From the NCBI RefSeq assembly GCF_025947365.1, contig NZ_CP110012.1, positions 2,976,001-3,040,000 on the forward strand: DNA of 64,000 bases, given 5' to 3'. The position numbers and the translations under genes were made by a program. Below the pieces are notes generated by a model. The model saw only the letters and a program-made list of their open reading frames with translations. It ran no database searches and was not told the origin of the DNA. This document shows, piece by piece, positions 1 to 64,000 of the stretch (its first letter is position 1; each line of letters begins with the position of its first letter). The stretch is from Flavobacterium sp. N502540 (GTDB lineage: Bacteria > Bacteroidota > Bacteroidia > Flavobacteriales > Flavobacteriaceae).

Positions 1-1392
1 TTTTATGTTGTAGATCGAAGATTTTGCTTTATCATTAGGCAGAACATCTTTAAAACTCACATTGCTGATGCTCGGCAAATTGTCTTTTACCCAACTCGGA
101 ATGGTATCGTAACCCATACCAAAGGCCTGCAGAAAAGTAACCGCAATATCACTTAAAGAAATTACCTGATCGGTTCCGGTACTGGCACCAAAAGTCCAGG
201 CTTCTGCATCATAGTTGGCATATATGTTTAAGTCAACTCCTGAATCGGGAGTGGAAGGACCTATATGAAAGGTTCCGTTAATCTGACCTGTTGCGGTTCC
301 CTGTAAACTGCTTATTTCAAAACCTAAGCCGGTCATGGTAAAACTTAGGTCAGGACTTTGTATGCTAAAGAAAGTCCAATCAGCAACAATATCACAACTT
401 AATAAATATTCTTTTGAGGTTGGCTCAATATCCATTTGAAATGCTGTAATTTCCGATTTCAAATCAATCTGTACACTAGGGAGAAACATGGTAAGTAAAT
501 CTCCCAATTGAATGGTCCCTTCTATTAATTGTACGCCCATTGCAAAAGGAGCGTAGTAGGCTGATGCTTTTATGGTATTAGGATAGTCACCTGTTGTCGG
601 ATCTTTTTCACCAATATTAAAATAACCATCGATCTGCACATTAGTATCGCGCAATGAGGAGTCTCCGGGATAGGAAACAGAGAGCCCTATTTCGAGATTA
701 TTTAAAGTCAGATTGCTCAATAATAACCAGGGTTCATTGGTTTTTGCGGTTAATCCTATAGAAGAGATAATACTCTCACCAGCATCATACACCATGCTGA
801 TCTGACTAATTCCGATATCTGTAAAAGCATTTAACGGAGCGGGTAGTACACTCGAAATATTGATACCGCCTATCAGTTGTGAAAAATAGGATATACTAGG
901 ATAATCCGTTTCAAAATCAGCGTTAAGTACCCATTCGTTAAGAGTGATAGGTAAATCCATTGCCAGTTTTAAAGGAATACCAATATTAATTTCCCCCCCC
1001 ATACTTCCGGTTACTGGTGTTTGATCGTTAGCAGCATTTACCAGTATAAAAGGTTTACCAATGGAAAACCAGCTTACTCCCGCAATATCCCATGTTCCGT
1101 CGATCAATAATCCATTTAATACAGATATTAAAAAATTATTAGGTTCGGTAAAATCCATTTCAACCGGAAAGTTAACAATACCTAATATTGATGCTGTTCC
1201 ATTTTTGATAGAAACGGTTTTTCCATCAGCTGATTTTTCAACAGTACCATTATTGATTATGAAAGGCTGATTGGCAGTAAGTTTTAAATAAAAATCAGCA
1301 ATTGGACCACTGGAAAGGACTCCCGGTACCAGGTTTAAGTGTCCGGATGAATTGGCATTTACCAGTTCTGTATATAGTTCATCAAGTGTCAT
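1..1392 (-). CDS. Large beta-rich protein of unknown function (3' end beyond window)
   Basis: The reading frame opens at an ATG on the minus strand (1392-1390), begins MTLDELYTELVNANSSG, and stays open to the window edge, so at least 464 residues are visible and the C-terminus is missing. The sequence is acidic and rich in Asn, Ser, Thr, Ile and Leu, with alternating hydrophobic stretches that suggest repeated beta-sheet units of roughly 150-200 residues. No signal peptide, membrane segment or catalytic motif can be seen. It starts 10 bp after the stop of the 510-aa gene and belongs to the same tight three-gene operon (6439 to 1). I do not recognise the family. A structural or surface role would be a guess. 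Confidence 0.75.
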   Translation of the reverse strand, partial: MTLDELYTELVNANSSGHLNLVPGVLSSGPIADFYLKLTANQPFIINNGTVEKSADGKTVSIKNGTASILGIVNFPVEMDFTEPNNFLISVLNGLLIDGTWDIAGVSWFSIGKPFILVNAANDQTPVTGSMGGEINIGIPLKLAMDLPITLNEWVLNADFETDYPSISYFSQLIGGINISSVLPAPLNAFTDIGISQISMVYDAGESIISSIGLTAKTNEPWLLLSNLTLNNLEIGLSVSYPGDSSLRDTNVQIDGYFNIGEKDPTTGDYPNTIKASAYYAPFAMGVQLIEGTIQLGDLLTMFLPSVQIDLKSEITAFQMDIEPTSKEYLLSCDIVADWTFFSIQSPDLSFTMTGLGFEISSLQGTATGQINGTFHIGPSTPDSGVDLNIYANYDAEAWTFGASTGTDQVISLSDIAVTFLQAFGMGYDTIPSWVKDNLPSISNVSFKDVLPNDKAKSSIYNIK

Positions 1393-1402
1393 TGGTCTGC
1401 TG

Positions 1403-2935
1403 TTAAGGATTAATAATGTTACTGTTCAGGTATATCAGGGCATCTAATAATTTGTCATATTTTTCATCATGAAAATATTTTTCTATTTTTTTAAAGTACT
1501 TAGTTTGTTTATTATCAGGATTAGGTATTAAAGTATCGTAGGCATACTTACCAAGAACATAAGCAGGGCTTAATTGATTGATTCTTTGAGGTCTGGCTTC
1601 TAAACTATCTTGGGCAGTAAGTTTCGTTTTTGTATCGACTGTCCAACGTGAGGGAAAGGTGCTTAGTTTAGAAGATATCATAGTGGCAATCTCTCCATTT
1701 AGGTTATTACTGGAACCATTGCCGACAGGCACGTTTGGAAATAGAATTTTATTAAAATATGCTCCCGGTGTTGTTAATTGCAGGTAGGCTCTGCCAAAGT
1801 TCATCGCCAGTGTAGCCGTGTTTTGCCCTTCAAAAACAAAGGGCAAATTGGCCATATAATAGGTATAATTGAATATAGGAGCCGGTACGGGACCAATTTG
1901 AACCACTAGTATCTGTTTGTCCTTTAATCCGTTTATTAAATCACTCAACTCTTGTGGATTTGTACCGCTGTAATATTGTACTCTTGTTGCTAATTGCGAA
2001 GAAGTAAGATAGTTCAAACAATTGGTTGTTGCATCATAAAAACCACCTTTGCCAGGATATTTACCAGTATCAATTAACCCTTTTAAAGTAGTTAAATTAA
2101 CATTGTTGTCTTGTCCCGGCTGACTTACTGGCGAGAAGCTAACAATTACAGCCTTTCTTGCGTCCCCTCCACTTTGTTGATAAGAGATTCCACAACACAT
2201 ATTAAAAAGAGCAAGTATGGGGTCTATTGATCCTGTATTGATTCCGTACATTGGGGCCAGTAAAAATTTTTTGTCCGTTCCGTATAAGTTCAATAAAGTT
2301 GTGGTTAGATTTACTGTAGTATTCCATGAAGGTAATGCTGCCGGGAATTGCGCCCAAAAGGCATCGTTTCTGGTTGGGTTCTCAATATAGAAAGCTTGTT
2401 TATTAAAATTATTAATTTCTACATCTAAATCTACAGTAGCTCCATTAGAGTTAACATAAATGGCATTTTGACCCAGTTTCCAATCGTAAGGTTGTAATTC
2501 TATAATATATTTTGCATTTAGCCCCGATAATGTCACGACACCATTATCGTACCCCCCGGTTAAAGCCAAATCACAATCTGCCTGTGGTTTGGTAAAAGAC
2601 AGAAAAGTTACAAGTATATCCCCGGTATCGGTTGAATTTCTAAAAGTAAGCGGCTGGGGGTTAGCAGGATCAATAGGCAAGAGGACTTTTAGTTTATTAA
2701 GAGCATCCTGATCCTGATAAACTATTATAAAATTAGCGTTACAGCCTAATCTTATCATGTTAAACAATATATTAATCGATGAAGACTGATGCCCGAAGTT
2801 TCGACTGGTAGCAATAAAAATCTTTACTGTATTCAATGTTTGCAGATAGAGTTGTACCTCTGCTTTGGCTAAAGGAAAACGTTGATCGTTTTCGTCGCTG
2901 ACAGATTTTATTAGTTCATTAAGATTGAGTACCAT
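1403..2935 (-). CDS. 510-aa protein, possibly a divergent GT-B-like glycosyltransferase
   Basis: The protein starts MVLNLNELIKSVSDEND. Near residues 38-70 it has a predicted beta strand followed by RNFGHQSSSINILFNMIRLG and another strand. This resembles the first beta-alpha-beta unit of GT-B glycosyltransferases, where a GH pair precedes a helix. Around residues 366-392 the string PFVFEGQNTATLAMNFGRAYL resembles the acceptor/donor-site helix of MurG/UGT-like enzymes (P-x-x-E-G-x-N-T). Both are visual resemblances only. The gene lies 6 bp downstream of the 1165-aa gene and 10 bp upstream of the partial gene, so the three are almost certainly co-transcribed. There is no signal peptide. It could modify the neighbouring Ser/Thr-rich proteins, but this is inference. 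Confidence 0.7.
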   Translation of the reverse strand: MVLNLNELIKSVSDENDQRFPLAKAEVQLYLQTLNTVKIFIATSRNFGHQSSSINILFNMIRLGCNANFIIVYQDQDALNKLKVLLPIDPANPQPLTFRNSTDTGDILVTFLSFTKPQADCDLALTGGYDNGVVTLSGLNAKYIIELQPYDWKLGQNAIYVNSNGATVDLDVEINNFNKQAFYIENPTRNDAFWAQFPAALPSWNTTVNLTTTLLNLYGTDKKFLLAPMYGINTGSIDPILALFNMCCGISYQQSGGDARKAVIVSFSPVSQPGQDNNVNLTTLKGLIDTGKYPGKGGFYDATTNCLNYLTSSQLATRVQYYSGTNPQELSDLINGLKDKQILVVQIGPVPAPIFNYTYYMANLPFVFEGQNTATLAMNFGRAYLQLTTPGAYFNKILFPNVPVGNGSSNNLNGEIATMISSKLSTFPSRWTVDTKTKLTAQDSLEARPQRINQLSPAYVLGKYAYDTLIPNPDNKQTKYFKKIEKYFHDEKYDKLLDALIYLNSNIINP

Positions 2936-2941
2936 ATTTAT

Positions 2942-5900
2942 TTAACTTTTTACGTATGATCCGTACCAGCCTAAACTCTCAGGTTTTGCATTGGCGGCTG
3001 GGTTGCCAAATAGCATAAAACATATATTTCCTCCCGGTGGAAAAGATAAACTGAATACCTCTAAAGCAATATTATTAATCTTCATCAGATAAGCAGTAGT
3101 CTCTGTACCGGTTGCTTTTTGCAGCATAATGGAGCCAATATTTAACTTTAATACACCCTGCAGACTAAAAGAAGGAGCCTGCGGATTAACTCCCGGTAAT
3201 TTTACTCCTGCCCAGGCACCTTTTGCACCTACACACCAGGCCATCATAAAGGTTGAGGTAAATCCGGCAGAGCTTGCCAGTGATCCCAGTGTTCCCATGT
3301 TAAGGTTAAATACCAATGCATACCATTGACCGCTTACACTTTGCTGTTGCTGCAAAGAGGGAATGGCTACATTCAGATAGCCCTGAGAAGTTGGACTATT
3401 GGTGGCATCTCCATTGGTTATACCTGACAATTGTAAAGGAAAATGAGAATATAAACTGTCTTTTCGTGGAGTACTTTGCCCCACATCAAATGACATCTGA
3501 CTGATATCAAATACAAAAGTTTTGGTCGTTGGAGTTTCTAACTGAAAGGTAAGGTCAACATACATATTAGAATAAGACAATCCTCTGAAATTGTTTGTGG
3601 TACTCTCGGGTTCCGTTCCGAAAGAGAATAAATCAAAACCTTCCAGATCATTGTAATTGATAAAACCCCAGAAAGAGAATTTAGCATTAACCGTATCACT
3701 CGTCACATCGTTTTGAGATACAACTGTAATAAAAGCAGTTTTTATAAACTCAATATCCGTTATGATATTGGTATTTACAGGATTCAGAACATTATCGGAG
3801 GTATTGGTAAAAGCATACGACGGAACTCCATTATTGTTTTCGTAAGTGCCTGTGAGTACAATTAAATTGGCACGGTTGGTGGCATCAATGGTTTCTCCAA
3901 AGAGTTTGTTAACCGTTAGTGCCAGATAACTGTTGTAGTTGTATATTTTGCTGTTGGTAAATACAATTTTTAATTGCAGTACCACAAAATCATAATCTAC
4001 CGTACCGTTGATTGGAGCCGTATTTTTGTAAGTCACAGGATCTGAGCCCATACCTTCAAAAGTAGGATCTTCGTAATCGATTAAGGCAAACATCGAACTG
4101 GTAGGCTGCATAGAGACGTTACCTTTGTCATTGTTAACAATACTGATGTCAACCCCAAAATGATGCGCATAAAAATTATCTAAATCGATACCGGCAAGGA
4201 GCCCTTGTAGTTCTTTTGGGAAATCCTGTACACTGATATCAACTCCCAATGAGATAATTCCCTGCCAGTTAGGATTGGTCGCAATGTTGTAAAAATTTAG
4301 ATAATCATTATCGTGCTGCACCGTATACTTGTCCATTCCACTTTGGATGTATTGTTCTAACCACATACTCAGGTTAGGCAGCCCATTACTGCTGGTATCA
4401 TTAAAAGTATCCGGAGAATTCCAGCCCTGAATATTTTTTACTTTATCGGTTAGTTTTCCGGTACAGAATTTAAAGATGATGACATTTTTGTATTTGCCAT
4501 TCATGGGGTCTTTCGGGACATTCAATACAAAAGGCCATTCTGTAATCTCCATTTCATTGCTGAAATTATCCAGGACATAAGTTCCGTCGCTCAGTTTTTG
4601 ATTGTATGAAATCACCAAAAACAGCTGATTGGACTGTAAGGCGGTTTGTAATGTTGAACTTGGCGGTGTAAATTGTAAGTTAAATATTTTAGAAAGAGTG
4701 CCGTTTGATGTCAAAAATTGATTGCTGGCCAATTGTAACGTATTCCATTTGCCATCGTTAGGATTTACATTTACATAAAATCCTTGCGGACTGGTCGAGG
4801 ATATCCCACTTTCGTTATCGTTTACGCTTGCTCTGGCATTCAATAATCGGCTGGCAGTAGGTGGAAGATTTTCAGTACTTACTACATTGGCGATAATTGC
4901 TTTTCTTGTTGGGTTAAGTATTTGTTTTTCGAACAAGGAGAAATCAACATTTTTAGATGGAGTAGCCGTTACAGCTCCGTAGGGTACTAAAGGAAAAAAT
5001 ATAGTTTCTTTAGCAGCAGATAAGACGCCTGATCCGGTTGTCAGGTGACTGAACAATGGAGATTGTGCATCTTTATCAGGAGAGAATAGAGGAGACCCTT
5101 GAGGCTGGGCATGGTAAACGACCGGTGTTTGTTCAGAATTGGCCAAAACTACACCATTCCATGCTGTAATATAGCTGTTCGCCAGCCATTCCTGAGTGGT
5201 ATTACTGCCTACAACATTTTGAGTAGCCTGAATAGGGAACTGTGGCGCAAATGCATTCTGATTGGTCTGGTAGTAGAGCCAGTCTCCCGCTCCGGTAATG
5301 GTATTGTTGACATCGATAAACTGAGGCGTAAAACTGATGGTTTCTGTAGAACCCAGTCCGCACATCAATTGTACCTGATTGTTAGCGTCTACATTGCTTT
5401 GATACGAAATGTCAAGTGTTAGAGATGATGCGCCTTGAGGCGTCATGTACCAAACGGCATTCGGGTCGTTCGGAGTCTGCTCGCTAAAAACCAGCATCGA
5501 ACTGTTTTGTGTTGGGTAATTTAGGGAAACGCCATTGTTTGTGAAATTCGTATAGGGAATTAAAATGAGCGGATATCCAAAATTAGTCAGATAATAAGAA
5601 GAAAGCGTTGAAAGTCTGCTTTGTTGAGTAAAGGTATTGTAAGTTAATCCCAAATAAGCAAAATAAGTATTTACACCGGACTTATTCAGTAAATCACAAG
5701 GGAAAATACTACTCTGCATGGTGATCAAATCGTTCAGACTTCCAGCTTCGATCAAGGCGAAAGTAACCCTTGTTAATACGCCGCTGTTTGCATTATTATT
5801 AAAACTATATTGATTGCTTACATTAAAACCGATAAAGTCTGAAGCGGCATCAAAACCAAGTACAAACCTGATGTGACCTTGGCCGACACCGGTAAGAGGT

Positions 5901-6439
5901 ATTTCGATGGTACTTTGAATCTGACTTGAAGAAGCAATATTATTGGGTCTGAAACTATAGTTGGCCGATCCTTGCTGACCGGATATTGTCATCGTGTTAT
6001 TGGTAGTATCGAGTGTTAGTAAGACATTGTTATTGCTTATAAAAAGCGTTGCAAAATCATTCCCGAAACTGTAGTTAAACCCTGTTAGAACAGAATAGAT
6101 CCCATTGGTGCCTCCTGTTAAAATTAGTTGGGTAGTATTGCTTGCAGTCAGTGCTGTATTGGGATTTTCAAACCAAACAACCGATGCTGACTGATAAGTT
6201 TGCAGCGGACCAAGAAATGAATATACATTATTTACAAACGTATTGATGTCAATGGTGGGGGCATTTAAAGAAAATAAAAAGTAACCGTTGTAACCGGAAA
6301 GTTCATCCAGACCTATTGAACCACTTGCAGGTCCTGTAACTCCATTTGCCAGTAAATAGGCACACCAACTGTTATCTTTTGCTGCCAGATACAAGGAAGA
6401 ATTGCCTGACGAAGTATTTGTGAATTGTAAGGTTGCCAT
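2942..6439 (-). CDS. 1165-aa Asn/Ser/Thr-rich protein of unknown function
   Basis: It starts MATLQFTNTSSGNSSLYLAA and ends in GWYGSYVKS. Composition is strongly biased toward Asn, Ser, Thr, Gly and aromatic residues with very few Cys or His, as in extended beta-sandwich or fibre proteins. No signal peptide, lipobox, transmembrane helix or C-terminal type IX sorting domain is evident, so export by Sec or T9SS is not supported. It is the first gene of a tight three-gene operon, 6 bp before the 510-aa gene. A 143-bp gap with heptamer repeats separates it from the small secreted protein upstream. I do not recognise the family. Confidence 0.75.
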   Translation of the reverse strand: MATLQFTNTSSGNSSLYLAAKDNSWCAYLLANGVTGPASGSIGLDELSGYNGYFLFSLNAPTIDINTFVNNVYSFLGPLQTYQSASVVWFENPNTALTASNTTQLILTGGTNGIYSVLTGFNYSFGNDFATLFISNNNVLLTLDTTNNTMTISGQQGSANYSFRPNNIASSSQIQSTIEIPLTGVGQGHIRFVLGFDAASDFIGFNVSNQYSFNNNANSGVLTRVTFALIEAGSLNDLITMQSSIFPCDLLNKSGVNTYFAYLGLTYNTFTQQSRLSTLSSYYLTNFGYPLILIPYTNFTNNGVSLNYPTQNSSMLVFSEQTPNDPNAVWYMTPQGASSLTLDISYQSNVDANNQVQLMCGLGSTETISFTPQFIDVNNTITGAGDWLYYQTNQNAFAPQFPIQATQNVVGSNTTQEWLANSYITAWNGVVLANSEQTPVVYHAQPQGSPLFSPDKDAQSPLFSHLTTGSGVLSAAKETIFFPLVPYGAVTATPSKNVDFSLFEKQILNPTRKAIIANVVSTENLPPTASRLLNARASVNDNESGISSTSPQGFYVNVNPNDGKWNTLQLASNQFLTSNGTLSKIFNLQFTPPSSTLQTALQSNQLFLVISYNQKLSDGTYVLDNFSNEMEITEWPFVLNVPKDPMNGKYKNVIIFKFCTGKLTDKVKNIQGWNSPDTFNDTSSNGLPNLSMWLEQYIQSGMDKYTVQHDNDYLNFYNIATNPNWQGIISLGVDISVQDFPKELQGLLAGIDLDNFYAHHFGVDISIVNNDKGNVSMQPTSSMFALIDYEDPTFEGMGSDPVTYKNTAPINGTVDYDFVVLQLKIVFTNSKIYNYNSYLALTVNKLFGETIDATNRANLIVLTGTYENNNGVPSYAFTNTSDNVLNPVNTNIITDIEFIKTAFITVVSQNDVTSDTVNAKFSFWGFINYNDLEGFDLFSFGTEPESTTNNFRGLSYSNMYVDLTFQLETPTTKTFVFDISQMSFDVGQSTPRKDSLYSHFPLQLSGITNGDATNSPTSQGYLNVAIPSLQQQQSVSGQWYALVFNLNMGTLGSLASSAGFTSTFMMAWCVGAKGAWAGVKLPGVNPQAPSFSLQGVLKLNIGSIMLQKATGTETTAYLMKINNIALEVFSLSFPPGGNICFMLFGNPAANAKPESLGWYGSYVKS

Positions 6440-6479
6440 ATCTTTTTTGTCTAAAGGTCAAAGGTTGAAAGTTTTTTAA

Positions 6480-6507
6480 TTTCAAGTTTCAAGTTTCAGG
6501 TTTCAAG
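6480..6507. repeat. Heptamer tandem repeat TTTCAAG x4
   Basis: Four consecutive 7-bp units (TTTCAAG, TTTCAAG, TTTCAGG, TTTCAAG) lie in the gap upstream of the 1165-aa gene. This is one of three heptamer microsatellites seen in intergenic DNA here (others at 8363-8404 and 27393-27427). At about 40 bp upstream of the start codon it could sit in the 5' leader or promoter. Confidence 0.85.
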
Positions 6508-6582
6508 TGAGACTGCGACTGAAAACTGCGATTTCTGTTTATAGTTCCATTTCACAACTCAAATTTCACATCCCACAACTGG

Positions 6583-7053
6583 TTACTCATAAACATACCA
6601 TCCTACTAAGTCACCCTTAAAGGGAAAACTGGTATTATTTTCTTTGACCGTATAGGTCAAATCTGCTTTCAGGGTTGAAACTAACGGAGAGAAATTCAGA
6701 TAAATACTGAGGCTTCCGCTGGTAGCACTTGCTCCTGATTTCAGATCAAACTGATAAATTGGATTAGTGGGAGTTAAAGATTCTACTCCTACCAAAACGG
6801 TGGATAAATATAAAGTACAGACTACAATTTTGCCCGTGGGATCAATAGCGTAATGTATTAATAAATCACCAAAATAACGTTCTCCTGTAGTTCCGCTTGC
6901 GACTATAGGCGGAGCTATTTTTTCAAGAGGTACCGGTAGGGTATCCTGAGCCAAAGCAGCTATAGGTAATGTGACAAACATCAGAATAAATATCACTTTT
7001 AAAAGGATATTTTTATTACAAATGGAATAGCTATAGACTGTTTTTGATTTCAT
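6583..7053 (-). CDS. Small secreted protein of unknown function
   Basis: The 156-residue product has a convincing Sec signal peptide: a basic N-region, a hydrophobic core LKVIFILMFVTLPIAAL, and a likely cleavage after LAQ near residue 36 with DTLP following. The mature part is about 120 residues, beta-rich, with one Cys, and ends GDLVGWYVYE. The gene follows the 128-aa gene after 41 bp and precedes the large-protein operon. It is the only member of this left-hand group with an export signal. The family is not recognised. Confidence 0.75.
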   Translation of the reverse strand: MKSKTVYSYSICNKNILLKVIFILMFVTLPIAALAQDTLPVPLEKIAPPIVASGTTGERYFGDLLIHYAIDPTGKIVVCTLYLSTVLVGVESLTPTNPIYQFDLKSGASATSGSLSIYLNFSPLVSTLKADLTYTVKENNTSFPFKGDLVGWYVYE

Positions 7054-7094
7054 AAATACAATTGACTCCAGAGGGATTTGTCTTCTGATTTTAG

Positions 7095-7481
7095 TTAAGA
7101 CCAGGCCGCGATTTGTTTGGCGAAAGGAACTTCGTTTTCACCGTTCAAGTCAGTGGCTTTTCCATGACAAGTCACCTGTCCGGTATCTAATCCAAATTGC
7201 GCCCGGAAAGAGATGAGGTCTATTTGTAGTTTTTGAGGTCCAATGGTAAAGCTCATGTTTACTGCTTTTGACTGTACAGGAGAAAGGGTCACCGATCCTA
7301 AAATCCCGTTTTGTATCACAGGTCCGGGACCTAAAGGAGGACCTACAGTTGAAGCTTCGCCTCCCAGTGCAGAAGTAAAGGTTGTTGTTGATACTTCCAT
7401 GCCATCAATAACTGAAACAACGGTGGATGCTTTGATGCTGTTTACTAATATCGCATCTTCTGAGTAAGGATAAGTTGCCAT
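7095..7481 (-). CDS. Small MATYPYS-family protein A (128 aa), unknown function
   Basis: The frame extends further upstream, but the start is placed at the internal ATG (7481-7479) because the product then begins MATYPYSEDAILVNSIKAST, aligning with the start of the paralogue at 8094. The two share most residues across their length, including LQIDLISFRAQFGLD and a C-terminal AKQIA-WS. This copy has an extra Gly/Pro-rich insertion near residues 40-58 (GPPLGPGPV). There are no Cys residues, signal peptide or membrane segment. It probably forms a small soluble beta-rich fold. Function is unknown. The pair may be subunits of the same assembly as the large proteins, judging only by proximity and orientation. 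Confidence 0.75.
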   Translation of the reverse strand: MATYPYSEDAILVNSIKASTVVSVIDGMEVSTTTFTSALGGEASTVGPPLGPGPVIQNGILGSVTLSPVQSKAVNMSFTIGPQKLQIDLISFRAQFGLDTGQVTCHGKATDLNGENEVPFAKQIAAWS

Positions 7482-7509
7482 AATTTTAATACCAATTTTA
7501 TTTCTATTG

Positions 7510-7572
7510 TAGTCCAATGTTTTCTGGTATAATGCCGATGTAATATGAAAATAGTGCAATGAAATTGGACTA
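7510..7572. repeat. Inverted repeat between the two small paralogues
   Basis: TAGTCCAAT (7510-7518) and ATTGGACTA (7564-7572) are perfect 9-bp inverted arms separated by 45 bp, in the 283-bp gap between the 109-aa and 128-aa genes. The rest of this gap also holds a short palindrome (CCAGGA/TCCTGG near 7738-7754), just after the stop of the 109-aa gene on the minus strand, with no clear T-tract. These could be mRNA structure or a binding site. No function is assigned. Confidence 0.5.
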
Positions 7573-7764
7573 TATTGAATATACAATCGGTATAAGTAGG
7601 ATAAAAGGAGATTTCCTGGGCTAACGAATAGTTAGGAAGTATGGGATAAACCAGTAAAGACTGTTATCGATATAATATTTATAGTGTAGATTGGGGTCTA
7701 TACAAGCAGTTTCCTACTTCATAAATATAATTTTATCCCAGGAAAATATCCTGGTTGTTTTTAA

Positions 7765-8094
7765 TTAAGACCAACTTGCGATTTGTTTCGCAAAAGCAGT
7801 TTCGTTGTTCCCGTCCTGATCTGTTGCACGCCCGCTTGCTGTAACCTGACCACTGTCAAGACCGAATTGTGCTCTGAAACTGATAAGGTCAATTTGTAGC
7901 TTTTGCGCCCCAGCTTTAAACTCTACATTTGTAGCTGTTGGCTGTACAGGTGAAAGGGTGATTTTTCCTAAATCTCCTGCTGGTGAAGTAAAAGTAGTAA
8001 CCGATACTTGCATTCCTGACACAATAGAAACTACTGTCGTTGCTTTGATACTGTTCACTAAAAGTGCTTCTTGTGAATACGGGTAAGTTGCCAT
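7765..8094 (-). CDS. Small MATYPYS-family protein B (109 aa), unknown function
   Basis: The product begins MATYPYSQEALLVNSIKATT and is a paralogue of the 128-aa protein encoded just downstream. It lacks that protein's Gly/Pro insertion, so it represents the simpler form. No signal peptide, Cys or catalytic motif is visible. It is the most upstream gene of the left-hand minus-strand group. The 248 bp between its start and the beginning of the duplicated region at 8343 must hold its promoter, but no clear TAnnTTTG element was found there. The family is not recognised. Confidence 0.75.
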   Translation of the reverse strand: MATYPYSQEALLVNSIKATTVVSIVSGMQVSVTTFTSPAGDLGKITLSPVQPTATNVEFKAGAQKLQIDLISFRAQFGLDSGQVTASGRATDQDGNNETAFAKQIASWS

Positions 8095-8362
8095 AATTTA
8101 TTTGTTTGTTTGTGTTTCCTACTCATAAGGCTTTTCGGAATCCGCCTCGTTTTTTTGTAAGTGGGTTCTGACTCCACTGTTTTTGGTACATACAATATTA
8201 GATAAAATATGGTTTTTTAAAACGCGTATAAATACTTGTTTTTAAATTGATTACAATTTTTTAACAAGACAATGCTTTATTGTTTGAATTGCCGATAGTG
8301 CCCAATAGATCTGGGTGAAACTAACGGTGTAATTTTGGCAGAATAGATTTTAAGAGATGTGA

Positions 8363-8404
8363 AAAGAGTAAAGAGTAAAGAGTAAAGAGTAAAGAGTAAA
8401 GAGT
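8363..8404. repeat. Heptamer tandem repeat AAAGAGT x6
   Basis: Six perfect AAAGAGT units occur here, while the matching position in the second cassette copy (35547-35560) has only two, with identical flanks. This shows copy-number change by slippage since the duplication. It lies in the 485-bp gap 8095-8579, which otherwise holds only repeat-like sequence and no supportable gene. Confidence 0.95.
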
Positions 8405-8484
8405 GTCTCATAGAAACACATTCCTCTATTATAATGCTCTGCGTTTTATTAAAAGTGAAACGCCTTATTTTAGGCTGTAAAAGT

Positions 8485-8557
8485 CTATGTTTCTATGTGT
8501 TTAAACCATAGCCACAGAAAAAATCTGCGTGAAAATACTCCACGCATTGAAACATAG
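8485..8557. repeat. Imperfect inverted-repeat element (intergenic, dispersed type)
   Basis: CTATGTTTC (8485-8493) and GAAACATAG (8549-8557) are inverted arms around an inner hairpin GCGTG (8527-8531) / CACGC (8541-8545). The same element recurs at the start of cassette copy 2, and a longer relative with perfect 20-bp arms lies at 35424-35533. It sits just downstream of the LuxR-like gene (its 3' side on the minus strand), so it may also act as a terminator or stabilising structure. Confidence 0.6.
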
Positions 8558-8579
8558 TTTTTATAAGAAGAAAAGAATA

Positions 8580-9338
8580 TTAAATCAGTTTATTACTGGT
8601 GGCATAAGCAATGGCCTCAGCAATATTTCCCACCCCCAGCTTGGTGAATAATTTTCTCTTGTGAAACTTAATAGTATCAGCCGATACAAACATGCTATCA
8701 GCCATGTTGGCAATGGTAAAACCCCTGATAGAATACTGTAAAACTTCCTTCTCACGGCTGGTTAGTTCTATCTTTTTCAGCACCTTCCAGAAACTCCCCT
8801 CAAGGTCATAACTGTAGATCTTATTTTCTCCTTTTTTATAAATTTTAATATTCCCCGACTGCAATTCAGAAGAAAGCGAGATAATGCAAATCGATTTCCA
8901 GATTTTACCGTCATTGGTCAGGAAAACAGGAGTCAGTTTTTGATTCACCAAAAAAGTCTTTCCATTGGGATTTTTCAATCTAAAGTCATAGGAGATGGTA
9001 TGATTCAGGCGTTCTTCTACAGGAATGTTTTGATAAAAATCAAAACCTATAGTGTTGATTTTTAGTAATAAATCCAGGTCTTCTTTGACCACATACTTAA
9101 AATAAAAGGCATATCCAAGTTCCTGAACCTCTGCCGGAGTGTGATCACATAAGAATAATGGATTTTCGGACACATACTCAAACCCCTTTTTTTCGTAATC
9201 AATAATATAAATACTGCTGTAAGTTGTTCTGGCAAATGCTTTGACCAGTTCTAAATAATTTCCAAGTTTGTCTTTTTCATCTTCAGAGATCTTCTGAACG
9301 GTGTTGTTTGTGGAAAAAAAGTCGTTTTCAATTACCAT
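8580..9338 (-). CDS. PAS-LuxR family transcriptional regulator, copy 1
   Basis: This 252-aa protein has a C-terminal GerE/LuxR helix-turn-helix at about residues 186-250. It shows the typical LTSREKEVLQ start, GFTIANMADSMFVSADTIKFH recognition region and KLFTKLGV. The N-terminal part (about 35-165) looks like a PAS sensor: YIIDYEKKGFEYVSENP at the start and a K-x-W-x-x-x-C-I-I-S strand at the end. It is not the autoinducer-binding domain of classical LuxR, and no receiver-domain Asp pattern is present, so a small ligand is the likely input. It is transcribed away from the GNAT gene, with a palindromic operator candidate between them. Copy 2 (35751-36509) differs at very few residues, e.g. DK versus GR near residue 23. 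It probably controls the cassette and the NRPS operon. Confidence 0.88.
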   Translation of the reverse strand: MVIENDFFSTNNTVQKISEDEKDKLGNYLELVKAFARTTYSSIYIIDYEKKGFEYVSENPLFLCDHTPAEVQELGYAFYFKYVVKEDLDLLLKINTIGFDFYQNIPVEERLNHTISYDFRLKNPNGKTFLVNQKLTPVFLTNDGKIWKSICIISLSSELQSGNIKIYKKGENKIYSYDLEGSFWKVLKKIELTSREKEVLQYSIRGFTIANMADSMFVSADTIKFHKRKLFTKLGVGNIAEAIAYATSNKLI

Positions 9339-9487
9339 ATTTTAATAGTTTTTTAACAGGTTGTGAATATAGGAAAAATTGGAGATATGATGTTAAATTA
9401 ATTTTATTTCTATACGAATTTAACTTCATTTCAATAAAAATGATATTTGGGTTTTTGGCCGTTTTTTTTCTTCTAAAGTCCATTTTT

Positions 9488-9513
9488 AAAAACTACACTT
9501 AAGGGTAGTTTTT
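9488..9513. promoter_or_regulatory. Operator candidate 1, copy 1 (26-bp palindrome containing ACTAC-N8-GTAGT)
   Basis: Perfect 9-bp arms AAAAACTAC and GTAGTTTTT flank an 8-bp core centred on CTTAAG; 12 of 13 base pairs are symmetric. It lies in the divergent LuxR/GNAT spacer, 78 bp before the GNAT start. It is retained exactly at 36658-36683, although the neighbouring spacer has diverged. Size and symmetry suit a dimeric LuxR-type helix-turn-helix protein. Confidence 0.7.
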
Positions 9514-9591
9514 GATTAAAATACTGTAAACTAGTATTTTGTGTAATATGAAGCGTAAATTGTGGTGATAGTTTTGGAGAAAACAAACACT

Positions 9592-10278
9592 ATGAAACTC
9601 GCCAAAAACAACCACACCGCAATTAGTCGGAATGACATCTTCCGTATGTCAAAATTTGTAGTCACAGAAAACTTCAATCACCACTCTAATGAAGTTTTTC
9701 CGGGCCACTATCAAAAAGATATTGATGCCGTTTACAAAGAAGAAATGAAGTTCCTTGAAAACTCCAAAATATTCGCCTTCAAAAACGAATTGGGAGACTT
9801 TACCGGCACGATCAGAGTTCTAAAATGGGATTTTATTACTCCACTTCCTATTCAAAAAATGTTTGGGATCAACCCTTTTTTATGTGCAGAAGGAGATGCC
9901 ATCAATGAAATCTGGCACATTGGACGTTTTGCCATTAAAAAAGGTGTTCGTGATGTTAACCTGCTAAAAAAACTATTGGTTTGTGCCATTGCACCGGTTT
10001 GCAAACACAAAGACAATATGGCCTTTGCCGAAATCGATGCCAAACTGCTTCGCGTACTAACCCTAATGGGCATCAAAGCAAAAATTGTGGGCAAATCAAT
10101 CGAATACCTGGGATCAGAAACGATACCTGTATCGATGTCTTATAATGGTCTTATTACTTTTTACAACGAGAACAAACATTTAGTTACACCGGAAGATTTT
10201 GAGCTTTCTTCTGTAAAGGATAAACTACCCAATAAGGTAGTATTTAACGCTAACCAATTGAACTACACTTTGGTGTAG
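9592..10278 (+). CDS. GNAT-fold acyltransferase resembling LuxI/FeeM signal synthases, copy 1
   Basis: The ATG at 9592 is preferred to a GTG 30 bp upstream; it gives 228 residues starting MKLAKNNH. The order of motifs follows acyl-homoserine-lactone synthases. First comes an acceptor region with GDFTGTIRVLKWD, followed by LPIQKMFG. Next is NEIWHIGRFAIKKG (E106, W108, R112, F113), matching the LuxI W-E-x-S-R-F-A block. Last is a helix and strand pattern DAKLLRVLTLMGI leading to GKSIEYLGSETIPV, matching the LuxI C-terminal G-x-x-x-x-x-G-x-E region. Such enzymes transfer an acyl chain from acyl-ACP or acyl-CoA to an amino acid or SAM. The substrate cannot be read from the sequence. Pairing with a divergent LuxR-type regulator supports a signal-synthase role. 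An N-acyl amino acid synthase feeding the NRPS is the alternative. Confidence 0.65.
   Translation: MKLAKNNHTAISRNDIFRMSKFVVTENFNHHSNEVFPGHYQKDIDAVYKEEMKFLENSKIFAFKNELGDFTGTIRVLKWDFITPLPIQKMFGINPFLCAEGDAINEIWHIGRFAIKKGVRDVNLLKKLLVCAIAPVCKHKDNMAFAEIDAKLLRVLTLMGIKAKIVGKSIEYLGSETIPVSMSYNGLITFYNENKHLVTPEDFELSSVKDKLPNKVVFNANQLNYTLV
10224..10241. promoter_or_regulatory. Operator candidate 2, copy 1 (ACTAC-N8-GTAGT)
   Basis: This has the same 5-8-5 palindrome spacing as operator candidate 1, but inside the last 55 bp of the GNAT coding sequence. ACTAC is at 10224-10228 and GTAGT at 10237-10241. It is present identically in the second cassette. It may bind the same regulator to control the NusG-like gene and NRPS operon downstream. 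Confidence 0.5.
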
Positions 10279-10279
10279 T
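10262..10279. promoter_or_regulatory. Operator candidate 3, copy 1 (ACTAC-N8-GTAGT)
   Basis: ACTAC (10262-10266) and GTAGT (10275-10279) overlap the GNAT stop codon, 38 bp after candidate 2. The left half ACTACACTT is identical to the left half of candidate 1. It lies about 250 bp upstream of the NusG-like gene, a plausible position for control of that transcript. Confidence 0.5.
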
Positions 10280-10482
10280 AGCATTTGAAAACCTATATTG
10301 TAAATTTACTTCAGTAAAAATAAGTAGTTGGATTAGCAACTTTCAGATTTTTACAACACACTCAAAAGGAATCAAAATTTACCTTGAGAGTTCCAACAAA
10401 AACATCATTACCAAAATTACTTTAGAGTAAAAAAGGTAAAGCTATTAAACCAAAAAACGTATCTAAAAAAAATAACCATGTG

Positions 10483-10509
10483 ACTGGTAATAGCGCAGCT
10501 ATGTCCGGT
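10483..10509 (+). promoter_or_regulatory. Hairpin in the leader of the NusG-like gene, copy 1
   Basis: A 27-nt stem-loop has five terminal pairs (one G-U), a 2x2 internal loop, five further pairs (ATAGC/GCTAT) and a GCA loop. It ends 20 bp before the ATG at 10530. The whole 251-bp gap 10279-10529 is identical in the second copy (hairpin at 37653-37679), so conservation alone does not prove function. It holds no other gene. Confidence 0.45.
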
Positions 10510-10529
10510 GACGAAAAAAACCAAATAAT

Positions 10530-11063
10530 ATGGATCGAAAACAAGGTTGGCATGTCCTTTATGTAAAGTACAGACATGAGAGTAAAGTCTACAAAGAATT
10601 AATGGAAAAAAAATTAGAAGCTTTTTTGCCTATGGCCACCAGCATTAGACAATGGAGTGACCGAACCAAGAAAATTGAAATTCCGTTATTTCCCAGTTAT
10701 GTTTTTGTAAACATTAAAAACAACAAAGACTTTCATGATGCTTTAAATGTAGAGAGCGGTTGTTCCTACTTGTCTTTCGGCAAAGAATACGGCAAAGTTT
10801 CCGAAGAAGAAATCGCTTATATCAAACTCTTTACCCAGGGAAAAGAGATCACCGATGTTCAAGTCGAATCGGCACTGCCAAAAATAGGCGATAAACTTAA
10901 AATCGAGCATGGTGAACTATCAGGTTTGGAATGCGAAGTTTTCAGAGTCGACAATCAGCACAGAATCAGTGTAAGATTAAGTTCATTGCGCCAGAATATA
11001 TCAGCGATAATACCTTTGTCGTATTTATCCAATCCCGAAGAAAACGTCTTTGCAAAGGCGTAG
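10530..11063 (+). CDS. Specialised NusG paralogue (UpxY/RfaH/LoaP-like antiterminator), copy 1
   Basis: This 177-aa protein has an N-terminal NGN domain (about residues 5-100), starting GWHVLYVKYRHESKVYKEL, with the conserved IPLFPSYVFVNI strand. A C-terminal KOW-type region follows (about 118-165), with IGDKLKIEHGELSGLECEVF. Housekeeping NusG assists elongation everywhere, whereas paralogues such as RfaH, Bacteroides UpxY and Firmicutes LoaP are recruited to single long operons and suppress termination. Its position directly before NRPS1, with terminator-like hairpins at 11131-11166 and 20655-20689, fits that role. The encoded protein is identical to that of the second copy at 37700. Confidence 0.88.
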   Translation: MDRKQGWHVLYVKYRHESKVYKELMEKKLEAFLPMATSIRQWSDRTKKIEIPLFPSYVFVNIKNNKDFHDALNVESGCSYLSFGKEYGKVSEEEIAYIKLFTQGKEITDVQVESALPKIGDKLKIEHGELSGLECEVFRVDNQHRISVRLSSLRQNISAIIPLSYLSNPEENVFAKA

Positions 11064-11130
11064 TTTTTAGACACCTCATTTCCTTATTTTCAAAGGAAAA
11101 CACCCTATAAATCTTACTATACTATCAATT

Positions 11131-11166
11131 ACCCTCTGTAGTGAAATCAGGGGGTGGTTGTTTTTT
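11131..11166 (+). terminator. Terminator-like hairpin between NusG-like gene and NRPS1
   Basis: ACCCTCTG (11131-11138) pairs with CAGGGGGT (11148-11155; one G-U pair) around a 9-nt loop, followed by GGTTG and six T. It lies 68 bp after the NusG-like stop and 75 bp before the NRPS1 ATG, so it would have to be read through if NRPS1 is transcribed from upstream. Confidence 0.55.
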
Positions 11167-11240
11167 ACCCATACTACAAATCAAAATGGTACGATAACCT
11201 TACGTTTTCAGTATTTATTCAAATTATAAAAAGCAGACTT

Positions 11241-14200
11241 ATGAAAAATAATGTCACAAATGTTCAGAAATATATCTGGCTTGATCAGATACTTGACAAT
11301 GAATCACCAAAATACAATATTGGCGGTTATGCATTTATTAACGGAAGTGTTGATGTGGAGCGTTTTAAAACAGCATTCAATATTCTGATTAAAGAGAACG
11401 ATATTTTTTCTTTTGTTTTTGAAGAAAAGAGTGGTTTTCCTGTATATACACTTCAGGAAACAAACAGTGATTTGGCATTAACCTGCATAGAAGAGTCAGA
11501 TGAATTAAAAGCGATTCAAATGATAGAGAAAGATTTTATAGTGCCTTTTGATATAGAGAAGGATAAACAGCTTTATAAAATGTGGCTGATTCAAACAGCT
11601 CCTGAAACGTATATCTGGTATTCGAAACTTCATCACATTATAGCAGATGGATTTTCGTTTCAGTTGTTGTTTAACAAAGTGAAAAGAATCTATGAACAAT
11701 TAGGCACAGCCGCTGTATATGATGAGGTATGTATAGAGAAAAACAAAATGTCTTATGAGTCTTTTATAGCATTAGACAGTGTTTACAGAGCTTCAGATGA
11801 TTTTTCGAATGACAGAAAATTTTGGTTAGGACGTTATGAAAATTTACCTTCTTTGATTTATACCGGTACCAATAAATCGGCAAGTCACAGTAATATTGAA
11901 ATGGTACTTACCGAAGCAGAAAATGAAGCTTTATGGGCATTTGTAAAAGCAGAAAGACTAAGCATTTTTCACTTGTTGATCGGGTGTTTCTCTATCGTAT
12001 TGTCTAAATATTACAACAGAGAAGAAATTAATTTGGGGATGCCTATTTTAAACCGAAAAAATGCTGCCGAAAAAAATACATTCGGGCCATTTCTTAGCAT
12101 GTTGCCATTAAAACTTTCTTTGGAAACAACAGCAACCGTAAGTGATTTTATCAAAGAGATTAAAAGCACGCTTTTTATGTGCTACAGACATCAGCGTTTT
12201 CAGCAGGCCGACATCCTGCGAAATCTGCCACAGGAAACCTCAAAGCTTTATGATGTACGATTGTCATACGAGCGCATGCAATACGAATCTGAATTTTCGG
12301 GGAATAAAGCGAGCATACATCCATTGTCTAATGACAGTGAAGAAGATCCTATTTCTATTCACGTTTTTGAAGGGATCAATGGAGATCTTAGTTTTAGATT
12401 TGATATCAATGAAAAATATGTGTCAAAATTTGAAGCCAATCAGCTGATTGCTTCTTTCAGAAAAGTATTGACAGAATTACAGGAGACCAATCATACTGTT
12501 ATAGCCGAGATTGAAATTTCGAGCAAAGAACAGTTAGAAGAAATACAAGCAATTTCAAAAGGACCTGTTGTAAAAAGACCGGAACAGACTTTCTTAAATC
12601 TTTGGAATGCTGCTGTAGCGGGCTATAGTTCAAAAACAGCGGTTTCTTGTCAAACTAATTTTTTAACTTATGAAACCCTTGATGCACGAGCTACTATTAT
12701 AGCTTCCTATTTACAGTCCAGCGGCGTTAAAAAAGGAGATAAGGTAGGAGTGATGCTTTCGAGATCTGAAAAAAGTATTATTGGAATTTTGGCAGCCTTA
12801 AAAACGGGAGCTGTTTATGTACCTATTGATAATGCATATCCGGAGGAAAGAAAACACTATATTATAAAAGATGCCGGCTTAGGTTTTATCTTAACAGATT
12901 CATTTTCCAATTCTATTTCAGAAGACAAAGAATACAATATAGATCGTATTCCGGAAGAGCATAAAATAGCGAAAAACTATATTCCTGTTGCTTTGAAACC
13001 TGAAGATGAGGCTTATATTATTTATACTTCCGGTTCAACAGGAGACGCTAAAGGTGTTGTTATCAATCATGCTTCTTTATACGATTATGTGCTTACATTT
13101 GGCACTTATTTTAATCTTACTGAAGAAGATATTGTACTACAGCAGGCTTCTACTGCTTTTGATACTTCTGTAGAAGAAATTTTCCCGATTTTATCAGTAG
13201 GAGGGAATTTAGTGATTGCTCCTGATACAAAAGATTTTAATGAATTACTGAAAGATTGTGAGCGTTTCAGAATTACTTTATTGAGTACGAATCCTTTTGT
13301 ACTGCAATACCTTAATGACAATCATAAAAATTACAATTTTAATTTTAAAAACATTATTAGCGGAGGCGATACACTAAAACCACACCAGGTAGATCAGCTT
13401 ACCGCTAGTTATGATATCTACAATACCTATGGCCCTACAGAAAGTACAGTCTGTGCGACCTATTATAAAGTGAATGAAACAGACACTTCATTTCCTATCG
13501 GGAAACCAATTACCAATAGAGGAGTATACCTATTAGACGGAACAAAAATATTACCAAAAGGAGCCATTGGAGAAATTGGACTTTCCGGTTTAGGTTTGGC
13601 AGTTTCTTATCTCAATAAAAAAGAATTGACAGCTAATGCTTTTGTCCATATAAATGGAGAACGTATCTACAAAACCGGAGATTTAGGAAAGTGGAGCATA
13701 GACAATAATTTGATTTTTTATGGCAGAAAAGACAGTCAGCTTAGTTACAAAGGATATCGTATTGAAGTAGGAGAAATCGAACAGGCCATACAAAAAGTAA
13801 ATGCATACGTGGTAGACAGTTATGTGTGTATTAACGAAGTGGGAGGAATGCCAATTTTGATTGCTTATTTAGTAGCAAACGAGTCTTTTATAAATATATC
13901 TTCTTTAGTAATTGATTTAAAAACTCATTTGCCGGAATTTATGATTCCGACGCATTTTGTAATCTTAGATGCTATTCCTTTAATTCCTAACGGAAAAATT
14001 GATATTAAGAGTTTACCGGAACCTAAAACCGTAAACATCGCAGAAGCTGTTCAATTGCCGGTAACACCCGAAGAAAAAGAGATCGCCTCAATCTGGCAGG
14101 AATTATTACGCCTTGATCAGGTTGATGTAAACGTGAGTTTTTTCGAATTAGGAGGACACTCTTTATTGGCCAATCAGTTTATAAGCAGTTTACGTGATCA

Positions 14201-17200
14201 AAAAGGAATTGAATTGTCGTTAAGAGATTTTTACAAATCTCCTACTATCAAAGAAATCAGTGAACTGGTTCCTACTTTAAACAAAAAAGAAGTTCAAAAT
14301 ATTAAAGCTCCTGAGCAAGAGTTGTACCCGTTGTCTTTTTCACAAGAAAGATTATGGTTTTTAAATCAGCTGAATACTGCCGATACTTCTTATCACGTAT
14401 CAAGAGCAATGAAATTAAAAGGTTTTGTTGAGGTTGCCGCACTCGAAGAAACGTTTGCAAAACTGATCAAAAAACATGAGATTTTAAGAACTGTTTTTGT
14501 GAATCAGGAAGGTAAGCCTTATCAAAAAATACTACCTCCATTTGGATATACCATTCCAGTTGTAGATTATACCGGAATAAAAAATAAAGAAAATAAAGAG
14601 AAAGTAATTGCCGATAGTCTGGAAAGAATAGAGAGCCGTGCTTTTGAAATTGAAGAAGGACCGCTTTTTAGAATAGAATTATTAAAGTTCTCCGATCAGG
14701 AAAGTGTACTCGTATTTTGTGAGCACCATTTAATTTTAGACGGATGGACTCAGGGAATCTTATTTAGAGATTTCGTTGATATTTATAATGAATTAAAAAG
14801 AGATCCTGATTTTGAGGCAGAGAAGCCTGAAGTTACTTTTAAAGATTATGCTTATTGGGAAAGAAATAGTCTGAACGAAAGTGTTATCAGCGAAAAATTG
14901 AATTATTGGGAAAACAAATTTGAAGGTTTTTCTAACGGATTGTTGTTGCCTTTAGATTTCGAAAGAGAGGAAACTGCCGTGAAAAAAGGAGGTACGATAG
15001 AGCACGTATTTTCATTAGATTTTTCCGAAAAACTACGTCAGTTTTCCGAAAAACAAGACGTATCGTTGTTTATCACAATGCTCGCAGCTTTTAAAATAGT
15101 GCTGCATAAATTTAGCAATCAAACCGATATTTCTGTGGGGACAGCTGTTGCCAACAGACGTTATAAAGAATTTCAGGAAGTTTTAGGTATGATTGTAAAT
15201 ACGATTGCATTACGTACTACGTTTAGCAATGAAAATTCCTTAACGGAGGTACTTAACGAGGTGAAAGAAACCTGTCTGGATGCTTATTCTTATGATGATA
15301 CCCCTTTTGGAAAAGTGGTAGAAAGAATAAATCCGGAAAGGAGTTTAAATCTGCATCCGTTATTTCAATACATGTTTAGTTTTGTGAACGTTCCGGTACA
15401 AAGCATGTCTTTGCTGGATGCAGACATCGAAATTTTGAACGGGCACAATAAAACATCCCGATTTGATATTAGTGTAGTTATCAATACCGTATACGAGCAA
15501 ATCGATTCTTTAACAGATAATAAACCGGACAGAAGAATTTCGGTCGAATGGGATTACAATGCAGGGATCTTTAAGCATGCCACAATGAAACGTGTCCTGA
15601 AAGCATACCTTAAAGTTTTAGAGGCTCTTGTTGAAAACCCTGCGCAATCACTGGCAAGTTTGGATTACATTTCAAGTTCAGAGAAAGCGATCCTTCTGGA
15701 AGATTTTAGTACTTCAAAAACGGAAGAGGCAGTAGCAATTACAGCCGTTGAAATGTTCGAACAGCAAGTGGTGCAAACCCCTGATGCTGTAGCAGTAGTT
15801 TTTGAGAACAGATCGCTGACTTACAAAGAACTCCATGAGCTTTCCAGCCAGTTGGCACATTATTTATTGAATGAGTATGAGATAAAAACAGAAGACCTTA
15901 TTGCTGTAAAATTAGAGCGCAGCGAGTGGATTTACACCTCTCTTTTGGCCGTATTGAAGACCGGCGGTGTTTATGTTCCTATAGATCCGGGTTATCCGGA
16001 GCAAAGAATTGCTTATATCGAGCAAGACAGTAAATGTAAAGTTGTTATTGACGAGAAGTTATTGGCGAATTTCATCTCCCGTCAGGACAATTATCCAACC
16101 ACATTACCTGTTATTTCTTTGACTCCGGAGAACCTCATGTATGTCATTTATACCTCAGGTTCCACAGGACAGCCCAAAGGAGTAATGATCGAGCACAAAA
16201 GTTTGGTGAATTATATCCTAAACCAAAAAGAAGAATTCGGGTTTGATGCGTCCGATCGTATCGTACAATTCTCCAACAACGCTTTTGATGCGTCAATGGA
16301 ACAGATCTTTTTAGCTTTTTTTAGCGGAGCCACCCTGATAGGCGCTTCCAAAGAGCGTATTATTGATCTGACCGACTTTATAAACCTATTGAAAGAACAT
16401 AGTGTAACCCACCTGCATGCCACCCCGGGTTATTTGTCACATTTAGAGCATCTTTCTGCCTGCAAGACCCTAAAAAGAATCGTTGCAGCAGGAGAAGTAT
16501 GTCCAAAAAATCTGGCCGAAAAAATGATCAAAATAGCCGACTTCTACAACAAGTACGGCCCAACAGAAACCACCATTAGTGCTGTTATGGGAAGAGTAGA
16601 GCAGAGCGATCTGCAAAGAAATCTCATTCCAATTGGTAAACCCTTAAAAGACAGCCAGATCTATATCCTGTCCGATAACCTGGAATTACAGCCCATTGGT
16701 GTATTTGGAGAACTGTGCATCTCCGGAAACAGCCTGTCCAGAGGATACCTGAACAACCCTGAACTCACCGAAGAAAAATTCATCGCCCATCCCTTCATTG
16801 CAGGGGCCAGACTCTACAAAACAGGCGATCTGGGCCGATGGCTACCTGACGGCAGCATCGAACTCACAGGTAGAAAAGACCAGCAGGTAAAAGTAAGAGG
16901 CCACCGAATAGAACTTGGTGAAATCGAACATGCCTTATTAACACAAGACAGTATCAGTCAGTGTGTTGTGGCCGTACAAAACATAGAGGCAGAACCCGCA
17001 ATAGTAGCCTATGTGGTAGGAGAAAAAGAGCTTGACAAACAAGAACTTCGTGCCCAATTGAGCCAATATTTACCCGATTATATGCTTCCGGGTTACTATG
17101 TCCAATTAGACGCCATTGCATTAACCTCCCATGGTAAAGTGGATCTAAAAGCATTGCCTAAAGTGGATGTAAACGACAAGATTCAGCAAGAATATACCGC

Positions 17201-20200
17201 TCCGGAGACCGTTTTAGAGAAACAACTCGCTGCAATCTGGGAAGAAATATTGGGCATAAATACCATTGGAACCACAGACAATTTCTTCGAATTGGGCGGA
17301 CACAGCCTGAAAGTAATTTTAGTAGCCAATAAAATCAACCGACAATTAGGCTATCAGATCAGCGTAAAAGACGTCTTTTTGAACCCAACCATCTCAGGAA
17401 TCATCAGCAAACTTGAAGAAGGAACCTTCACGGCCATACCCAAAGCAGAGCAGCAGGAAAGCTACGTTTTAAGCTCCTCTCAGCACCGATTATGGATCCT
17501 GAGCCAGTTTGAAGGCGGGAGTCAGGCCTACAACATCCCCGGTTCGTTTGAAGTAGACGGGAATTTAAACACAGCTCAATTAGCAGAAGCTTTCAACCTT
17601 CTTATAGCCAGACATGAAACCCTAAGAACCTATTTCAAAAGAGACGATCAGGGAGAAGTGCGTCAATTTGTAATCGATGCCAAAGACATTGACTTCAAAG
17701 TAGATTATGAAGACTTCAGCACAATCGAAAATCAAGAAGAAGCCCTGGAACACAGCGTTGCCCAAAGTTATGGATGTCAATTTGATTTAGAGAAAGCCCC
17801 TTTGGTAAACCTGAAACTCATCAGACAATCAGAAAACAAACACCTGTTACTTTTCAACATGCACCATATTATCAGTGATGGCTGGTCCATGGGGATTTTA
17901 AGCCAGGAACTCATCACCATTTACGATCATCTCATACAAAACAAAAACATCAGTCTTCCGGAGCTAAGCATACAATATAAAGACTATGCCACCTGGATGA
18001 GAAGTGAAGAACAAATCACCAAACTAAAAAAATCAGAAGCATACTGGCTGGACACCTTTAGCGGTAATCTGCCCGTATTAGAACTTCCGACAGAGAAAAT
18101 ACGACCAAGAATAAAAACGTATGCAGGAGATTCCATCACCCATAACTTTACCAAAGATGCAAGTGCTACCCTGAAAACATTCTCAGAGCAACACAACAGC
18201 AGTCTTTTCATGACCCTGATGGCAGCAATCAACGGATTACTCTCGAGATACACCAACACCAGAGACCTTATTTTAGGAACACCAATTGCCGGAAGAGAAC
18301 ACAGTGATCTGGAAAATCAAATAGGACTTTATCTCAATACCCTAGCCATTCGAACTCGTTTTGAAGAAAACACCAGTTTTGAAGAACTATTAACCATACA
18401 AAAAGAAACCCTGCTTGATGCCTATTCCCATCAGGAATATCCACTGGACAATATGGTAGAACAATTAGGTTTAGGTAGAGATACAAGCCGATCAGCACTT
18501 TTTGATGTACTGGTAGTTTTGCAAAATCAACAAGATTTATTTGACTCAAATGCAGAACAAATAGAAAGTTTAACCTTAAAACCTTATAAAGCCAATCCGA
18601 GAAAAGTAAGTCAATTCGATTTAAGTTTCGTCTTCTCCGAACAACAAGGAGAGTTGAACCTTCACATCGAATACAATACTGATATTTACGAACCAGAATT
18701 TGTGGCACGACTAGCGGCTCATTTAGAGAACTTTTTAACCAAAGCCATCCAAAATCCGGAGCAAAAAGTAGCTACACTCAGCTACCTGAGCGAAGCCGAG
18801 ACCACACAATTGTTACAGGATTTTAACGACACAGCAGTAGCGTATCCTAAGGATCATACAATGGTTGACTTATTTGTAGCCCAGGCGAAGAAAACCCCGG
18901 AACAGATTGCTTTAGTAACCGATACAAAAAGTTTTACCTATCAAGAACTCGATGAAATCTCTAATGAATTATCACACTACCTGTTAAGTAATTACAACTT
19001 AGCCGTAGAAGATTTGGTAGGAGTAAAACTCGGTCGCAGTGAGTGGCTGCCTATTGCTTTATTGGCGGTTTTAAAATCAGGATGTGCTTACGTTCCGATC
19101 GATCCCAACTATCCGACACAGCGTATCGAATACATCGAGCAAGACAGTAAATGTAAAGTTACCATAGACGATAACTTTATAACAACTTTCAAACAAGCAG
19201 AATCCATATCAAAATCATTGCCGCAGATCACTTTCAGTTCGCAGCATCTGGGCTACATCATCTACACCTCAGGATCCACAGGAAAACCAAAAGGAGTTAT
19301 GATCACCCATCAGAACGCTGTGGCCATGTTATGCTGGTCGCAAAGAGAATTTAGCGATACCGATTTTGATATTTTATACGCCGTAACCTCACACTGTTTT
19401 GATCTGTCCGTTTACGAATTTTTCTATCCTTTAAGTATCGGAAAACAAATACGTTTACTGGCCAATGGATTATCGATAGGAGATTACATTCAGAACGACA
19501 AAAACGTACTGATCAATACCGTTCCATCGGTAATTCATACTCTGATTGAGAAAGGAACTACCTTTGAGAATACTGTTGGTATCAATCTTGCAGGAGAGGC
19601 ATTCCCAGTGAGTATCGCCAACCATTTTACCAACTCCGGCATCGCTATTAGAAATCTGTACGGTCCTTCAGAAGACACTACTTACAGCAGTTATTACCGA
19701 GTAGAAGGGGCTTATGAAAATTCTGTACCTATTGGAAAAGCACTGGACAATACCCAGTTTTATGTACTCTCAGAAGACTTGGCCTTACAGCCTGTGGGGG
19801 TAATTGGAGAAATCTGTATCTCAGGAGACGGTTTGTCCAGAGGATATTTGTATCAGCCTGAATTAACCGCAGAAAAGTTTATTACAAATCCATTTAACGA
19901 TACTACTAAACTTTATAAAACAGGTGATCTGGGCAAATGGTTGCCTGATGGCAACATCGCTTACATAGGCCGAAAAGACAGTCAGGTTAAAATCAGAGGG
20001 CATCGTATCGAGCTCGGAGAAATCGAGCAGGTACTACAATCTCAGGAAGATATTGATCAGTGTGTGGTCATCACAGCAACTGTAAATGGAGATCCTGTCA
20101 TTGTCAGTTATCTGGTGAGTACCGCAACTATTGACAAACAACAGCTTCGTCAATCACTTTCGAGAGAATTACCAGAGTATATGCTGCCAAGTTATTATGT

Positions 20201-20582
20201 GTTCCTGGATAAATTTCCACTAACACCCAACGGCAAGATCGACAAAAAAGCATTGCCATCGGTAAGTACAGAGGATGTTATCCAACAGGAATATGTGGCT
20301 CCAACCAATGAAATCGAAAAAAAATTAGTAGCCATATGGCAGGACATTCTAAAACTGGAGAAAATTGGTATTACTGATAATTTCTTTGAATTGGGAGGAA
20401 ACAGTTTAAAAGCTACTGTTTTAATCAACAGAATAAACCGGGCTTTTGATACAAGGCTTTCTATTCAGGATTTATACAAAACTCAGGACATCACAGGAGT
20501 TTCCAGGAAATTAAAATTTATACTGTTTCAAAATGAATTAGCTGTAGAGACAGCTGATGACCTGGATGAGATATTGATATAA
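11241..20582 (+). CDS. NRPS1: C-A-T-C-A-T-C-A-T, three modules (Lys? - X - Ala?)
   Basis: The ATG at 11241 starts directly before the first condensation domain; an upstream GTG at 11154 lies inside a hairpin. Landmarks (residues of a 3113-aa protein): C1 HHIIADG at 131; A1 YTSGSTG at 595 with code DTESIGTVCK, close to a lysine code as I recall it; T1 serine 974; C2 HHLILDG at 1162; A2 at 1637 with code DAEHVAKISK (unassigned); T2 serine 2022; C3 HHIISDG at 2208; A3 at 2675 with code DLYNNALTYK, which I recall for alanine; T3 serine 3055. A condensation domain before the first adenylation domain suggests N-acylation of the first residue. The C-terminal tail DDLDEILI is probably a docking peptide for NRPS2. 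There is no epimerisation or release domain. The half from 15663 is duplicated in NRPS2. Confidence 0.93.
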   Translation: MKNNVTNVQKYIWLDQILDNESPKYNIGGYAFINGSVDVERFKTAFNILIKENDIFSFVFEEKSGFPVYTLQETNSDLALTCIEESDELKAIQMIEKDFIVPFDIEKDKQLYKMWLIQTAPETYIWYSKLHHIIADGFSFQLLFNKVKRIYEQLGTAAVYDEVCIEKNKMSYESFIALDSVYRASDDFSNDRKFWLGRYENLPSLIYTGTNKSASHSNIEMVLTEAENEALWAFVKAERLSIFHLLIGCFSIVLSKYYNREEINLGMPILNRKNAAEKNTFGPFLSMLPLKLSLETTATVSDFIKEIKSTLFMCYRHQRFQQADILRNLPQETSKLYDVRLSYERMQYESEFSGNKASIHPLSNDSEEDPISIHVFEGINGDLSFRFDINEKYVSKFEANQLIASFRKVLTELQETNHTVIAEIEISSKEQLEEIQAISKGPVVKRPEQTFLNLWNAAVAGYSSKTAVSCQTNFLTYETLDARATIIASYLQSSGVKKGDKVGVMLSRSEKSIIGILAALKTGAVYVPIDNAYPEERKHYIIKDAGLGFILTDSFSNSISEDKEYNIDRIPEEHKIAKNYIPVALKPEDEAYIIYTSGSTGDAKGVVINHASLYDYVLTFGTYFNLTEEDIVLQQASTAFDTSVEEIFPILSVGGNLVIAPDTKDFNELLKDCERFRITLLSTNPFVLQYLNDNHKNYNFNFKNIISGGDTLKPHQVDQLTASYDIYNTYGPTESTVCATYYKVNETDTSFPIGKPITNRGVYLLDGTKILPKGAIGEIGLSGLGLAVSYLNKKELTANAFVHINGERIYKTGDLGKWSIDNNLIFYGRKDSQLSYKGYRIEVGEIEQAIQKVNAYVVDSYVCINEVGGMPILIAYLVANESFINISSLVIDLKTHLPEFMIPTHFVILDAIPLIPNGKIDIKSLPEPKTVNIAEAVQLPVTPEEKEIASIWQELLRLDQVDVNVSFFELGGHSLLANQFISSLRDQKGIELSLRDFYKSPTIKEISELVPTLNKKEVQNIKAPEQELYPLSFSQERLWFLNQLNTADTSYHVSRAMKLKGFVEVAALEETFAKLIKKHEILRTVFVNQEGKPYQKILPPFGYTIPVVDYTGIKNKENKEKVIADSLERIESRAFEIEEGPLFRIELLKFSDQESVLVFCEHHLILDGWTQGILFRDFVDIYNELKRDPDFEAEKPEVTFKDYAYWERNSLNESVISEKLNYWENKFEGFSNGLLLPLDFEREETAVKKGGTIEHVFSLDFSEKLRQFSEKQDVSLFITMLAAFKIVLHKFSNQTDISVGTAVANRRYKEFQEVLGMIVNTIALRTTFSNENSLTEVLNEVKETCLDAYSYDDTPFGKVVERINPERSLNLHPLFQYMFSFVNVPVQSMSLLDADIEILNGHNKTSRFDISVVINTVYEQIDSLTDNKPDRRISVEWDYNAGIFKHATMKRVLKAYLKVLEALVENPAQSLASLDYISSSEKAILLEDFSTSKTEEAVAITAVEMFEQQVVQTPDAVAVVFENRSLTYKELHELSSQLAHYLLNEYEIKTEDLIAVKLERSEWIYTSLLAVLKTGGVYVPIDPGYPEQRIAYIEQDSKCKVVIDEKLLANFISRQDNYPTTLPVISLTPENLMYVIYTSGSTGQPKGVMIEHKSLVNYILNQKEEFGFDASDRIVQFSNNAFDASMEQIFLAFFSGATLIGASKERIIDLTDFINLLKEHSVTHLHATPGYLSHLEHLSACKTLKRIVAAGEVCPKNLAEKMIKIADFYNKYGPTETTISAVMGRVEQSDLQRNLIPIGKPLKDSQIYILSDNLELQPIGVFGELCISGNSLSRGYLNNPELTEEKFIAHPFIAGARLYKTGDLGRWLPDGSIELTGRKDQQVKVRGHRIELGEIEHALLTQDSISQCVVAVQNIEAEPAIVAYVVGEKELDKQELRAQLSQYLPDYMLPGYYVQLDAIALTSHGKVDLKALPKVDVNDKIQQEYTAPETVLEKQLAAIWEEILGINTIGTTDNFFELGGHSLKVILVANKINRQLGYQISVKDVFLNPTISGIISKLEEGTFTAIPKAEQQESYVLSSSQHRLWILSQFEGGSQAYNIPGSFEVDGNLNTAQLAEAFNLLIARHETLRTYFKRDDQGEVRQFVIDAKDIDFKVDYEDFSTIENQEEALEHSVAQSYGCQFDLEKAPLVNLKLIRQSENKHLLLFNMHHIISDGWSMGILSQELITIYDHLIQNKNISLPELSIQYKDYATWMRSEEQITKLKKSEAYWLDTFSGNLPVLELPTEKIRPRIKTYAGDSITHNFTKDASATLKTFSEQHNSSLFMTLMAAINGLLSRYTNTRDLILGTPIAGREHSDLENQIGLYLNTLAIRTRFEENTSFEELLTIQKETLLDAYSHQEYPLDNMVEQLGLGRDTSRSALFDVLVVLQNQQDLFDSNAEQIESLTLKPYKANPRKVSQFDLSFVFSEQQGELNLHIEYNTDIYEPEFVARLAAHLENFLTKAIQNPEQKVATLSYLSEAETTQLLQDFNDTAVAYPKDHTMVDLFVAQAKKTPEQIALVTDTKSFTYQELDEISNELSHYLLSNYNLAVEDLVGVKLGRSEWLPIALLAVLKSGCAYVPIDPNYPTQRIEYIEQDSKCKVTIDDNFITTFKQAESISKSLPQITFSSQHLGYIIYTSGSTGKPKGVMITHQNAVAMLCWSQREFSDTDFDILYAVTSHCFDLSVYEFFYPLSIGKQIRLLANGLSIGDYIQNDKNVLINTVPSVIHTLIEKGTTFENTVGINLAGEAFPVSIANHFTNSGIAIRNLYGPSEDTTYSSYYRVEGAYENSVPIGKALDNTQFYVLSEDLALQPVGVIGEICISGDGLSRGYLYQPELTAEKFITNPFNDTTKLYKTGDLGKWLPDGNIAYIGRKDSQVKIRGHRIELGEIEQVLQSQEDIDQCVVITATVNGDPVIVSYLVSTATIDKQQLRQSLSRELPEYMLPSYYVFLDKFPLTPNGKIDKKALPSVSTEDVIQQEYVAPTNEIEKKLVAIWQDILKLEKIGITDNFFELGGNSLKATVLINRINRAFDTRLSIQDLYKTQDITGVSRKLKFILFQNELAVETADDLDEILI
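15663..20582 (+). repeat. Bimodular repeat, copy in NRPS1 (A-T-C-A-T, 4920 bp)
   Basis: This stretch aligns without net gaps to 22411-27330 in NRPS2 (constant offset 6748 bp) and differs by scattered substitutions only. It starts at the end of C2 and includes the stop codon, so the unit is A2-T2-C3-A3-T3 plus the docking tail. Codons here use more C-ending forms (ACC, ATC, AAC, TTC) than module 1 of the same gene. Confidence 0.93.
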
Positions 20583-20654
20583 TTTATGGTGTTTACTATT
20601 TTTTACCCCAACCGTTTAATATAAAATTTAATCGCGAGTTTCATTTTATATCAT

Positions 20655-20689
20655 AAGCATGGCTATACTTTAATAGCCATGCTTTTTTT
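20655..20689 (+). terminator. Strong intrinsic-terminator-like hairpin between NRPS1 and NRPS2
   Basis: A perfect 12-bp stem, AAGCATGGCTAT (20655-20666) with its complement at 20673-20684, has a 6-nt loop and a run of seven T (20683-20689). It lies 72 bp after the NRPS1 stop, inside an apparent operon. The 322-bp gap 20583-20904 also holds a second hairpin at 20702-20720 and no gene. Confidence 0.8.
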
Positions 20690-20701
20690 GCAACATCTAA
20701 T

Positions 20702-20720
20702 ACGCTCAATTTTTGAGTGT
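20702..20720 (+). other. Second hairpin in the NRPS1-NRPS2 gap
   Basis: ACGCTCAA (20702-20709) pairs with TTGAGTGT (20713-20720), eight pairs with one G-U and a TTT loop. There is no T-tract after it. It follows the strong terminator by 12 bp. Confidence 0.45.
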
Positions 20721-20904
20721 AATTCACAGTATTACTATATCCGTTTTAAGGACGTAGATTTTTTCCAGAAAAAAGAGTGTTTCTATTTTTTAAAATTAAT
20801 TATGGTCAGCAGGTAGGTGCATTTAGCTGCCAACTATTGAGATAGATAGTGCCATGGTTTTAAAAAATCATATAAGCATTCCAACCTACTTTAAAAATCA
20901 TATC

Positions 20905-23900
20905 ATGATAAAGAATCTAATACAAACGTTACAATCGTTAAATATCAGACTTCGGATAGAAAATGGAGATCTGAAAATTAATGCTCCGAAAGGTGCTTTG
21001 ACTCCTGAAATTATTGAAAGCATTAAAGCCTGTAAAAAGGAGTTGATCAAACTACTTTCATCTTCAGAGTCTATCCCAAAAGCTGCGATAAAAGAATCAT
21101 ATGCACTTACTTCGCCCCAACAGCAGCTATGGACTTTAAGTCAGTTTGAAGGAGGTAATTCGGCTTATAATATTTTTGATGCCTATGAATTTAAAGGCGC
21201 GTTAAATTTTGAAAAGCTGAATCAGACTTTTAAGATTTTAATGGAACGACATGAGAGTCTGCGTACCGTTTTTAAAGAAGATGAACAAGGAATTTTGGGA
21301 CAGTATATCATCCCTTTTGCCCAATACAGTGGGGTTTTACAATTTACAGATTTAAATAATGCTACGGCTGAAGTCCTGAGCAATCATGCTAATGCACTTC
21401 AAAGGCATACTTTTGACTTAGAAAAAGGACCACTTTTTTTAGGAGAGATTGTAAAGACAGCCACAGATCATCATATTTTGATGCTTAACATGCATCATAT
21501 TATAGGCGATGGCTGGTCGATGGGAATATTGAGTAAAGAGTTTATGGCCATTTACAATGAACTGGCCATAGGAAACGAGATCATATTACCCGATTTGCCT
21601 ATTCAGTATAAAGATTATTCAGAATGGCAAAACAGCCCGTCCAGACAAGCAGTACTGCAAAAATCTAAAGCTGCATGGCTAGAGACATTCTCGGGAGATT
21701 TACCGGTTTTAGAATTACCATCTGACAGGACAAGGCCTAATTTTAAAACTTATAACGGTTCAGGAGTATATCATTTTTTTTCAAAAGAGAGTACCACTGC
21801 GCTTAATGCCTATGCCCAGCAAAATGGCGTGACCCTTTTTATGCTTTTAATGGCTGGAATAAACGGATTACTTTCCAGATATGCCAATACCAGAGATATT
21901 ATTTTAGGAACTCCGGTAGCAGGAAGAAAACACGGTGATCTCGAAAATCAGGTTGGGTTGTATTTGAATACGCTGGCCATTCGAACCACTTTTGAAGAAA
22001 CAGTAAGTTTTGAAGAATTACTAACGGTACAAAAAGAAACCTTATTAAAAGCTTATTCCCATCAGGACTATCCTTTCGACAGTTTGGTAGAAGCGCTTAA
22101 TCTTAAAAGAGACTTAAGCCGATCAGTTTTGTTTGATGTTTTAGTGGTATTTCAAAACCAGGAAGAGTTATTAACATCACAGGGGCTAGTACTAAATGGT
22201 CTTGAAATAACACCTTATAAAAATCAGGAAAAGTCATTTAGTAAGTTTGATTTGAACTTTTCTTTTTCAGAAAAACAAGGTGAATTGTCTTTGGTTATAG
22301 ATTACAATACTGATATTTACGAATTGGATTTTATAACACGCCTGGCTTCTCATTTGGATAGTTTTTTAAGGAAAGGAATCCAAAATCCGGATCAAAAAGT
22401 AGCCAGTATTGATTACATTTCAAGTTCAGAGAAAGCGATCCTTTTGGAAGATTTTAGCACTTCAAAAACGGAAGAGGCAGTAGCCATTACAGCCGTTGAA
22501 ATGTTCGAACAGCAAGTGGTGCAAACCCCTGATGCTGTAGCAGTAGTTTTTGAACACAGATCTCTGACTTACAGAGAACTCCATGAGCTTTCCAGCCAGT
22601 TGGCACATTATTTATTGACTCATTATGAGATAAAAACAGGAGACCTTATTGCTGTAAAATTAGAGCGCAGCGAGTGGATTTACACCTCCCTTTTGGCCGT
22701 ATTGAAAACCGGCGGTGTTTATGTTCCTATAGATCCGGGTTATCCGGAGCAAAGAATTGCTTATATCGAGCAAGACAGTAAATGTAAAGTTGTTATTGAC
22801 GAGAAGTTATTGGCGAATTTCATCTCCCGTCAGGACAATTATCCAACCACATTACCTGTTATTTCTTTGACTCCGGAGAACCTCATGTATGTCATTTATA
22901 CCTCAGGTTCCACAGGACAGCCCAAAGGCGTAATGATCGAGCACAAAAGTTTGGTGAATTATATCCTAAACCAAAAAGAAGAATTCGGGTTTGATGCGTC
23001 CGATCGTATCGTACAATTCTCCAACAACGCTTTTGATGCGTCAATGGAACAGATCTTTTTAGCTTTTTTTAGCGGAGCCACCCTGATAGGCGCTTCCAAA
23101 GAACGTATTATTGATCCGACCGACTTTATAAACCTATTGAAAGAACATAGTGTAACCCACCTGCATGCCACCCCGGGTTATTTGTCACATTTAGAGCATC
23201 TTTCTGCCTGCAAGACCCTAAAAAGAATCGTTGCAGCAGGAGAAGTATGTCCAAAAAATCTGGCCGAAAAAATGATCAAAATAGCCGACTTCTACAACAA
23301 GTACGGCCCAACAGAAGCCACCATTAGCGCTGCCATGGGAAGAGTAGAGCAGAGCGATCTGCAAAGAAATCTCATTCCAATTGGTAAACCCTTAAAAGAC
23401 AGCCAGATCTATATCCTGTCCGATAACCTGGAATTGCAGCCCATTGGTGTATTTGGAGAACTCTGTATCTCAGGAAACAGCCTGTCCAGAGGATACCTGA
23501 ACAACCCCGAACTCACCGAAGAAAAATTCATCGCCCATCCCTTCATTGCAGGAGCCAGACTCTATAAAACAGGCGATCTGGGCCGATGGCTGTCCGATGG
23601 CAGCATCGAACTCACAGGTAGAAAAGACCAGCAGGTAAAAGTAAGAGGCCACCGAATAGAACTTGGTGAAATCGAACATGCCTTATTAACACAAGACAGT
23701 ATTAGTCAGTGTGTTGTAACCGTACAAAACATAGAGACAGAACCCGCAATAGTAGCCTATGTGGTAGGAGAAAAAGAGCTTGACAAACAAGAACTTCGTG
23801 CCCAATTGAGCCAATATTTACCCGATTATATGCTTCCGGGTTACTATGTACAATTAGACGCCATTGCATTAACCTCCCACGGTAAAGTGGATCTAAAAGC

Positions 23901-26900
23901 ACTGCCTAAAGTGGATGTAAACGACAAGATTCAGCAAGAATATACCGCTCCGGAGACCGTTTTAGAGAAACAACTCGCTGCAATCTGGGAAGAAATATTG
24001 GGCATAAATACCATTGGAACCACAGACAATTTCTTCGAATTGGGCGGACACAGCCTGAAAGTAATTTTAGTAGCCAATAAAATCAACCGACAATTAGGCT
24101 ATCAGATCAGCGTAAAAGACGTCTTTTTGAACCCAACCATCTCAGGAATCATCAGCAAACTTGAAGAAGGAACCTTCACGGCCATACCCAAAGCAGAGCA
24201 GCAGGAAAGCTACGTTTTAAGCTCCTCTCAGCACCGATTATGGATCCTGAGCCAGTTTGAAGGCGGGAGTCAGGCCTACAACATCCCCGGTTCGTTTGAA
24301 GTAGACGGGAATTTAAACACAGCTCAATTAGCAGAAGCTTTCAACCTTCTTATAGCCAGACATGAAACCCTAAGAACCTATTTCAAAAGAGACGATCAGG
24401 GAGAAGTGCGTCAATTTGTAATCGATGCCAAAGACATTGACTTCAAAGTAGATTATGAAGACTTCAGCACAATCGAAAATCAAGAAGAAGCCCTGGAACA
24501 CAGCGTTGCCCAAAGTTATGGATGTCAATTTGATTTAGAGAAAGCCCCTTTGGTAAACCTGAAACTCATCAGACAATCAGAAAACAAACACCTGTTACTT
24601 TTCAACATGCACCATATTATCAGTGATGGCTGGTCCATGGGGATTTTAAGCCAGGAACTCATCACCATTTACGATCATCTCATACAAAACAAAAACATCA
24701 GTCTTCCGGAGCTAAGCATACAATATAAAGACTATGCCACCTGGATGAGAAGTGAAGAACAAATCACCAAACTAAAAAAATCAGAAGCATACTGGCTGGA
24801 CACCTTTAGCGGTAATCTGCCCGTATTAGAACTTCCGACAGAGAAAATACGACCAAGAATAAAAACGTATGCAGGAGATTCCATCACCCATAACTTTACC
24901 AAAGATGCAAGTGCTACCCTGAAAACATTCTCAGAGCAACACAACAGCAGTCTTTTCATGACCCTGATGGCAGCAATCAACGGATTACTCTCGAGATACA
25001 CCAACACCAGAGACCTTATTTTAGGGACACCAATTGCTGGAAGAGAACACAGTGATCTGGAAAATCAAATAGGACTTTATCTCAATACCCTGGCCATTCG
25101 AACCCGTTTTGAAGAAAACACCAGTTTTGAAGAACTATTAACCATACAAAAAGAAACCCTGCTCGATGCCTATTCCCATCAGGAATATCCGCTGGACAAT
25201 CTGGTAGAACAACTAGGTTTAGGTAGAGATACAAGCCGATCAGCACTTTTTGATGTACTGGTAGTGTTGCAAAATCAACAGGATTTATTTGACTCAAATG
25301 CAGAACAAATAGAAAGTTTAACCTTAAAACCTTATAAAGCCAATCCGAGAAAAGTAAGTCAATTCGATTTAAGTTTCGTCTTCTCAGAACAACAAGGAGA
25401 GCTGAACCTTCACATCGAATACAATACTGATATTTATGAATCAGAATTTGTAGCGCGACTAGCAAATCATTTAGAAAACTTTTTAACCAAAGCCATCCAG
25501 AATCCGGAGCAAAAAGTAGCTACACTCAACTATCTGAGCGAAGCCGAGACCACACAATTGTTACAGGATTTTAACGACACAGCAGTAGCGTATCCTAAGG
25601 ACAATACAATGGTTGACTTATTTGTCAATCAGGCGAAGAAAACCCCGGAACAGATCGCTTTAGTAACCGATACAAAAAGTTTTACCTATCAAGAACTCGA
25701 TGAGATTTCTAACGAGCTTTCACACTACCTGTTAAGTAATTATAACTTAACTGTAGAAGATTTAGTAGGAGTAAAACTCGGTCGCAGCGAGTGGCTGCCT
25801 ATTGCTTTATTGGCGGTTTTAAAATCAGGATGTGCTTACGTTCCGATCGATCCCAACTATCCGACACAGCGTATCGAATACATCGAGCAAGACAGTAAAT
25901 GTAAAGTTACCATAGACGATAACTTTATAACAACTTTCAAACAAGCAGAATCCATATCAAAATCATTGCCGCAGATCACTTTCAGTTCGCAGCATCTGGG
26001 CTACATCATTTACACCTCAGGATCTACAGGAAAACCAAAAGGCGTTATGATCACCCATCAGAATGCTGTGGCCATGTTGTGCTGGTCGCAAAGAGAATTT
26101 AGCGATACCGATTTTGATATTTTATACGCGGTAACCTCACACTGTTTTGATCTGTCCGTTTACGAATTTTTCTATCCTTTAAGTATCGGAAAACAAATAC
26201 GTTTACTAGCCAACGGATTATCGATAGGAGATTATATTCAGAACGACAAAAACGTACTGATCAATACCGTTCCATCGGTAATTCATACCCTGATTGAGAA
26301 AGGAACTACCTTTGAGAATGCTGTTGGAATCAACCTTGCCGGAGAAGCCTTTCCGGTAAGTATCGCCAACCATTTTACAGACTCCGGCATTGCCATTAGA
26401 AATCTGTACGGTCCTTCAGAAGACACCACTTACAGCAGTTATTACAGAGTAGAAGGAACTTATGAAAATTCCGTACCTATTGGAAAAGCACTGGACAACA
26501 CTCAGTTTTATGTACTCTCAGAAGAATTAGCCTTGCAGCCTGTAGGTGTAATTGGAGAAATCTGTATCTCAGGTGATGGTTTGTCCAGAGGGTATTTGTA
26601 CCAACCGGAACTCACAGCAGAAAAGTTTATTACTAACCCTTTTAGCAAGAACACAAAGCTCTACAAAACAGGCGATTTGGGCAAATGGTTACCCGACGGT
26701 ACCATCGCTTACATTGGTAGAAAAGACAGTCAGGTTAAAATCAGAGGGCATCGTATCGAGCTCGGAGAAATCGAGCAGGTACTACAATCTCAGGAAGATA
26801 TCGATCAGTGTGTGGTTATCACAGCAACTGTAAACGGAGATCCGGTCATTGTCAGTTATCTGGTGAGTACTGCAACCATAGACAAACAACAGCTTCGTCA

Positions 26901-27330
26901 ATCACTATCGAGAGAATTACCAGAGTATATGCTGCCAAGTTATTATGTGTTCCTGGATAAATTTCCACTAACACCCAACGGCAAGATCGACAAAAAAGCA
27001 TTGCCATCGGTAAGTACAGAGGATGTTATCCAGCAGGAATATGTGGCTCCAACCAACGAAATCGAAGAAAAACTGGTAGCCATATGGCAGGAAATTCTAA
27101 AACGAGAGAAAATAGGAATCACCAATAATTTCTTTGAATTAGGAGGAAACAGTTTAAAAGCTACTGTTTTAATCAACAGAATAAACCGGGCTTTTGATAC
27201 GAGATTCTCTATTCAGGATTTATATGAAACTCAGGATGTTATTGGAATTTCTAAAAAGCTAAAATTTGTTCTTTTTCAAAATGAATTAGCCGTAGAAACA
27301 GCTGATGATTTGGATGAGATACTAATCTAA
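20905..27330 (+). CDS. NRPS2: docking-C-A-T-C-A-T, two modules (X - Ala?)
   Basis: The ATG at 20905 is chosen because the product then begins MIKNLIQTLQSLNIRLRIEN, aligned with NRPS3 and NRPS4; an ATG at 20854 would add 17 unshared residues. Residues 1-50 look like a TubC-type N-terminal docking domain (APKGALTPEI-E-I--CK-EL--LL). Then follow: C1 HHIIGDG at 197; A1 YTSGSTG at 665 with code DAEHVAKISK; T1 serine 1050; C2 at 1236; A2 at 1703 with code DLYNNALTYK; T2 serine 2083; and the tail DDLDEILI, identical to that of NRPS1. The protein has 2141 residues. It would extend the chain from NRPS1 by the same two residues again. No epimerisation domain is present. Confidence 0.93.
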   Translation: MIKNLIQTLQSLNIRLRIENGDLKINAPKGALTPEIIESIKACKKELIKLLSSSESIPKAAIKESYALTSPQQQLWTLSQFEGGNSAYNIFDAYEFKGALNFEKLNQTFKILMERHESLRTVFKEDEQGILGQYIIPFAQYSGVLQFTDLNNATAEVLSNHANALQRHTFDLEKGPLFLGEIVKTATDHHILMLNMHHIIGDGWSMGILSKEFMAIYNELAIGNEIILPDLPIQYKDYSEWQNSPSRQAVLQKSKAAWLETFSGDLPVLELPSDRTRPNFKTYNGSGVYHFFSKESTTALNAYAQQNGVTLFMLLMAGINGLLSRYANTRDIILGTPVAGRKHGDLENQVGLYLNTLAIRTTFEETVSFEELLTVQKETLLKAYSHQDYPFDSLVEALNLKRDLSRSVLFDVLVVFQNQEELLTSQGLVLNGLEITPYKNQEKSFSKFDLNFSFSEKQGELSLVIDYNTDIYELDFITRLASHLDSFLRKGIQNPDQKVASIDYISSSEKAILLEDFSTSKTEEAVAITAVEMFEQQVVQTPDAVAVVFEHRSLTYRELHELSSQLAHYLLTHYEIKTGDLIAVKLERSEWIYTSLLAVLKTGGVYVPIDPGYPEQRIAYIEQDSKCKVVIDEKLLANFISRQDNYPTTLPVISLTPENLMYVIYTSGSTGQPKGVMIEHKSLVNYILNQKEEFGFDASDRIVQFSNNAFDASMEQIFLAFFSGATLIGASKERIIDPTDFINLLKEHSVTHLHATPGYLSHLEHLSACKTLKRIVAAGEVCPKNLAEKMIKIADFYNKYGPTEATISAAMGRVEQSDLQRNLIPIGKPLKDSQIYILSDNLELQPIGVFGELCISGNSLSRGYLNNPELTEEKFIAHPFIAGARLYKTGDLGRWLSDGSIELTGRKDQQVKVRGHRIELGEIEHALLTQDSISQCVVTVQNIETEPAIVAYVVGEKELDKQELRAQLSQYLPDYMLPGYYVQLDAIALTSHGKVDLKALPKVDVNDKIQQEYTAPETVLEKQLAAIWEEILGINTIGTTDNFFELGGHSLKVILVANKINRQLGYQISVKDVFLNPTISGIISKLEEGTFTAIPKAEQQESYVLSSSQHRLWILSQFEGGSQAYNIPGSFEVDGNLNTAQLAEAFNLLIARHETLRTYFKRDDQGEVRQFVIDAKDIDFKVDYEDFSTIENQEEALEHSVAQSYGCQFDLEKAPLVNLKLIRQSENKHLLLFNMHHIISDGWSMGILSQELITIYDHLIQNKNISLPELSIQYKDYATWMRSEEQITKLKKSEAYWLDTFSGNLPVLELPTEKIRPRIKTYAGDSITHNFTKDASATLKTFSEQHNSSLFMTLMAAINGLLSRYTNTRDLILGTPIAGREHSDLENQIGLYLNTLAIRTRFEENTSFEELLTIQKETLLDAYSHQEYPLDNLVEQLGLGRDTSRSALFDVLVVLQNQQDLFDSNAEQIESLTLKPYKANPRKVSQFDLSFVFSEQQGELNLHIEYNTDIYESEFVARLANHLENFLTKAIQNPEQKVATLNYLSEAETTQLLQDFNDTAVAYPKDNTMVDLFVNQAKKTPEQIALVTDTKSFTYQELDEISNELSHYLLSNYNLTVEDLVGVKLGRSEWLPIALLAVLKSGCAYVPIDPNYPTQRIEYIEQDSKCKVTIDDNFITTFKQAESISKSLPQITFSSQHLGYIIYTSGSTGKPKGVMITHQNAVAMLCWSQREFSDTDFDILYAVTSHCFDLSVYEFFYPLSIGKQIRLLANGLSIGDYIQNDKNVLINTVPSVIHTLIEKGTTFENAVGINLAGEAFPVSIANHFTDSGIAIRNLYGPSEDTTYSSYYRVEGTYENSVPIGKALDNTQFYVLSEELALQPVGVIGEICISGDGLSRGYLYQPELTAEKFITNPFSKNTKLYKTGDLGKWLPDGTIAYIGRKDSQVKIRGHRIELGEIEQVLQSQEDIDQCVVITATVNGDPVIVSYLVSTATIDKQQLRQSLSRELPEYMLPSYYVFLDKFPLTPNGKIDKKALPSVSTEDVIQQEYVAPTNEIEEKLVAIWQEILKREKIGITNNFFELGGNSLKATVLINRINRAFDTRFSIQDLYETQDVIGISKKLKFVLFQNELAVETADDLDEILI
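22411..27330 (+). repeat. Bimodular repeat, copy in NRPS2 (A-T-C-A-T, 4920 bp)
   Basis: This is the partner of 15663-20582 at a constant 6748-bp offset. The middle, around the T-C junction (about 23900-25000), shows almost no differences, while both ends have more, suggesting later gene conversion. Confidence 0.93.
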
Positions 27331-27392
27331 AATTGGACTGAGAGTTTCATTTTAATTTTGAACACCACTATCACTTACAGTTATGTTGCATT

Positions 27393-27427
27393 GTGAAATG
27401 TGAAATGTGAAATGTGAAATGTGAAAT
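27393..27427. repeat. Heptamer tandem repeat GTGAAAT x5
   Basis: Five perfect 7-bp units lie in the 209-bp NRPS2-NRPS3 gap, about 113 bp before the NRPS3 ATG. No terminator-like hairpin was found in this gap. Confidence 0.92.
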
Positions 27428-27539
27428 GAATCCGCTTACAGCATAAAATAAATAATTTGATACCACCACTTTACTAATACAATTGTGTCGCTCTTCTAAA
27501 AATTGCAGACGCACTCAAAGTTTACTTAAAAAAAATATC

Positions 27540-30500
27540 ATGATAGAGAATTTAATAAATACACTAGAATCTTTAAATATAAGACTTCGGGTAGAAAATG
27601 GGGATTTGAAAATTAATGCTCCGAAAGGAACTTTAACACCCGAAATTATTGAAGACATTAAAGCGCATAAAAGTAGATTGCTTAGCCTGTTGTCATCGTC
27701 GGAATCAATTCCTAAAGCCGAGGCCAAAGATTTTTATACACTTACGTCTTCACAATATCGTTTGTGGACTTTGAGTCAGTTTGAGAGCGGTAATTCGGCC
27801 TATAACTTATTTGCTGCATTTGAATTTAAAGGAGTTTTAGAATTTGAGAAATTAGCCGAAGCCTTTCAAATTTTAGTGGAAAGACATGAGAGCTTGCGTA
27901 CCGTTTTTAAAGAAGACGAACAGGGTGATTTGGGGCAGTATATTGTTCCGGCAGCCCAATACAGCGGGACTTTACAGTTTAGAGATTTAAGTAATGCCAC
28001 AGCTGAAGTCCTGAGCAATCATGCTAATACACTTCAAAGACATGCTTTTGACTTAGAAAAAGGACCTCTTTTTATAGGAGAGATCGTAAAGACAACTGCA
28101 GATCATCATATTCTAATGCTTAACATGCATCATATTATTGGCGATGGCTGGTCAATGGGAGTATTGAGTAGAGAATTTATAACAATTTATAATGAATTGG
28201 TGATAGGAAATGAGATCGTATTACCGGACTTGCCTATTCAGTACAAAGATTATTCAGAATGGCAAAATAGTCCATCCAGACAAGCAGTGCTGGAAAAATC
28301 CAAAGCTTTATGGTTAGAGACATTCTCGGGAGATTTGCCGGTTTTAGAACTGCCTTCCAATAAAGTAAGACCTAAACTTAAGACCTATAACGGTTCAGGG
28401 ATAAAACATTCTTTCTCAAAAAAGAGCAACACTGCCCTTAACACCTATGCACAGCAGAATGGGGTAACTCCTTTTATGGTTTTAATGGCCGGAATAAACG
28501 GATTACTTTCCAGATATACCAACAGCAGCGACCTTATTTTAGGGACTCCTGTGGCCGGAAGAGAACACAGTGATCTGGAAAATCAGGTTGGATTGTATTT
28601 AAACACACTGGCGATTCGAACCACATTTGAAAAAACAGTAAGTTTTCAGGACCTGCTTCAAACACAAAAAGAAACCTTATTAAAAGCCTATTCGCATCAG
28701 GACTATCCTTTAGACAGTTTGGTAGAAGCGCTTGATCTTAAAAGAGACACAAGCCGATCGGTTTTGTTTGATGTTTTAGTGGTTTTTCAAAATCAACAGG
28801 AATTATTAGCATCTGAAAGCCTAAGAATAAGCGGCGTAGAAATAACACCGTATAAAAATCTGAAAAAGTCATTTAGTAAATTTGATTTAACCTTTGCTTT
28901 TGCAGAATTTCAGGGAGAGCTGACTTTAGACATCGAATACAATACCGATATTTATGAATCAGAATTTGTAGCGCGTTTGGCTTCCCACTTAGAAACCTTT
29001 TTAACAGAAGCGATTCAAAATCCGGAGCAAAAAGTAGCTACACTCAACTATCTTAGCGAAGCCGAGACCACACAATTGTTACAGGATTTTAACGACACAG
29101 CAGTAGCGTATCCTAAGGATGATACCATGGTTGACTTATTTGTGGCCCAGGCGAAGAAAACCCCGGAACAGATTGCTTTAGTAACCGATACAAAAAGCTT
29201 TACCTACCAAGAACTCGATGAAATCTCTAATGAATTATCACACTACCTGTTAAGCAATTACAACTTAGCCGTAGAAGATTTGGTAGGCGTAAAACTCGGT
29301 CGTAGCGAGTGGCTGCCTATTGCCTTATTGGCGGTTTTAAAATCAGGATGTGCTTATGTTCCGATCGATCCCAACTATCCGGCGCAAAGAATTGAATACA
29401 TCGAACAAGACAGTAAATGTAAAATCACCATAGACGACAGTTTTTTAGAAACCTTTAAAGAAGCAGAATCCATATCAAAATTCCTTCCAGAGGTATCTTT
29501 TAATTCGGATAATCTGGCTTACATCATCTACACCTCAGGATCCACAGGAAAACCAAAAGGAGTCATGATCACCCATCAGAATGCCGTGGCCATGTTATGC
29601 TGGTCGCAAAGAGAATTTAGCGATACTGATTTTGATATTTTATACGCCGTAACCTCACACTGTTTTGATCTGTCCGTTTACGAATTTTTCTATCCTTTAA
29701 GTATTGGAAAACAAATACGTTTACTGGCCAATGGATTATCGATAGGAGATTATATCCAGAGCGACAAAAACGTACTGATCAATACTGTTCCTTCCGTAAT
29801 TCATACCCTGATCGAAAAAGGAACCACCTTTGAGAATGCCGTTGGAATCAACCTTGCAGGAGAGGCCTTTCCGGTGAGCATTGCCAACCATTTTACCAAC
29901 TCTGGCATCGCCATTAGAAATCTGTATGGACCATCAGAAGACACCACTTACAGCAGTTACTACAGAGTAGAAGGAACTTATGAAAACGCAGTGCCTATTG
30001 GAAAAGCACTGGACAACACTCAGTTTTATGTACTCTCAGAAGAATTGGCCTTGCAGCCTGTAGGTGTAATTGGAGAAATTTGTATCTCAGGTGATGGTTT
30101 ATCCAGAGGGTATTTGTACCAACCGGAACTAACCGCAGAAAAGTTTATTACTAACCCTTTTAACGAGAACACAAAGCTCTACAAAACAGGCGATCTGGGC
30201 AAATGGCTGCCTGACGGTACCATCGCTTACATAGGCCGAAAAGACAGTCAGGTTAAAATCAGAGGACATCGTATCGAGCTCGGAGAAATTGAGCAGGTAC
30301 TACAATCTCAGGAAGATATTGATCAGTGTGTAGTAGTTACTGCAACTGTAAATGGAGATCCTGTCATTGTCAGTTATCTGGTGAGTATTGCAACTATTGA
30401 CAAACAACAGCTTCGTCAATCACTATCGAGAGAATTACCGGAATATATGCTGCCAAGTTATTATGTGTTCCTGGATAAATTCCCTCTAACACCCAACGGT

Positions 30501-30848
30501 AAGATCGATAAAAAAGCATTGCCATCGGTAAGCACAGAGGATGTTATCCAACAGGAATATGTGGCTCCAACCAATGAAATTGAAGAAAAACTGGTAGCCA
30601 TATGGCAAGACATTCTAAAACTGGAGAAAATTGGTATTACGGATAATTTCTTTGAATTAGGAGGAAACAGTTTAAAAGCTACTGTTTTAATCAACAGAAT
30701 CAACAAGGCTTTTGATACGAGATTTTCTATTGAGGATTTGTATGAAACTCAGAATGTTATTGGAGTTTCGGAAAAACTGAAATTTATTGTGTTTCAGAAT
30801 GAATTGGCCGGAGAGTCGGTTGATGATTTGGATGAAATTATGATATAA
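27540..30848 (+). CDS. NRPS3: docking-C-A-T, one module (Ala?)
   Basis: The ATG at 27540 (MIENLINTLESLNIRLRVEN) is set by alignment with NRPS2 and NRPS4. The 1102-aa protein has a TubC-type docking domain (1-50), C HHIIGDG at 197, A YTSGSTG at 664 with code DLYNNALTYK, and T serine 1044. It ends with DDLDEIMI, nearly the same docking tail as NRPS1 and NRPS2. The A domain differs from the NRPS1/2 versions in a short stretch (FLETFKEAESISKFLPEV), so it is an older or partly converted copy. It adds one residue, probably alanine. Confidence 0.93.
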   Translation: MIENLINTLESLNIRLRVENGDLKINAPKGTLTPEIIEDIKAHKSRLLSLLSSSESIPKAEAKDFYTLTSSQYRLWTLSQFESGNSAYNLFAAFEFKGVLEFEKLAEAFQILVERHESLRTVFKEDEQGDLGQYIVPAAQYSGTLQFRDLSNATAEVLSNHANTLQRHAFDLEKGPLFIGEIVKTTADHHILMLNMHHIIGDGWSMGVLSREFITIYNELVIGNEIVLPDLPIQYKDYSEWQNSPSRQAVLEKSKALWLETFSGDLPVLELPSNKVRPKLKTYNGSGIKHSFSKKSNTALNTYAQQNGVTPFMVLMAGINGLLSRYTNSSDLILGTPVAGREHSDLENQVGLYLNTLAIRTTFEKTVSFQDLLQTQKETLLKAYSHQDYPLDSLVEALDLKRDTSRSVLFDVLVVFQNQQELLASESLRISGVEITPYKNLKKSFSKFDLTFAFAEFQGELTLDIEYNTDIYESEFVARLASHLETFLTEAIQNPEQKVATLNYLSEAETTQLLQDFNDTAVAYPKDDTMVDLFVAQAKKTPEQIALVTDTKSFTYQELDEISNELSHYLLSNYNLAVEDLVGVKLGRSEWLPIALLAVLKSGCAYVPIDPNYPAQRIEYIEQDSKCKITIDDSFLETFKEAESISKFLPEVSFNSDNLAYIIYTSGSTGKPKGVMITHQNAVAMLCWSQREFSDTDFDILYAVTSHCFDLSVYEFFYPLSIGKQIRLLANGLSIGDYIQSDKNVLINTVPSVIHTLIEKGTTFENAVGINLAGEAFPVSIANHFTNSGIAIRNLYGPSEDTTYSSYYRVEGTYENAVPIGKALDNTQFYVLSEELALQPVGVIGEICISGDGLSRGYLYQPELTAEKFITNPFNENTKLYKTGDLGKWLPDGTIAYIGRKDSQVKIRGHRIELGEIEQVLQSQEDIDQCVVVTATVNGDPVIVSYLVSIATIDKQQLRQSLSRELPEYMLPSYYVFLDKFPLTPNGKIDKKALPSVSTEDVIQQEYVAPTNEIEEKLVAIWQDILKLEKIGITDNFFELGGNSLKATVLINRINKAFDTRFSIEDLYETQNVIGVSEKLKFIVFQNELAGESVDDLDEIMI

Positions 30849-30956
30849 AGTTATCTCAATTCAGCCGATAGTATTTTTTGATGCTAACTAGTGAAATGAG
30901 AATATAATGATTCTGAAAAACAGAGATGCTTTTTAATTTATTTAAAAAATGATATC

Positions 30957-33900
30957 GTGATAAAAAATTTACTACATACGTTACAATCCTTGAATATCAG
31001 ACTTCGGGTAGAAAATGGGGATTTGAAAATTAATGCTCCGAAGGGGACTTTAACTACCGAAATTATTGAAGAGATTAAAGCACATAAAAACGAACTGACC
31101 AAATTACTTTCCTCTTCAGAATCAATTCCCAAAGCGGCAATAAAAGAATCTTATGCGCTTACTTCGTCTCAGCACCGTTTGTGGACTTTAAGTCAGTTTG
31201 AGACGGGTAATTCAGCCTATAATCTATTTAATGCTTTTGAGTTTAAAGGAGTGTTGGAATTTGAAAAGTTAGCCGAAGCCTTTCAAATTTTAGTGAAGAG
31301 ACATGAGAGCTTGCGTACCATTTTTAAAGAAGATGATCAGGGTAATTTGGGACAGTATATTGTTCCGGTGGCTCAATACAGTGGAGCTTTACAGTTTACA
31401 GATTTAAGTAATGCCACAGCTGAAGTCCTGAGCAATCATGCTAATACACTTCAAAGGCATGCTTTTGACTTAGAAAAAGGACCTCTTTTTATAGGAGAGA
31501 TCGTAAAGACAACTGCAGATCATCATATTCTAATGCTCAATATGCATCACATTATTGGCGATGGCTGGTCGATGGGGATATTGAGTAAAGAATTTATAAC
31601 GATTTATAATGAATTGGTTGTAGGGAATGAGATCCTATTATCGGACTTGCCTATTCAGTATAAAGATTATTCAGAATGGCAAAACAGTCCGTCCAGGCTA
31701 GCCATGTTGGAAAAATCTAAAGCGGTATGGCTAGAGACATTCTCGGGAGATTTGCCGGTTTTGGAACTGCCTTCCGATAAAACAAGACCGAAGCTTAAAA
31801 CCTATAACGGTTCGGGACTGAAGCATTCTTTTTCAAAAGAAATTACCACTCAGTTTAACACTCATGCACAGCAAAAAGGGGTAACACTTTTTATGCTTTT
31901 AATGGCCGGTATAAACGGAGTACTGTCCAGATATACGAACAACAGAGACATCATTTTGGGAACACCGATAGCGGGAAGAAAACACAGTGATCTGGAAAAT
32001 CAGGTTGGGTTGTATTTAAATACGCTGGCTATTCGAACCGCTTTTGAGGAAAAAACAAGTTTTGAAGAATTACTGAAGATACAAAAAGAAACCTTATTAA
32101 AAGCCTATTCTCATGAGGATTATCCTTTTGATAGTCTGGTAGAAGCGCTTGATCTTAAAAGAGATTTAAGCCGTTCGGTTTTGTTTGATGTTTTAGTGGT
32201 ATTTCAAAATCAACGGGAAATATTAGCGTCTGAAAACCTAACCATAAACGGTGTTGAAATAACATCCTACAAGCAGTTGAAAAGACCCTTCAGTAAATTT
32301 GATTTAACCTTTGCTTTCGCAGAGTATCAAGGAGAACTAAGCTTACATATCGAATACAACACTGATATTTACGAACCGGAATTTGTAGCACGATTGGCGG
32401 CTCATTTAGATACTTTTTTAACGAAAGCCATCCAATATCCGGAGCAAAAAGTAGCTACACTCAACTACCTGAGCGAAGCCGAGACCACACAATTGTTACA
32501 GGATTTTAACGACACAGCAGTAGCGTATCCTAAGGACAATACAATGGTTGACTTATTTGTAGCCCAGGCGAAGAAAACCCCGGAACAGATCGCTTTAGTA
32601 ACCGATACAAAAAGTTTTACCTACCAAGAACTCGATGAAATCTCTAATGAATTATCACACTACCTGTTAAGTAATTACAACTTAGCCGTAGAAGATTTAG
32701 TAGGAGTAAAACTCGGTCGCAGCGAGTGGCTGCCTATTGCTTTATTGGCGGTTTTAAAATCAGGATGTGCTTACGTTCCGATCGATCCCAACTATCCGAC
32801 ACAGCGTATCGAATACATCGAGCAAGACAGTAAATGTAAAGTTACCATAGACGATAACTTTATAACAACTTTCAAACAAGCAGAATCCATATCAAAATCA
32901 TTGCCGCAGATCACTTTTAGTTCGCAGCATCTGGGCTACATCATTTACACCTCAGGATCCACAGGGAAACCAAAAGGTGTTATGATCACCCATCAGAACG
33001 CTGTGGCCATGTTATGCTGGTCACAAAGAGAATTTAGCGATACTAATTTTGATATTTTATACGCCGTAACCTCACACTGTTTTGATCTGTCCGTTTACGA
33101 ATTTTTCTATCCTTTAAGTATCGGAAAACAAATACGTTTACTGGCCAATGGATTATCGATAGGAGATTATATTCAGAGCGACAAAAACGTACTGATCAAT
33201 ACCGTGCCTTCTGTAATTCATACCCTGATAGAGAAAGGAACCACCTTTGAGAATGCCGTTGGAATCAACCTTGCCGGAGAGGCATTCCCGGTGAGTATTG
33301 CCAACCATTTTACCAACTCCGGCATCGCTATTCGAAATCTGTACGGTCCTTCAGAAGACACCACTTACAGCAGTTATTACCGAGTAGAAGGAACTTATGA
33401 AAATTCCGTGCCTATTGGAAAAGCCTTAGACAATACCCAGTTTTATGTGCTCTCAGAAGAATTGGCCTTGCAGCCTGTAGGTGTAATTGGAGAAATCTGT
33501 ATCTCAGGTGATGGCTTGTCCAGAGGGTATTTGTACCAACCGGAACTAACCGCCGAAAAGTTTATCGTCAATCCATACAAAGAAGACAGCAAACTCTACA
33601 AAACAGGCGATTTGGGCAAATGGTTACCTGATGGCACCATCGCTTACATTGGTAGAAAAGACAGTCAGGTTAAAATCAGAGGACATCGTATCGAGCTCGG
33701 AGAAATCGAGCAGGTACTACAATCTCAGGAAGATATCGATCAGTGTGTGGTCATCACAGCAACTGTAAACGGAGATCCGGTCATTGTCAGTTATCTGGTG
33801 AGTACCGCAACTATTGACAAACAACAGCTTCGTCAATCACTATCGAGAGAATTACCAGAGTATATGCTGCCAAGTTATTATGTGTTCCTGGATAAATTTC

Positions 33901-34265
33901 CACTAACACCCAACGGCAAGATCGACAAAAAAGCATTGCCATCGGTAAGTACAGAGGATGTTATCCAACAAGAATATGTGGCTCCAGCCAATGAAATAGA
34001 AGAAAAGCTCGTTGCCATCTGGGAGGAAGTTTTACAAAAAACGAAAATAGGAGTAAGTGATATCTTTTTTGCGCTTGGTGGACACAGTCTGAAAGCCACT
34101 CAGGTAATTTCTAAGATTCAGAAAGAATTTAATATTAAAATTGAACTTAAGGAATTGTACAAAGAGCCAACAATCACCAATTTGGCCGGTTACATAGAAT
34201 CCATACAAATTTTAAACAAACAACAGTTGATTCCTTCTGTTGTTGGGGAAGAATTGGTTTTTTAG
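30957..34265 (+). CDS. NRPS4: docking-C-A-T, last module of line 1 (Ala?)
   Basis: It starts at a GTG (30957) in exactly the place where NRPS2 and NRPS3 have ATG (ATCATGATA versus ATCGTGATA), giving MIKNLLHTLQSLNIRLRVEN. Domains of the 1102-aa protein: docking 1-50, C HHIIGDG at 197, A YTSGSTG at 664 (code DLYNNALTYK), T serine 1044. The T domain (FFALGGHSLKATQV) and the C-terminus (...NKQQLIPSVVGEELVF) are unlike those of NRPS1-3 and lack the DDLDEI tail. This marks it as the end of the four-protein series. There is no thioesterase, reductase or terminal condensation domain, so release or transfer must happen elsewhere. Confidence 0.93.
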   Translation: MIKNLLHTLQSLNIRLRVENGDLKINAPKGTLTTEIIEEIKAHKNELTKLLSSSESIPKAAIKESYALTSSQHRLWTLSQFETGNSAYNLFNAFEFKGVLEFEKLAEAFQILVKRHESLRTIFKEDDQGNLGQYIVPVAQYSGALQFTDLSNATAEVLSNHANTLQRHAFDLEKGPLFIGEIVKTTADHHILMLNMHHIIGDGWSMGILSKEFITIYNELVVGNEILLSDLPIQYKDYSEWQNSPSRLAMLEKSKAVWLETFSGDLPVLELPSDKTRPKLKTYNGSGLKHSFSKEITTQFNTHAQQKGVTLFMLLMAGINGVLSRYTNNRDIILGTPIAGRKHSDLENQVGLYLNTLAIRTAFEEKTSFEELLKIQKETLLKAYSHEDYPFDSLVEALDLKRDLSRSVLFDVLVVFQNQREILASENLTINGVEITSYKQLKRPFSKFDLTFAFAEYQGELSLHIEYNTDIYEPEFVARLAAHLDTFLTKAIQYPEQKVATLNYLSEAETTQLLQDFNDTAVAYPKDNTMVDLFVAQAKKTPEQIALVTDTKSFTYQELDEISNELSHYLLSNYNLAVEDLVGVKLGRSEWLPIALLAVLKSGCAYVPIDPNYPTQRIEYIEQDSKCKVTIDDNFITTFKQAESISKSLPQITFSSQHLGYIIYTSGSTGKPKGVMITHQNAVAMLCWSQREFSDTNFDILYAVTSHCFDLSVYEFFYPLSIGKQIRLLANGLSIGDYIQSDKNVLINTVPSVIHTLIEKGTTFENAVGINLAGEAFPVSIANHFTNSGIAIRNLYGPSEDTTYSSYYRVEGTYENSVPIGKALDNTQFYVLSEELALQPVGVIGEICISGDGLSRGYLYQPELTAEKFIVNPYKEDSKLYKTGDLGKWLPDGTIAYIGRKDSQVKIRGHRIELGEIEQVLQSQEDIDQCVVITATVNGDPVIVSYLVSTATIDKQQLRQSLSRELPEYMLPSYYVFLDKFPLTPNGKIDKKALPSVSTEDVIQQEYVAPANEIEEKLVAIWEEVLQKTKIGVSDIFFALGGHSLKATQVISKIQKEFNIKIELKELYKEPTITNLAGYIESIQILNKQQLIPSVVGEELVF

Positions 34266-34295
34266 AGCTATAGTTCATCTAAAAAAAAAGAGTAT

Positions 34296-34335
34296 AAAAA
34301 AACAGTTACAGGAGTATTCTTGTAACTGTTTTTTT
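34296..34335 (+). terminator. Intrinsic terminator after NRPS4
   Basis: A perfect 15-bp stem (34296-34310 with 34321-34335; core ACAGTTACA / TGTAACTGT) has a 10-nt loop, with the T-run forming the 3' arm. It lies 30 bp after the NRPS4 stop. The A-run on the 5' side makes it possibly bidirectional. Confidence 0.88.
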
Positions 34336-34485
34336 GTTTTACAGATATTGTAATTTGCTGTATTTCAGTTGTTTTTTGACTGAAGTGATTTATTTGTTTT
34401 TTCTGTTTTGCGTCTAGTGTGTTGATTTACAGTTTGTAATGGTTTTTAAGGTGGTTAAATCAGTGATACTGGGGGTTCAAACGGT

Positions 34486-34513
34486 AAAAACTACCCTTTA
34501 GGTTAAAAGGGTA
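34486..34513. promoter_or_regulatory. Regulatory site candidate upstream of the ThiF-like gene
   Basis: AAAAACTACCCTT (34486-34498) is an exact 13-bp match to one half of the 26-bp operator at 9488-9513 (reverse strand). The other half is not conserved. Instead an inverted repeat TACCCTTT (34492-34499) / AAAGGGTA (34506-34513) is formed. It ends 40 bp before the ATG at 34554, a position fitting promoter control. Confidence 0.5.
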
Positions 34514-34553
34514 CTGGTTGTTTCTGTTTAATTTTGAATAAAAAAATAATACT

Positions 34554-35315
34554 ATGGATGATCGTTATTCAAAGAATAAACTTTATCTAAGCGATGAAGA
34601 GCAAGAGATTATAAAAGATTTTCCAATTTTGCTGGCAGGAAGCGGTATTGGAAGCGTAATTGCGGAATGTGCGCTGCGTTTTGGTTTTGAAAAAATCACT
34701 ATTGTAGATGGGGATCAGGTAGAGCGGTCTAATTTGAGCAGACAGAACTATACAGAAGATGATATCGATTCTAACAAAGTAGATGCTTTGGCAAGACGAT
34801 TGAAATCAATCAATAAAAATGCAGAAATCAATTGTATTGATTTTTTCCTGACTGTCGAAAACATAGGGGATCATATTAAAGGTCACAAAGCGGCAATTAA
34901 TACGCTGGACTTTTCTTCTCCGGTACCGCTGATATTCGATACCGCTTGTCAAAAGTTAGACATTCCGGTGCTGCATCCTTATAATATTGGATGGGGAAGT
35001 CTGGTAACTGTTATTGCCAGAGATGGCCTTCTTTTAAATGCGCTGGCAAATGGAGAAGAAGAATTCAATGAATCGACTATGATGGATTACGCTTCAAGTT
35101 ATTTGAGATTTTGGGGAAATCCGCAAAAATGGATGGACAGTATTATTGAAAAATACAAAATCGAAAAGGGCTGTCAGTCACCGCCACAAATGGCCATTGC
35201 ATCTTGGTCGGTAGCAGCTCTGTGTACTCATTTGCTTTTTAATATTGCGACCGGTAAAAAGTTCAAAAAATTCCCTGAGTTTTATTTATCCGCAATCATA
35301 GATGAAGATTTATAG
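34554..35315 (+). CDS. ThiF/HesA/MccB-like adenylating enzyme (E1 superfamily)
   Basis: This 253-aa protein has a Rossmann nucleotide-binding loop ILLAGSGIGS (about 25-34) and the E1 signature VDGDQVERSNLSRQ (51-64), including the Asp, Asn, Arg and Gln typical of ATP binding in ThiF, MoeB and MccB. The zinc-binding CxxC pairs usual in MoeB/ThiF are absent, and the protein lacks a rhodanese or other extra domain. E1-like enzymes adenylate a C-terminal carboxylate, usually of a small protein or peptide; MccB does so on a heptapeptide. Its place between the two NRPS operons, after the terminator and with an operator-like half-site upstream, suggests a tailoring or release step on the NRPS product, but this is inference. 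It may also be an unrelated neighbour. Confidence 0.82.
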   Translation: MDDRYSKNKLYLSDEEQEIIKDFPILLAGSGIGSVIAECALRFGFEKITIVDGDQVERSNLSRQNYTEDDIDSNKVDALARRLKSINKNAEINCIDFFLTVENIGDHIKGHKAAINTLDFSSPVPLIFDTACQKLDIPVLHPYNIGWGSLVTVIARDGLLLNALANGEEEFNESTMMDYASSYLRFWGNPQKWMDSIIEKYKIEKGCQSPPQMAIASWSVAALCTHLLFNIATGKKFKKFPEFYLSAIIDEDL

Positions 35316-35423
35316 AATCCCTTTTTGGGCTTTTAGCAATGATAATTTACTGTGTAGGACATAGATTTTATGGAGTGTTAGATGTGAAATATAAAATGTG
35401 AAACGTCTTAATTTTATCCGGAG

Positions 35424-35533
35424 AATCTATGTTTCTATGTGTTTAAGACATAGCCACAATTATAAGGATTTCAAAAATTTGCACAATCTGCCAAATCTGA
35501 GTGAAAAATATTCAACACATAGAAACATAGATT
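35424..35533. repeat. Inverted-repeat element with perfect 20-bp arms
   Basis: Positions 35424-35443 and 35514-35533 are perfect 20-bp inverted complements (core CTATGTTTCTATGTG / CACATAGAAACATAG) separated by 70 bp. No transposase is present, so it is a small non-coding element (MITE- or REP-like). It abuts the left edge of cassette copy 2. The gap 35316-35750 holds this element, the AAAGAGT repeat and the imperfect element also seen at 8485-8557, and no supportable gene. Confidence 0.85.
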
Positions 35534-35546
35534 TTAAGAGATGTGA

Positions 35547-35560
35547 AAAGAGTAAAGAGT
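35547..35560. repeat. Heptamer repeat AAAGAGT x2 (reduced copy)
   Basis: Two units occur at the position where cassette copy 1 has six, with the same flanking sequence. Confidence 0.9.
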
Positions 35561-35750
35561 GTCTCATAGAAACACATTCCTCTATTATAACGCTCTGCGT
35601 TTTATTAAAAGTGAAACGCCTTATTTTAGGCTGTAAAAGACCATGTTCCTATGTGTTTAAACCATAGCCACAGAAAAAATCCAACAGAAAAAATCTGCGT
35701 GAAAATATTCCACGCATTGAAACATAGTTTTTATAAGGGAGAAAAGAATA

Positions 35751-36509
35751 TTAAATCAGTTTATTACTGGTGGCATAAGCAATGGCCTCAGCAATATTTC
35801 CCACCCCCAGTTTGGTGAACAATTTTCTCTTGTGAAACTTAATGGTATCCGCAGATACAAACATACTATCAGCCATGTTGGCAATGGTAAAACCCCTGAT
35901 AGAATACTGCAAAACTTCCTTCTCACGGCTGGTTAGTTCTATCTTTTTCAGCACCTTCCAGAAACTCCCCTCAAGATCATAACTGTAGATCTTATTTTCT
36001 CCTTTTTTATAAATTTTAATATTCCCCGACTGCAATTCAGAAGAAAGCGAGATAATGCAAATCGATTTCCAGATTTTACCGTCATTGGTCAGGAAAACAG
36101 GAGTCAGTTTTTGATTCACCAAAAAAGTCTTTCCATTGGGATTTTTCAATCGGAAATCATAAGAGATGGTATGATTCAGGCGTTCTTCTACAGGAATGTT
36201 TTGATAAAAATCAAAACCTATAGTATTGATTTTTAGTAATAAATCCAGATCTTCTTTGACCACATACTTAAAATAAAAGGCATATCCGAGTTCCTGAACC
36301 TCTGCCGGAGTGTGATCACATAAGAATAATGGATTTTCGGACACATACTCAAACCCCTTTTTTTCGTAATCAATAATATAAATACTGCTGTAAGTTGTTC
36401 TGGCAAATGCTTTGACCAGTTCTAAATAATTTCCAAGTCTGCCTTTTTCATCTTCAGAGATCTTCTGAACGGTGTTGTTTGTGGAAAAAAAGTCGTTTTC
36501 AATTACCAT
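35751..36509 (-). CDS. PAS-LuxR family transcriptional regulator, copy 2
   Basis: The frame continues 144 bp upstream, but the start is set at the ATG (36509-36507) that matches copy 1. The added residues would be encoded by the divergent, non-conserved spacer. The 252-aa product has the same PAS-like N-terminal region and C-terminal GerE helix-turn-helix as the protein at 8580-9338, and almost the same sequence. With identical DNA-binding domains, both regulators should bind the same operators, so the two NRPS operons are probably switched together. The sequence gives no sign of inactivation in either copy. Confidence 0.88.
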   Translation of the reverse strand: MVIENDFFSTNNTVQKISEDEKGRLGNYLELVKAFARTTYSSIYIIDYEKKGFEYVSENPLFLCDHTPAEVQELGYAFYFKYVVKEDLDLLLKINTIGFDFYQNIPVEERLNHTISYDFRLKNPNGKTFLVNQKLTPVFLTNDGKIWKSICIISLSSELQSGNIKIYKKGENKIYSYDLEGSFWKVLKKIELTSREKEVLQYSIRGFTIANMADSMFVSADTIKFHKRKLFTKLGVGNIAEAIAYATSNKLI

Positions 36510-36657
36510 ATTTAAGATTTTTTTAACAGGATGTGAATATAGGAAAATTGGAGATATAATCTTAAAATTTTTAATACTTAACTTATAAAATTTTAATATA
36601 GAGTAGAGCAGATATATTTTTTTTAATGTCTTTTTTTTTCTTCTAAAGTTCATTTTT

Positions 36658-36683
36658 AAAAACTACACTTAAGGGTAGTTTTT
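36658..36683. promoter_or_regulatory. Operator candidate 1, copy 2
   Basis: The palindrome is identical to 9488-9513 (ACTAC-N8-GTAGT at 36662-36679), 78 bp before the GNAT start. The sequence to its left has diverged between the copies while the palindrome has not, which supports selection on the site. Confidence 0.7.
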
Positions 36684-36761
36684 AATTAAAATACTGTAAA
36701 CTAGTATTTTGTGTAATATGAAGCGTAAATTGTGGTGATAGTTTTGGAGAAAACAAACACT

Positions 36762-37448
36762 ATGAAACTCGCCAAAAACAACCACACCGAAATTAGTCAG
36801 AATGACATCTTCCGTATGTCAAAATTTGTAGTCACAGAAAACTTCAATCACCACTCTAATGAAGTTTTTCCGGGCCACTATCAAAAAGATATTGATGCCG
36901 TTTACAAAGAAGAAATGAACTTCCTTGAAAACTCCAAAATATTCGCATTCAAAAACGAATTGGGAGACTTTACCGGTACCATCAGAGTTCTAAAATGGGA
37001 TTTTATTACTCCACTTCCTATTCAAAAAATGTTTGGGATCAACCCTTTTTTATGTGCAGAAGGAGATGCCATCAATGAAATCTGGCACATTGGACGTTTT
37101 GCCATTAAAAAAGGTGTTCGTGATGTTAACCTGCTAAAAAAACTATTGGTTTGTGCCATTGCACCGGTTTGCAAACACAAAGACAATATGGCCTTTGCCG
37201 AAATCGATGCCAAACTGCTTCGCGTACTAACCCTAATGGGCATCAAAGCAAAAATTGTGGGCAAATCAATCGAATACCTGGGATCAGAAACGATACCTGT
37301 ATCGATGTCTTATAATGGTCTTATTACTTTTTACAACGAGAACAAACATTTAGTTACACCGGAAGATTTTGAGCTTTCTTCTGTAAAGGATAAACTACCC
37401 AATAAGGTAGTATTTAACGCTAACCAATTGAACTACACTTTGGTGTAG
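36762..37448 (+). CDS. GNAT-fold acyltransferase resembling LuxI/FeeM signal synthases, copy 2
   Basis: This 228-aa copy of the protein at 9592 differs only near the N-terminus (HTEISQ for HTAISR, and one Lys to Asn about 30 residues later). All catalytic-looking blocks are the same, including IWHIGRFAI at about 107-115 and the C-terminal EYLGSETIPV. Both enzymes should therefore make the same product. It is followed by an identical 251-bp gap and the NusG-like gene, and probably shares a transcript with them. Confidence 0.65.
   Translation: MKLAKNNHTEISQNDIFRMSKFVVTENFNHHSNEVFPGHYQKDIDAVYKEEMNFLENSKIFAFKNELGDFTGTIRVLKWDFITPLPIQKMFGINPFLCAEGDAINEIWHIGRFAIKKGVRDVNLLKKLLVCAIAPVCKHKDNMAFAEIDAKLLRVLTLMGIKAKIVGKSIEYLGSETIPVSMSYNGLITFYNENKHLVTPEDFELSSVKDKLPNKVVFNANQLNYTLV
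37394..37411. promoter_or_regulatory. Operator candidate 2, copy 2 (ACTAC-N8-GTAGT)
   Basis: Identical to 10224-10241, inside the 3' end of the GNAT gene. Confidence 0.5.
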
Positions 37449-37449
37449 T
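37432..37449. promoter_or_regulatory. Operator candidate 3, copy 2 (ACTAC-N8-GTAGT)
   Basis: Identical to 10262-10279, overlapping the GNAT stop codon. Confidence 0.5.
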
Positions 37450-37652
37450 AGCATTTGAAAACCTATATTGTAAATTTACTTCAGTAAAAATAAGTAGTTG
37501 GATTAGCAACTTTCAGATTTTTACAACACACTCAAAAGGAATCAAAATTTACCTTGAGAGTTCCAACAAAAACATCATTACCAAAATTACTTTAGAGTAA
37601 AAAAGGTAAAGCTATTAAACCAAAAAACGTATCTAAAAAAAATAACCATGTG

Positions 37653-37679
37653 ACTGGTAATAGCGCAGCTATGTCCGGT
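37653..37679 (+). promoter_or_regulatory. Hairpin in the leader of the NusG-like gene, copy 2
   Basis: Same 27-nt stem-loop as 10483-10509, ending 20 bp before the ATG at 37700. Confidence 0.45.
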
Positions 37680-37699
37680 GACGAAAAAAACCAAATAAT

Positions 37700-38233
37700 A
37701 TGGATCGAAAACAAGGTTGGCATGTCCTTTATGTAAAGTACAGACATGAGAGTAAAGTCTACAAAGAATTAATGGAAAAAAAATTAGAAGCTTTTTTGCC
37801 TATGGCCACCAGCATTAGACAATGGAGTGACCGAACCAAGAAAATTGAAATTCCGTTATTTCCCAGTTATGTTTTTGTAAACATTAAAAACAACAAAGAC
37901 TTTCATGATGCTTTAAATGTAGAGAGCGGTTGTTCCTACTTGTCTTTCGGCAAAGAATACGGCAAAGTTTCCGAAGAAGAAATTGCTTATATCAAACTCT
38001 TTACCCAGGGAAAAGAGATCACCGATGTTCAAGTCGAATCGGCACTGCCAAAAATAGGCGATAAACTTAAAATCGAGCATGGTGAACTATCAGGTTTGGA
38101 ATGTGAAGTTTTCAGAGTCGACAATCAGCACAGAATCAGCGTACGATTAAGTTCATTGCGTCAGAATATATCAGCCATAATACCTTTGTCGTATTTATCC
38201 AATCCGGAAGAAAACGTATTTGCAAAGGCATAG
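37700..38233 (+). CDS. Specialised NusG paralogue (UpxY/RfaH/LoaP-like antiterminator), copy 2
   Basis: The 177 residues are identical to the protein at 10530-11063, although several third-codon positions differ from 37984 on. Synonymous drift with no amino-acid change indicates purifying selection on both copies. It lies 260 bp before NRPS5, the first gene of an operon of at least 25.5 kb, and its likely task is to keep RNA polymerase going through that operon. Since the proteins are identical, operon specificity would have to come from loading sites in the leaders. Confidence 0.88.
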   Translation: MDRKQGWHVLYVKYRHESKVYKELMEKKLEAFLPMATSIRQWSDRTKKIEIPLFPSYVFVNIKNNKDFHDALNVESGCSYLSFGKEYGKVSEEEIAYIKLFTQGKEITDVQVESALPKIGDKLKIEHGELSGLECEVFRVDNQHRISVRLSSLRQNISAIIPLSYLSNPEENVFAKA

Positions 38234-38390
38234 TTTTTAGATTTTCTTTTCAGTTAGATTATCGCCTCCTACATAATGGAGCGAATCATTAAAGTGATTT
38301 TTGTACTTGTTATAAAGTGTAAAAGATCTCTTATCTCAATCCTTTTTTACCACATCAAAATTTAGTTTTTACTACCTGGTAAATCATCAC

Positions 38391-38418
38391 AACACATTGT
38401 CTTTTAGAACAATGTGTT
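38391..38418 (+). promoter_or_regulatory. Hairpin in the NRPS5 leader
   Basis: AACACATTGT (38391-38400) pairs perfectly with ACAATGTGTT (38409-38418) around an 8-nt loop. No T-tract follows (TGGTGTTG), so it is not a standard terminator. It lies 75 bp before the NRPS5 ATG and could be a pause, antiterminator-loading or mRNA-stability element. The 260-bp gap 38234-38493 contains no gene. Confidence 0.55.
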
Positions 38419-38493
38419 TGGTGTTGTACATAGGTTATTTTAAATATATCAGTTACTAATTCAAAAATAAAGCATTTAGAAAACACTATTACG

Positions 38494-41400
38494 ATGAAAG
38501 ATATCAAATCAATAATTACCGGCTTATCCCATAAAGAAGTACAAATTTTTCTTGATGATTCAGAAGAAAATTTAAGAGTAACAGGAAATACAGCAGCTCT
38601 TACTGCGGAGGATAAAAATGATATTTCAACCAATAAAGATCGTCTTATCGCCTTACTTAAAAGCAGTAAAAACAATGCAAAATTTAATTTTGAGTCAATT
38701 TCTGCAGTTTCTGAATCTGAAAGTTACGAAGTATCGGCCGGACAGCGCCGTCTTTGGACTTTAAGCCAGTTTGAAGGAGGGTCTGAGGTGTACAATATGC
38801 CTATGCGTACCATTTTAAAAGGTAATTATGATATCGGATACTTTCAAAAAGCGATAATCGCTACTATAGAGCGTCACGAGATCTTACGTACTACTTTCAA
38901 AATGGATGAAAACGGTGATGTGAGACAGTACGTGCAGCCAACAACAGACGTAAACTTCGGGTTGTCTTATGTTGATTTCAGAAATGTTGCAGATAAAGAT
39001 GCCAGTGTATCCGGTTATATCAAAGAAGATTCATTCGTTCCGTTTGATTTAGAAAAAGGGCCATTATTTCGTCTAAGTTTATTACAGACTGAAGAGGATA
39101 CTTATGTTTTTTATTACAACATGCACCACATTATAGGTGATGGCTGGTCAATGAATGTATTATCAAAAGATGTATTTGCATTTTATGAGTCTTTTGTAAA
39201 AGGGAATGCTCCTGATCTTGCACCTCTTGCCATTCAATATAAAGATTATGCAAACTGGCAGGCAGTACAGATCAATTCAGCGGTTTCTACTAAGGATAAA
39301 GCTTATTGGATGGAAAGTCTTTCAGGAGAGTTACCAATCCTGGATCTTCCTTCAGAAAAACGACGTCCTTCTGTGAAAACACATAAAGGAAGAAGTTTAA
39401 GAGCTTATATTTCTAAGGAAACAACAGCGATGCTTCAGCATTTTACAAAAGAGAACAATGGCAGTACTTTTATTAGTTTACTAACCACGATCAATGTTCT
39501 GTTTCATAAATATACCTCAGATACAGATATTATTATAGGTAGCCCGGTAGCAGGACGTGACCATGCAGATTTAGCCAATCAGATTGGTTTTTATGTAAAT
39601 ACTCTTGCCTTGCGCAATACTGTAGGGGCCGAGGAGAATTTTACTTCAATTTACAAGCGAATTAAAGAGCAGACACTTGAGGCGTTTAACCATCAAATGT
39701 ATCCTTTTGACAGTTTAGTAGAAAACTTAAACATCAAAAGAGATGCAGGAAGAAGCAGTGTGTTTGATGTTTTGTTAGTACTTCAGAATACAGCGGTAAA
39801 TGAGGAGACGATTGAAATACCAACATCAAAAACCGATGCAATTCTTGATTTGGGAGAAACAGTTTCAAAGTTTGATGTAGAGCTTAATTTCACAGAAGCC
39901 GGAGAGCACCTGGTTTTAGATGTTGCTTATAATACCGAGGTGTACGAACATCAAATGATCGAAGGATTAATACGACACTATAAACAAATCCTGGAAGAAG
40001 TATTATTTCAACCGGAAACTCCTATTGGAAAACTAACTTACATCAGTCAGGAAGAAGAAAAAGAATTAGTACAGGATTTTAATGCTACGGCAACGAATTA
40101 TCCGGTTGATATTACGCTTATAGACCTCATTGAAGAACAAGTTGTTAATAATCCGCAAGGAGTTGCTTTGGCTTTTGAAGGAGAAGAAATGACCTATGCA
40201 GCTTTAAATGAAAAAGCCAATCAGGTGGCTCATTATTTACGCAGTATCAATGTTACAACAGAATCTATAGTAGGATTGTGTATGGAGCGTTCTTTCGAAA
40301 TGGTTATTGGAATGTTGGGTATTATGAAATCCGGAGGAGCTTATGCACCTATTGATCCTCATTACCCGATTGAAAGAATAGAGTACATTGTAAAAGACAC
40401 TAAGGCAGAAGTTGTATTGGCAAATAACAACAGTATCAACAAAGTTAATTTTCTGGAAGGTACTACGATACTTAATCTTGATCAACAGGATTCCGTACTT
40501 GTCAATCAGTCCGGAACTAATCCTGCTGTAGTAATACCTGTTACAAATGCGGCTTATGTAATTTACACTTCAGGATCTACAGGAAATCCTAAAGGAGTTG
40601 TGAACGAACAAAAAGGTTTGGTGAACCGTCTGTTATGGGCGAAGGAGTACTATAATTTAACGGCTAACGATGTATTGATACAAAAAACTACTTTCTGTTT
40701 TGATGTATCGGTTTGGGAATTCTTTCTTCCATTATTGGCAGGGTGTAAATTAGTAATTCCAAAACCGGAAGGACATAAAGACAGCGATTATTTAAGAGAA
40801 TTGATCTCAGCACACGGGGTAACAATGATTCACTTTGTACCTTCTATGTTAAGTGCATTTTTATTGGACATTGATGTTTCTAAATGCAGCAGTCTGAAAA
40901 ATGTGGTATGTAGTGGGGAGGCTTTAAAAATAAGCCAGGTAGAAGATTTTCAAAAAGTATTGCCAAATGTTGTTTTGAGCAATTTATACGGACCTACAGA
41001 GGCTTCGATCGATGTGACAAGCTGGATTGTTCCTTTTAATGCGGTAGATTTAAAACGTGTTACGATAGGAGTTCCCGTGGCAAACACTCAGATTTATATT
41101 CTGGATAGCGAAATGAACATACAGCCTAAAGGTGTTACAGGAGAACTGTACATAGGTGGTGTTCAGGTAGCCAGAGAGTACATCAATCTTCCTGAACTTA
41201 ATGCTTACCGATTTGTGCAAAATCCTTTTGGGGAAGGAAAATTATACAGAACGGGTGATAATGCAAAGTGGCTTCAGGATGGTACTATAGAATACTTGGG
41301 AAGAGAAGACAGCCAGGTAAAAATCAGAGGGTACAGAATTGAATTGGGAGAATTGGATACCGTTATCAACAGCTGTCCGTTTGTACATCAGGGAGTTGTT

Positions 41401-44400
41401 ATCGCCAAAGAAGATGCTTACGGAGTAAATGAATTGGTAGCCTATGTAGTTTTTAAAGAAAATAAAACAAAAGAAGATCTTATTGCTTATCTAAAAGAAC
41501 ATATTCCGGGGTATATGATTCCGGGAATAATGGTACAACTGGATGAAATTCCATTGACATCAAATGGTAAAGTAAACAGAAAAGCATTACCGGATCCAAC
41601 ATTCAGCAGGGAATATGAATATGTAGCGCCAGGAACAAAAACAGAAGAGGAATTGGTTGCCATTTGGCAGAATCTGCTAAATGTAGAGCAAGTTGGTATT
41701 ACCGATAATTTCTTTGAACTGGGAGGACATTCCTTATTAGCAGTACGTTTAATATCGGCAATAAAGAAAGTAATGAACGTTGGCGTTACCATTACAAACG
41801 TATTTGGTAATCCGACGATCTCAGATCTGGCTTCTTTTATAGAAAAACAAGATACTGCCTCAACATTTTCTTTGGTAAGTAAACAAGACTTACCCGCAGA
41901 TATTCCATTGTCTTATGCTCAGGAACGTTTATGGTTTATAGATAAATTAAAAGGCAGTGAACATTATCATATGCCTACGGTATTAACACTAAAAGGAACT
42001 CTTAATACTGATTATCTTTCACAAGCTTTAAAAACAATTGTAGAACGTCATGAGGCACTCCGTACTATATTTATAGAAAAAGAAGGTGTTGCTTATCAGG
42101 TGGTACAATCCTCAGACCGTTGGGAGTTGAATGTTGTTTCGGGAGTCGCAGATTATAAAGAATTTACAGCCGAAGAGATAAACAATCCATTTGATTTATC
42201 TAAAGATTATATGTTACGTGCTACGATTATCAAGGTATCAGATGCAGAACATATTTTAGTATTGGTACGCCATCATATTGCAACAGACGGATGGTCTGAA
42301 TCTATAATCGTTAAAGAATTCAAAGAATTATACGCTTCCTATGCAACAGGAAAAGAAGCTAATTTACCAGTGCTAAATTTTCAATATACGGATTATTCCG
42401 TTTGGCAGCGTACTGAGTTGTCTGAAGAGGTATTAGCAGAAAAATTAGAGTATTGGGAATCTAAATTAACAGGAGTAGCACCTTCTGCACTTCCAACAGA
42501 TTATGCAAGACCAGCTGTTCAAAGCAGTCGCGGGAACCATATCAATTTAAAGTTAGACAGTGATCAAAGTGAGGCTTTACGAGCTTATGCGAAAGAGCAG
42601 GGTGTAACCTTATTCATGCTATTGTCGAGTGTTTACAAAGTATTATTATACCGTTACAGTGGTCAGTCTGATATTTGTATCGGAACCACCGTTGCCAATC
42701 GTCCGCAGCAGGAATTAGAATCGATGATTGGATTCTTTGTCAATGCTTTAGCCCTTCGTACTGATTTATCCGGTAATCCAACATTTAATGAAGTTCTGAA
42801 ATCGGTAAAACAAACCACTTTAGAAGCGTACAATCATATCGCAGTTCCGTTTGAAAAAGTAGTCGATCGTGTAGAGAAAGCCAGAGACAAAAGCAGAAGT
42901 TCTTTATTCCAGGTATTGTTTGTTTTAAACAACAACCCTGAGGCAAAAGTTGCTGAATTTAGTGATATTACCATCGAACCAATGGCAATGAATTATAATA
43001 TTGCCAAATACGATCTGACCATTTTTGCAGAAGACAGCACGGAAGGAATCTCTTTTTCATTCAACTATTGTACAGATCTTTTCAGTGCTGCAACTGTATC
43101 AGGTTTAAGATCACATTATGAGAATTTATTGACTGCTATCTTAGAAAACGGTACCTCATCAATAGGAAATCTGGCCATGCTTAGCGCCGAAGAAGAACAG
43201 GCACTTTTAGTAGAGTATAACACACCTGAGTATGCATTATCAGGAAAAGGAACTGTATTATCTCACTTTGAAGCGCAGGTAGCCCAAACTCCGGATGCAA
43301 TTGCATTTGTTTATAATGATAGCCGTATGACGTACAAGGAGCTGGATGAAGCTGCTACCAAATTGGCGTATTACTATCAACAAACGTATGATTTAAAACA
43401 GGGTGATTTGATCGCCATGATGATGGATACTTCAAACTGGTCTTTACTGGCGATGGTATCTATTTTAAAATCAGGAGCAGGTTATGTTCCAATTGATCTT
43501 TCGTTACCAAAAGAGCGTCAGTTGTACATGGTACAGGAAGCTAATGTGAAGTGTTTGCTTATTGAATCTTCGAGCTTATTTGATGTAATTGATTTTTCAG
43601 TTCCAATATTCTCTATCGATATTCAGTATGCCGATATCCAGGCACTTCCGCAGGAGGTTACCTTCTCAACATTGGCAACAGAAGATACTACAGCTTATGT
43701 GGTGTACACTTCAGGAACCACAGGTCAGCCAAAAGGAGTTCAGGTAAGTCACAAGAATTTGGTAGATTATTACGAAGGTTTAGAAGCTAAGATTTCGATC
43801 AGTGCCAACAAAAGTTTCGGCTTAATGTCTTCACTTTCTGCCGATTTAGGAAATACTGTGTTGTATGGTTCTTTATTAAGCGGAGGATGTTTGCACTTAT
43901 TCAATAAAGATACTTTAATGGATGGGGTTAAATTACAAGCGTATTTTAACGCCAACCCAATTGATTGTATCAAAATAGTACCAAGTCACTGGCAGGCGTT
44001 GAGCATAAATAACAAGTTATTATTGCCGGCACGTACTTTAATATTTGGAGGAGACGTACTTCAGGTGTCTTATGTAAAAGAGATCGCAGCACAAGATTCA
44101 AATGTGATGATTGTAAACCATTACGGCCCTACCGAGAGCACGATTGGAAAATTATTGCACCAGGTAGATCCTGCTTTTGATTACGTTACCATTCCGGTTG
44201 GTAAGTTATTCTCAGACAGTGAAGCTTATATTGTAAGCAGCGATATGTCGTTATGTCCAATTGGAGTCTCAGGAGAATTATTATTGGGAGGTAAAGGAAT
44301 CTCGAAAGGTTATCTGAATCGTGAAGACTTAACTCAGGAGAAATTTATTGCCAACCCATTCGCAACAGCTAAGAGCACAGTTTTATACCGAACGGGAGAC

Positions 44401-47400
44401 TTAGTTCGCAGAAATTCATTAGGCGAGATTGAATTTTTAGGCCGTGTAGACGATCAGGTGAAGATTCGTGGATATCGTGTAGAGTTAAAAGAAATCAGTC
44501 GTGTAATTCAGGGGTATTCCGGAATTGTACAGAATGAGGTTTTATTCAAAGAAGATGCTACAGGAGTTAAGCGTTTAGTAAGTTATTTGGTTGTTGAAGA
44601 AGGGTATGCAGAATCTGATTTGAAATCGTATCTTTCAGGAGTTGTTCCGGATTATATGGTTCCTCAGGTGTATGTTGTACTGGATCAGATGCCGCTTACT
44701 TCAAACGGAAAGATCGACAGAAAAGCATTGCCGGAGCCTACAGTTACAGAAGGACGTGTATATGTTGCAGCTGAAACTGAAACCGAAAAAGGTCTGGTTG
44801 CGATCTGGCAGGATTTATTGAATGTAGAACAGATAGGAGTTACGGATGATTTCTTTGAATTGGGAGGACATTCTTTGCTTGCCGTTCGTTTACTATCAGC
44901 GATTAAAACAACACTTAATGTTGCCATCAATATTACCGATATATTCGATCATACTAATATTGCTGCTTTGGCTTCTTTTATCGAAAGTCAGGACAATACG
45001 CTTGCACTTCCGTTGGTTGTCAAACAAGACTTGCCTGCAGACATTCCATTGTCTTATGCTCAGGAACGTTTATGGTTTATTGATAAATTAAAAGGAAGTG
45101 AGAATTATCACGTACCGGTATTATTAAACTTAAAAGGAGCTCTGAATACAGACTATCTATCACAAGCTTTAAAAACAATTGTAGAGCGTCATGAGGCATT
45201 GCGTACTATTTATTTAGAAAAAGAAGGAATAGCGTATCAAAAAGTTCAGCCTTCAGAGCATTGGAATCTTACTGTTCTTACTTCTGTAGCCGATCAGAAA
45301 GCTTTTATCAAAGACGAAATAAGCCGTTCTTTTGATCTGTCTAAAGATTATATGTTACGTGCTACAATTATCAGGGTATCAGAGGAAGAGCATATTTTAT
45401 TATTGGTTCGTCATCATATCGCAACAGACGGATGGTCGACATCACTTATCGTTAATGAATTTAAAACATTATATGCTTCCTATGCAGAAGGAAAAGAGGC
45501 GGTATTACCAGCTCTTAGTTTCCAATACACCGACTATTCAGTCTGGCAGCGTTCTGAGGTTTCCGGAGATTATCTGGCGGAGAAATTAGAGTACTGGGAG
45601 TCTAAATTAACAGGAGTAGCACCTTCTGCACTTCCAACAGATTATGCAAGACCAGCTGTTCAAAGCAGTATAGGAGACTACATAAACTTTAAATTAGATC
45701 GCGATCGCAGTGAGGCTTTACGTGCTTATGCCAAAGAAGAGGGCGTAACTTTATTCATGTTATTGCTGAGTGTTTACAAAGTAGCGCTGTACCGTTACAG
45801 CGGTCAGTCTGATATCTGTGTTGGAACTACGGTAGCCAATCGTCCGCAGCAGGAATTAGAATCGATGATTGGATTTTTTGTCAACACTTTGGCACTACGT
45901 ACTGATTTATCCGGTAATCCAACATTTAATGAAGTGCTGAAATCGGTAAAACAAACCACTTTAGAAGCGTACAATCATATCGCAGTTCCGTTTGAAAAAG
46001 TAGTCGATCGTGTAGAGAAAGCCAGAGACAAAAGCAGAAGTTCTTTATTCCAGGTATTGTTTGTTTTAAACAACAACCCAGAGGCTAAAATTGCTGAATT
46101 TAGTAATATAACGATTGAGTCTGTGCCAATGGATTACGACATTTCGAAGTTCGATCTGACCATTTTTGCAGAAGACAGTCCGGAAGGAATCTCTTTCTCA
46201 TTCAACTATTGCAGCGCACTTTTCAATTCGTCTACGATTACAGGATTCCGATCTCATTACGAGAATTTGCTGGACACTATTTTAGCAGACGATACTTCAT
46301 CAATAGGAAATCTGGCCATGCTTAGCGCCGAAGAAGAGCAGGCACTTTTAGTAGATTATAACACACCTGAGTATACATTATCAGGAAAAGGAACTGTATT
46401 ATCTCACTTTGAAGCGCAGGTAGCCCAAACTCCGGATGCAATTGCATTTGTTTATAATGATAGCCGTATGACGTACAGGGAGCTGGATGAAGCTGCTACC
46501 AAATTGGCGTATTACTATCAACAAACGTATGATTTAAAACAGGGTGATTTGATTGCCATGATGATGGATACTTCAAACTGGTCTTTATTGGCTATGGTAT
46601 CTATTTTAAAATCAGGAGCAGGTTATGTTCCGATTGATCTTTCATTACCAAAAGAGCGTCAGTTGTACATGGTACAGGAAGCCAATGTGAAGTGTTTGCT
46701 GATTGAATCTTCGAGCTTATTTGATGTAATTGATTTTTCAGTTCCAATATTTTCTATCGATATTCAGTATGCCGATATCCAGGCACTTCCGCAGGAGGTT
46801 ACTTTCTCAACATTGGCAACAGAAGATACGACTGCTTATGTTGTGTACACATCAGGAACCACAGGTCAGCCAAAAGGAGTTCAGGTAAGTCACAAGAATT
46901 TGGTAGACTATTACGAAGGATTAGAAGCTAAGATTTCGATCAGTGCCAATAAAAGCTTCGGATTAATGTCTTCACTTTCTGCCGATTTAGGAAATACTGT
47001 ATTGTACGGTTCTTTATTAAGCGGAGGATGTTTGCACTTATTCAATAAAGATACTTTAATGGATGGGGTTAAATTACAAGCGTATTTTAATGCTAACCCA
47101 ATTGATTGTATCAAAATAGTACCAAGTCACTGGCAGGCTTTACGCATCGATACTGATTTGTTATTGCCGGCACGTACTTTAATATTTGGAGGAGACGTAC
47201 TTCAGGTGTCTTATGTAAAAGAGATCGCAGCACAAGATTCAAATGTGATGATTGTAAACCATTACGGTCCTACCGAGAGTACGATTGGAAAATTGCTTCA
47301 CAAAGTAGATCCTGCTTTTGATTATGTAACCATTCCGGTTGGGAAGTTATTCTCAGACAGTGAAGCTTATATCGTAAGCAGTGATATGTCGTTATGTCCA

Positions 47401-49614
47401 ATTGGAGTTTCAGGAGAATTATTATTGGGAGGTAAAGGAATTTCGAAAGGTTATCTGAATCGTGAAGACTTAACTCAGGAGAAATTTATTGCCAACCCAT
47501 TTGCAGCAGGTAAAAGCGCTGTTTTATACAGAACGGGAGACTTAGTTCGTAGAAATTCATTAGGCGAGATTGAATTTTTAGGCCGTGTAGACGATCAGGT
47601 GAAGATTCGTGGATACCGTGTAGAGTTAAAAGAAATCAGTCGTGTGATACAAGGGTATCCTGGTGTTGTACAGAATGAGGTTTCTTTTAGAGAAGACGCT
47701 ACAGGAGTTAAGCGATTGGTAAGTTATCTGGTTGTTGAAGAAGGGTATGCAGAGGCTGATTTGAAATCGTATCTTTCAGGAGTTGTTCCGGATTATATGG
47801 TTCCTCAGGTCTATGTTGTACTGGATCAGATGCCGCTTACTTCAAACGGAAAAATCGACAGAAAAGCATTGCCGGAGCCTACAGCTGCAACGGGACGTAC
47901 TTATGTCGCACCAACCACAAAAGCAGAAGAGGATTTGGTTACTATTTGGCAAAATCTGCTTAATGTTGACGAAATAGGAGTAACAGATAATTTCTTTGAA
48001 CTCGGAGGTGATTCTATCATTGTCATTCAGGTAGTAAGCCGTGCCAAGAAAAAAGGCTATCAGGTTCAGGTTCAGGATTTATTTGACTATCAAACGATCG
48101 CAGAACTGGCGGTTGCTGCAGAACGAAATAGCAAGGAGTTTAGTACCGCCGAGCAGGGAATTTTAGAAGGAGAAGTACCTCTATCTCCAATTCAACAATG
48201 GTTTTTTGAAAGAAATGAAGCTGTATTGTCACATTTCAATCAGGCGGTTTTATTGAGCATCGATAAAAAGATCCCGAAAGAAAAACTCGAAAAAACAGTT
48301 GAATTAATAGCCAAACGCCATGATTCACTTCGATCAAAATACCAAAAAGAGACTGTTCAGGGACAGGAAGAATGGAAACAGTTTTACGGAGAATCGGTTA
48401 ATTTCTATCGAACAGAAACGATCGATGACGAAAAGAATGTTGCAGAAGCGGTGACGGCAATTTGTACAAAATACCAACAATCATTGGATATTGAAAAAGG
48501 AGATTTAGCGCGTTTTGTTCTTATCGAAATGCCGGACGCTGTACCCTACAACCGATTTTTCATGGTATCGCATCACTTAGCGGTAGACGGAGTTTCCTGG
48601 AGGTTTATCATCGATGATCTGGAAACACTGCTGACAGAAGAAACAACAGACGAAAAGCTGTATCTGGAAAATAAAAACAATTCGTTCAGAGACTGGATCA
48701 ATAAGTTGAAAAACTTTGCAGAGACCGAAGAAATAGAATCTCAGTTAGAGTACTGGCAGCAAATTAATAGCGACTATACGCCGCTTCCAACCGATTTTTC
48801 GGCCAATAAACCTACCAGACAAACGAAGAAAACTCAGATCGGAATTCTAAATCAGGAATATACCAAACACCTGTTGAAAGATGCCAATTCAGCTTATAAT
48901 ACAGAAATTAACGATTTGATGTTAAGCGCACTTCAAATGACTTTTGAAGATGTTCTGGGAACAAAACGACTGGCATTAGGATTTGAAGGCCACGGAAGAG
49001 AAAATGTACTGAAAGACATTGATGTTAGCGGTACTACAGGATGGTTTACCAATAAATATCCGGTGATCCTGTCAAAAGAAAATGCCGAAACGGAAGGCGA
49101 TATTGTTAAATCGGTAAAAGAAGCATTGCGCAGGATTCCAACCAAAGGAATGGGGTACGGTTGTTTACGTTATTTGCACTCGTCTGAAGAAATACGCCAT
49201 TCGTTAAAAGATTGCGGATGGGATGTTGTCTTTAATTATTTGGGACAGATCGATAATGTGCTGAATCAAAGTGCTGTATTTTCATCAGCTCCGGAATACG
49301 GAGGAGATCATATTAGTCCAACTTCTATACTCGAGGAAAAATTTATTGTAAAAGCAATTATTGTGGCCAATGAACTTAGAATTTCCTGGGATTACTCCGA
49401 AGCACAATACCAATCAGAAACCGTTCAAAATCTGGCAGATAAGTATATAGAATATTTAACCCAGCTTATCGAACACTGTATTAGTAAAGAAGACAGAGAA
49501 CTAACCCCTTCTGATTTTGGATTAAGCGATTCATTAGATTTTAAAGAGTTTGATGCCTTGTTTGAATCTGAAGTTGCCGAAGAATCTCAGGATGAAAGTG
49601 TACTAAGATTCTAA
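38494..49614 (+). CDS. NRPS5: docking-C-A-T-C-A-T-C-A-T-E (Ser - Asp - D-Asp)
   Basis: This 3706-aa protein starts with about 57 residues resembling a divergent TubC-type docking domain. Landmarks: C1 HHIIGDG at 211; A1 YTSGSTG at 691, code DVWHVSLIDK (serine type); T1 serine 1080; C2 HHIATDG at 1260; A2 YTSGTTG at 1738, code DLTKIGHIGK (aspartate type; the A4 motif is the unusual SADLGNT); T2 serine 2127; C3 at 2307; A3 at 2785, same code; T3 GGDSI serine 3174; epimerisation domain from about 3205, with HHLAVDG at 3360. The last residue should therefore be presented as D-Asp. The N-terminal docking domain implies an upstream partner protein, possibly NRPS4. Modules 2 and 3 are tandem duplicates. 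There is no release domain. Confidence 0.94.
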   Translation: MKDIKSIITGLSHKEVQIFLDDSEENLRVTGNTAALTAEDKNDISTNKDRLIALLKSSKNNAKFNFESISAVSESESYEVSAGQRRLWTLSQFEGGSEVYNMPMRTILKGNYDIGYFQKAIIATIERHEILRTTFKMDENGDVRQYVQPTTDVNFGLSYVDFRNVADKDASVSGYIKEDSFVPFDLEKGPLFRLSLLQTEEDTYVFYYNMHHIIGDGWSMNVLSKDVFAFYESFVKGNAPDLAPLAIQYKDYANWQAVQINSAVSTKDKAYWMESLSGELPILDLPSEKRRPSVKTHKGRSLRAYISKETTAMLQHFTKENNGSTFISLLTTINVLFHKYTSDTDIIIGSPVAGRDHADLANQIGFYVNTLALRNTVGAEENFTSIYKRIKEQTLEAFNHQMYPFDSLVENLNIKRDAGRSSVFDVLLVLQNTAVNEETIEIPTSKTDAILDLGETVSKFDVELNFTEAGEHLVLDVAYNTEVYEHQMIEGLIRHYKQILEEVLFQPETPIGKLTYISQEEEKELVQDFNATATNYPVDITLIDLIEEQVVNNPQGVALAFEGEEMTYAALNEKANQVAHYLRSINVTTESIVGLCMERSFEMVIGMLGIMKSGGAYAPIDPHYPIERIEYIVKDTKAEVVLANNNSINKVNFLEGTTILNLDQQDSVLVNQSGTNPAVVIPVTNAAYVIYTSGSTGNPKGVVNEQKGLVNRLLWAKEYYNLTANDVLIQKTTFCFDVSVWEFFLPLLAGCKLVIPKPEGHKDSDYLRELISAHGVTMIHFVPSMLSAFLLDIDVSKCSSLKNVVCSGEALKISQVEDFQKVLPNVVLSNLYGPTEASIDVTSWIVPFNAVDLKRVTIGVPVANTQIYILDSEMNIQPKGVTGELYIGGVQVAREYINLPELNAYRFVQNPFGEGKLYRTGDNAKWLQDGTIEYLGREDSQVKIRGYRIELGELDTVINSCPFVHQGVVIAKEDAYGVNELVAYVVFKENKTKEDLIAYLKEHIPGYMIPGIMVQLDEIPLTSNGKVNRKALPDPTFSREYEYVAPGTKTEEELVAIWQNLLNVEQVGITDNFFELGGHSLLAVRLISAIKKVMNVGVTITNVFGNPTISDLASFIEKQDTASTFSLVSKQDLPADIPLSYAQERLWFIDKLKGSEHYHMPTVLTLKGTLNTDYLSQALKTIVERHEALRTIFIEKEGVAYQVVQSSDRWELNVVSGVADYKEFTAEEINNPFDLSKDYMLRATIIKVSDAEHILVLVRHHIATDGWSESIIVKEFKELYASYATGKEANLPVLNFQYTDYSVWQRTELSEEVLAEKLEYWESKLTGVAPSALPTDYARPAVQSSRGNHINLKLDSDQSEALRAYAKEQGVTLFMLLSSVYKVLLYRYSGQSDICIGTTVANRPQQELESMIGFFVNALALRTDLSGNPTFNEVLKSVKQTTLEAYNHIAVPFEKVVDRVEKARDKSRSSLFQVLFVLNNNPEAKVAEFSDITIEPMAMNYNIAKYDLTIFAEDSTEGISFSFNYCTDLFSAATVSGLRSHYENLLTAILENGTSSIGNLAMLSAEEEQALLVEYNTPEYALSGKGTVLSHFEAQVAQTPDAIAFVYNDSRMTYKELDEAATKLAYYYQQTYDLKQGDLIAMMMDTSNWSLLAMVSILKSGAGYVPIDLSLPKERQLYMVQEANVKCLLIESSSLFDVIDFSVPIFSIDIQYADIQALPQEVTFSTLATEDTTAYVVYTSGTTGQPKGVQVSHKNLVDYYEGLEAKISISANKSFGLMSSLSADLGNTVLYGSLLSGGCLHLFNKDTLMDGVKLQAYFNANPIDCIKIVPSHWQALSINNKLLLPARTLIFGGDVLQVSYVKEIAAQDSNVMIVNHYGPTESTIGKLLHQVDPAFDYVTIPVGKLFSDSEAYIVSSDMSLCPIGVSGELLLGGKGISKGYLNREDLTQEKFIANPFATAKSTVLYRTGDLVRRNSLGEIEFLGRVDDQVKIRGYRVELKEISRVIQGYSGIVQNEVLFKEDATGVKRLVSYLVVEEGYAESDLKSYLSGVVPDYMVPQVYVVLDQMPLTSNGKIDRKALPEPTVTEGRVYVAAETETEKGLVAIWQDLLNVEQIGVTDDFFELGGHSLLAVRLLSAIKTTLNVAINITDIFDHTNIAALASFIESQDNTLALPLVVKQDLPADIPLSYAQERLWFIDKLKGSENYHVPVLLNLKGALNTDYLSQALKTIVERHEALRTIYLEKEGIAYQKVQPSEHWNLTVLTSVADQKAFIKDEISRSFDLSKDYMLRATIIRVSEEEHILLLVRHHIATDGWSTSLIVNEFKTLYASYAEGKEAVLPALSFQYTDYSVWQRSEVSGDYLAEKLEYWESKLTGVAPSALPTDYARPAVQSSIGDYINFKLDRDRSEALRAYAKEEGVTLFMLLLSVYKVALYRYSGQSDICVGTTVANRPQQELESMIGFFVNTLALRTDLSGNPTFNEVLKSVKQTTLEAYNHIAVPFEKVVDRVEKARDKSRSSLFQVLFVLNNNPEAKIAEFSNITIESVPMDYDISKFDLTIFAEDSPEGISFSFNYCSALFNSSTITGFRSHYENLLDTILADDTSSIGNLAMLSAEEEQALLVDYNTPEYTLSGKGTVLSHFEAQVAQTPDAIAFVYNDSRMTYRELDEAATKLAYYYQQTYDLKQGDLIAMMMDTSNWSLLAMVSILKSGAGYVPIDLSLPKERQLYMVQEANVKCLLIESSSLFDVIDFSVPIFSIDIQYADIQALPQEVTFSTLATEDTTAYVVYTSGTTGQPKGVQVSHKNLVDYYEGLEAKISISANKSFGLMSSLSADLGNTVLYGSLLSGGCLHLFNKDTLMDGVKLQAYFNANPIDCIKIVPSHWQALRIDTDLLLPARTLIFGGDVLQVSYVKEIAAQDSNVMIVNHYGPTESTIGKLLHKVDPAFDYVTIPVGKLFSDSEAYIVSSDMSLCPIGVSGELLLGGKGISKGYLNREDLTQEKFIANPFAAGKSAVLYRTGDLVRRNSLGEIEFLGRVDDQVKIRGYRVELKEISRVIQGYPGVVQNEVSFREDATGVKRLVSYLVVEEGYAEADLKSYLSGVVPDYMVPQVYVVLDQMPLTSNGKIDRKALPEPTAATGRTYVAPTTKAEEDLVTIWQNLLNVDEIGVTDNFFELGGDSIIVIQVVSRAKKKGYQVQVQDLFDYQTIAELAVAAERNSKEFSTAEQGILEGEVPLSPIQQWFFERNEAVLSHFNQAVLLSIDKKIPKEKLEKTVELIAKRHDSLRSKYQKETVQGQEEWKQFYGESVNFYRTETIDDEKNVAEAVTAICTKYQQSLDIEKGDLARFVLIEMPDAVPYNRFFMVSHHLAVDGVSWRFIIDDLETLLTEETTDEKLYLENKNNSFRDWINKLKNFAETEEIESQLEYWQQINSDYTPLPTDFSANKPTRQTKKTQIGILNQEYTKHLLKDANSAYNTEINDLMLSALQMTFEDVLGTKRLALGFEGHGRENVLKDIDVSGTTGWFTNKYPVILSKENAETEGDIVKSVKEALRRIPTKGMGYGCLRYLHSSEEIRHSLKDCGWDVVFNYLGQIDNVLNQSAVFSSAPEYGGDHISPTSILEEKFIVKAIIVANELRISWDYSEAQYQSETVQNLADKYIEYLTQLIEHCISKEDRELTPSDFGLSDSLDFKEFDALFESEVAEESQDESVLRF
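41890..48000 (+). repeat. Tandem module duplication inside NRPS5 (two C-A-T units, period 3141 bp)
   Basis: Modules 2 (about 41890-45030) and 3 (about 45031-48000) repeat with a constant 3141-bp period (1047 codons). The A domains are almost identical; the C and T domains are more diverged. The T domain of module 3 changes to the GGDSI type that goes with the epimerisation domain. Confidence 0.9.
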
Positions 49615-49660
49615 ACTCATAACGAACCCTAATAACTATCACTATTTAATACCATAACAT

Positions 49661-50926
49661 ATGAAATTACCTGTATCCTATCACCAGCAAAGGATGTGGT
49701 TCATCGACCATTTCGAAAGAGATTATCTCTACGAAGGAGGACCAGTTTACCATAATATACCATTGAGTTTTACAATAGAAAAAGAGGTAAGTACTGAAGA
49801 AATTTATCGTGCCTTTACACAATTGATCAACCGTCATGATGTTTTAAGAACCAAAATCGTAAGAGAAGGCGATCAGATTTTTCAAGTCATTACAACTCCT
49901 GAAGAAACCGAAATAAAAAAGCTGCTTAAAGAACAGCTTAATCTGAAAGAAAATCAGGAAGAATTACGCAAAATATCTTTTGATTTTGAAAATGGAGTAT
50001 TGGTAAAAGCCTATTTCGAACGTTTGGAGGATCAGATCAGGATACTATTTGTACTTCATCATGTAGTGGCAGACCGTTTTAGTCTTAAGATTCTCAAAGA
50101 AGATTTTTTAAGTTTCGTTTCGCATCCCGACGATTCATTAGGATTTACCATGCAATACAAAGATTTTTCAGAATGGGAACAAGCTGTTGATCCTTACGAA
50201 ACAGAGACGTTGGTTGCTTTTTGGAGAAAACAGTTAACCGATAATCAGGTGCTGTATCTTCCTACCGATTCAGAACGCGTACCGGTTCATATTTATCAAA
50301 CTGCAACACGTGCTTTTTCTTTTAGTAAAGACAGTCTGCAATCCTTCGCAGCCGTTAATGGCACTAGTCCGCAAATGGTGACTTTGGCCGCCTATAAGAT
50401 GGCTTTGGCTCAGTTTTCAGGGCTTTCGGATATCGTGATAGGTACCTTGATGAACATGCGCAACCATCTTACAGAATCAACCGTAGGACCCATAGAAAAT
50501 CTGGTAGTGTTGCGATCTGTACTGGACAGAAATGGAACACTTGAAGATGCCTGTACAGTGGTTGCCAATACCTGGCAGACAGCATACAACAATAAAGAAA
50601 TTCCATTTGACAAGCTGGTTGTAGAAATCAATCCCAAAAAGGATATGAGCAGGACAGCGCTGTTTGATGTTTTGTATTTGTACGACAGGTACGATGCCGT
50701 TACCGAAAAAGAAGGAGAACCGTCTGAGTATAAAAATCAGGGACTCGGAAAATACGACCTTAATCTTTTAGTACAGGAAAGAGAAAACAGTTTTGACTTT
50801 ATACTCACTTACAATGACCTTTATTTTAAAGCTGAAACCATCACTTCCTTTTTAGAAAGTATCGAAAGTATCCTTACAACGGCTACGGAATACGAGGATA
50901 CCTTAAGAGGAATTGCTGTATTCTGA
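49661..50926 (+). CDS. Free-standing condensation-domain protein with altered motif HHVVADR
   Basis: This 421-aa protein consists of one complete condensation-type fold: it starts VSYHQQRMWFIDHF and has the DFSEW, VIGTLMNMRNH and FDVLY blocks. The catalytic motif HHxxxDG reads HHVVADR (H133, H134, D138, R139), with Arg in place of the structural Gly. It begins 46 bp after NRPS5 and is followed by NRPS6. It might be a trans-acting condensation or ester-forming domain. More interestingly, it may be an interface-type domain that presents carrier-bound Asp to a beta-hydroxylase, as described for beta-hydroxyaspartate siderophores; a dioxygenase gene lies three genes on. This is inference from context and motif. 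Confidence 0.88.
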   Translation: MKLPVSYHQQRMWFIDHFERDYLYEGGPVYHNIPLSFTIEKEVSTEEIYRAFTQLINRHDVLRTKIVREGDQIFQVITTPEETEIKKLLKEQLNLKENQEELRKISFDFENGVLVKAYFERLEDQIRILFVLHHVVADRFSLKILKEDFLSFVSHPDDSLGFTMQYKDFSEWEQAVDPYETETLVAFWRKQLTDNQVLYLPTDSERVPVHIYQTATRAFSFSKDSLQSFAAVNGTSPQMVTLAAYKMALAQFSGLSDIVIGTLMNMRNHLTESTVGPIENLVVLRSVLDRNGTLEDACTVVANTWQTAYNNKEIPFDKLVVEINPKKDMSRTALFDVLYLYDRYDAVTEKEGEPSEYKNQGLGKYDLNLLVQERENSFDFILTYNDLYFKAETITSFLESIESILTTATEYEDTLRGIAVF

Positions 50927-51005
50927 TTACCATTCGATAACGCACCGTATTATTTCATATTAACAGTAAAGAGTGACTACGCTACAAGAAAACATTTTTA
51001 AAATC

Positions 51006-54000
51006 ATGGAAAAATTCATAAAAAAATTAAAAGACCTTGGATTTCAGCTTAAAATTAACGGGCAGGATTTAGTTTTATTAGGAAAAGAAGGAAAACTTAC
51101 ACCTTCTGATATTAAGATTATCACCGAACGTCAGGACATAACTTCGTTTATTAAAGAAAACAAAGCCGACCTTGTTGCTTATTTAAAGAAAGAAGATTTT
51201 AAACTGGACCGAAAAAACATTTCTTCTATGTACGGATTAAGCCCTGTTCAGGAAGGGATTTTATTTCACAGTACCTATTTGTACAGTACCGGAGCAAAAG
51301 AAAACACCACTTATCATACCCAGTTTGACGTTACTTTTTCGTCTAAACTGGATGTAGTTCGCTTTAAAAAAGCCTGGCAGCATGTCATTAACAATCATAC
51401 CATCCTGAGAACCGGTTTTATTTATGATAAAGTAAATATTCCGATTCAGTTTGTAAACAAAGAAGTAGAAGTTCCGTTGCGATTGGTTGATTTAACGGGC
51501 AGTACCGATCAGGAAAAAGACATAACATTTAAAAAACTAAAAGACGAAGACCGATTTGAAGATTTTAGTTTTACAAATCCGCCTTTAATGCGTATCACGC
51601 TGGCTAAGTTTGGAGAGAGTACTTATAAAATGATCTGGACGAAACATCACGTATTATGGGACGGATGGTCCGGGCAAGTGATCATTCAGGAAGTGATACG
51701 TGCATACACCAACCTAATGCACGGTGTAGAACCTGAGGCACAGGAAGAAGACCGATACGAAGATTTTATCAATTATATTAAAGCGATAGACGCCTTTGAA
51801 GAAAAAGAATTCTGGCAGACTTATATGCAGGATTTTAACGAACCTTCATTACTGCCTTTCTGTAAAGCATTACACGAACGTAACAAAGGAAAAGGAAAAT
51901 ACGAGCGTATTACCATTGATTTTGATGCCGAATTAACGCAAAAAATAAATGATTTTTCTAAAGCACAGCATGTTACACCTAATACTTTAACACAGGCTGT
52001 CTGGGCCATTTTATTGTCAAAATACACTGGCTTTAAAGATATTGTGTACGGTGTTACCGTTTCCGGACGTCCGGCAGAACTCAATTACGACAGCAAAGTA
52101 GGATTGTATATCAATACCATTCCGTTAAGAGCAAAAATAGATCAGAATCAAACGATTACTGATTTCCTGGCCATGCTTCAGAAAACGTCTGTAACGGCAA
52201 GGAATTTTCAACATACCTCTCTTAATAAAATTCAGCAATGGAACGAAATAAAAGGAGATTGTTTTGATACTTTATTATCGTTTACCAACTATCCGTCGAA
52301 AAGCAATGACAGCAAGCAGAAACCGGTTTTAGAAATAGAGAGTGTAAATGTAAAAGAAAACAATAACTATTTGCTTTCGATTCAGCCTATGCTGAAAGAC
52401 AGACTGGTGATCGATTTTACCTTCAACAGTTCGATAATGGAAGCTGCTTTTGTTCAGATGATTACCGAACATTTCAGAACAGCCTTGTGTCAAATGGCCG
52501 AAGAGCAGTTTACTACAATAGGAGATTTCAATATGCTGGGTGCAGCAGAAATCGAAGTGCTTACTAAAGCTTACAACGCCTCTGAAGTAAATTATCCGGC
52601 AGATCAGAATATGGTGGAGATTTTTGAAGAAAAAGCGGCAAAAACTCCGGATGCCGTTGCCTTGACTATAGAGGGTAAACACATGACCTATAAAGTATTG
52701 AACGAAAAAGCAAATCAGCTTTCCAGATACTTACAAGAGCAGGGTGTAGGTCCGGAAGTCATGGTAGGAATGTGTATCAACCGTTCTTTTGAGATGATCA
52801 TCGGAATACTTGGAATCTTAAAAGCGGGCGGGGCGTATGTGCCTATTGATCCTGAATACCCGACGGAGCGTATCAGTTTTATACTAAATGACAGTAAGTC
52901 AAATATTGTATTGGTAAGCACAAAAAGCAGTGAAACCGTAAAACTGGATATCCCTGTTCAGCTGGTAAATTTAGATCACGCAGCTGCATTTCTTTCCGCT
53001 TATGAAACGACCAATTTAGAGTTGGATTTACCTTTAGACAACCTGGCTTATGTAATCTATACTTCAGGAACTACCGGAGTGCCTAAAGGGGTAATGATTG
53101 AACATGGCAACGTGGTGCGACTTTTCTTTACGGAAAAACCTTTGTTTGATTTTGATGAAAAAGACGTATGGTGCCTGTTCCATTCTTATAGTTTTGACTT
53201 TTCGGTTTGGGAAATATTTGGTGCCTTGTTATACGGAGGCAGACTGGTGATAGTTCCTGAACTGGTTGCAAAAGATACAGAAGCATTTGCAGATCTTTTA
53301 GCAGAGCAGGAAGTAACCGTATTGAATCAGACCCCTTCTGCATTCAATGCTTTACAGGAGCAGGTAATCGACAAAAAACATCCTTTGAAAGTACGCTACG
53401 TAATATTTGGAGGTGAGGCACTTACACCGGGAGTTCTTAAACCATGGGCGGCTCAATATCCGGATTGTGCTCTGATCAACATGTACGGTATTACCGAAAC
53501 AACGGTTCACGTAACCTTTAAAGAGATCGGGATACGTGAAATTAATCTTAATGTAAGCGATATCGGAAGACCTATCCCAACAATGAGCTGCTATATTCTG
53601 GATGAAAATATGGAATTAGTACCCATGGGAGTTGCCGGAGAATTGTTTGTTTCAGGAGCCGGAGTTTCAAGAGGGTATTTAAATCGTCCTGAACTTTCAA
53701 AAGAACGATTCATGACCAATCCGTTCAATCCGGGAGAACGTCTCTATAAAACCGGAGACGTTGCCAAACGACTTTCAAGTGGAGATATAGAATATTTGGG
53801 AAGAAACGATAAACAAATCAAAATCAGAGGATTCAGAATTGAACTTGGCGAAGTAGAAGCAGCTTTAAACATCTGCCCGTATGCGAATCATGCCGCAGTT
53901 ATTGTACATGAAGATCAGTTTTATTCGAAAGAATTAGTCGCTTATGTAGTACTTAAAGACCATTATACACTTGATGATTTTAAAGGATATCTTTTAGAAA

Positions 54001-55796
54001 GTCTTCCTAAATATATGGTGCCAACTTTGTGCATCCCTCTGGATGAAATGCCACTTACTTCTAATGGAAAAGTAAATAAAAAAGCTTTGCCAAAACTGGC
54101 ATCACAAGGAACAGATGCAAGTGGTTATGTTGCTCCGCGCAATACTAATGAAGAGCAGTTGGTAACCATCTGGAAAGAAATTTTAGACAGAGAACGTATA
54201 GGAGTTACCGATAATTTCTTCGAGTTTGGAGGACACAGTTTAAAACTGACAAGACTTATTACCCGATACCATAAAGAGTACAGAATCAAGTTAGAACTTA
54301 GAGATTTATTTGTCAACAAAACAATCGAGGAACATTGTCCACTATTATTTGGTGCTTCAGCTGAAAGCAATGAAATCGAAAAAATTAGCCCTGTTGCGAA
54401 ACAAGCGAATTATCCGCTTTCAAGCGGTCAGTATCGCATGTGGGTGTTGAGTCAGTCGGGAGAAAATAATACTTCCTATAATATGCCTGCGCAGCTTACT
54501 TTGGAAGGATATGATATTCCGCTTTTAAAGAAAGCCATTGATGCTGTTATCGAGCGTCACGAAACATTGCGTACCGTATTTAAAGAAGGAGAAAATACTG
54601 AGGTCAGACAATGGATCATTACTCCTTCAGAAATTGACTTTACCATTCAGGAACAGGATTTCAGAGGAGAGGCAAATATTGAAAATGCTGTAGCAGATTA
54701 TATACTGCAGGATACTTTACAGCCTTTTAATCTTGCAGAAGGACCTTTGTTAAGAATTGCATTACTGCAGGTATCAGATCAGAAATATGTTTTTTATTAT
54801 AACATGCATCACATTATCGGAGACGGAGTTTCCATAAACATCTTAAAGAGAGACGTACTGGCATTTTACAATGCATTCAAAAATAACACGGAGCCTTCGC
54901 TTCCGGTTCTGTCTATCCAGTACAAAGATTTTGCGGTATGGCAAAAGCAGCAATTGGAAAACAATGCTTTTGATCCCCACAAAAAATACTGGCTGCAAAC
55001 GCTTTCCGGAGACAGAGGAGTATTAGATTTTCCTAGTCAGAAAGCAAGACCAAAAGTGATGACCAATAATGGACAAACGTTAAGAACATTTCTTTCTGAT
55101 ACCGTTACCAGAAAATTTGAAACTTACTGTAAAACAAAAGGAGGAACCTTATTTACAGGAGTAGTAGCGGTTTGGAACATATTGTTTTACAGATATACCA
55201 ATCAGAAAGATATTAGCATAGGGTCACCGGTTATGGGCAGAGATCATGTAGATCTTGAAAATCAAATCGGACTTTACTTTAACAATATTGTGATCCGCAA
55301 TCAAATCAATCCGGAGGACAATTTTGACCAGATATTTGATCAGGTAAAAGAAGCCATGTTTGAGAATATGAAACATCAAATGTATCCGTTCGATAACTTG
55401 CTGGACGATTTAACCATAAAAGGAGATACCAGCCGTAATCCTTTGTATGATATTATGATATCCTATCACAATACGGGAGCAGCAGAAAATAATAAAGATT
55501 TACTGCTTACACAGGAAGAGACGGATCAGATTGTGGTTCAGGATCAAAAAGGATCAAAACTGGACATGCTTATTAATGTTAAAGAAATAGGAAATCACCT
55601 GTACTATAACATTAATTACAACACCGATTTGTACAATCAAAGTTTTATCGAAATCCTGATGAACGACTTTAAGTATTTATTGTCACAGCTTTTAGAAAAC
55701 AAAGCAGAAAGGATTGATGATATTGATTTCCAAAAAGAAACCAAGCAAATCCTAAGAAGCCTTAATGCCAATAAATTTAAGCTGGTAAAAAAGTAA
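51006..55796 (+). CDS. NRPS6: docking-C(DCL)-A-T-C (Thr)
   Basis: The ATG at 51006 gives MEKFIKKLKDLGFQLKINGQ, a TubC-like docking domain of about 60 residues; a start at 50973 would add 11 residues before it. C1 opens with GLSPVQEGILFH and has HHVLWDG at 214, both typical of DCL condensation domains that take a D-configured donor, matching the epimerisation domain that ends NRPS5. A YTSGTTG is at 685, code DFWNIGMVHK, the standard threonine code. T serine is at 1078. A second condensation domain follows (HHIIGDG at 1268) and ends the 1596-aa protein with no adenylation domain after it. That C domain must work with the A-T of NRPS7, whose own N-terminal C domain looks inactive. Confidence 0.94.
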   Translation: MEKFIKKLKDLGFQLKINGQDLVLLGKEGKLTPSDIKIITERQDITSFIKENKADLVAYLKKEDFKLDRKNISSMYGLSPVQEGILFHSTYLYSTGAKENTTYHTQFDVTFSSKLDVVRFKKAWQHVINNHTILRTGFIYDKVNIPIQFVNKEVEVPLRLVDLTGSTDQEKDITFKKLKDEDRFEDFSFTNPPLMRITLAKFGESTYKMIWTKHHVLWDGWSGQVIIQEVIRAYTNLMHGVEPEAQEEDRYEDFINYIKAIDAFEEKEFWQTYMQDFNEPSLLPFCKALHERNKGKGKYERITIDFDAELTQKINDFSKAQHVTPNTLTQAVWAILLSKYTGFKDIVYGVTVSGRPAELNYDSKVGLYINTIPLRAKIDQNQTITDFLAMLQKTSVTARNFQHTSLNKIQQWNEIKGDCFDTLLSFTNYPSKSNDSKQKPVLEIESVNVKENNNYLLSIQPMLKDRLVIDFTFNSSIMEAAFVQMITEHFRTALCQMAEEQFTTIGDFNMLGAAEIEVLTKAYNASEVNYPADQNMVEIFEEKAAKTPDAVALTIEGKHMTYKVLNEKANQLSRYLQEQGVGPEVMVGMCINRSFEMIIGILGILKAGGAYVPIDPEYPTERISFILNDSKSNIVLVSTKSSETVKLDIPVQLVNLDHAAAFLSAYETTNLELDLPLDNLAYVIYTSGTTGVPKGVMIEHGNVVRLFFTEKPLFDFDEKDVWCLFHSYSFDFSVWEIFGALLYGGRLVIVPELVAKDTEAFADLLAEQEVTVLNQTPSAFNALQEQVIDKKHPLKVRYVIFGGEALTPGVLKPWAAQYPDCALINMYGITETTVHVTFKEIGIREINLNVSDIGRPIPTMSCYILDENMELVPMGVAGELFVSGAGVSRGYLNRPELSKERFMTNPFNPGERLYKTGDVAKRLSSGDIEYLGRNDKQIKIRGFRIELGEVEAALNICPYANHAAVIVHEDQFYSKELVAYVVLKDHYTLDDFKGYLLESLPKYMVPTLCIPLDEMPLTSNGKVNKKALPKLASQGTDASGYVAPRNTNEEQLVTIWKEILDRERIGVTDNFFEFGGHSLKLTRLITRYHKEYRIKLELRDLFVNKTIEEHCPLLFGASAESNEIEKISPVAKQANYPLSSGQYRMWVLSQSGENNTSYNMPAQLTLEGYDIPLLKKAIDAVIERHETLRTVFKEGENTEVRQWIITPSEIDFTIQEQDFRGEANIENAVADYILQDTLQPFNLAEGPLLRIALLQVSDQKYVFYYNMHHIIGDGVSINILKRDVLAFYNAFKNNTEPSLPVLSIQYKDFAVWQKQQLENNAFDPHKKYWLQTLSGDRGVLDFPSQKARPKVMTNNGQTLRTFLSDTVTRKFETYCKTKGGTLFTGVVAVWNILFYRYTNQKDISIGSPVMGRDHVDLENQIGLYFNNIVIRNQINPEDNFDQIFDQVKEAMFENMKHQMYPFDNLLDDLTIKGDTSRNPLYDIMISYHNTGAAENNKDLLLTQEETDQIVVQDQKGSKLDMLINVKEIGNHLYYNINYNTDLYNQSFIEILMNDFKYLLSQLLENKAERIDDIDFQKETKQILRSLNANKFKLVKK

Positions 55797-55850
55797 CCCC
55801 TTCAGATTATCATATCCGCAAGGATAAAAATTCTTTTTCAAATTAGAGTA

Positions 55851-55906
55851 CAGAGCAGCAAATCAGGTTGGATCATTTTTGGTCGAACCTGATTTGTAAA
55901 GCTCTG
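55851..55906 (+). promoter_or_regulatory. Long two-part hairpin between NRPS6 and the dioxygenase gene
   Basis: An 11-bp perfect inner stem (CAAATCAGGTT 55859-55869 with AACCTGATTTG 55886-55896) is flanked by a 6-bp outer stem, CAGAGC (55851-55856) / GCTCTG (55901-55906). No T-tract follows. It lies 69 bp before the dioxygenase ATG. Confidence 0.55.
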
Positions 55907-55974
55907 AATCTTAATAACTAAATATTTTGATTACAAACACTACAGTCAAAAGCTGTATTCTAAAAAATAAGATT

Positions 55975-56967
55975 ATGATCAATAGTATACAAAAATTAAA
56001 AGGGATTAAAGCACAAAAAGTAACCGATATTGCACAGGTTGACTATTCGGTATGGCCGGGTCATGCAGGATTTCCATTGGTGGTTAAACCATCGGCAGTC
56101 GGAATGCAGTTAAACGACTGGGTGGCTCAAAACAGAGCCGAATTTCAGGAGAAAGTAAATACTTACGGTGCCCTACTTTTTAGAGGATTTCACATTAACA
56201 CCGTTGAAAAATTTGAGAACTTCAGCAAATTATATGCTGATACTCCTCTTGAATATAATTTAAGATCATCACCTCGCTATTCCGTTGGAAAGAACGTGTA
56301 CCATACGACAACTTATCCTAAAGAATATTCGATCGAAATGCACAGCGAAAGCTCGTATGCTCCTGTTCATCCAAGTAATATTGTATTCTGTTGTATCGAT
56401 CCAGCCGACAAACAAGGCGAAACTCCGATAGCCGATAACAAAAAAGTACTAGAGTATTTAAGTGAAAAAACAAGAACTAAGTTTTTGGAAAAAGGAGTGA
56501 AATATGTGAGAAACCTCAACGAAGCTTATGGTTTGTCCTGGAAAGAAGTTTTTCAGACCGAAGACCAAAAAGAAGTAGAGAAAACCTGCAACGAACAAGG
56601 CATTTCATTTGAATGGAAAAGCGATACCAACTTAGTTTTAACATGGACTAAAAAAGCAATTTGGGAACACCCGGCTACAGGAGATTCAGTTTGGTTCAAT
56701 CACGCTTACTTTTTTAACAAATATGCATTGGAAGCCTCCTTTTTTGATCTGGTAAATTCAGAAGACCAGCTTCCAAATAATACCTTCTACGGAGACGGAA
56801 CCGAAATCTCGAAAGAAGAAATCGAAGAAATCAGAGAAGCGTATCAAAAAGCTACCGTTTTATTTCCGTGGGAAAAAGGAGATGTACTGTTCTTAGACAA
56901 CATGTTGATGTCACACGGAAGAAGCCCTTATGAAGGCAGCAGACAAATTATAGCCTCCTTATTTTAA
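55975..56967 (+). CDS. SyrP/TauD-type Fe(II)/2-oxoglutarate dioxygenase (likely beta-hydroxylase)
   Basis: The ATG at 55975 (MINSIQKLKGIKAQ) is chosen over an upstream TTG; the protein has 330 residues. The iron-binding facial triad is visible as H123-x-E125 in EMHSESSYAP and H314 in SHGR. Arg residues near 316 and 323 are suitable for 2-oxoglutarate. The E in HxE rather than HxD, the GALLFRGF block and the SHGRSPYEG end are typical of the SyrP / clavaminate-synthase-like group that hydroxylates amino acids bound to carrier proteins. SyrP itself acts on aspartyl-S-T. With two Asp modules in NRPS5, beta-hydroxy-Asp is the leading guess; Asn in NRPS7 is the alternative. It lies within the NRPS operon, 87 bp before NRPS7. 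Confidence 0.88.
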   Translation: MINSIQKLKGIKAQKVTDIAQVDYSVWPGHAGFPLVVKPSAVGMQLNDWVAQNRAEFQEKVNTYGALLFRGFHINTVEKFENFSKLYADTPLEYNLRSSPRYSVGKNVYHTTTYPKEYSIEMHSESSYAPVHPSNIVFCCIDPADKQGETPIADNKKVLEYLSEKTRTKFLEKGVKYVRNLNEAYGLSWKEVFQTEDQKEVEKTCNEQGISFEWKSDTNLVLTWTKKAIWEHPATGDSVWFNHAYFFNKYALEASFFDLVNSEDQLPNNTFYGDGTEISKEEIEEIREAYQKATVLFPWEKGDVLFLDNMLMSHGRSPYEGSRQIIASLF

Positions 56968-56998
56968 TTTCTAAACATACCTAATCCAAAAACAAAGT

Positions 56999-57023
56999 AC
57001 TGTTCGCGTTCTGCCGGAACAGT
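56999..57023 (+). promoter_or_regulatory. Hairpin between the dioxygenase gene and NRPS7
   Basis: ACTGTTC (56999-57005) and GAACAGT (57017-57023) form a perfect 7-bp stem with an 11-nt loop, 31 bp before the NRPS7 ATG. There is no T-tract. Confidence 0.45.
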
Positions 57024-57054
57024 TTGAATACCTAATTAATCAGATACTAAAATC

Positions 57055-60000
57055 ATGGAAAAAGAAACAATAAATAACGTTGAAGGATATCAGCTTTCAA
57101 TAAATCAAATGAACTTATGGAGTGTAGCTGAAAAAAACATACAAGACTATTTTAATCAGGTAGTTATTGATCTGAAAAGTGAGGTGACTCTAGAAAAGTT
57201 AAAACGCGGATTAGCACTCGTAATAAGTAAAAATGAAACCTTATTGTTTAAAATGAACGAGGCGCCAAATGTTGGTTTCCCGGTTCAGGCAGTATCTGAA
57301 ATAAAACAAACAGAAATAGTAGAAAGAACGGTTCAGTCATTGGATCAGGTTACTATTACGACGACTGTTCAGGAAAGTTTAGGATACGGGTACGACCCTT
57401 TAAAAGATAGTGCGATACGTTTTTGTCTGCTGAAAGATTCACAAGGAAATCAGGTATTGGCAGTGCGTTTGTTTTCACTTTGGGCAGACAGTTACAGTAC
57501 CGCCTTTTTATGCAGCGAACTATCCAAAGCCATCATCGACGAAACCTCGTATGAAAAAGAAGAGAGAGAAGTTGTAGAATATCAGGATTTTTCGGCCTGG
57601 CAGCAACAGTTGTTTAGTGATCCGGAAGAAGAAGGAGTTAATTTTTGGAAAAACTATCCGACAGATTTAACCAAAGACATTGTACCGTTTAAGAATCGCA
57701 ATAATCAGACGTTCAGTCCTCAAAGAAAATCCATCTGCATTATTGACGGAGATGCTTATACCGAACTAAAAGCTAAAATGGCTCAGGAGGATAGTTCTGC
57801 CGAACATTTGTTATTATCTCAGTTCGCGGCTTATCTGTCAAAATTTGACGAGGACTCCTTTACAATCGGATATCTTCCGTTTAAAAGATATTATAACGAA
57901 CTTGAAAATACATTTGGTTTAGTAGCAAAAACACTTCCGGTTGGCCTGAACGAATTTGCATCACTATCAGAAAAAGAAGCCATTGCATTTATCAAAAAAT
58001 CAGTTGCAGAAATCGGAATGTGGTCTGATTATTTTTATGTAAACAGAATTCATGATAAGGAAGCCACTGCAGCCACAATCTTCAACTATGTGTTTGAGTA
58101 TGCAGAGCTGAATGACAACTATTCTTCAGATATTTTAAAAATAAGAGACCTGTTTAGTGTAACGGATGTTTTTGAAGTAAAGGTTAGCGCTGTAGATTAT
58201 GGCGACAGCTTAACCATAGATTTGTATTACGATACCGCTTTTTACTCCGATGCCGCAGCAGCTTTAATGGCTTCTCAGCTTAAGGGAGTTTTTACCAATC
58301 AGAATGATGTTTTAGCAGGTCAGGCCATTATAGAGGCATCGAATGATACTGCTAAAGAATATGCATCATTTGATTCTATTTTGGCAATCTTTAACGAGCA
58401 GGCAGTAGTACAAGGAAATAACACGGCTCTGTCTTATGATGATGTTACTATTTCTTATAAAGAGTTAGACGAAAAATCAAATCAATTCGCTCAATATTTA
58501 ATTCAGAATTGTGGCATTCAAAAAGCAGACCCTGTTGCGGTTTTACTGGATCGTTCGCCTTATTTTATGATTAGTGTTTTAGGAATTCTTAAAGCCGGAG
58601 CCTACTATATTCCAATGGACACCGCTTATCCTAAAGACCGAATTCAATTTGTTTTGGAAGATGCAGCCTGTAAGCTTCTCATCAGTACACCGGCTGTAAT
58701 TGGGACAGAAATTTATGCTGATTTAACCGTTCTTGATCCGTCTAAAGAAGAAATATTTCAAACACAGGTCAATACGTCACTATTTAATAAAGCCAATCCG
58801 GAAGATATTGCCTATTGCATCTACACTTCAGGGTCTACCGGAAATCCAAAAGGTTGTCTAATCACTCATGCCAATCTTTTAAACTATATACAATGGTCGA
58901 ATGACTATTATTTTACGGATGCGGAAACAGGAAACTGGGGATTGATTACTTCTATTTCGTTTGATCTTACCATAACTTCCCTTTTTACAAGTTTAACCAG
59001 AGGGAAACAATTGTGGATCGGATCGGATGAAAAGTCAATTAACGAATTGCTTATAGAAAGTTTTACCAACCCAAATATTGATACCTTAAAATTAACGCCT
59101 TCGCACCTTTCGTTACTGAAAGAGCTGCGTATAGATAAAACCAAGGTTAAAATCATTATTTGCGGCGGTGAACAATTAACTCAGAATCAATTGCAGAATG
59201 TGTGGGACATCGACAAAAACATCCGCATATTTAATGAATACGGACCAACTGAAACGACTGTAGGCTGTATCGTAAAAGAAATGACAAGCGATCAGGCTGA
59301 GGTACGCATTGGGAAACCTATTGCCAATACCACCATAGCGATTGTAGATCAGCAGGGTAATCCTTGCGATATTGGAATGTACGGTGAAATTATAATTTCG
59401 GGTGCAGGAGTTGCAAAAGGATATCTAAACCGTCCGGAACTTAATGCAGAACGTTTTATCGCAACAGAAAAGGGTTCATTATCTTATAAAACAGGAGACA
59501 TTGCCAGATGGATGGATAATGGAGAGATCATTTACAAACAACGAAGAGACGATCAGGTCAAAGTAAGAGGTTATCGAATAGAATTAAGTGAAATCGAACA
59601 ACAGTTGCTGCAGCATCCCGGGATCCAGCAGGCAGTTGTATTAGTAGACAGTAAAAAGGAGAACGAAAAAGAGATTATTGCTTTTATTGTTTGTTCTCAA
59701 AAAGAAGAATCAAAAGAGATCAAAAGATATCTGGAGCGCAAATTACCAGTGTATATGGTACCCTCTGTGATTATAGAAACAGACGCCATTCCGTTAACTG
59801 TAAATGGAAAAGTAGACAAAAAATATTTACTGACATTAAATAAAGGCCGATCATCAAGTGTAGCGTATGTGGCTCCGGTAAATGAACTTGAAACACAAAT
59901 TACAGCCATTTGGCAGGAAGTACTTCAATTAGATACGGTAGGAACTGAAGATGACTTTTTTGAACTGGGAGGCCACAGTCTTAAAGCGACACAACTGATC

Positions 60001-63000
60001 AACCAATATCATAAAGTTTTTGAAGTAAAACTGGGATTAAAAGAAGTATTCTCAAGTACGACCATCAAGGCACATGCTAATTTGATTGGAAACTCGGAAG
60101 TAAAAAAGCATCTCTCCATACAAAAAGTTCAGGATGCCGAAGATTATCCGGTTTCAGCAGGACAACGCAGATTATGGGTGTTGAGTCAGTTTACAGGAAG
60201 TGCCGGAGTATACAACATGCCTTTTCACCTAGCTTTAAAAGGAGCGTATGACGTAAAATGTTTTTCAAAAGCAATAGAAGCTACTATAAGCAGACACGAA
60301 GCTTTGCGAACCGTATTTAAAATCAATAATGAGGGAGAGGTAAGACAGCTAGTCAAAACGACAAAGGAACTGGGGTTCAGTGTAAATTATATGGATTACA
60401 CGACCGATCTGCATCAGGACACAAACGTAGCCCAGTATATAAAAGAAGATACTTATGCAGCATTTGACCTGACCAACGGACCGTTGGTAAGAGCCAGTAT
60501 ATTACAGCTTTCAGATGATGATTATATATTTTACTATAACATACATCATATTGTTTGCGACGGCTGGTCAATGAATGTTCTGGCAAAAGATGTCCTGGCA
60601 CTATACAAACAGCTTCTGGAAGAGAAAGAACCGGAATTACCGGCACTAAAAATCCAGTACAGAGATTATGCCGTCTGGCAGCAGGAACAATTGCAGCAGG
60701 AGCAAAACAATGCTCATAAAGAATATTGGTTAAAAACACTGACTGGAGAACTTCCTACTTTAGATCTGCCATATCAAAAAGCAAGACCAACCGTTAAGAC
60801 TTATGCGGGGAATAGCCTAAGAACTTATATTACACCGGAAGTTACAAACGGACTTAAAAAGTACGGACAAAACCAGGGAGGGAGTTTATTTATAGGATTG
60901 CTGGCCGCCTGGAATGTCCTGTTTCACAAATATACCGCTGAAAAGGATATCATTATCGGAACGCCTGTTGCAGGTAGAGAACATGCCGATTTAAGTGATC
61001 AGATAGGTTTTTATATCAATACACTTCCGTTGCGAAATGCAGTAGATCCGGAGCAGAGTTTTGATTCTTTTTATCAAACAGTAAAAGAAAATACCCTCTC
61101 GTCTTATGAACATCAGATGTATCCTTTCGATAATTTGGCAGACGACCTAGATCTCCGAAACGATACCAGCAGAAGTGCCGTGTTTGACGTGATGCTTATG
61201 TTACAAAACATGAGAGAGGTTGCTGAAAACAAAAACCTGGATCAGACAGCTTTTTATACGATAGAAGATAAGGGATATAAAGTATCTAAGTTTGATATGG
61301 ACATTGCGTTTCAGGAACAGGGAGATTATCTCGCTTTTAACATCACTTACAATACCGACCTGTATTCGCAGGAAGCGGTATCACGTATCATAAACCATTA
61401 CAAACAATTGCTGGAAGTACTGGTACAAGATCCAAAGCAGCAGATAAAAAACATAGATTACCTATCGAAAGAAGAACAACAAGAGCTTATCGTTGATTTT
61501 AATACCAATGCAGTATCCTATCCGACTGATAAAACCTTAATCGATTTGTTTACACTTCAGGCTGCCAAAACTCCGGGAAATACAGCATTATCATTTAAAA
61601 ATCAAAAGTATACTTATCAGGAACTGGACCATCTTTCGAACCGTTTGGCGAATTGTTTAAGACAGGATCACCATATTGTAAAAGGAGATTTTATAGGAGT
61701 ACAGTTAGAAAGAGATGCATCTGTAATTATTTCGATTTTAGGAATTATGAAAGCAGGAGCTGTTTATATTCCGATAGACACAGCACATCCGGAATCCCGA
61801 AAAGCATACATCTATGACGATACTAACATAAAGTTACTCCTTGCAGATAAGTCTCATATAACGATCAGCGATGATTTTAAAGGGACCTTGCTTGATATGG
61901 TTACCGATTTTGAACCGAATAATTATAGTGAAGATTTAGAAGATGTAAAACTTACAACGGATGATTTAGCCTATATCATTTATACTTCGGGTTCTACCGG
62001 AAATCCTAAAGGAGTAATGATTGAGCATAAAGGGATTGTAAACACTATTCTCGCTCAAATCGAACTTTTCGATATTACAAATAATGATAACGGATTGCAG
62101 TTTGCTTCATTCTCATTTGATGCTTCAATATCCGAAATATTCACAGCACTTTTATCAGGAGCGTGTTTATGTGTAATCGACAGAGAACACCGTGAGGATC
62201 CAAAAATGCTGGAAAAATATATTATCGAGAACAAAATCGCTGTAGCTACCATACCGCCTTCTTATTTGAGTCTGATGGATGTAAATTCTTTAAGAAGATT
62301 AAAAACTTTAATCACAGCAGGTGAAGCTCCTGTTTATAGTAAGGTAAAAGAATATTTGGAGTTAGGGAATTATTATAACGCTTATGGTCCCACAGAAACC
62401 AGTATTTGTTCTGCGATGTACGGCTTGCTTAAAGGAGATGATTTGCTATTAGGAAATATACCAATAGGAAAACCTATAGCCAATACCCAAACCTTTATTC
62501 TGGACAAGGATCACAAAATAGTACCTGTTGGAGTTATTGGAGAAATATGCATAGGAGGAGCCGGATTGGCCAAAGGTTATTTAAACAGACCGGAACTTAC
62601 AGCAGAGAAATTTATTGAACATCCGTATGCAGAGAACGAACGTCTGTACAAAACAGGAGATTTAGGAAAATGGCTGCCGGACGGTAATATCGAATTTCTG
62701 GGAAGAAAAGATGACCAGGTTAAAATTTCGGGATATCGAATTGAACTCGGAGAAGTAGAGCAGGCTTTACTGGCTCACAATCAAATTGACGAAGCTGTTG
62801 TAATGGTAGAGATCAATCAATTTAATATCAAAAGTTTAATTGCCTATATAGTAGTATCCGATGATACATTGTCGTTAGAACAGCTAAGATCATTCCTTAA
62901 AAACTTAATTCCGCATTATAGCATTCCTTCAGAGTTTATAGCCTTAGAACAATTGCCGATTACTATAAACGGAAAGATCGATAAAAAAGAATTGGGGAAT

Positions 63001-63348
63001 ACACCGGGAACTAAAATAGCCAGCGAAAAACAATACGTAGCACCCGAAACCGAAAAGGAGAGACTGATCATACAAATCATAGCCGAAGTATTAGGAAAAG
63101 ACGCCAGCATGGTAAGCGTACAGGATAACTTCTTTGATCTGGGAGCAAATTCTATAAAAATGGTCAAAATGCTCAATGAAATTAACCGACAGTTAGGGAC
63201 TGATATTAAAGTGGTATCACTGTTTGAAAATCCGAATATAGAAGAGTTTGTTCAGTATTTAGATACAATCGATTCTCAGGAAAAAAACAATCTGGAAGAG
63301 CCGGAAGATATATCAGAGGCTTTTGATGAATTTATAAGCTTAATGTAA
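57055..63348 (+). CDS. NRPS7: C(degenerate)-A-T-C-A-T (Asn - Tyr)
   Basis: This 2097-aa protein begins with a condensation-like domain (about 10-430) in which HHxxxDG is replaced by FSLWADS (140-146); both histidines are lost, so it should not catalyse peptide bond formation. A1 YTSGSTG is at 590 with code DLTKIGEVGK (asparagine type). T1 serine is at 975. C2 has an intact HHIVCDG at 1164. A2 YTSGSTG is at 1643 with code DASTIAAICK (tyrosine type). T2 is of the LGANSIK form (serine 2033), common before polyketide modules. The acidic tail EEPEDISEAFDEFISLM may dock to the polyketide synthase encoded 20 bp on. Asn would be joined by the C-terminal condensation domain of NRPS6. Confidence 0.94.
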   Translation: MEKETINNVEGYQLSINQMNLWSVAEKNIQDYFNQVVIDLKSEVTLEKLKRGLALVISKNETLLFKMNEAPNVGFPVQAVSEIKQTEIVERTVQSLDQVTITTTVQESLGYGYDPLKDSAIRFCLLKDSQGNQVLAVRLFSLWADSYSTAFLCSELSKAIIDETSYEKEEREVVEYQDFSAWQQQLFSDPEEEGVNFWKNYPTDLTKDIVPFKNRNNQTFSPQRKSICIIDGDAYTELKAKMAQEDSSAEHLLLSQFAAYLSKFDEDSFTIGYLPFKRYYNELENTFGLVAKTLPVGLNEFASLSEKEAIAFIKKSVAEIGMWSDYFYVNRIHDKEATAATIFNYVFEYAELNDNYSSDILKIRDLFSVTDVFEVKVSAVDYGDSLTIDLYYDTAFYSDAAAALMASQLKGVFTNQNDVLAGQAIIEASNDTAKEYASFDSILAIFNEQAVVQGNNTALSYDDVTISYKELDEKSNQFAQYLIQNCGIQKADPVAVLLDRSPYFMISVLGILKAGAYYIPMDTAYPKDRIQFVLEDAACKLLISTPAVIGTEIYADLTVLDPSKEEIFQTQVNTSLFNKANPEDIAYCIYTSGSTGNPKGCLITHANLLNYIQWSNDYYFTDAETGNWGLITSISFDLTITSLFTSLTRGKQLWIGSDEKSINELLIESFTNPNIDTLKLTPSHLSLLKELRIDKTKVKIIICGGEQLTQNQLQNVWDIDKNIRIFNEYGPTETTVGCIVKEMTSDQAEVRIGKPIANTTIAIVDQQGNPCDIGMYGEIIISGAGVAKGYLNRPELNAERFIATEKGSLSYKTGDIARWMDNGEIIYKQRRDDQVKVRGYRIELSEIEQQLLQHPGIQQAVVLVDSKKENEKEIIAFIVCSQKEESKEIKRYLERKLPVYMVPSVIIETDAIPLTVNGKVDKKYLLTLNKGRSSSVAYVAPVNELETQITAIWQEVLQLDTVGTEDDFFELGGHSLKATQLINQYHKVFEVKLGLKEVFSSTTIKAHANLIGNSEVKKHLSIQKVQDAEDYPVSAGQRRLWVLSQFTGSAGVYNMPFHLALKGAYDVKCFSKAIEATISRHEALRTVFKINNEGEVRQLVKTTKELGFSVNYMDYTTDLHQDTNVAQYIKEDTYAAFDLTNGPLVRASILQLSDDDYIFYYNIHHIVCDGWSMNVLAKDVLALYKQLLEEKEPELPALKIQYRDYAVWQQEQLQQEQNNAHKEYWLKTLTGELPTLDLPYQKARPTVKTYAGNSLRTYITPEVTNGLKKYGQNQGGSLFIGLLAAWNVLFHKYTAEKDIIIGTPVAGREHADLSDQIGFYINTLPLRNAVDPEQSFDSFYQTVKENTLSSYEHQMYPFDNLADDLDLRNDTSRSAVFDVMLMLQNMREVAENKNLDQTAFYTIEDKGYKVSKFDMDIAFQEQGDYLAFNITYNTDLYSQEAVSRIINHYKQLLEVLVQDPKQQIKNIDYLSKEEQQELIVDFNTNAVSYPTDKTLIDLFTLQAAKTPGNTALSFKNQKYTYQELDHLSNRLANCLRQDHHIVKGDFIGVQLERDASVIISILGIMKAGAVYIPIDTAHPESRKAYIYDDTNIKLLLADKSHITISDDFKGTLLDMVTDFEPNNYSEDLEDVKLTTDDLAYIIYTSGSTGNPKGVMIEHKGIVNTILAQIELFDITNNDNGLQFASFSFDASISEIFTALLSGACLCVIDREHREDPKMLEKYIIENKIAVATIPPSYLSLMDVNSLRRLKTLITAGEAPVYSKVKEYLELGNYYNAYGPTETSICSAMYGLLKGDDLLLGNIPIGKPIANTQTFILDKDHKIVPVGVIGEICIGGAGLAKGYLNRPELTAEKFIEHPYAENERLYKTGDLGKWLPDGNIEFLGRKDDQVKISGYRIELGEVEQALLAHNQIDEAVVMVEINQFNIKSLIAYIVVSDDTLSLEQLRSFLKNLIPHYSIPSEFIALEQLPITINGKIDKKELGNTPGTKIASEKQYVAPETEKERLIIQIIAEVLGKDASMVSVQDNFFDLGANSIKMVKMLNEINRQLGTDIKVVSLFENPNIEEFVQYLDTIDSQEKNNLEEPEDISEAFDEFISLM

Positions 63349-63368
63349 TACAGTACAATTTAATTACT

Positions 63369-64000
63369 ATGGAAAATAAAACTAGAAAAAAGGATATTGC
63401 TATTGTTGGAGTTTCAGGCAAATATCCTAAATCAGATACCATTAATGAGTTTTGGGAGCATTTAAAAAATGGCGAAGAATTAGTCCATTTTTATACCGAT
63501 GATGAATTAAGAGCTGTTGGAGTAAGCGAAAAAGACCTGGCAAACCCAAGTTTAATAAAAGCACAAGCGTCTCTGGATGATCCTAATAGTTTTGATTATT
63601 CTTTTTTTGGATACACCAAACAGGAAGCGATCTCTATGGATCCTCAAATACGCATGATGCACGAACAGGTTTGGCTGGGATTGGAAGATGCAGGTTACAA
63701 TCCGAGGACTTACAAAGATAAAATAGGCTTGTACTTATCGGCATCTGATAATATGAACTGGAGAGCCTATACGATGATTGCCAACAATGACAATGTCAAC
63801 TCATTTTTCCTGAATCAGATCTCTAACAAAAACTTTATCAGTACATTGATCTCTTACAATCTGAACCTGAGAGGACCAAGTTATTATGTAGATACAGCCT
63901 GTTCAAGTTCGTTGGTAGCGGTACATCAGGCTTGTCGTTCTTTGCTCATGCGAGAATGTTCGATAGCAATAGCGGGAGGGATACGAATCTATTCAAAACC
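63369..64000 (+). CDS. Type I polyketide synthase, ketosynthase domain (3' end beyond window)
   Basis: The ATG at 63369 starts 20 bp after NRPS7. The first 210 residues are a ketosynthase N-terminal half: DIAIVGVSGKYPKS at 9-22, the EFWEHLKNGEE block, SMDPQIRMMHEQVWLGLEDAG near 97-117, and the active-site motif DTACSSSLVA with C178. The frame is open to the window edge. The order T domain then ketosynthase implies that the peptide from NRPS7 is extended by at least one ketide unit. Further domains, and possibly the release domain, lie outside the window. Confidence 0.93.
   Translation, partial: MENKTRKKDIAIVGVSGKYPKSDTINEFWEHLKNGEELVHFYTDDELRAVGVSEKDLANPSLIKAQASLDDPNSFDYSFFGYTKQEAISMDPQIRMMHEQVWLGLEDAGYNPRTYKDKIGLYLSASDNMNWRAYTMIANNDNVNSFFLNQISNKNFISTLISYNLNLRGPSYYVDTACSSSLVAVHQACRSLLMRECSIAIAGGIRIYSK

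Follow-up and report, generated by a model that had tools for sequence, protein, structure and literature searches.

A duplicated regulatory repeat ahead of two NRPS operons in Flavobacterium sp. N502540, a probable version of a portable Bacteroidota autoinduction cassette

Two NRPS operons of Flavobacterium sp. N502540 are each preceded by nearly the same DNA. What does this repeat encode, and does it place both operons under common control? The window analyzed here, a stretch of 64,000 nucleotides, contains both operons on the plus strand. NRPS operon 1 (11154..34265) consists of four genes (11154-20582, 20854-27330, 27483-30848 and 30957-34265), assigned by the Pfam domains Condensation, AMP-binding and PP-binding. 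It is followed by a terminator-like hairpin and a T run (34301..34330, plus strand, recognized by eye). NRPS operon 2 (38494..63348) includes genes at 38494-49614, 50973-55796 and 57055-63348, and also codes for a C-domain protein (49661-50926) and a TauD-type oxygenase (55927-56967).

The initial annotation described near-identical direct repeats, and a blastn comparison of the two regions confirms this: 8391-11071 and 35547-38241 form one long same-strand alignment (2608/2701 identities, 97%). A separate 34-bp exact match (8343-8376 with 35527-35560) explains the left edges given in that annotation. The right edges are located at the stop codons of the NusG-like genes (11063 and 38233), as had been described, except that the repeat extends 8 bp beyond them. 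Divergence is uneven along the repeat when counted in 150-bp bins. Six bins (9891-10790) show zero differences, while 43 of the 97 differing alignment columns fall in the two bins 9291-9590, which hold the LuxR/GNAT intergenic region.

Three genes (PAS-LuxR regulator, GNAT acyltransferase, NusG paralogue) are present in both copies, with NRPS genes downstream of each, so the proposed three-gene switch does precede each NRPS operon. The PAS-LuxR gene (8580..9338, 252 aa; copy 2 at 35751..36509, 99.2% identical) is on the minus strand in both copies. It is thus divergent and not co-directional with the operon, while the other two genes are on the plus strand. Its C-terminal GerE domain (PF00196) scores 55.1 bits (cut-off 23.5). 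PAS_3/PAS_9 are sub-threshold by sequence (15.6 bits, cut-off 25.6); the PAS sensor domain is indicated by the predicted fold, for which the closest structure is 3CLO, followed by VqmA, with matches to many PAS domains. Together, these data support the assignment as a PAS-LuxR protein.

The GNAT gene (9592..10278; copy 2 at 36762..37448, 98.7% identical) has a preferred ATG start at 9592 in copy 1, in an ORF that opens at GTG 9562. The proposed LuxI-like fold is suggested by the AF2 model (pLDDT 82), for which the top structural matches are FeeM, RpaI, BjaI, LasI and TofI. At the sequence level, there is a weak match to TIGR03694. No Pfam family matches at E<=1, including the AHL-synthase family PF00765, and neither single-sequence nor profile searches returned relatives among solved structures at E<=10. 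The protein is a putative signal synthase that is not matched by the family profile. A whole-genome search for canonical LuxI (PF00765) gave no match, and the control genomes were silent as well. The genome (5,409,051 bp, one contig) has two copies of the GNAT gene; a search for a third returned no further match. The GNAT has a conserved C-terminal tail, NY[ST][LF]V, which might have been a protein motif or have served ThiF as a substrate. This was rejected because the underlying DNA palindrome (see below) persists as non-coding sequence where the ORF ends earlier.

A gene that is absent from the initial annotation adjoins copy 2 only. It codes for an E1-like ThiF adenylyltransferase (34554..35315, plus strand; PF00899, 99.4 bits), is single-copy in the window and is convergent with LuxR copy 2. 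Residues G29, G31, G33, D52, R63, Q64, K75 and D119 are invariant in 33 sequences, so that the E1/ThiF profile is accompanied by the conserved Gly-rich loop, D, R, Q and K. A close relative of this protein (367 bits to the window ThiF) has been deposited as PDB entries 9EGB, 9EGC and 9EGD. A literature search found no paper about these entries, but their deposition indicates that another group studies this ThiF family.

Is this gene set conserved elsewhere? We compared the neighborhoods of 80 Bacteroidota loci with a GNAT of the putative LuxI fold. A divergent PAS-LuxR gene is found beside the GNAT gene in 76 of these, and an E1-like ThiF gene is adjacent in 58/80. In all of the 20 searched genomes whose cassette had no adjacent ThiF, a ThiF relative was detected (at least 50% identity in 19). 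A UpxY-type NusG paralogue is present in 16/80 loci; it occurs in 10 of the 11 NRPS loci (p=5e-8). ThiF-LuxR-GNAT is thus the conserved block, with NusG as an optional component found mainly with NRPS operons. The trio of PAS-LuxR, GNAT and NusG does recur, but with NusG in just 16/80 loci it is not itself a conserved block. The downstream operons are unrelated (NRPS, NHLP bacteriocin/RiPP export, LanB-type, C39 export, DUF7005 and others), and ThiF, PAS-LuxR and GNAT remain linked while this cargo varies. Cargo classes were assigned by a 60% coverage rule, which leaves 21/80 loci without a class (some at contig ends) and excludes the match of one locus (L032) to a C39 exporter (24%). A first, looser classification was dropped because any ABC transporter matched.

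A portable regulatory module, duplicated in N502540, is the reading that we retain. It is very unlikely that the front end of an NRPS operon was simply duplicated in recent time and that the repeat is devoid of special regulatory meaning. The 97% identity and the long identical tract between the copies would fit such an event, but Flavobacterium sp. ZT3R18 (L027, L028) has the same two-copy layout, one copy without ThiF and the other with ThiF after the NRPS genes. The two ZT3R18 copies resemble one another more than they do those of N502540, which suggests maintained, co-evolving copies. Furthermore, operators and ops-like elements (see below) are retained in both copies of the N502540 module. 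Since the control sites before the two NRPS operons are the same in both copies, co-control of the two operons, as originally suggested, is the natural reading.

The putative operator is a palindrome with the consensus CTACMC-N4-GKGTAG. In 1.50 Mb of locus DNA, 94 exact and 103 one-mismatch sites were found, while mononucleotide shuffles gave 0.4 and 3.4, respectively. Nearly all sites in the 80 loci (194/197) are located at three promoters (ThiF, GNAT and operon). Palindromes also precede remote outer-membrane-type genes (L132, L133). The palindrome is mostly exactly 38 nt upstream of a TAnnTTT promoter element (35/41 cargo promoters, 23/25 ThiF promoters and 34/65 GNAT promoters); in 27 GNAT promoters, TAnnTTT is at +76. 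The 5.4-Mb genome of N502540 has six sites with at most one mismatch, all of them inside the two cassettes, versus 2 places for a control pattern. A strict operator-promoter pattern was found in 7/20 genomes with the GNAT and in 0/20 without it (p=0.008).

In copy 1, the LuxR-box in the LuxR-GNAT intergenic region (9493..9508) is an exact match to CTACMCNNNNGKGTAG. The cargo promoter has a pair of palindromes, the upstream one (10225..10240, one mismatch) being 38 bp before the LuxR-box of the NusG-NRPS promoter (10263..10278, exact match). The latter overlaps the GNAT stop codon, and the -7 element TAAATTTA (10301..10308) is 38 nt from its start. In several loci (L027, L031, L047, L054, L099-L102), this cargo-promoter palindrome is non-coding, which shows that it is conserved as DNA. 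Copy 2 has the corresponding sites at 36663..36678 and 37433..37448 (LuxR-boxes), 37395..37410 (upstream palindrome, one mismatch) and 37471..37478 (TAAATTTA). A degenerate LuxR-box (34491..34506, two mismatches) precedes ThiF, with TAATTTTG (34529-34536) exactly 38 nt from its start. All of these sites are given for the plus strand.

We interpret the palindromes as DNA operators. That they are RNA hairpins or terminators is hardly credible, even though they are self-complementary and the cargo palindrome overlaps the GNAT stop codon. In the window, they are not followed by a T run. The distance of 38 nt to TAnnTTT is constant at three different promoters, which would put the palindromes ahead of the inferred transcription starts. 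They occur in tandem pairs 38 bp apart, and before the remote outer-membrane-type genes mentioned above.

The NusG paralogue (10530..11063, 177 aa; copy 2 at 37700..38233, 100% identical; both on the plus strand) was correctly recognized as such and can be specified as a member of the UpxY family (NF033644, 133.8 bits, cut-off 100). An ops-like element, TGTGACT-N7-GCGNAGC, with the potential to form a hairpin, precedes the gene in both copies (10479..10499 and 37649..37669, plus strand). It was found in 16/16 NusG loci and in 0/64 others, and starts 41-56 nt upstream of the NusG start codon. Across the genus, 25/30 such sites adjoin a UpxY gene, and polysaccharide genes follow in 5/5 tested UpxY-linked cases. 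The closing pair of the hairpin is A-T or G-C in 18/18 cassette sites and in 22/23 UpxY-linked sites of the genus (40/41 in total, with two sites probably being the same ones counted twice), compared to 2/5 sites without UpxY linkage. The element is thus conserved in the leader, and its hairpin is backed by covariation. Being common to NRPS cassettes and to UpxY loci of polysaccharide operons, it is a concrete candidate, on sequence grounds, for the site at which the NusG paralogue is recruited to its own operon leader.

Recruitment might proceed via a hairpin in the non-template DNA or via an RNA hairpin. We regard RNA as a reasonable but lesser possibility: the element belongs to the inferred leader, its folding is weak both as RNA and as DNA, and Bacillus LoaP is recruited through an RNA hairpin. 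On the other hand, GCGNAGC forms an unusually stable DNA mini-hairpin. RfaH, too, uses DNA: its ops site is a leader element in which a short hairpin can form in single-stranded DNA (Zuber 2018, PMC5995543). The cassette element resembles ops in its leader position and hairpin potential but differs in sequence. According to a 2020 paper, RfaH was detected in 1 of 1,908 Bacteroidota genomes, and the recruitment of operon-encoded NusG paralogues was called unknown (PMC7593976). UpxY (antiterminators of Bacteroides capsules), TaA and LoaP are also encoded in their presumed long target operons, and the latter two have been reported to link NusG paralogues to antibiotic operons (PMC7819879). The paralogue described here differs from all three in being coupled to an autoinduction-type switch and a defined leader element.

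How may these components act together? We consider it likely that the repeat represents one form of a portable Bacteroidota autoinduction cassette, with a switch that fires the operons and a NusG paralogue that loads at the ops-like site. In its core, ThiF and GNAT would produce a small acylated signal, to which PAS-LuxR would bind. PAS-LuxR would then act as an activator at the palindrome, in place of a -33 element, and switch on GNAT and ThiF (positive feedback) as well as the peptide operon. The two copies would place two NRPS operons under one switch, with one shared ThiF. The operon in the NRPS version opens with the gene for the UpxY-type NusG paralogue. RNA polymerase may pause at the ops-like element, where the paralogue would load as RfaH does at ops, and be carried by it across more than 23 kb.

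Alternatively, PAS-LuxR might sense an intracellular compound, or part of the peptide product, that ThiF and GNAT synthesize or modify. The loop would then exist, but as feed-forward metabolite control without a released signal. PAS domains are sensors of many things, and the ThiF-type enzymes MccB and PaaA, which function in peptide product pathways, are among the PDB relatives of the window ThiF. We nevertheless consider this reading unlikely. The same genes accompany unrelated cargo (NRPS, NHLP RiPPs, LanB-type, C39 export, DUF7005), which is unlike tailoring enzymes of a single product, and the receptor is the best-conserved part (mean pairwise identity 70% versus 54% for the GNAT). Gene content and the predicted feedback wiring would fit quorum sensing, and the cassette may be a chemical-signaling system so far unrecognized in Bacteroidota. 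The evidence seems evenly balanced as to the broadest version, a phylum-level quorum sensing with its own chemistry (an acyl signal made by ThiF and GNAT, with PAS-LuxR as receptor) that switches on peptide antibiotics, and with the NusG of the NRPS version, as an operon-specific elongation factor, loading at an ops-like hairpin that would be a general recruitment site for UpxY proteins of flavobacteria.

The proposed autoinduction cassette resembles LuxI/LuxR of Proteobacteria in having neighboring genes for an acyltransferase and a LuxR-HTH regulator, a palindromic box where the activator stands in for an upstream promoter element, predicted positive feedback and, in the model, structural matches of the GNAT to LasI, TofI and BjaI. 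It differs by a GNAT without a PF00765 match, a receptor whose PAS domain resembles those of VqmA and 3CLO, an E1-like ThiF gene in the unit and a Bacteroidota-type promoter. VqmA, the Vibrio quorum receptor for DPO, shares the combination of a PAS domain and a LuxR-type HTH (identity at most 20% among the matches listed); to our knowledge, it is without a linked LuxI-fold gene or ThiF. The GNAT differs from the N-acyl amino acid synthase FeeM (12% identity), for which we know of no linked PAS-LuxR/ThiF module.

In titles and abstract openings, with most subscription papers and all preprints outside the coverage, we found no description of a ThiF-PAS-LuxR-GNAT unit. The system may have been described elsewhere. 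Some flavobacteria show density-dependent behavior for which the signal is not identified, and the module offers candidates for the synthase genes, the receptor and the operator (16 bp) of such a response. With these named, the signaling question is directly testable with a reporter, and the operator can also guide genome mining for peptide natural products. In Kordia algicida, protease release was reported to be accelerated by spent medium; that report found no AHL and described the factors as unidentified (PMC3117869). A later paper describes nutrient control too, with quorum sensing still considered possible (PMC10565126). The Kordia algicida strain carries this module (L037).

The initial annotation described near-identical direct repeats, and alignment bears this out: 8391-11071 (copy 1) and 35547-38241 (copy 2) share 2608 identities over 2701 positions. 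The left edges it gave (8343 and 35527) match a separate 34-bp exact repeat. Each copy holds the three genes it named, a PAS-LuxR regulator (minus strand), a LuxI/FeeM-fold acyltransferase (GNAT, plus strand) and an UpxY-type NusG paralogue (plus strand), and NRPS genes follow (operon 1, 11154-34265; operon 2, 38494-63348). The listed ORF for LuxR of copy 2 opens 144 nt upstream relative to the copy 1 start, and the gene was taken as 35751-36509. A gene for ThiF, an E1-like adenylyltransferase (34554-35315), adjoins copy 2, while copy 1 has none; the same layout is found in Flavobacterium sp. ZT3R18 (L027, L028). The genome is a single contig of 5,409,051 bp, and its nearest relatives among the named loci are from Flavobacterium.

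Named genomes were scanned with a 15-sequence GNAT alignment, and the best 80 of 107 Bacteroidota loci were analyzed with simple longest-ORF gene calls. A divergent PAS-LuxR gene adjoins GNAT in 75 of these 80, or 76 when L031 (gap about 960 bp) is counted; the others are L086 (which starts inside GNAT), L091, L092 and L094. ThiF lies just past LuxR in 58 and farther upstream, within 10 kb, in eight more. The proposed portable trio does recur, but its NusG member is present in only 16 of the 80 loci, and ThiF is the more regular partner. Of the 22 loci lacking an adjacent ThiF, all but L062 were followed up; 20 genomes were searched and every one gave a ThiF match (E<=1e-5), with identity reaching 50% or more in 19. 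Some of these 19 may be a cassette-free form, since our genome has a ThiF paralogue without the other cassette genes (57% identical, 253453-254193; L119 8454-9200). By eye, the neighbour of this paralogue looks like DsbD. GNAT is sparse, being found in 12 of 298 other genomes of the genus and 10 of 298 of the family (both E<=1e-3), and in 11 of 394 of the phylum (E<=1e-10; one partial with a stop). Kordia algicida OT-1 (L037) has the module; passages of PMC3117869 describe protease release in this strain as responding to its own spent medium.

Cargo was classified among the best 80 of 107 loci by 60% coverage of the downstream genes, and representative proteins were also checked against Pfam. 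NRPS genes follow in 11 loci, and 19 have NHLM-type ABC exporters (18 of them both, L092 a single one). Another 8 carry a LanB-type enzyme, 9 a C39 ABC exporter but no LanB, 6 a Porph_ging/HTTM-type operon and 6 DUF7005; 21 loci fall in no class under this rule. In Kordia periserrulae (L050), NHLM_ABC1 scores 1072.6 bits (cut-off 853.3) and ABC2 866.7 (709.4); an NHLP leader, at 49.9 bits, is just under its cut-off (50.9), and L058 matches TIGR03891 at 179.6 bits (48.45). In most assigned loci, the DUF7005 loci excepted, the pathways behind the switch make secreted peptides by unrelated chemistry; this argues against a tailoring role for ThiF and GNAT. The NusG paralogue is concentrated in NRPS loci (10/11 versus 6/69 others, Fisher p=4.9e-8); one of the six, L026, ends before its cargo.

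The LuxR-box-type operator palindrome (CTACMC-N4-GKGTAG), taken as CTACMCNNNNGKGTAG, occurs at six sites in the window with <=1 mismatch, three per copy (expected 0.12). Its 18-bp form, one mismatch allowed, is found in the whole genome only at these six places (four exact), and a reversed control at two; both patterns are palindromic, and every place therefore appears once per strand. The 80 loci (best of 107) contain 94 exact and 103 one-mismatch operators; five shuffles preserving base content only gave 0.4 and 3.4. The operators lie in the LuxR-GNAT gap (92), at the GNAT end or cargo leader (73), upstream of ThiF (25), upstream of GNAT without a called adjacent LuxR (4) and elsewhere (3). 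Seven of the 80 have none: the cut L086 and all six DUF7005 loci.

Measured from the start of the operator nearest upstream of each gene, TAnnTTT starts at exactly +38 in 35/41 cargo, 23/25 ThiF and 34/65 GNAT promoters; the mean count at other offsets is 0.05 for both cargo and ThiF. In a further 27 GNAT promoters the element lies one 38-bp step farther on, at +76. Tandem operators (<=2 mismatches) spaced by 38 bp make up 34 pairs upstream of GNAT and 8 upstream of cargo. TAnnTTTG is the established -7 element of Bacteroidota, which puts the operator at about -41, where LuxR-type activators stand in for the upstream promoter element. The operator before the window's ThiF is poorer, with 2 mismatches, and TAATTTTG begins exactly 38 nt from its start; it lies downstream of a terminator-like hairpin located after NRPS operon 1. 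The GNAT promoter of the window fits less well (TA at +39). A strict operator-promoter pattern was found in 7/20 GNAT-bearing genomes (11 sites) versus 0/20 GNAT-free ones (p=0.008), and its control at one place in the 40. Two of the 11 sites (G259, G248) are remote from GNAT, upstream of outer-membrane-type genes (L132, CarboxypepD_reg; L133, OMP_b-brl_3 and CarboxypepD_reg), and therefore the circuit may extend to remote genes in some species. Such genes also stand behind the operator in several cassettes. At a third such site, L125, no ORF >=60 aa was called just downstream.

An ops-like element (TGTGACT-N7-GCGNAGC; variants TGGGACT, TGTGATA, GTGGAGC) precedes the NusG paralogue in 16/16 NusG loci and both window copies, starting 41-56 nt before the start codon in 15/16 (L032 left out). 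L030 has a second in tandem, and L032 (Aquimarina) a second before ThiF (7899-7919). The 64 loci without NusG (1.21 Mb, from the best 80 of 107) contain none. In our genome the element matches exactly at three sites, one in each cassette and a third that precedes a UDP-glucose/GDP-mannose-dehydrogenase gene, just behind another UpxY gene; two more places match with one mismatch (control: none). The 150 genomes of the genus, including ours, contain 30 sites, spread over 26 genomes, versus 2 control places; L153 and L162, with elements identical to those of L028 and L027, are probably these sites counted twice. At 25/30, a same-strand UpxY gene lies no more than 1.5 kb away, and the five such sites tested all precede polysaccharide genes (UDPG_MGDP_dh four, Poly_export one). 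Among unlinked sites, L160 precedes Poly_export and L140 isocitrate dehydrogenase. As the base pair that closes GCGNAGC, the 18 cassette sites have A-T 11 times and G-C 7 times, and the 23 UpxY-linked genus sites G-C 19 times, A-T 3 times and A-C once; these bases pair in only 2/5 unlinked sites (L139, L160). As the changes are compensatory, a hairpin in DNA or RNA is supported. Passages of PMC5995543 describe RfaH loading at ops via a non-template DNA hairpin, and passages of Wang 2020 (PMC7593976) call the recruitment of operon-encoded NusG paralogues unknown. An UpxY-like gene with an internal TAA (L117, 5287626-5288120), possibly decayed, lacks an ops-like element within the 3.5 kb examined.

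From the observed gene order, palindromes, spacing, leader element and hairpin covariation we infer a circuit of signal, signal release, binding, activation and antitermination. Low basal transcription would yield a little GNAT and ThiF product. Once occupied, PAS-LuxR would bind the palindromes, raise GNAT and ThiF and fire the operon promoter (10301-10308). When polymerase reaches the ops-like site (10479-10499), the NusG paralogue from the same transcript would load, and the 23-kb operon would be read through. The two copies carry the same operators with one ThiF between them, which implies that the two NRPS operons would fire together. The individual parts resemble known ones (LuxI/LuxR, VqmA, E1/ThiF, UpxY, RfaH-ops); the literature searches made did not turn up the gene combination, the operator, its promoter geometry or the flavobacterial ops-like element.

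Some minor observations concern the surroundings. About 900 bp (9891-10790 and its counterpart) are without difference between the copies, with more divergent flanks, which looks like gene conversion. Short repeats at both left edges (8343-8520, 35391-35681), the 34-bp exact one and TCTATGTTTCTATGTGTTTAA-like ones, the latter also inverted, are possible recombination points. Two small proteins of unknown function that look alike are encoded upstream of copy 1 (7095-7586, 7765-8094), and L026 and L029 have similar-sized ORFs near the equivalent place. The stretch 1403-6439 encodes two large proteins of 510 and 1165 aa on the minus strand; the former has no match in Pfam or NCBIfam. Runs of 60-63 aa ORFs between the outer-membrane gene and LanB-type genes of L055, L056 and L061 are possibly RiPP precursors. 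Modules of NRPS operon 1 (15634-33751) have common segments at 93-100% identity (for instance 100% for 19062-19191, 25810-25939 and 32745-32874), which suggests recent recombination between them.
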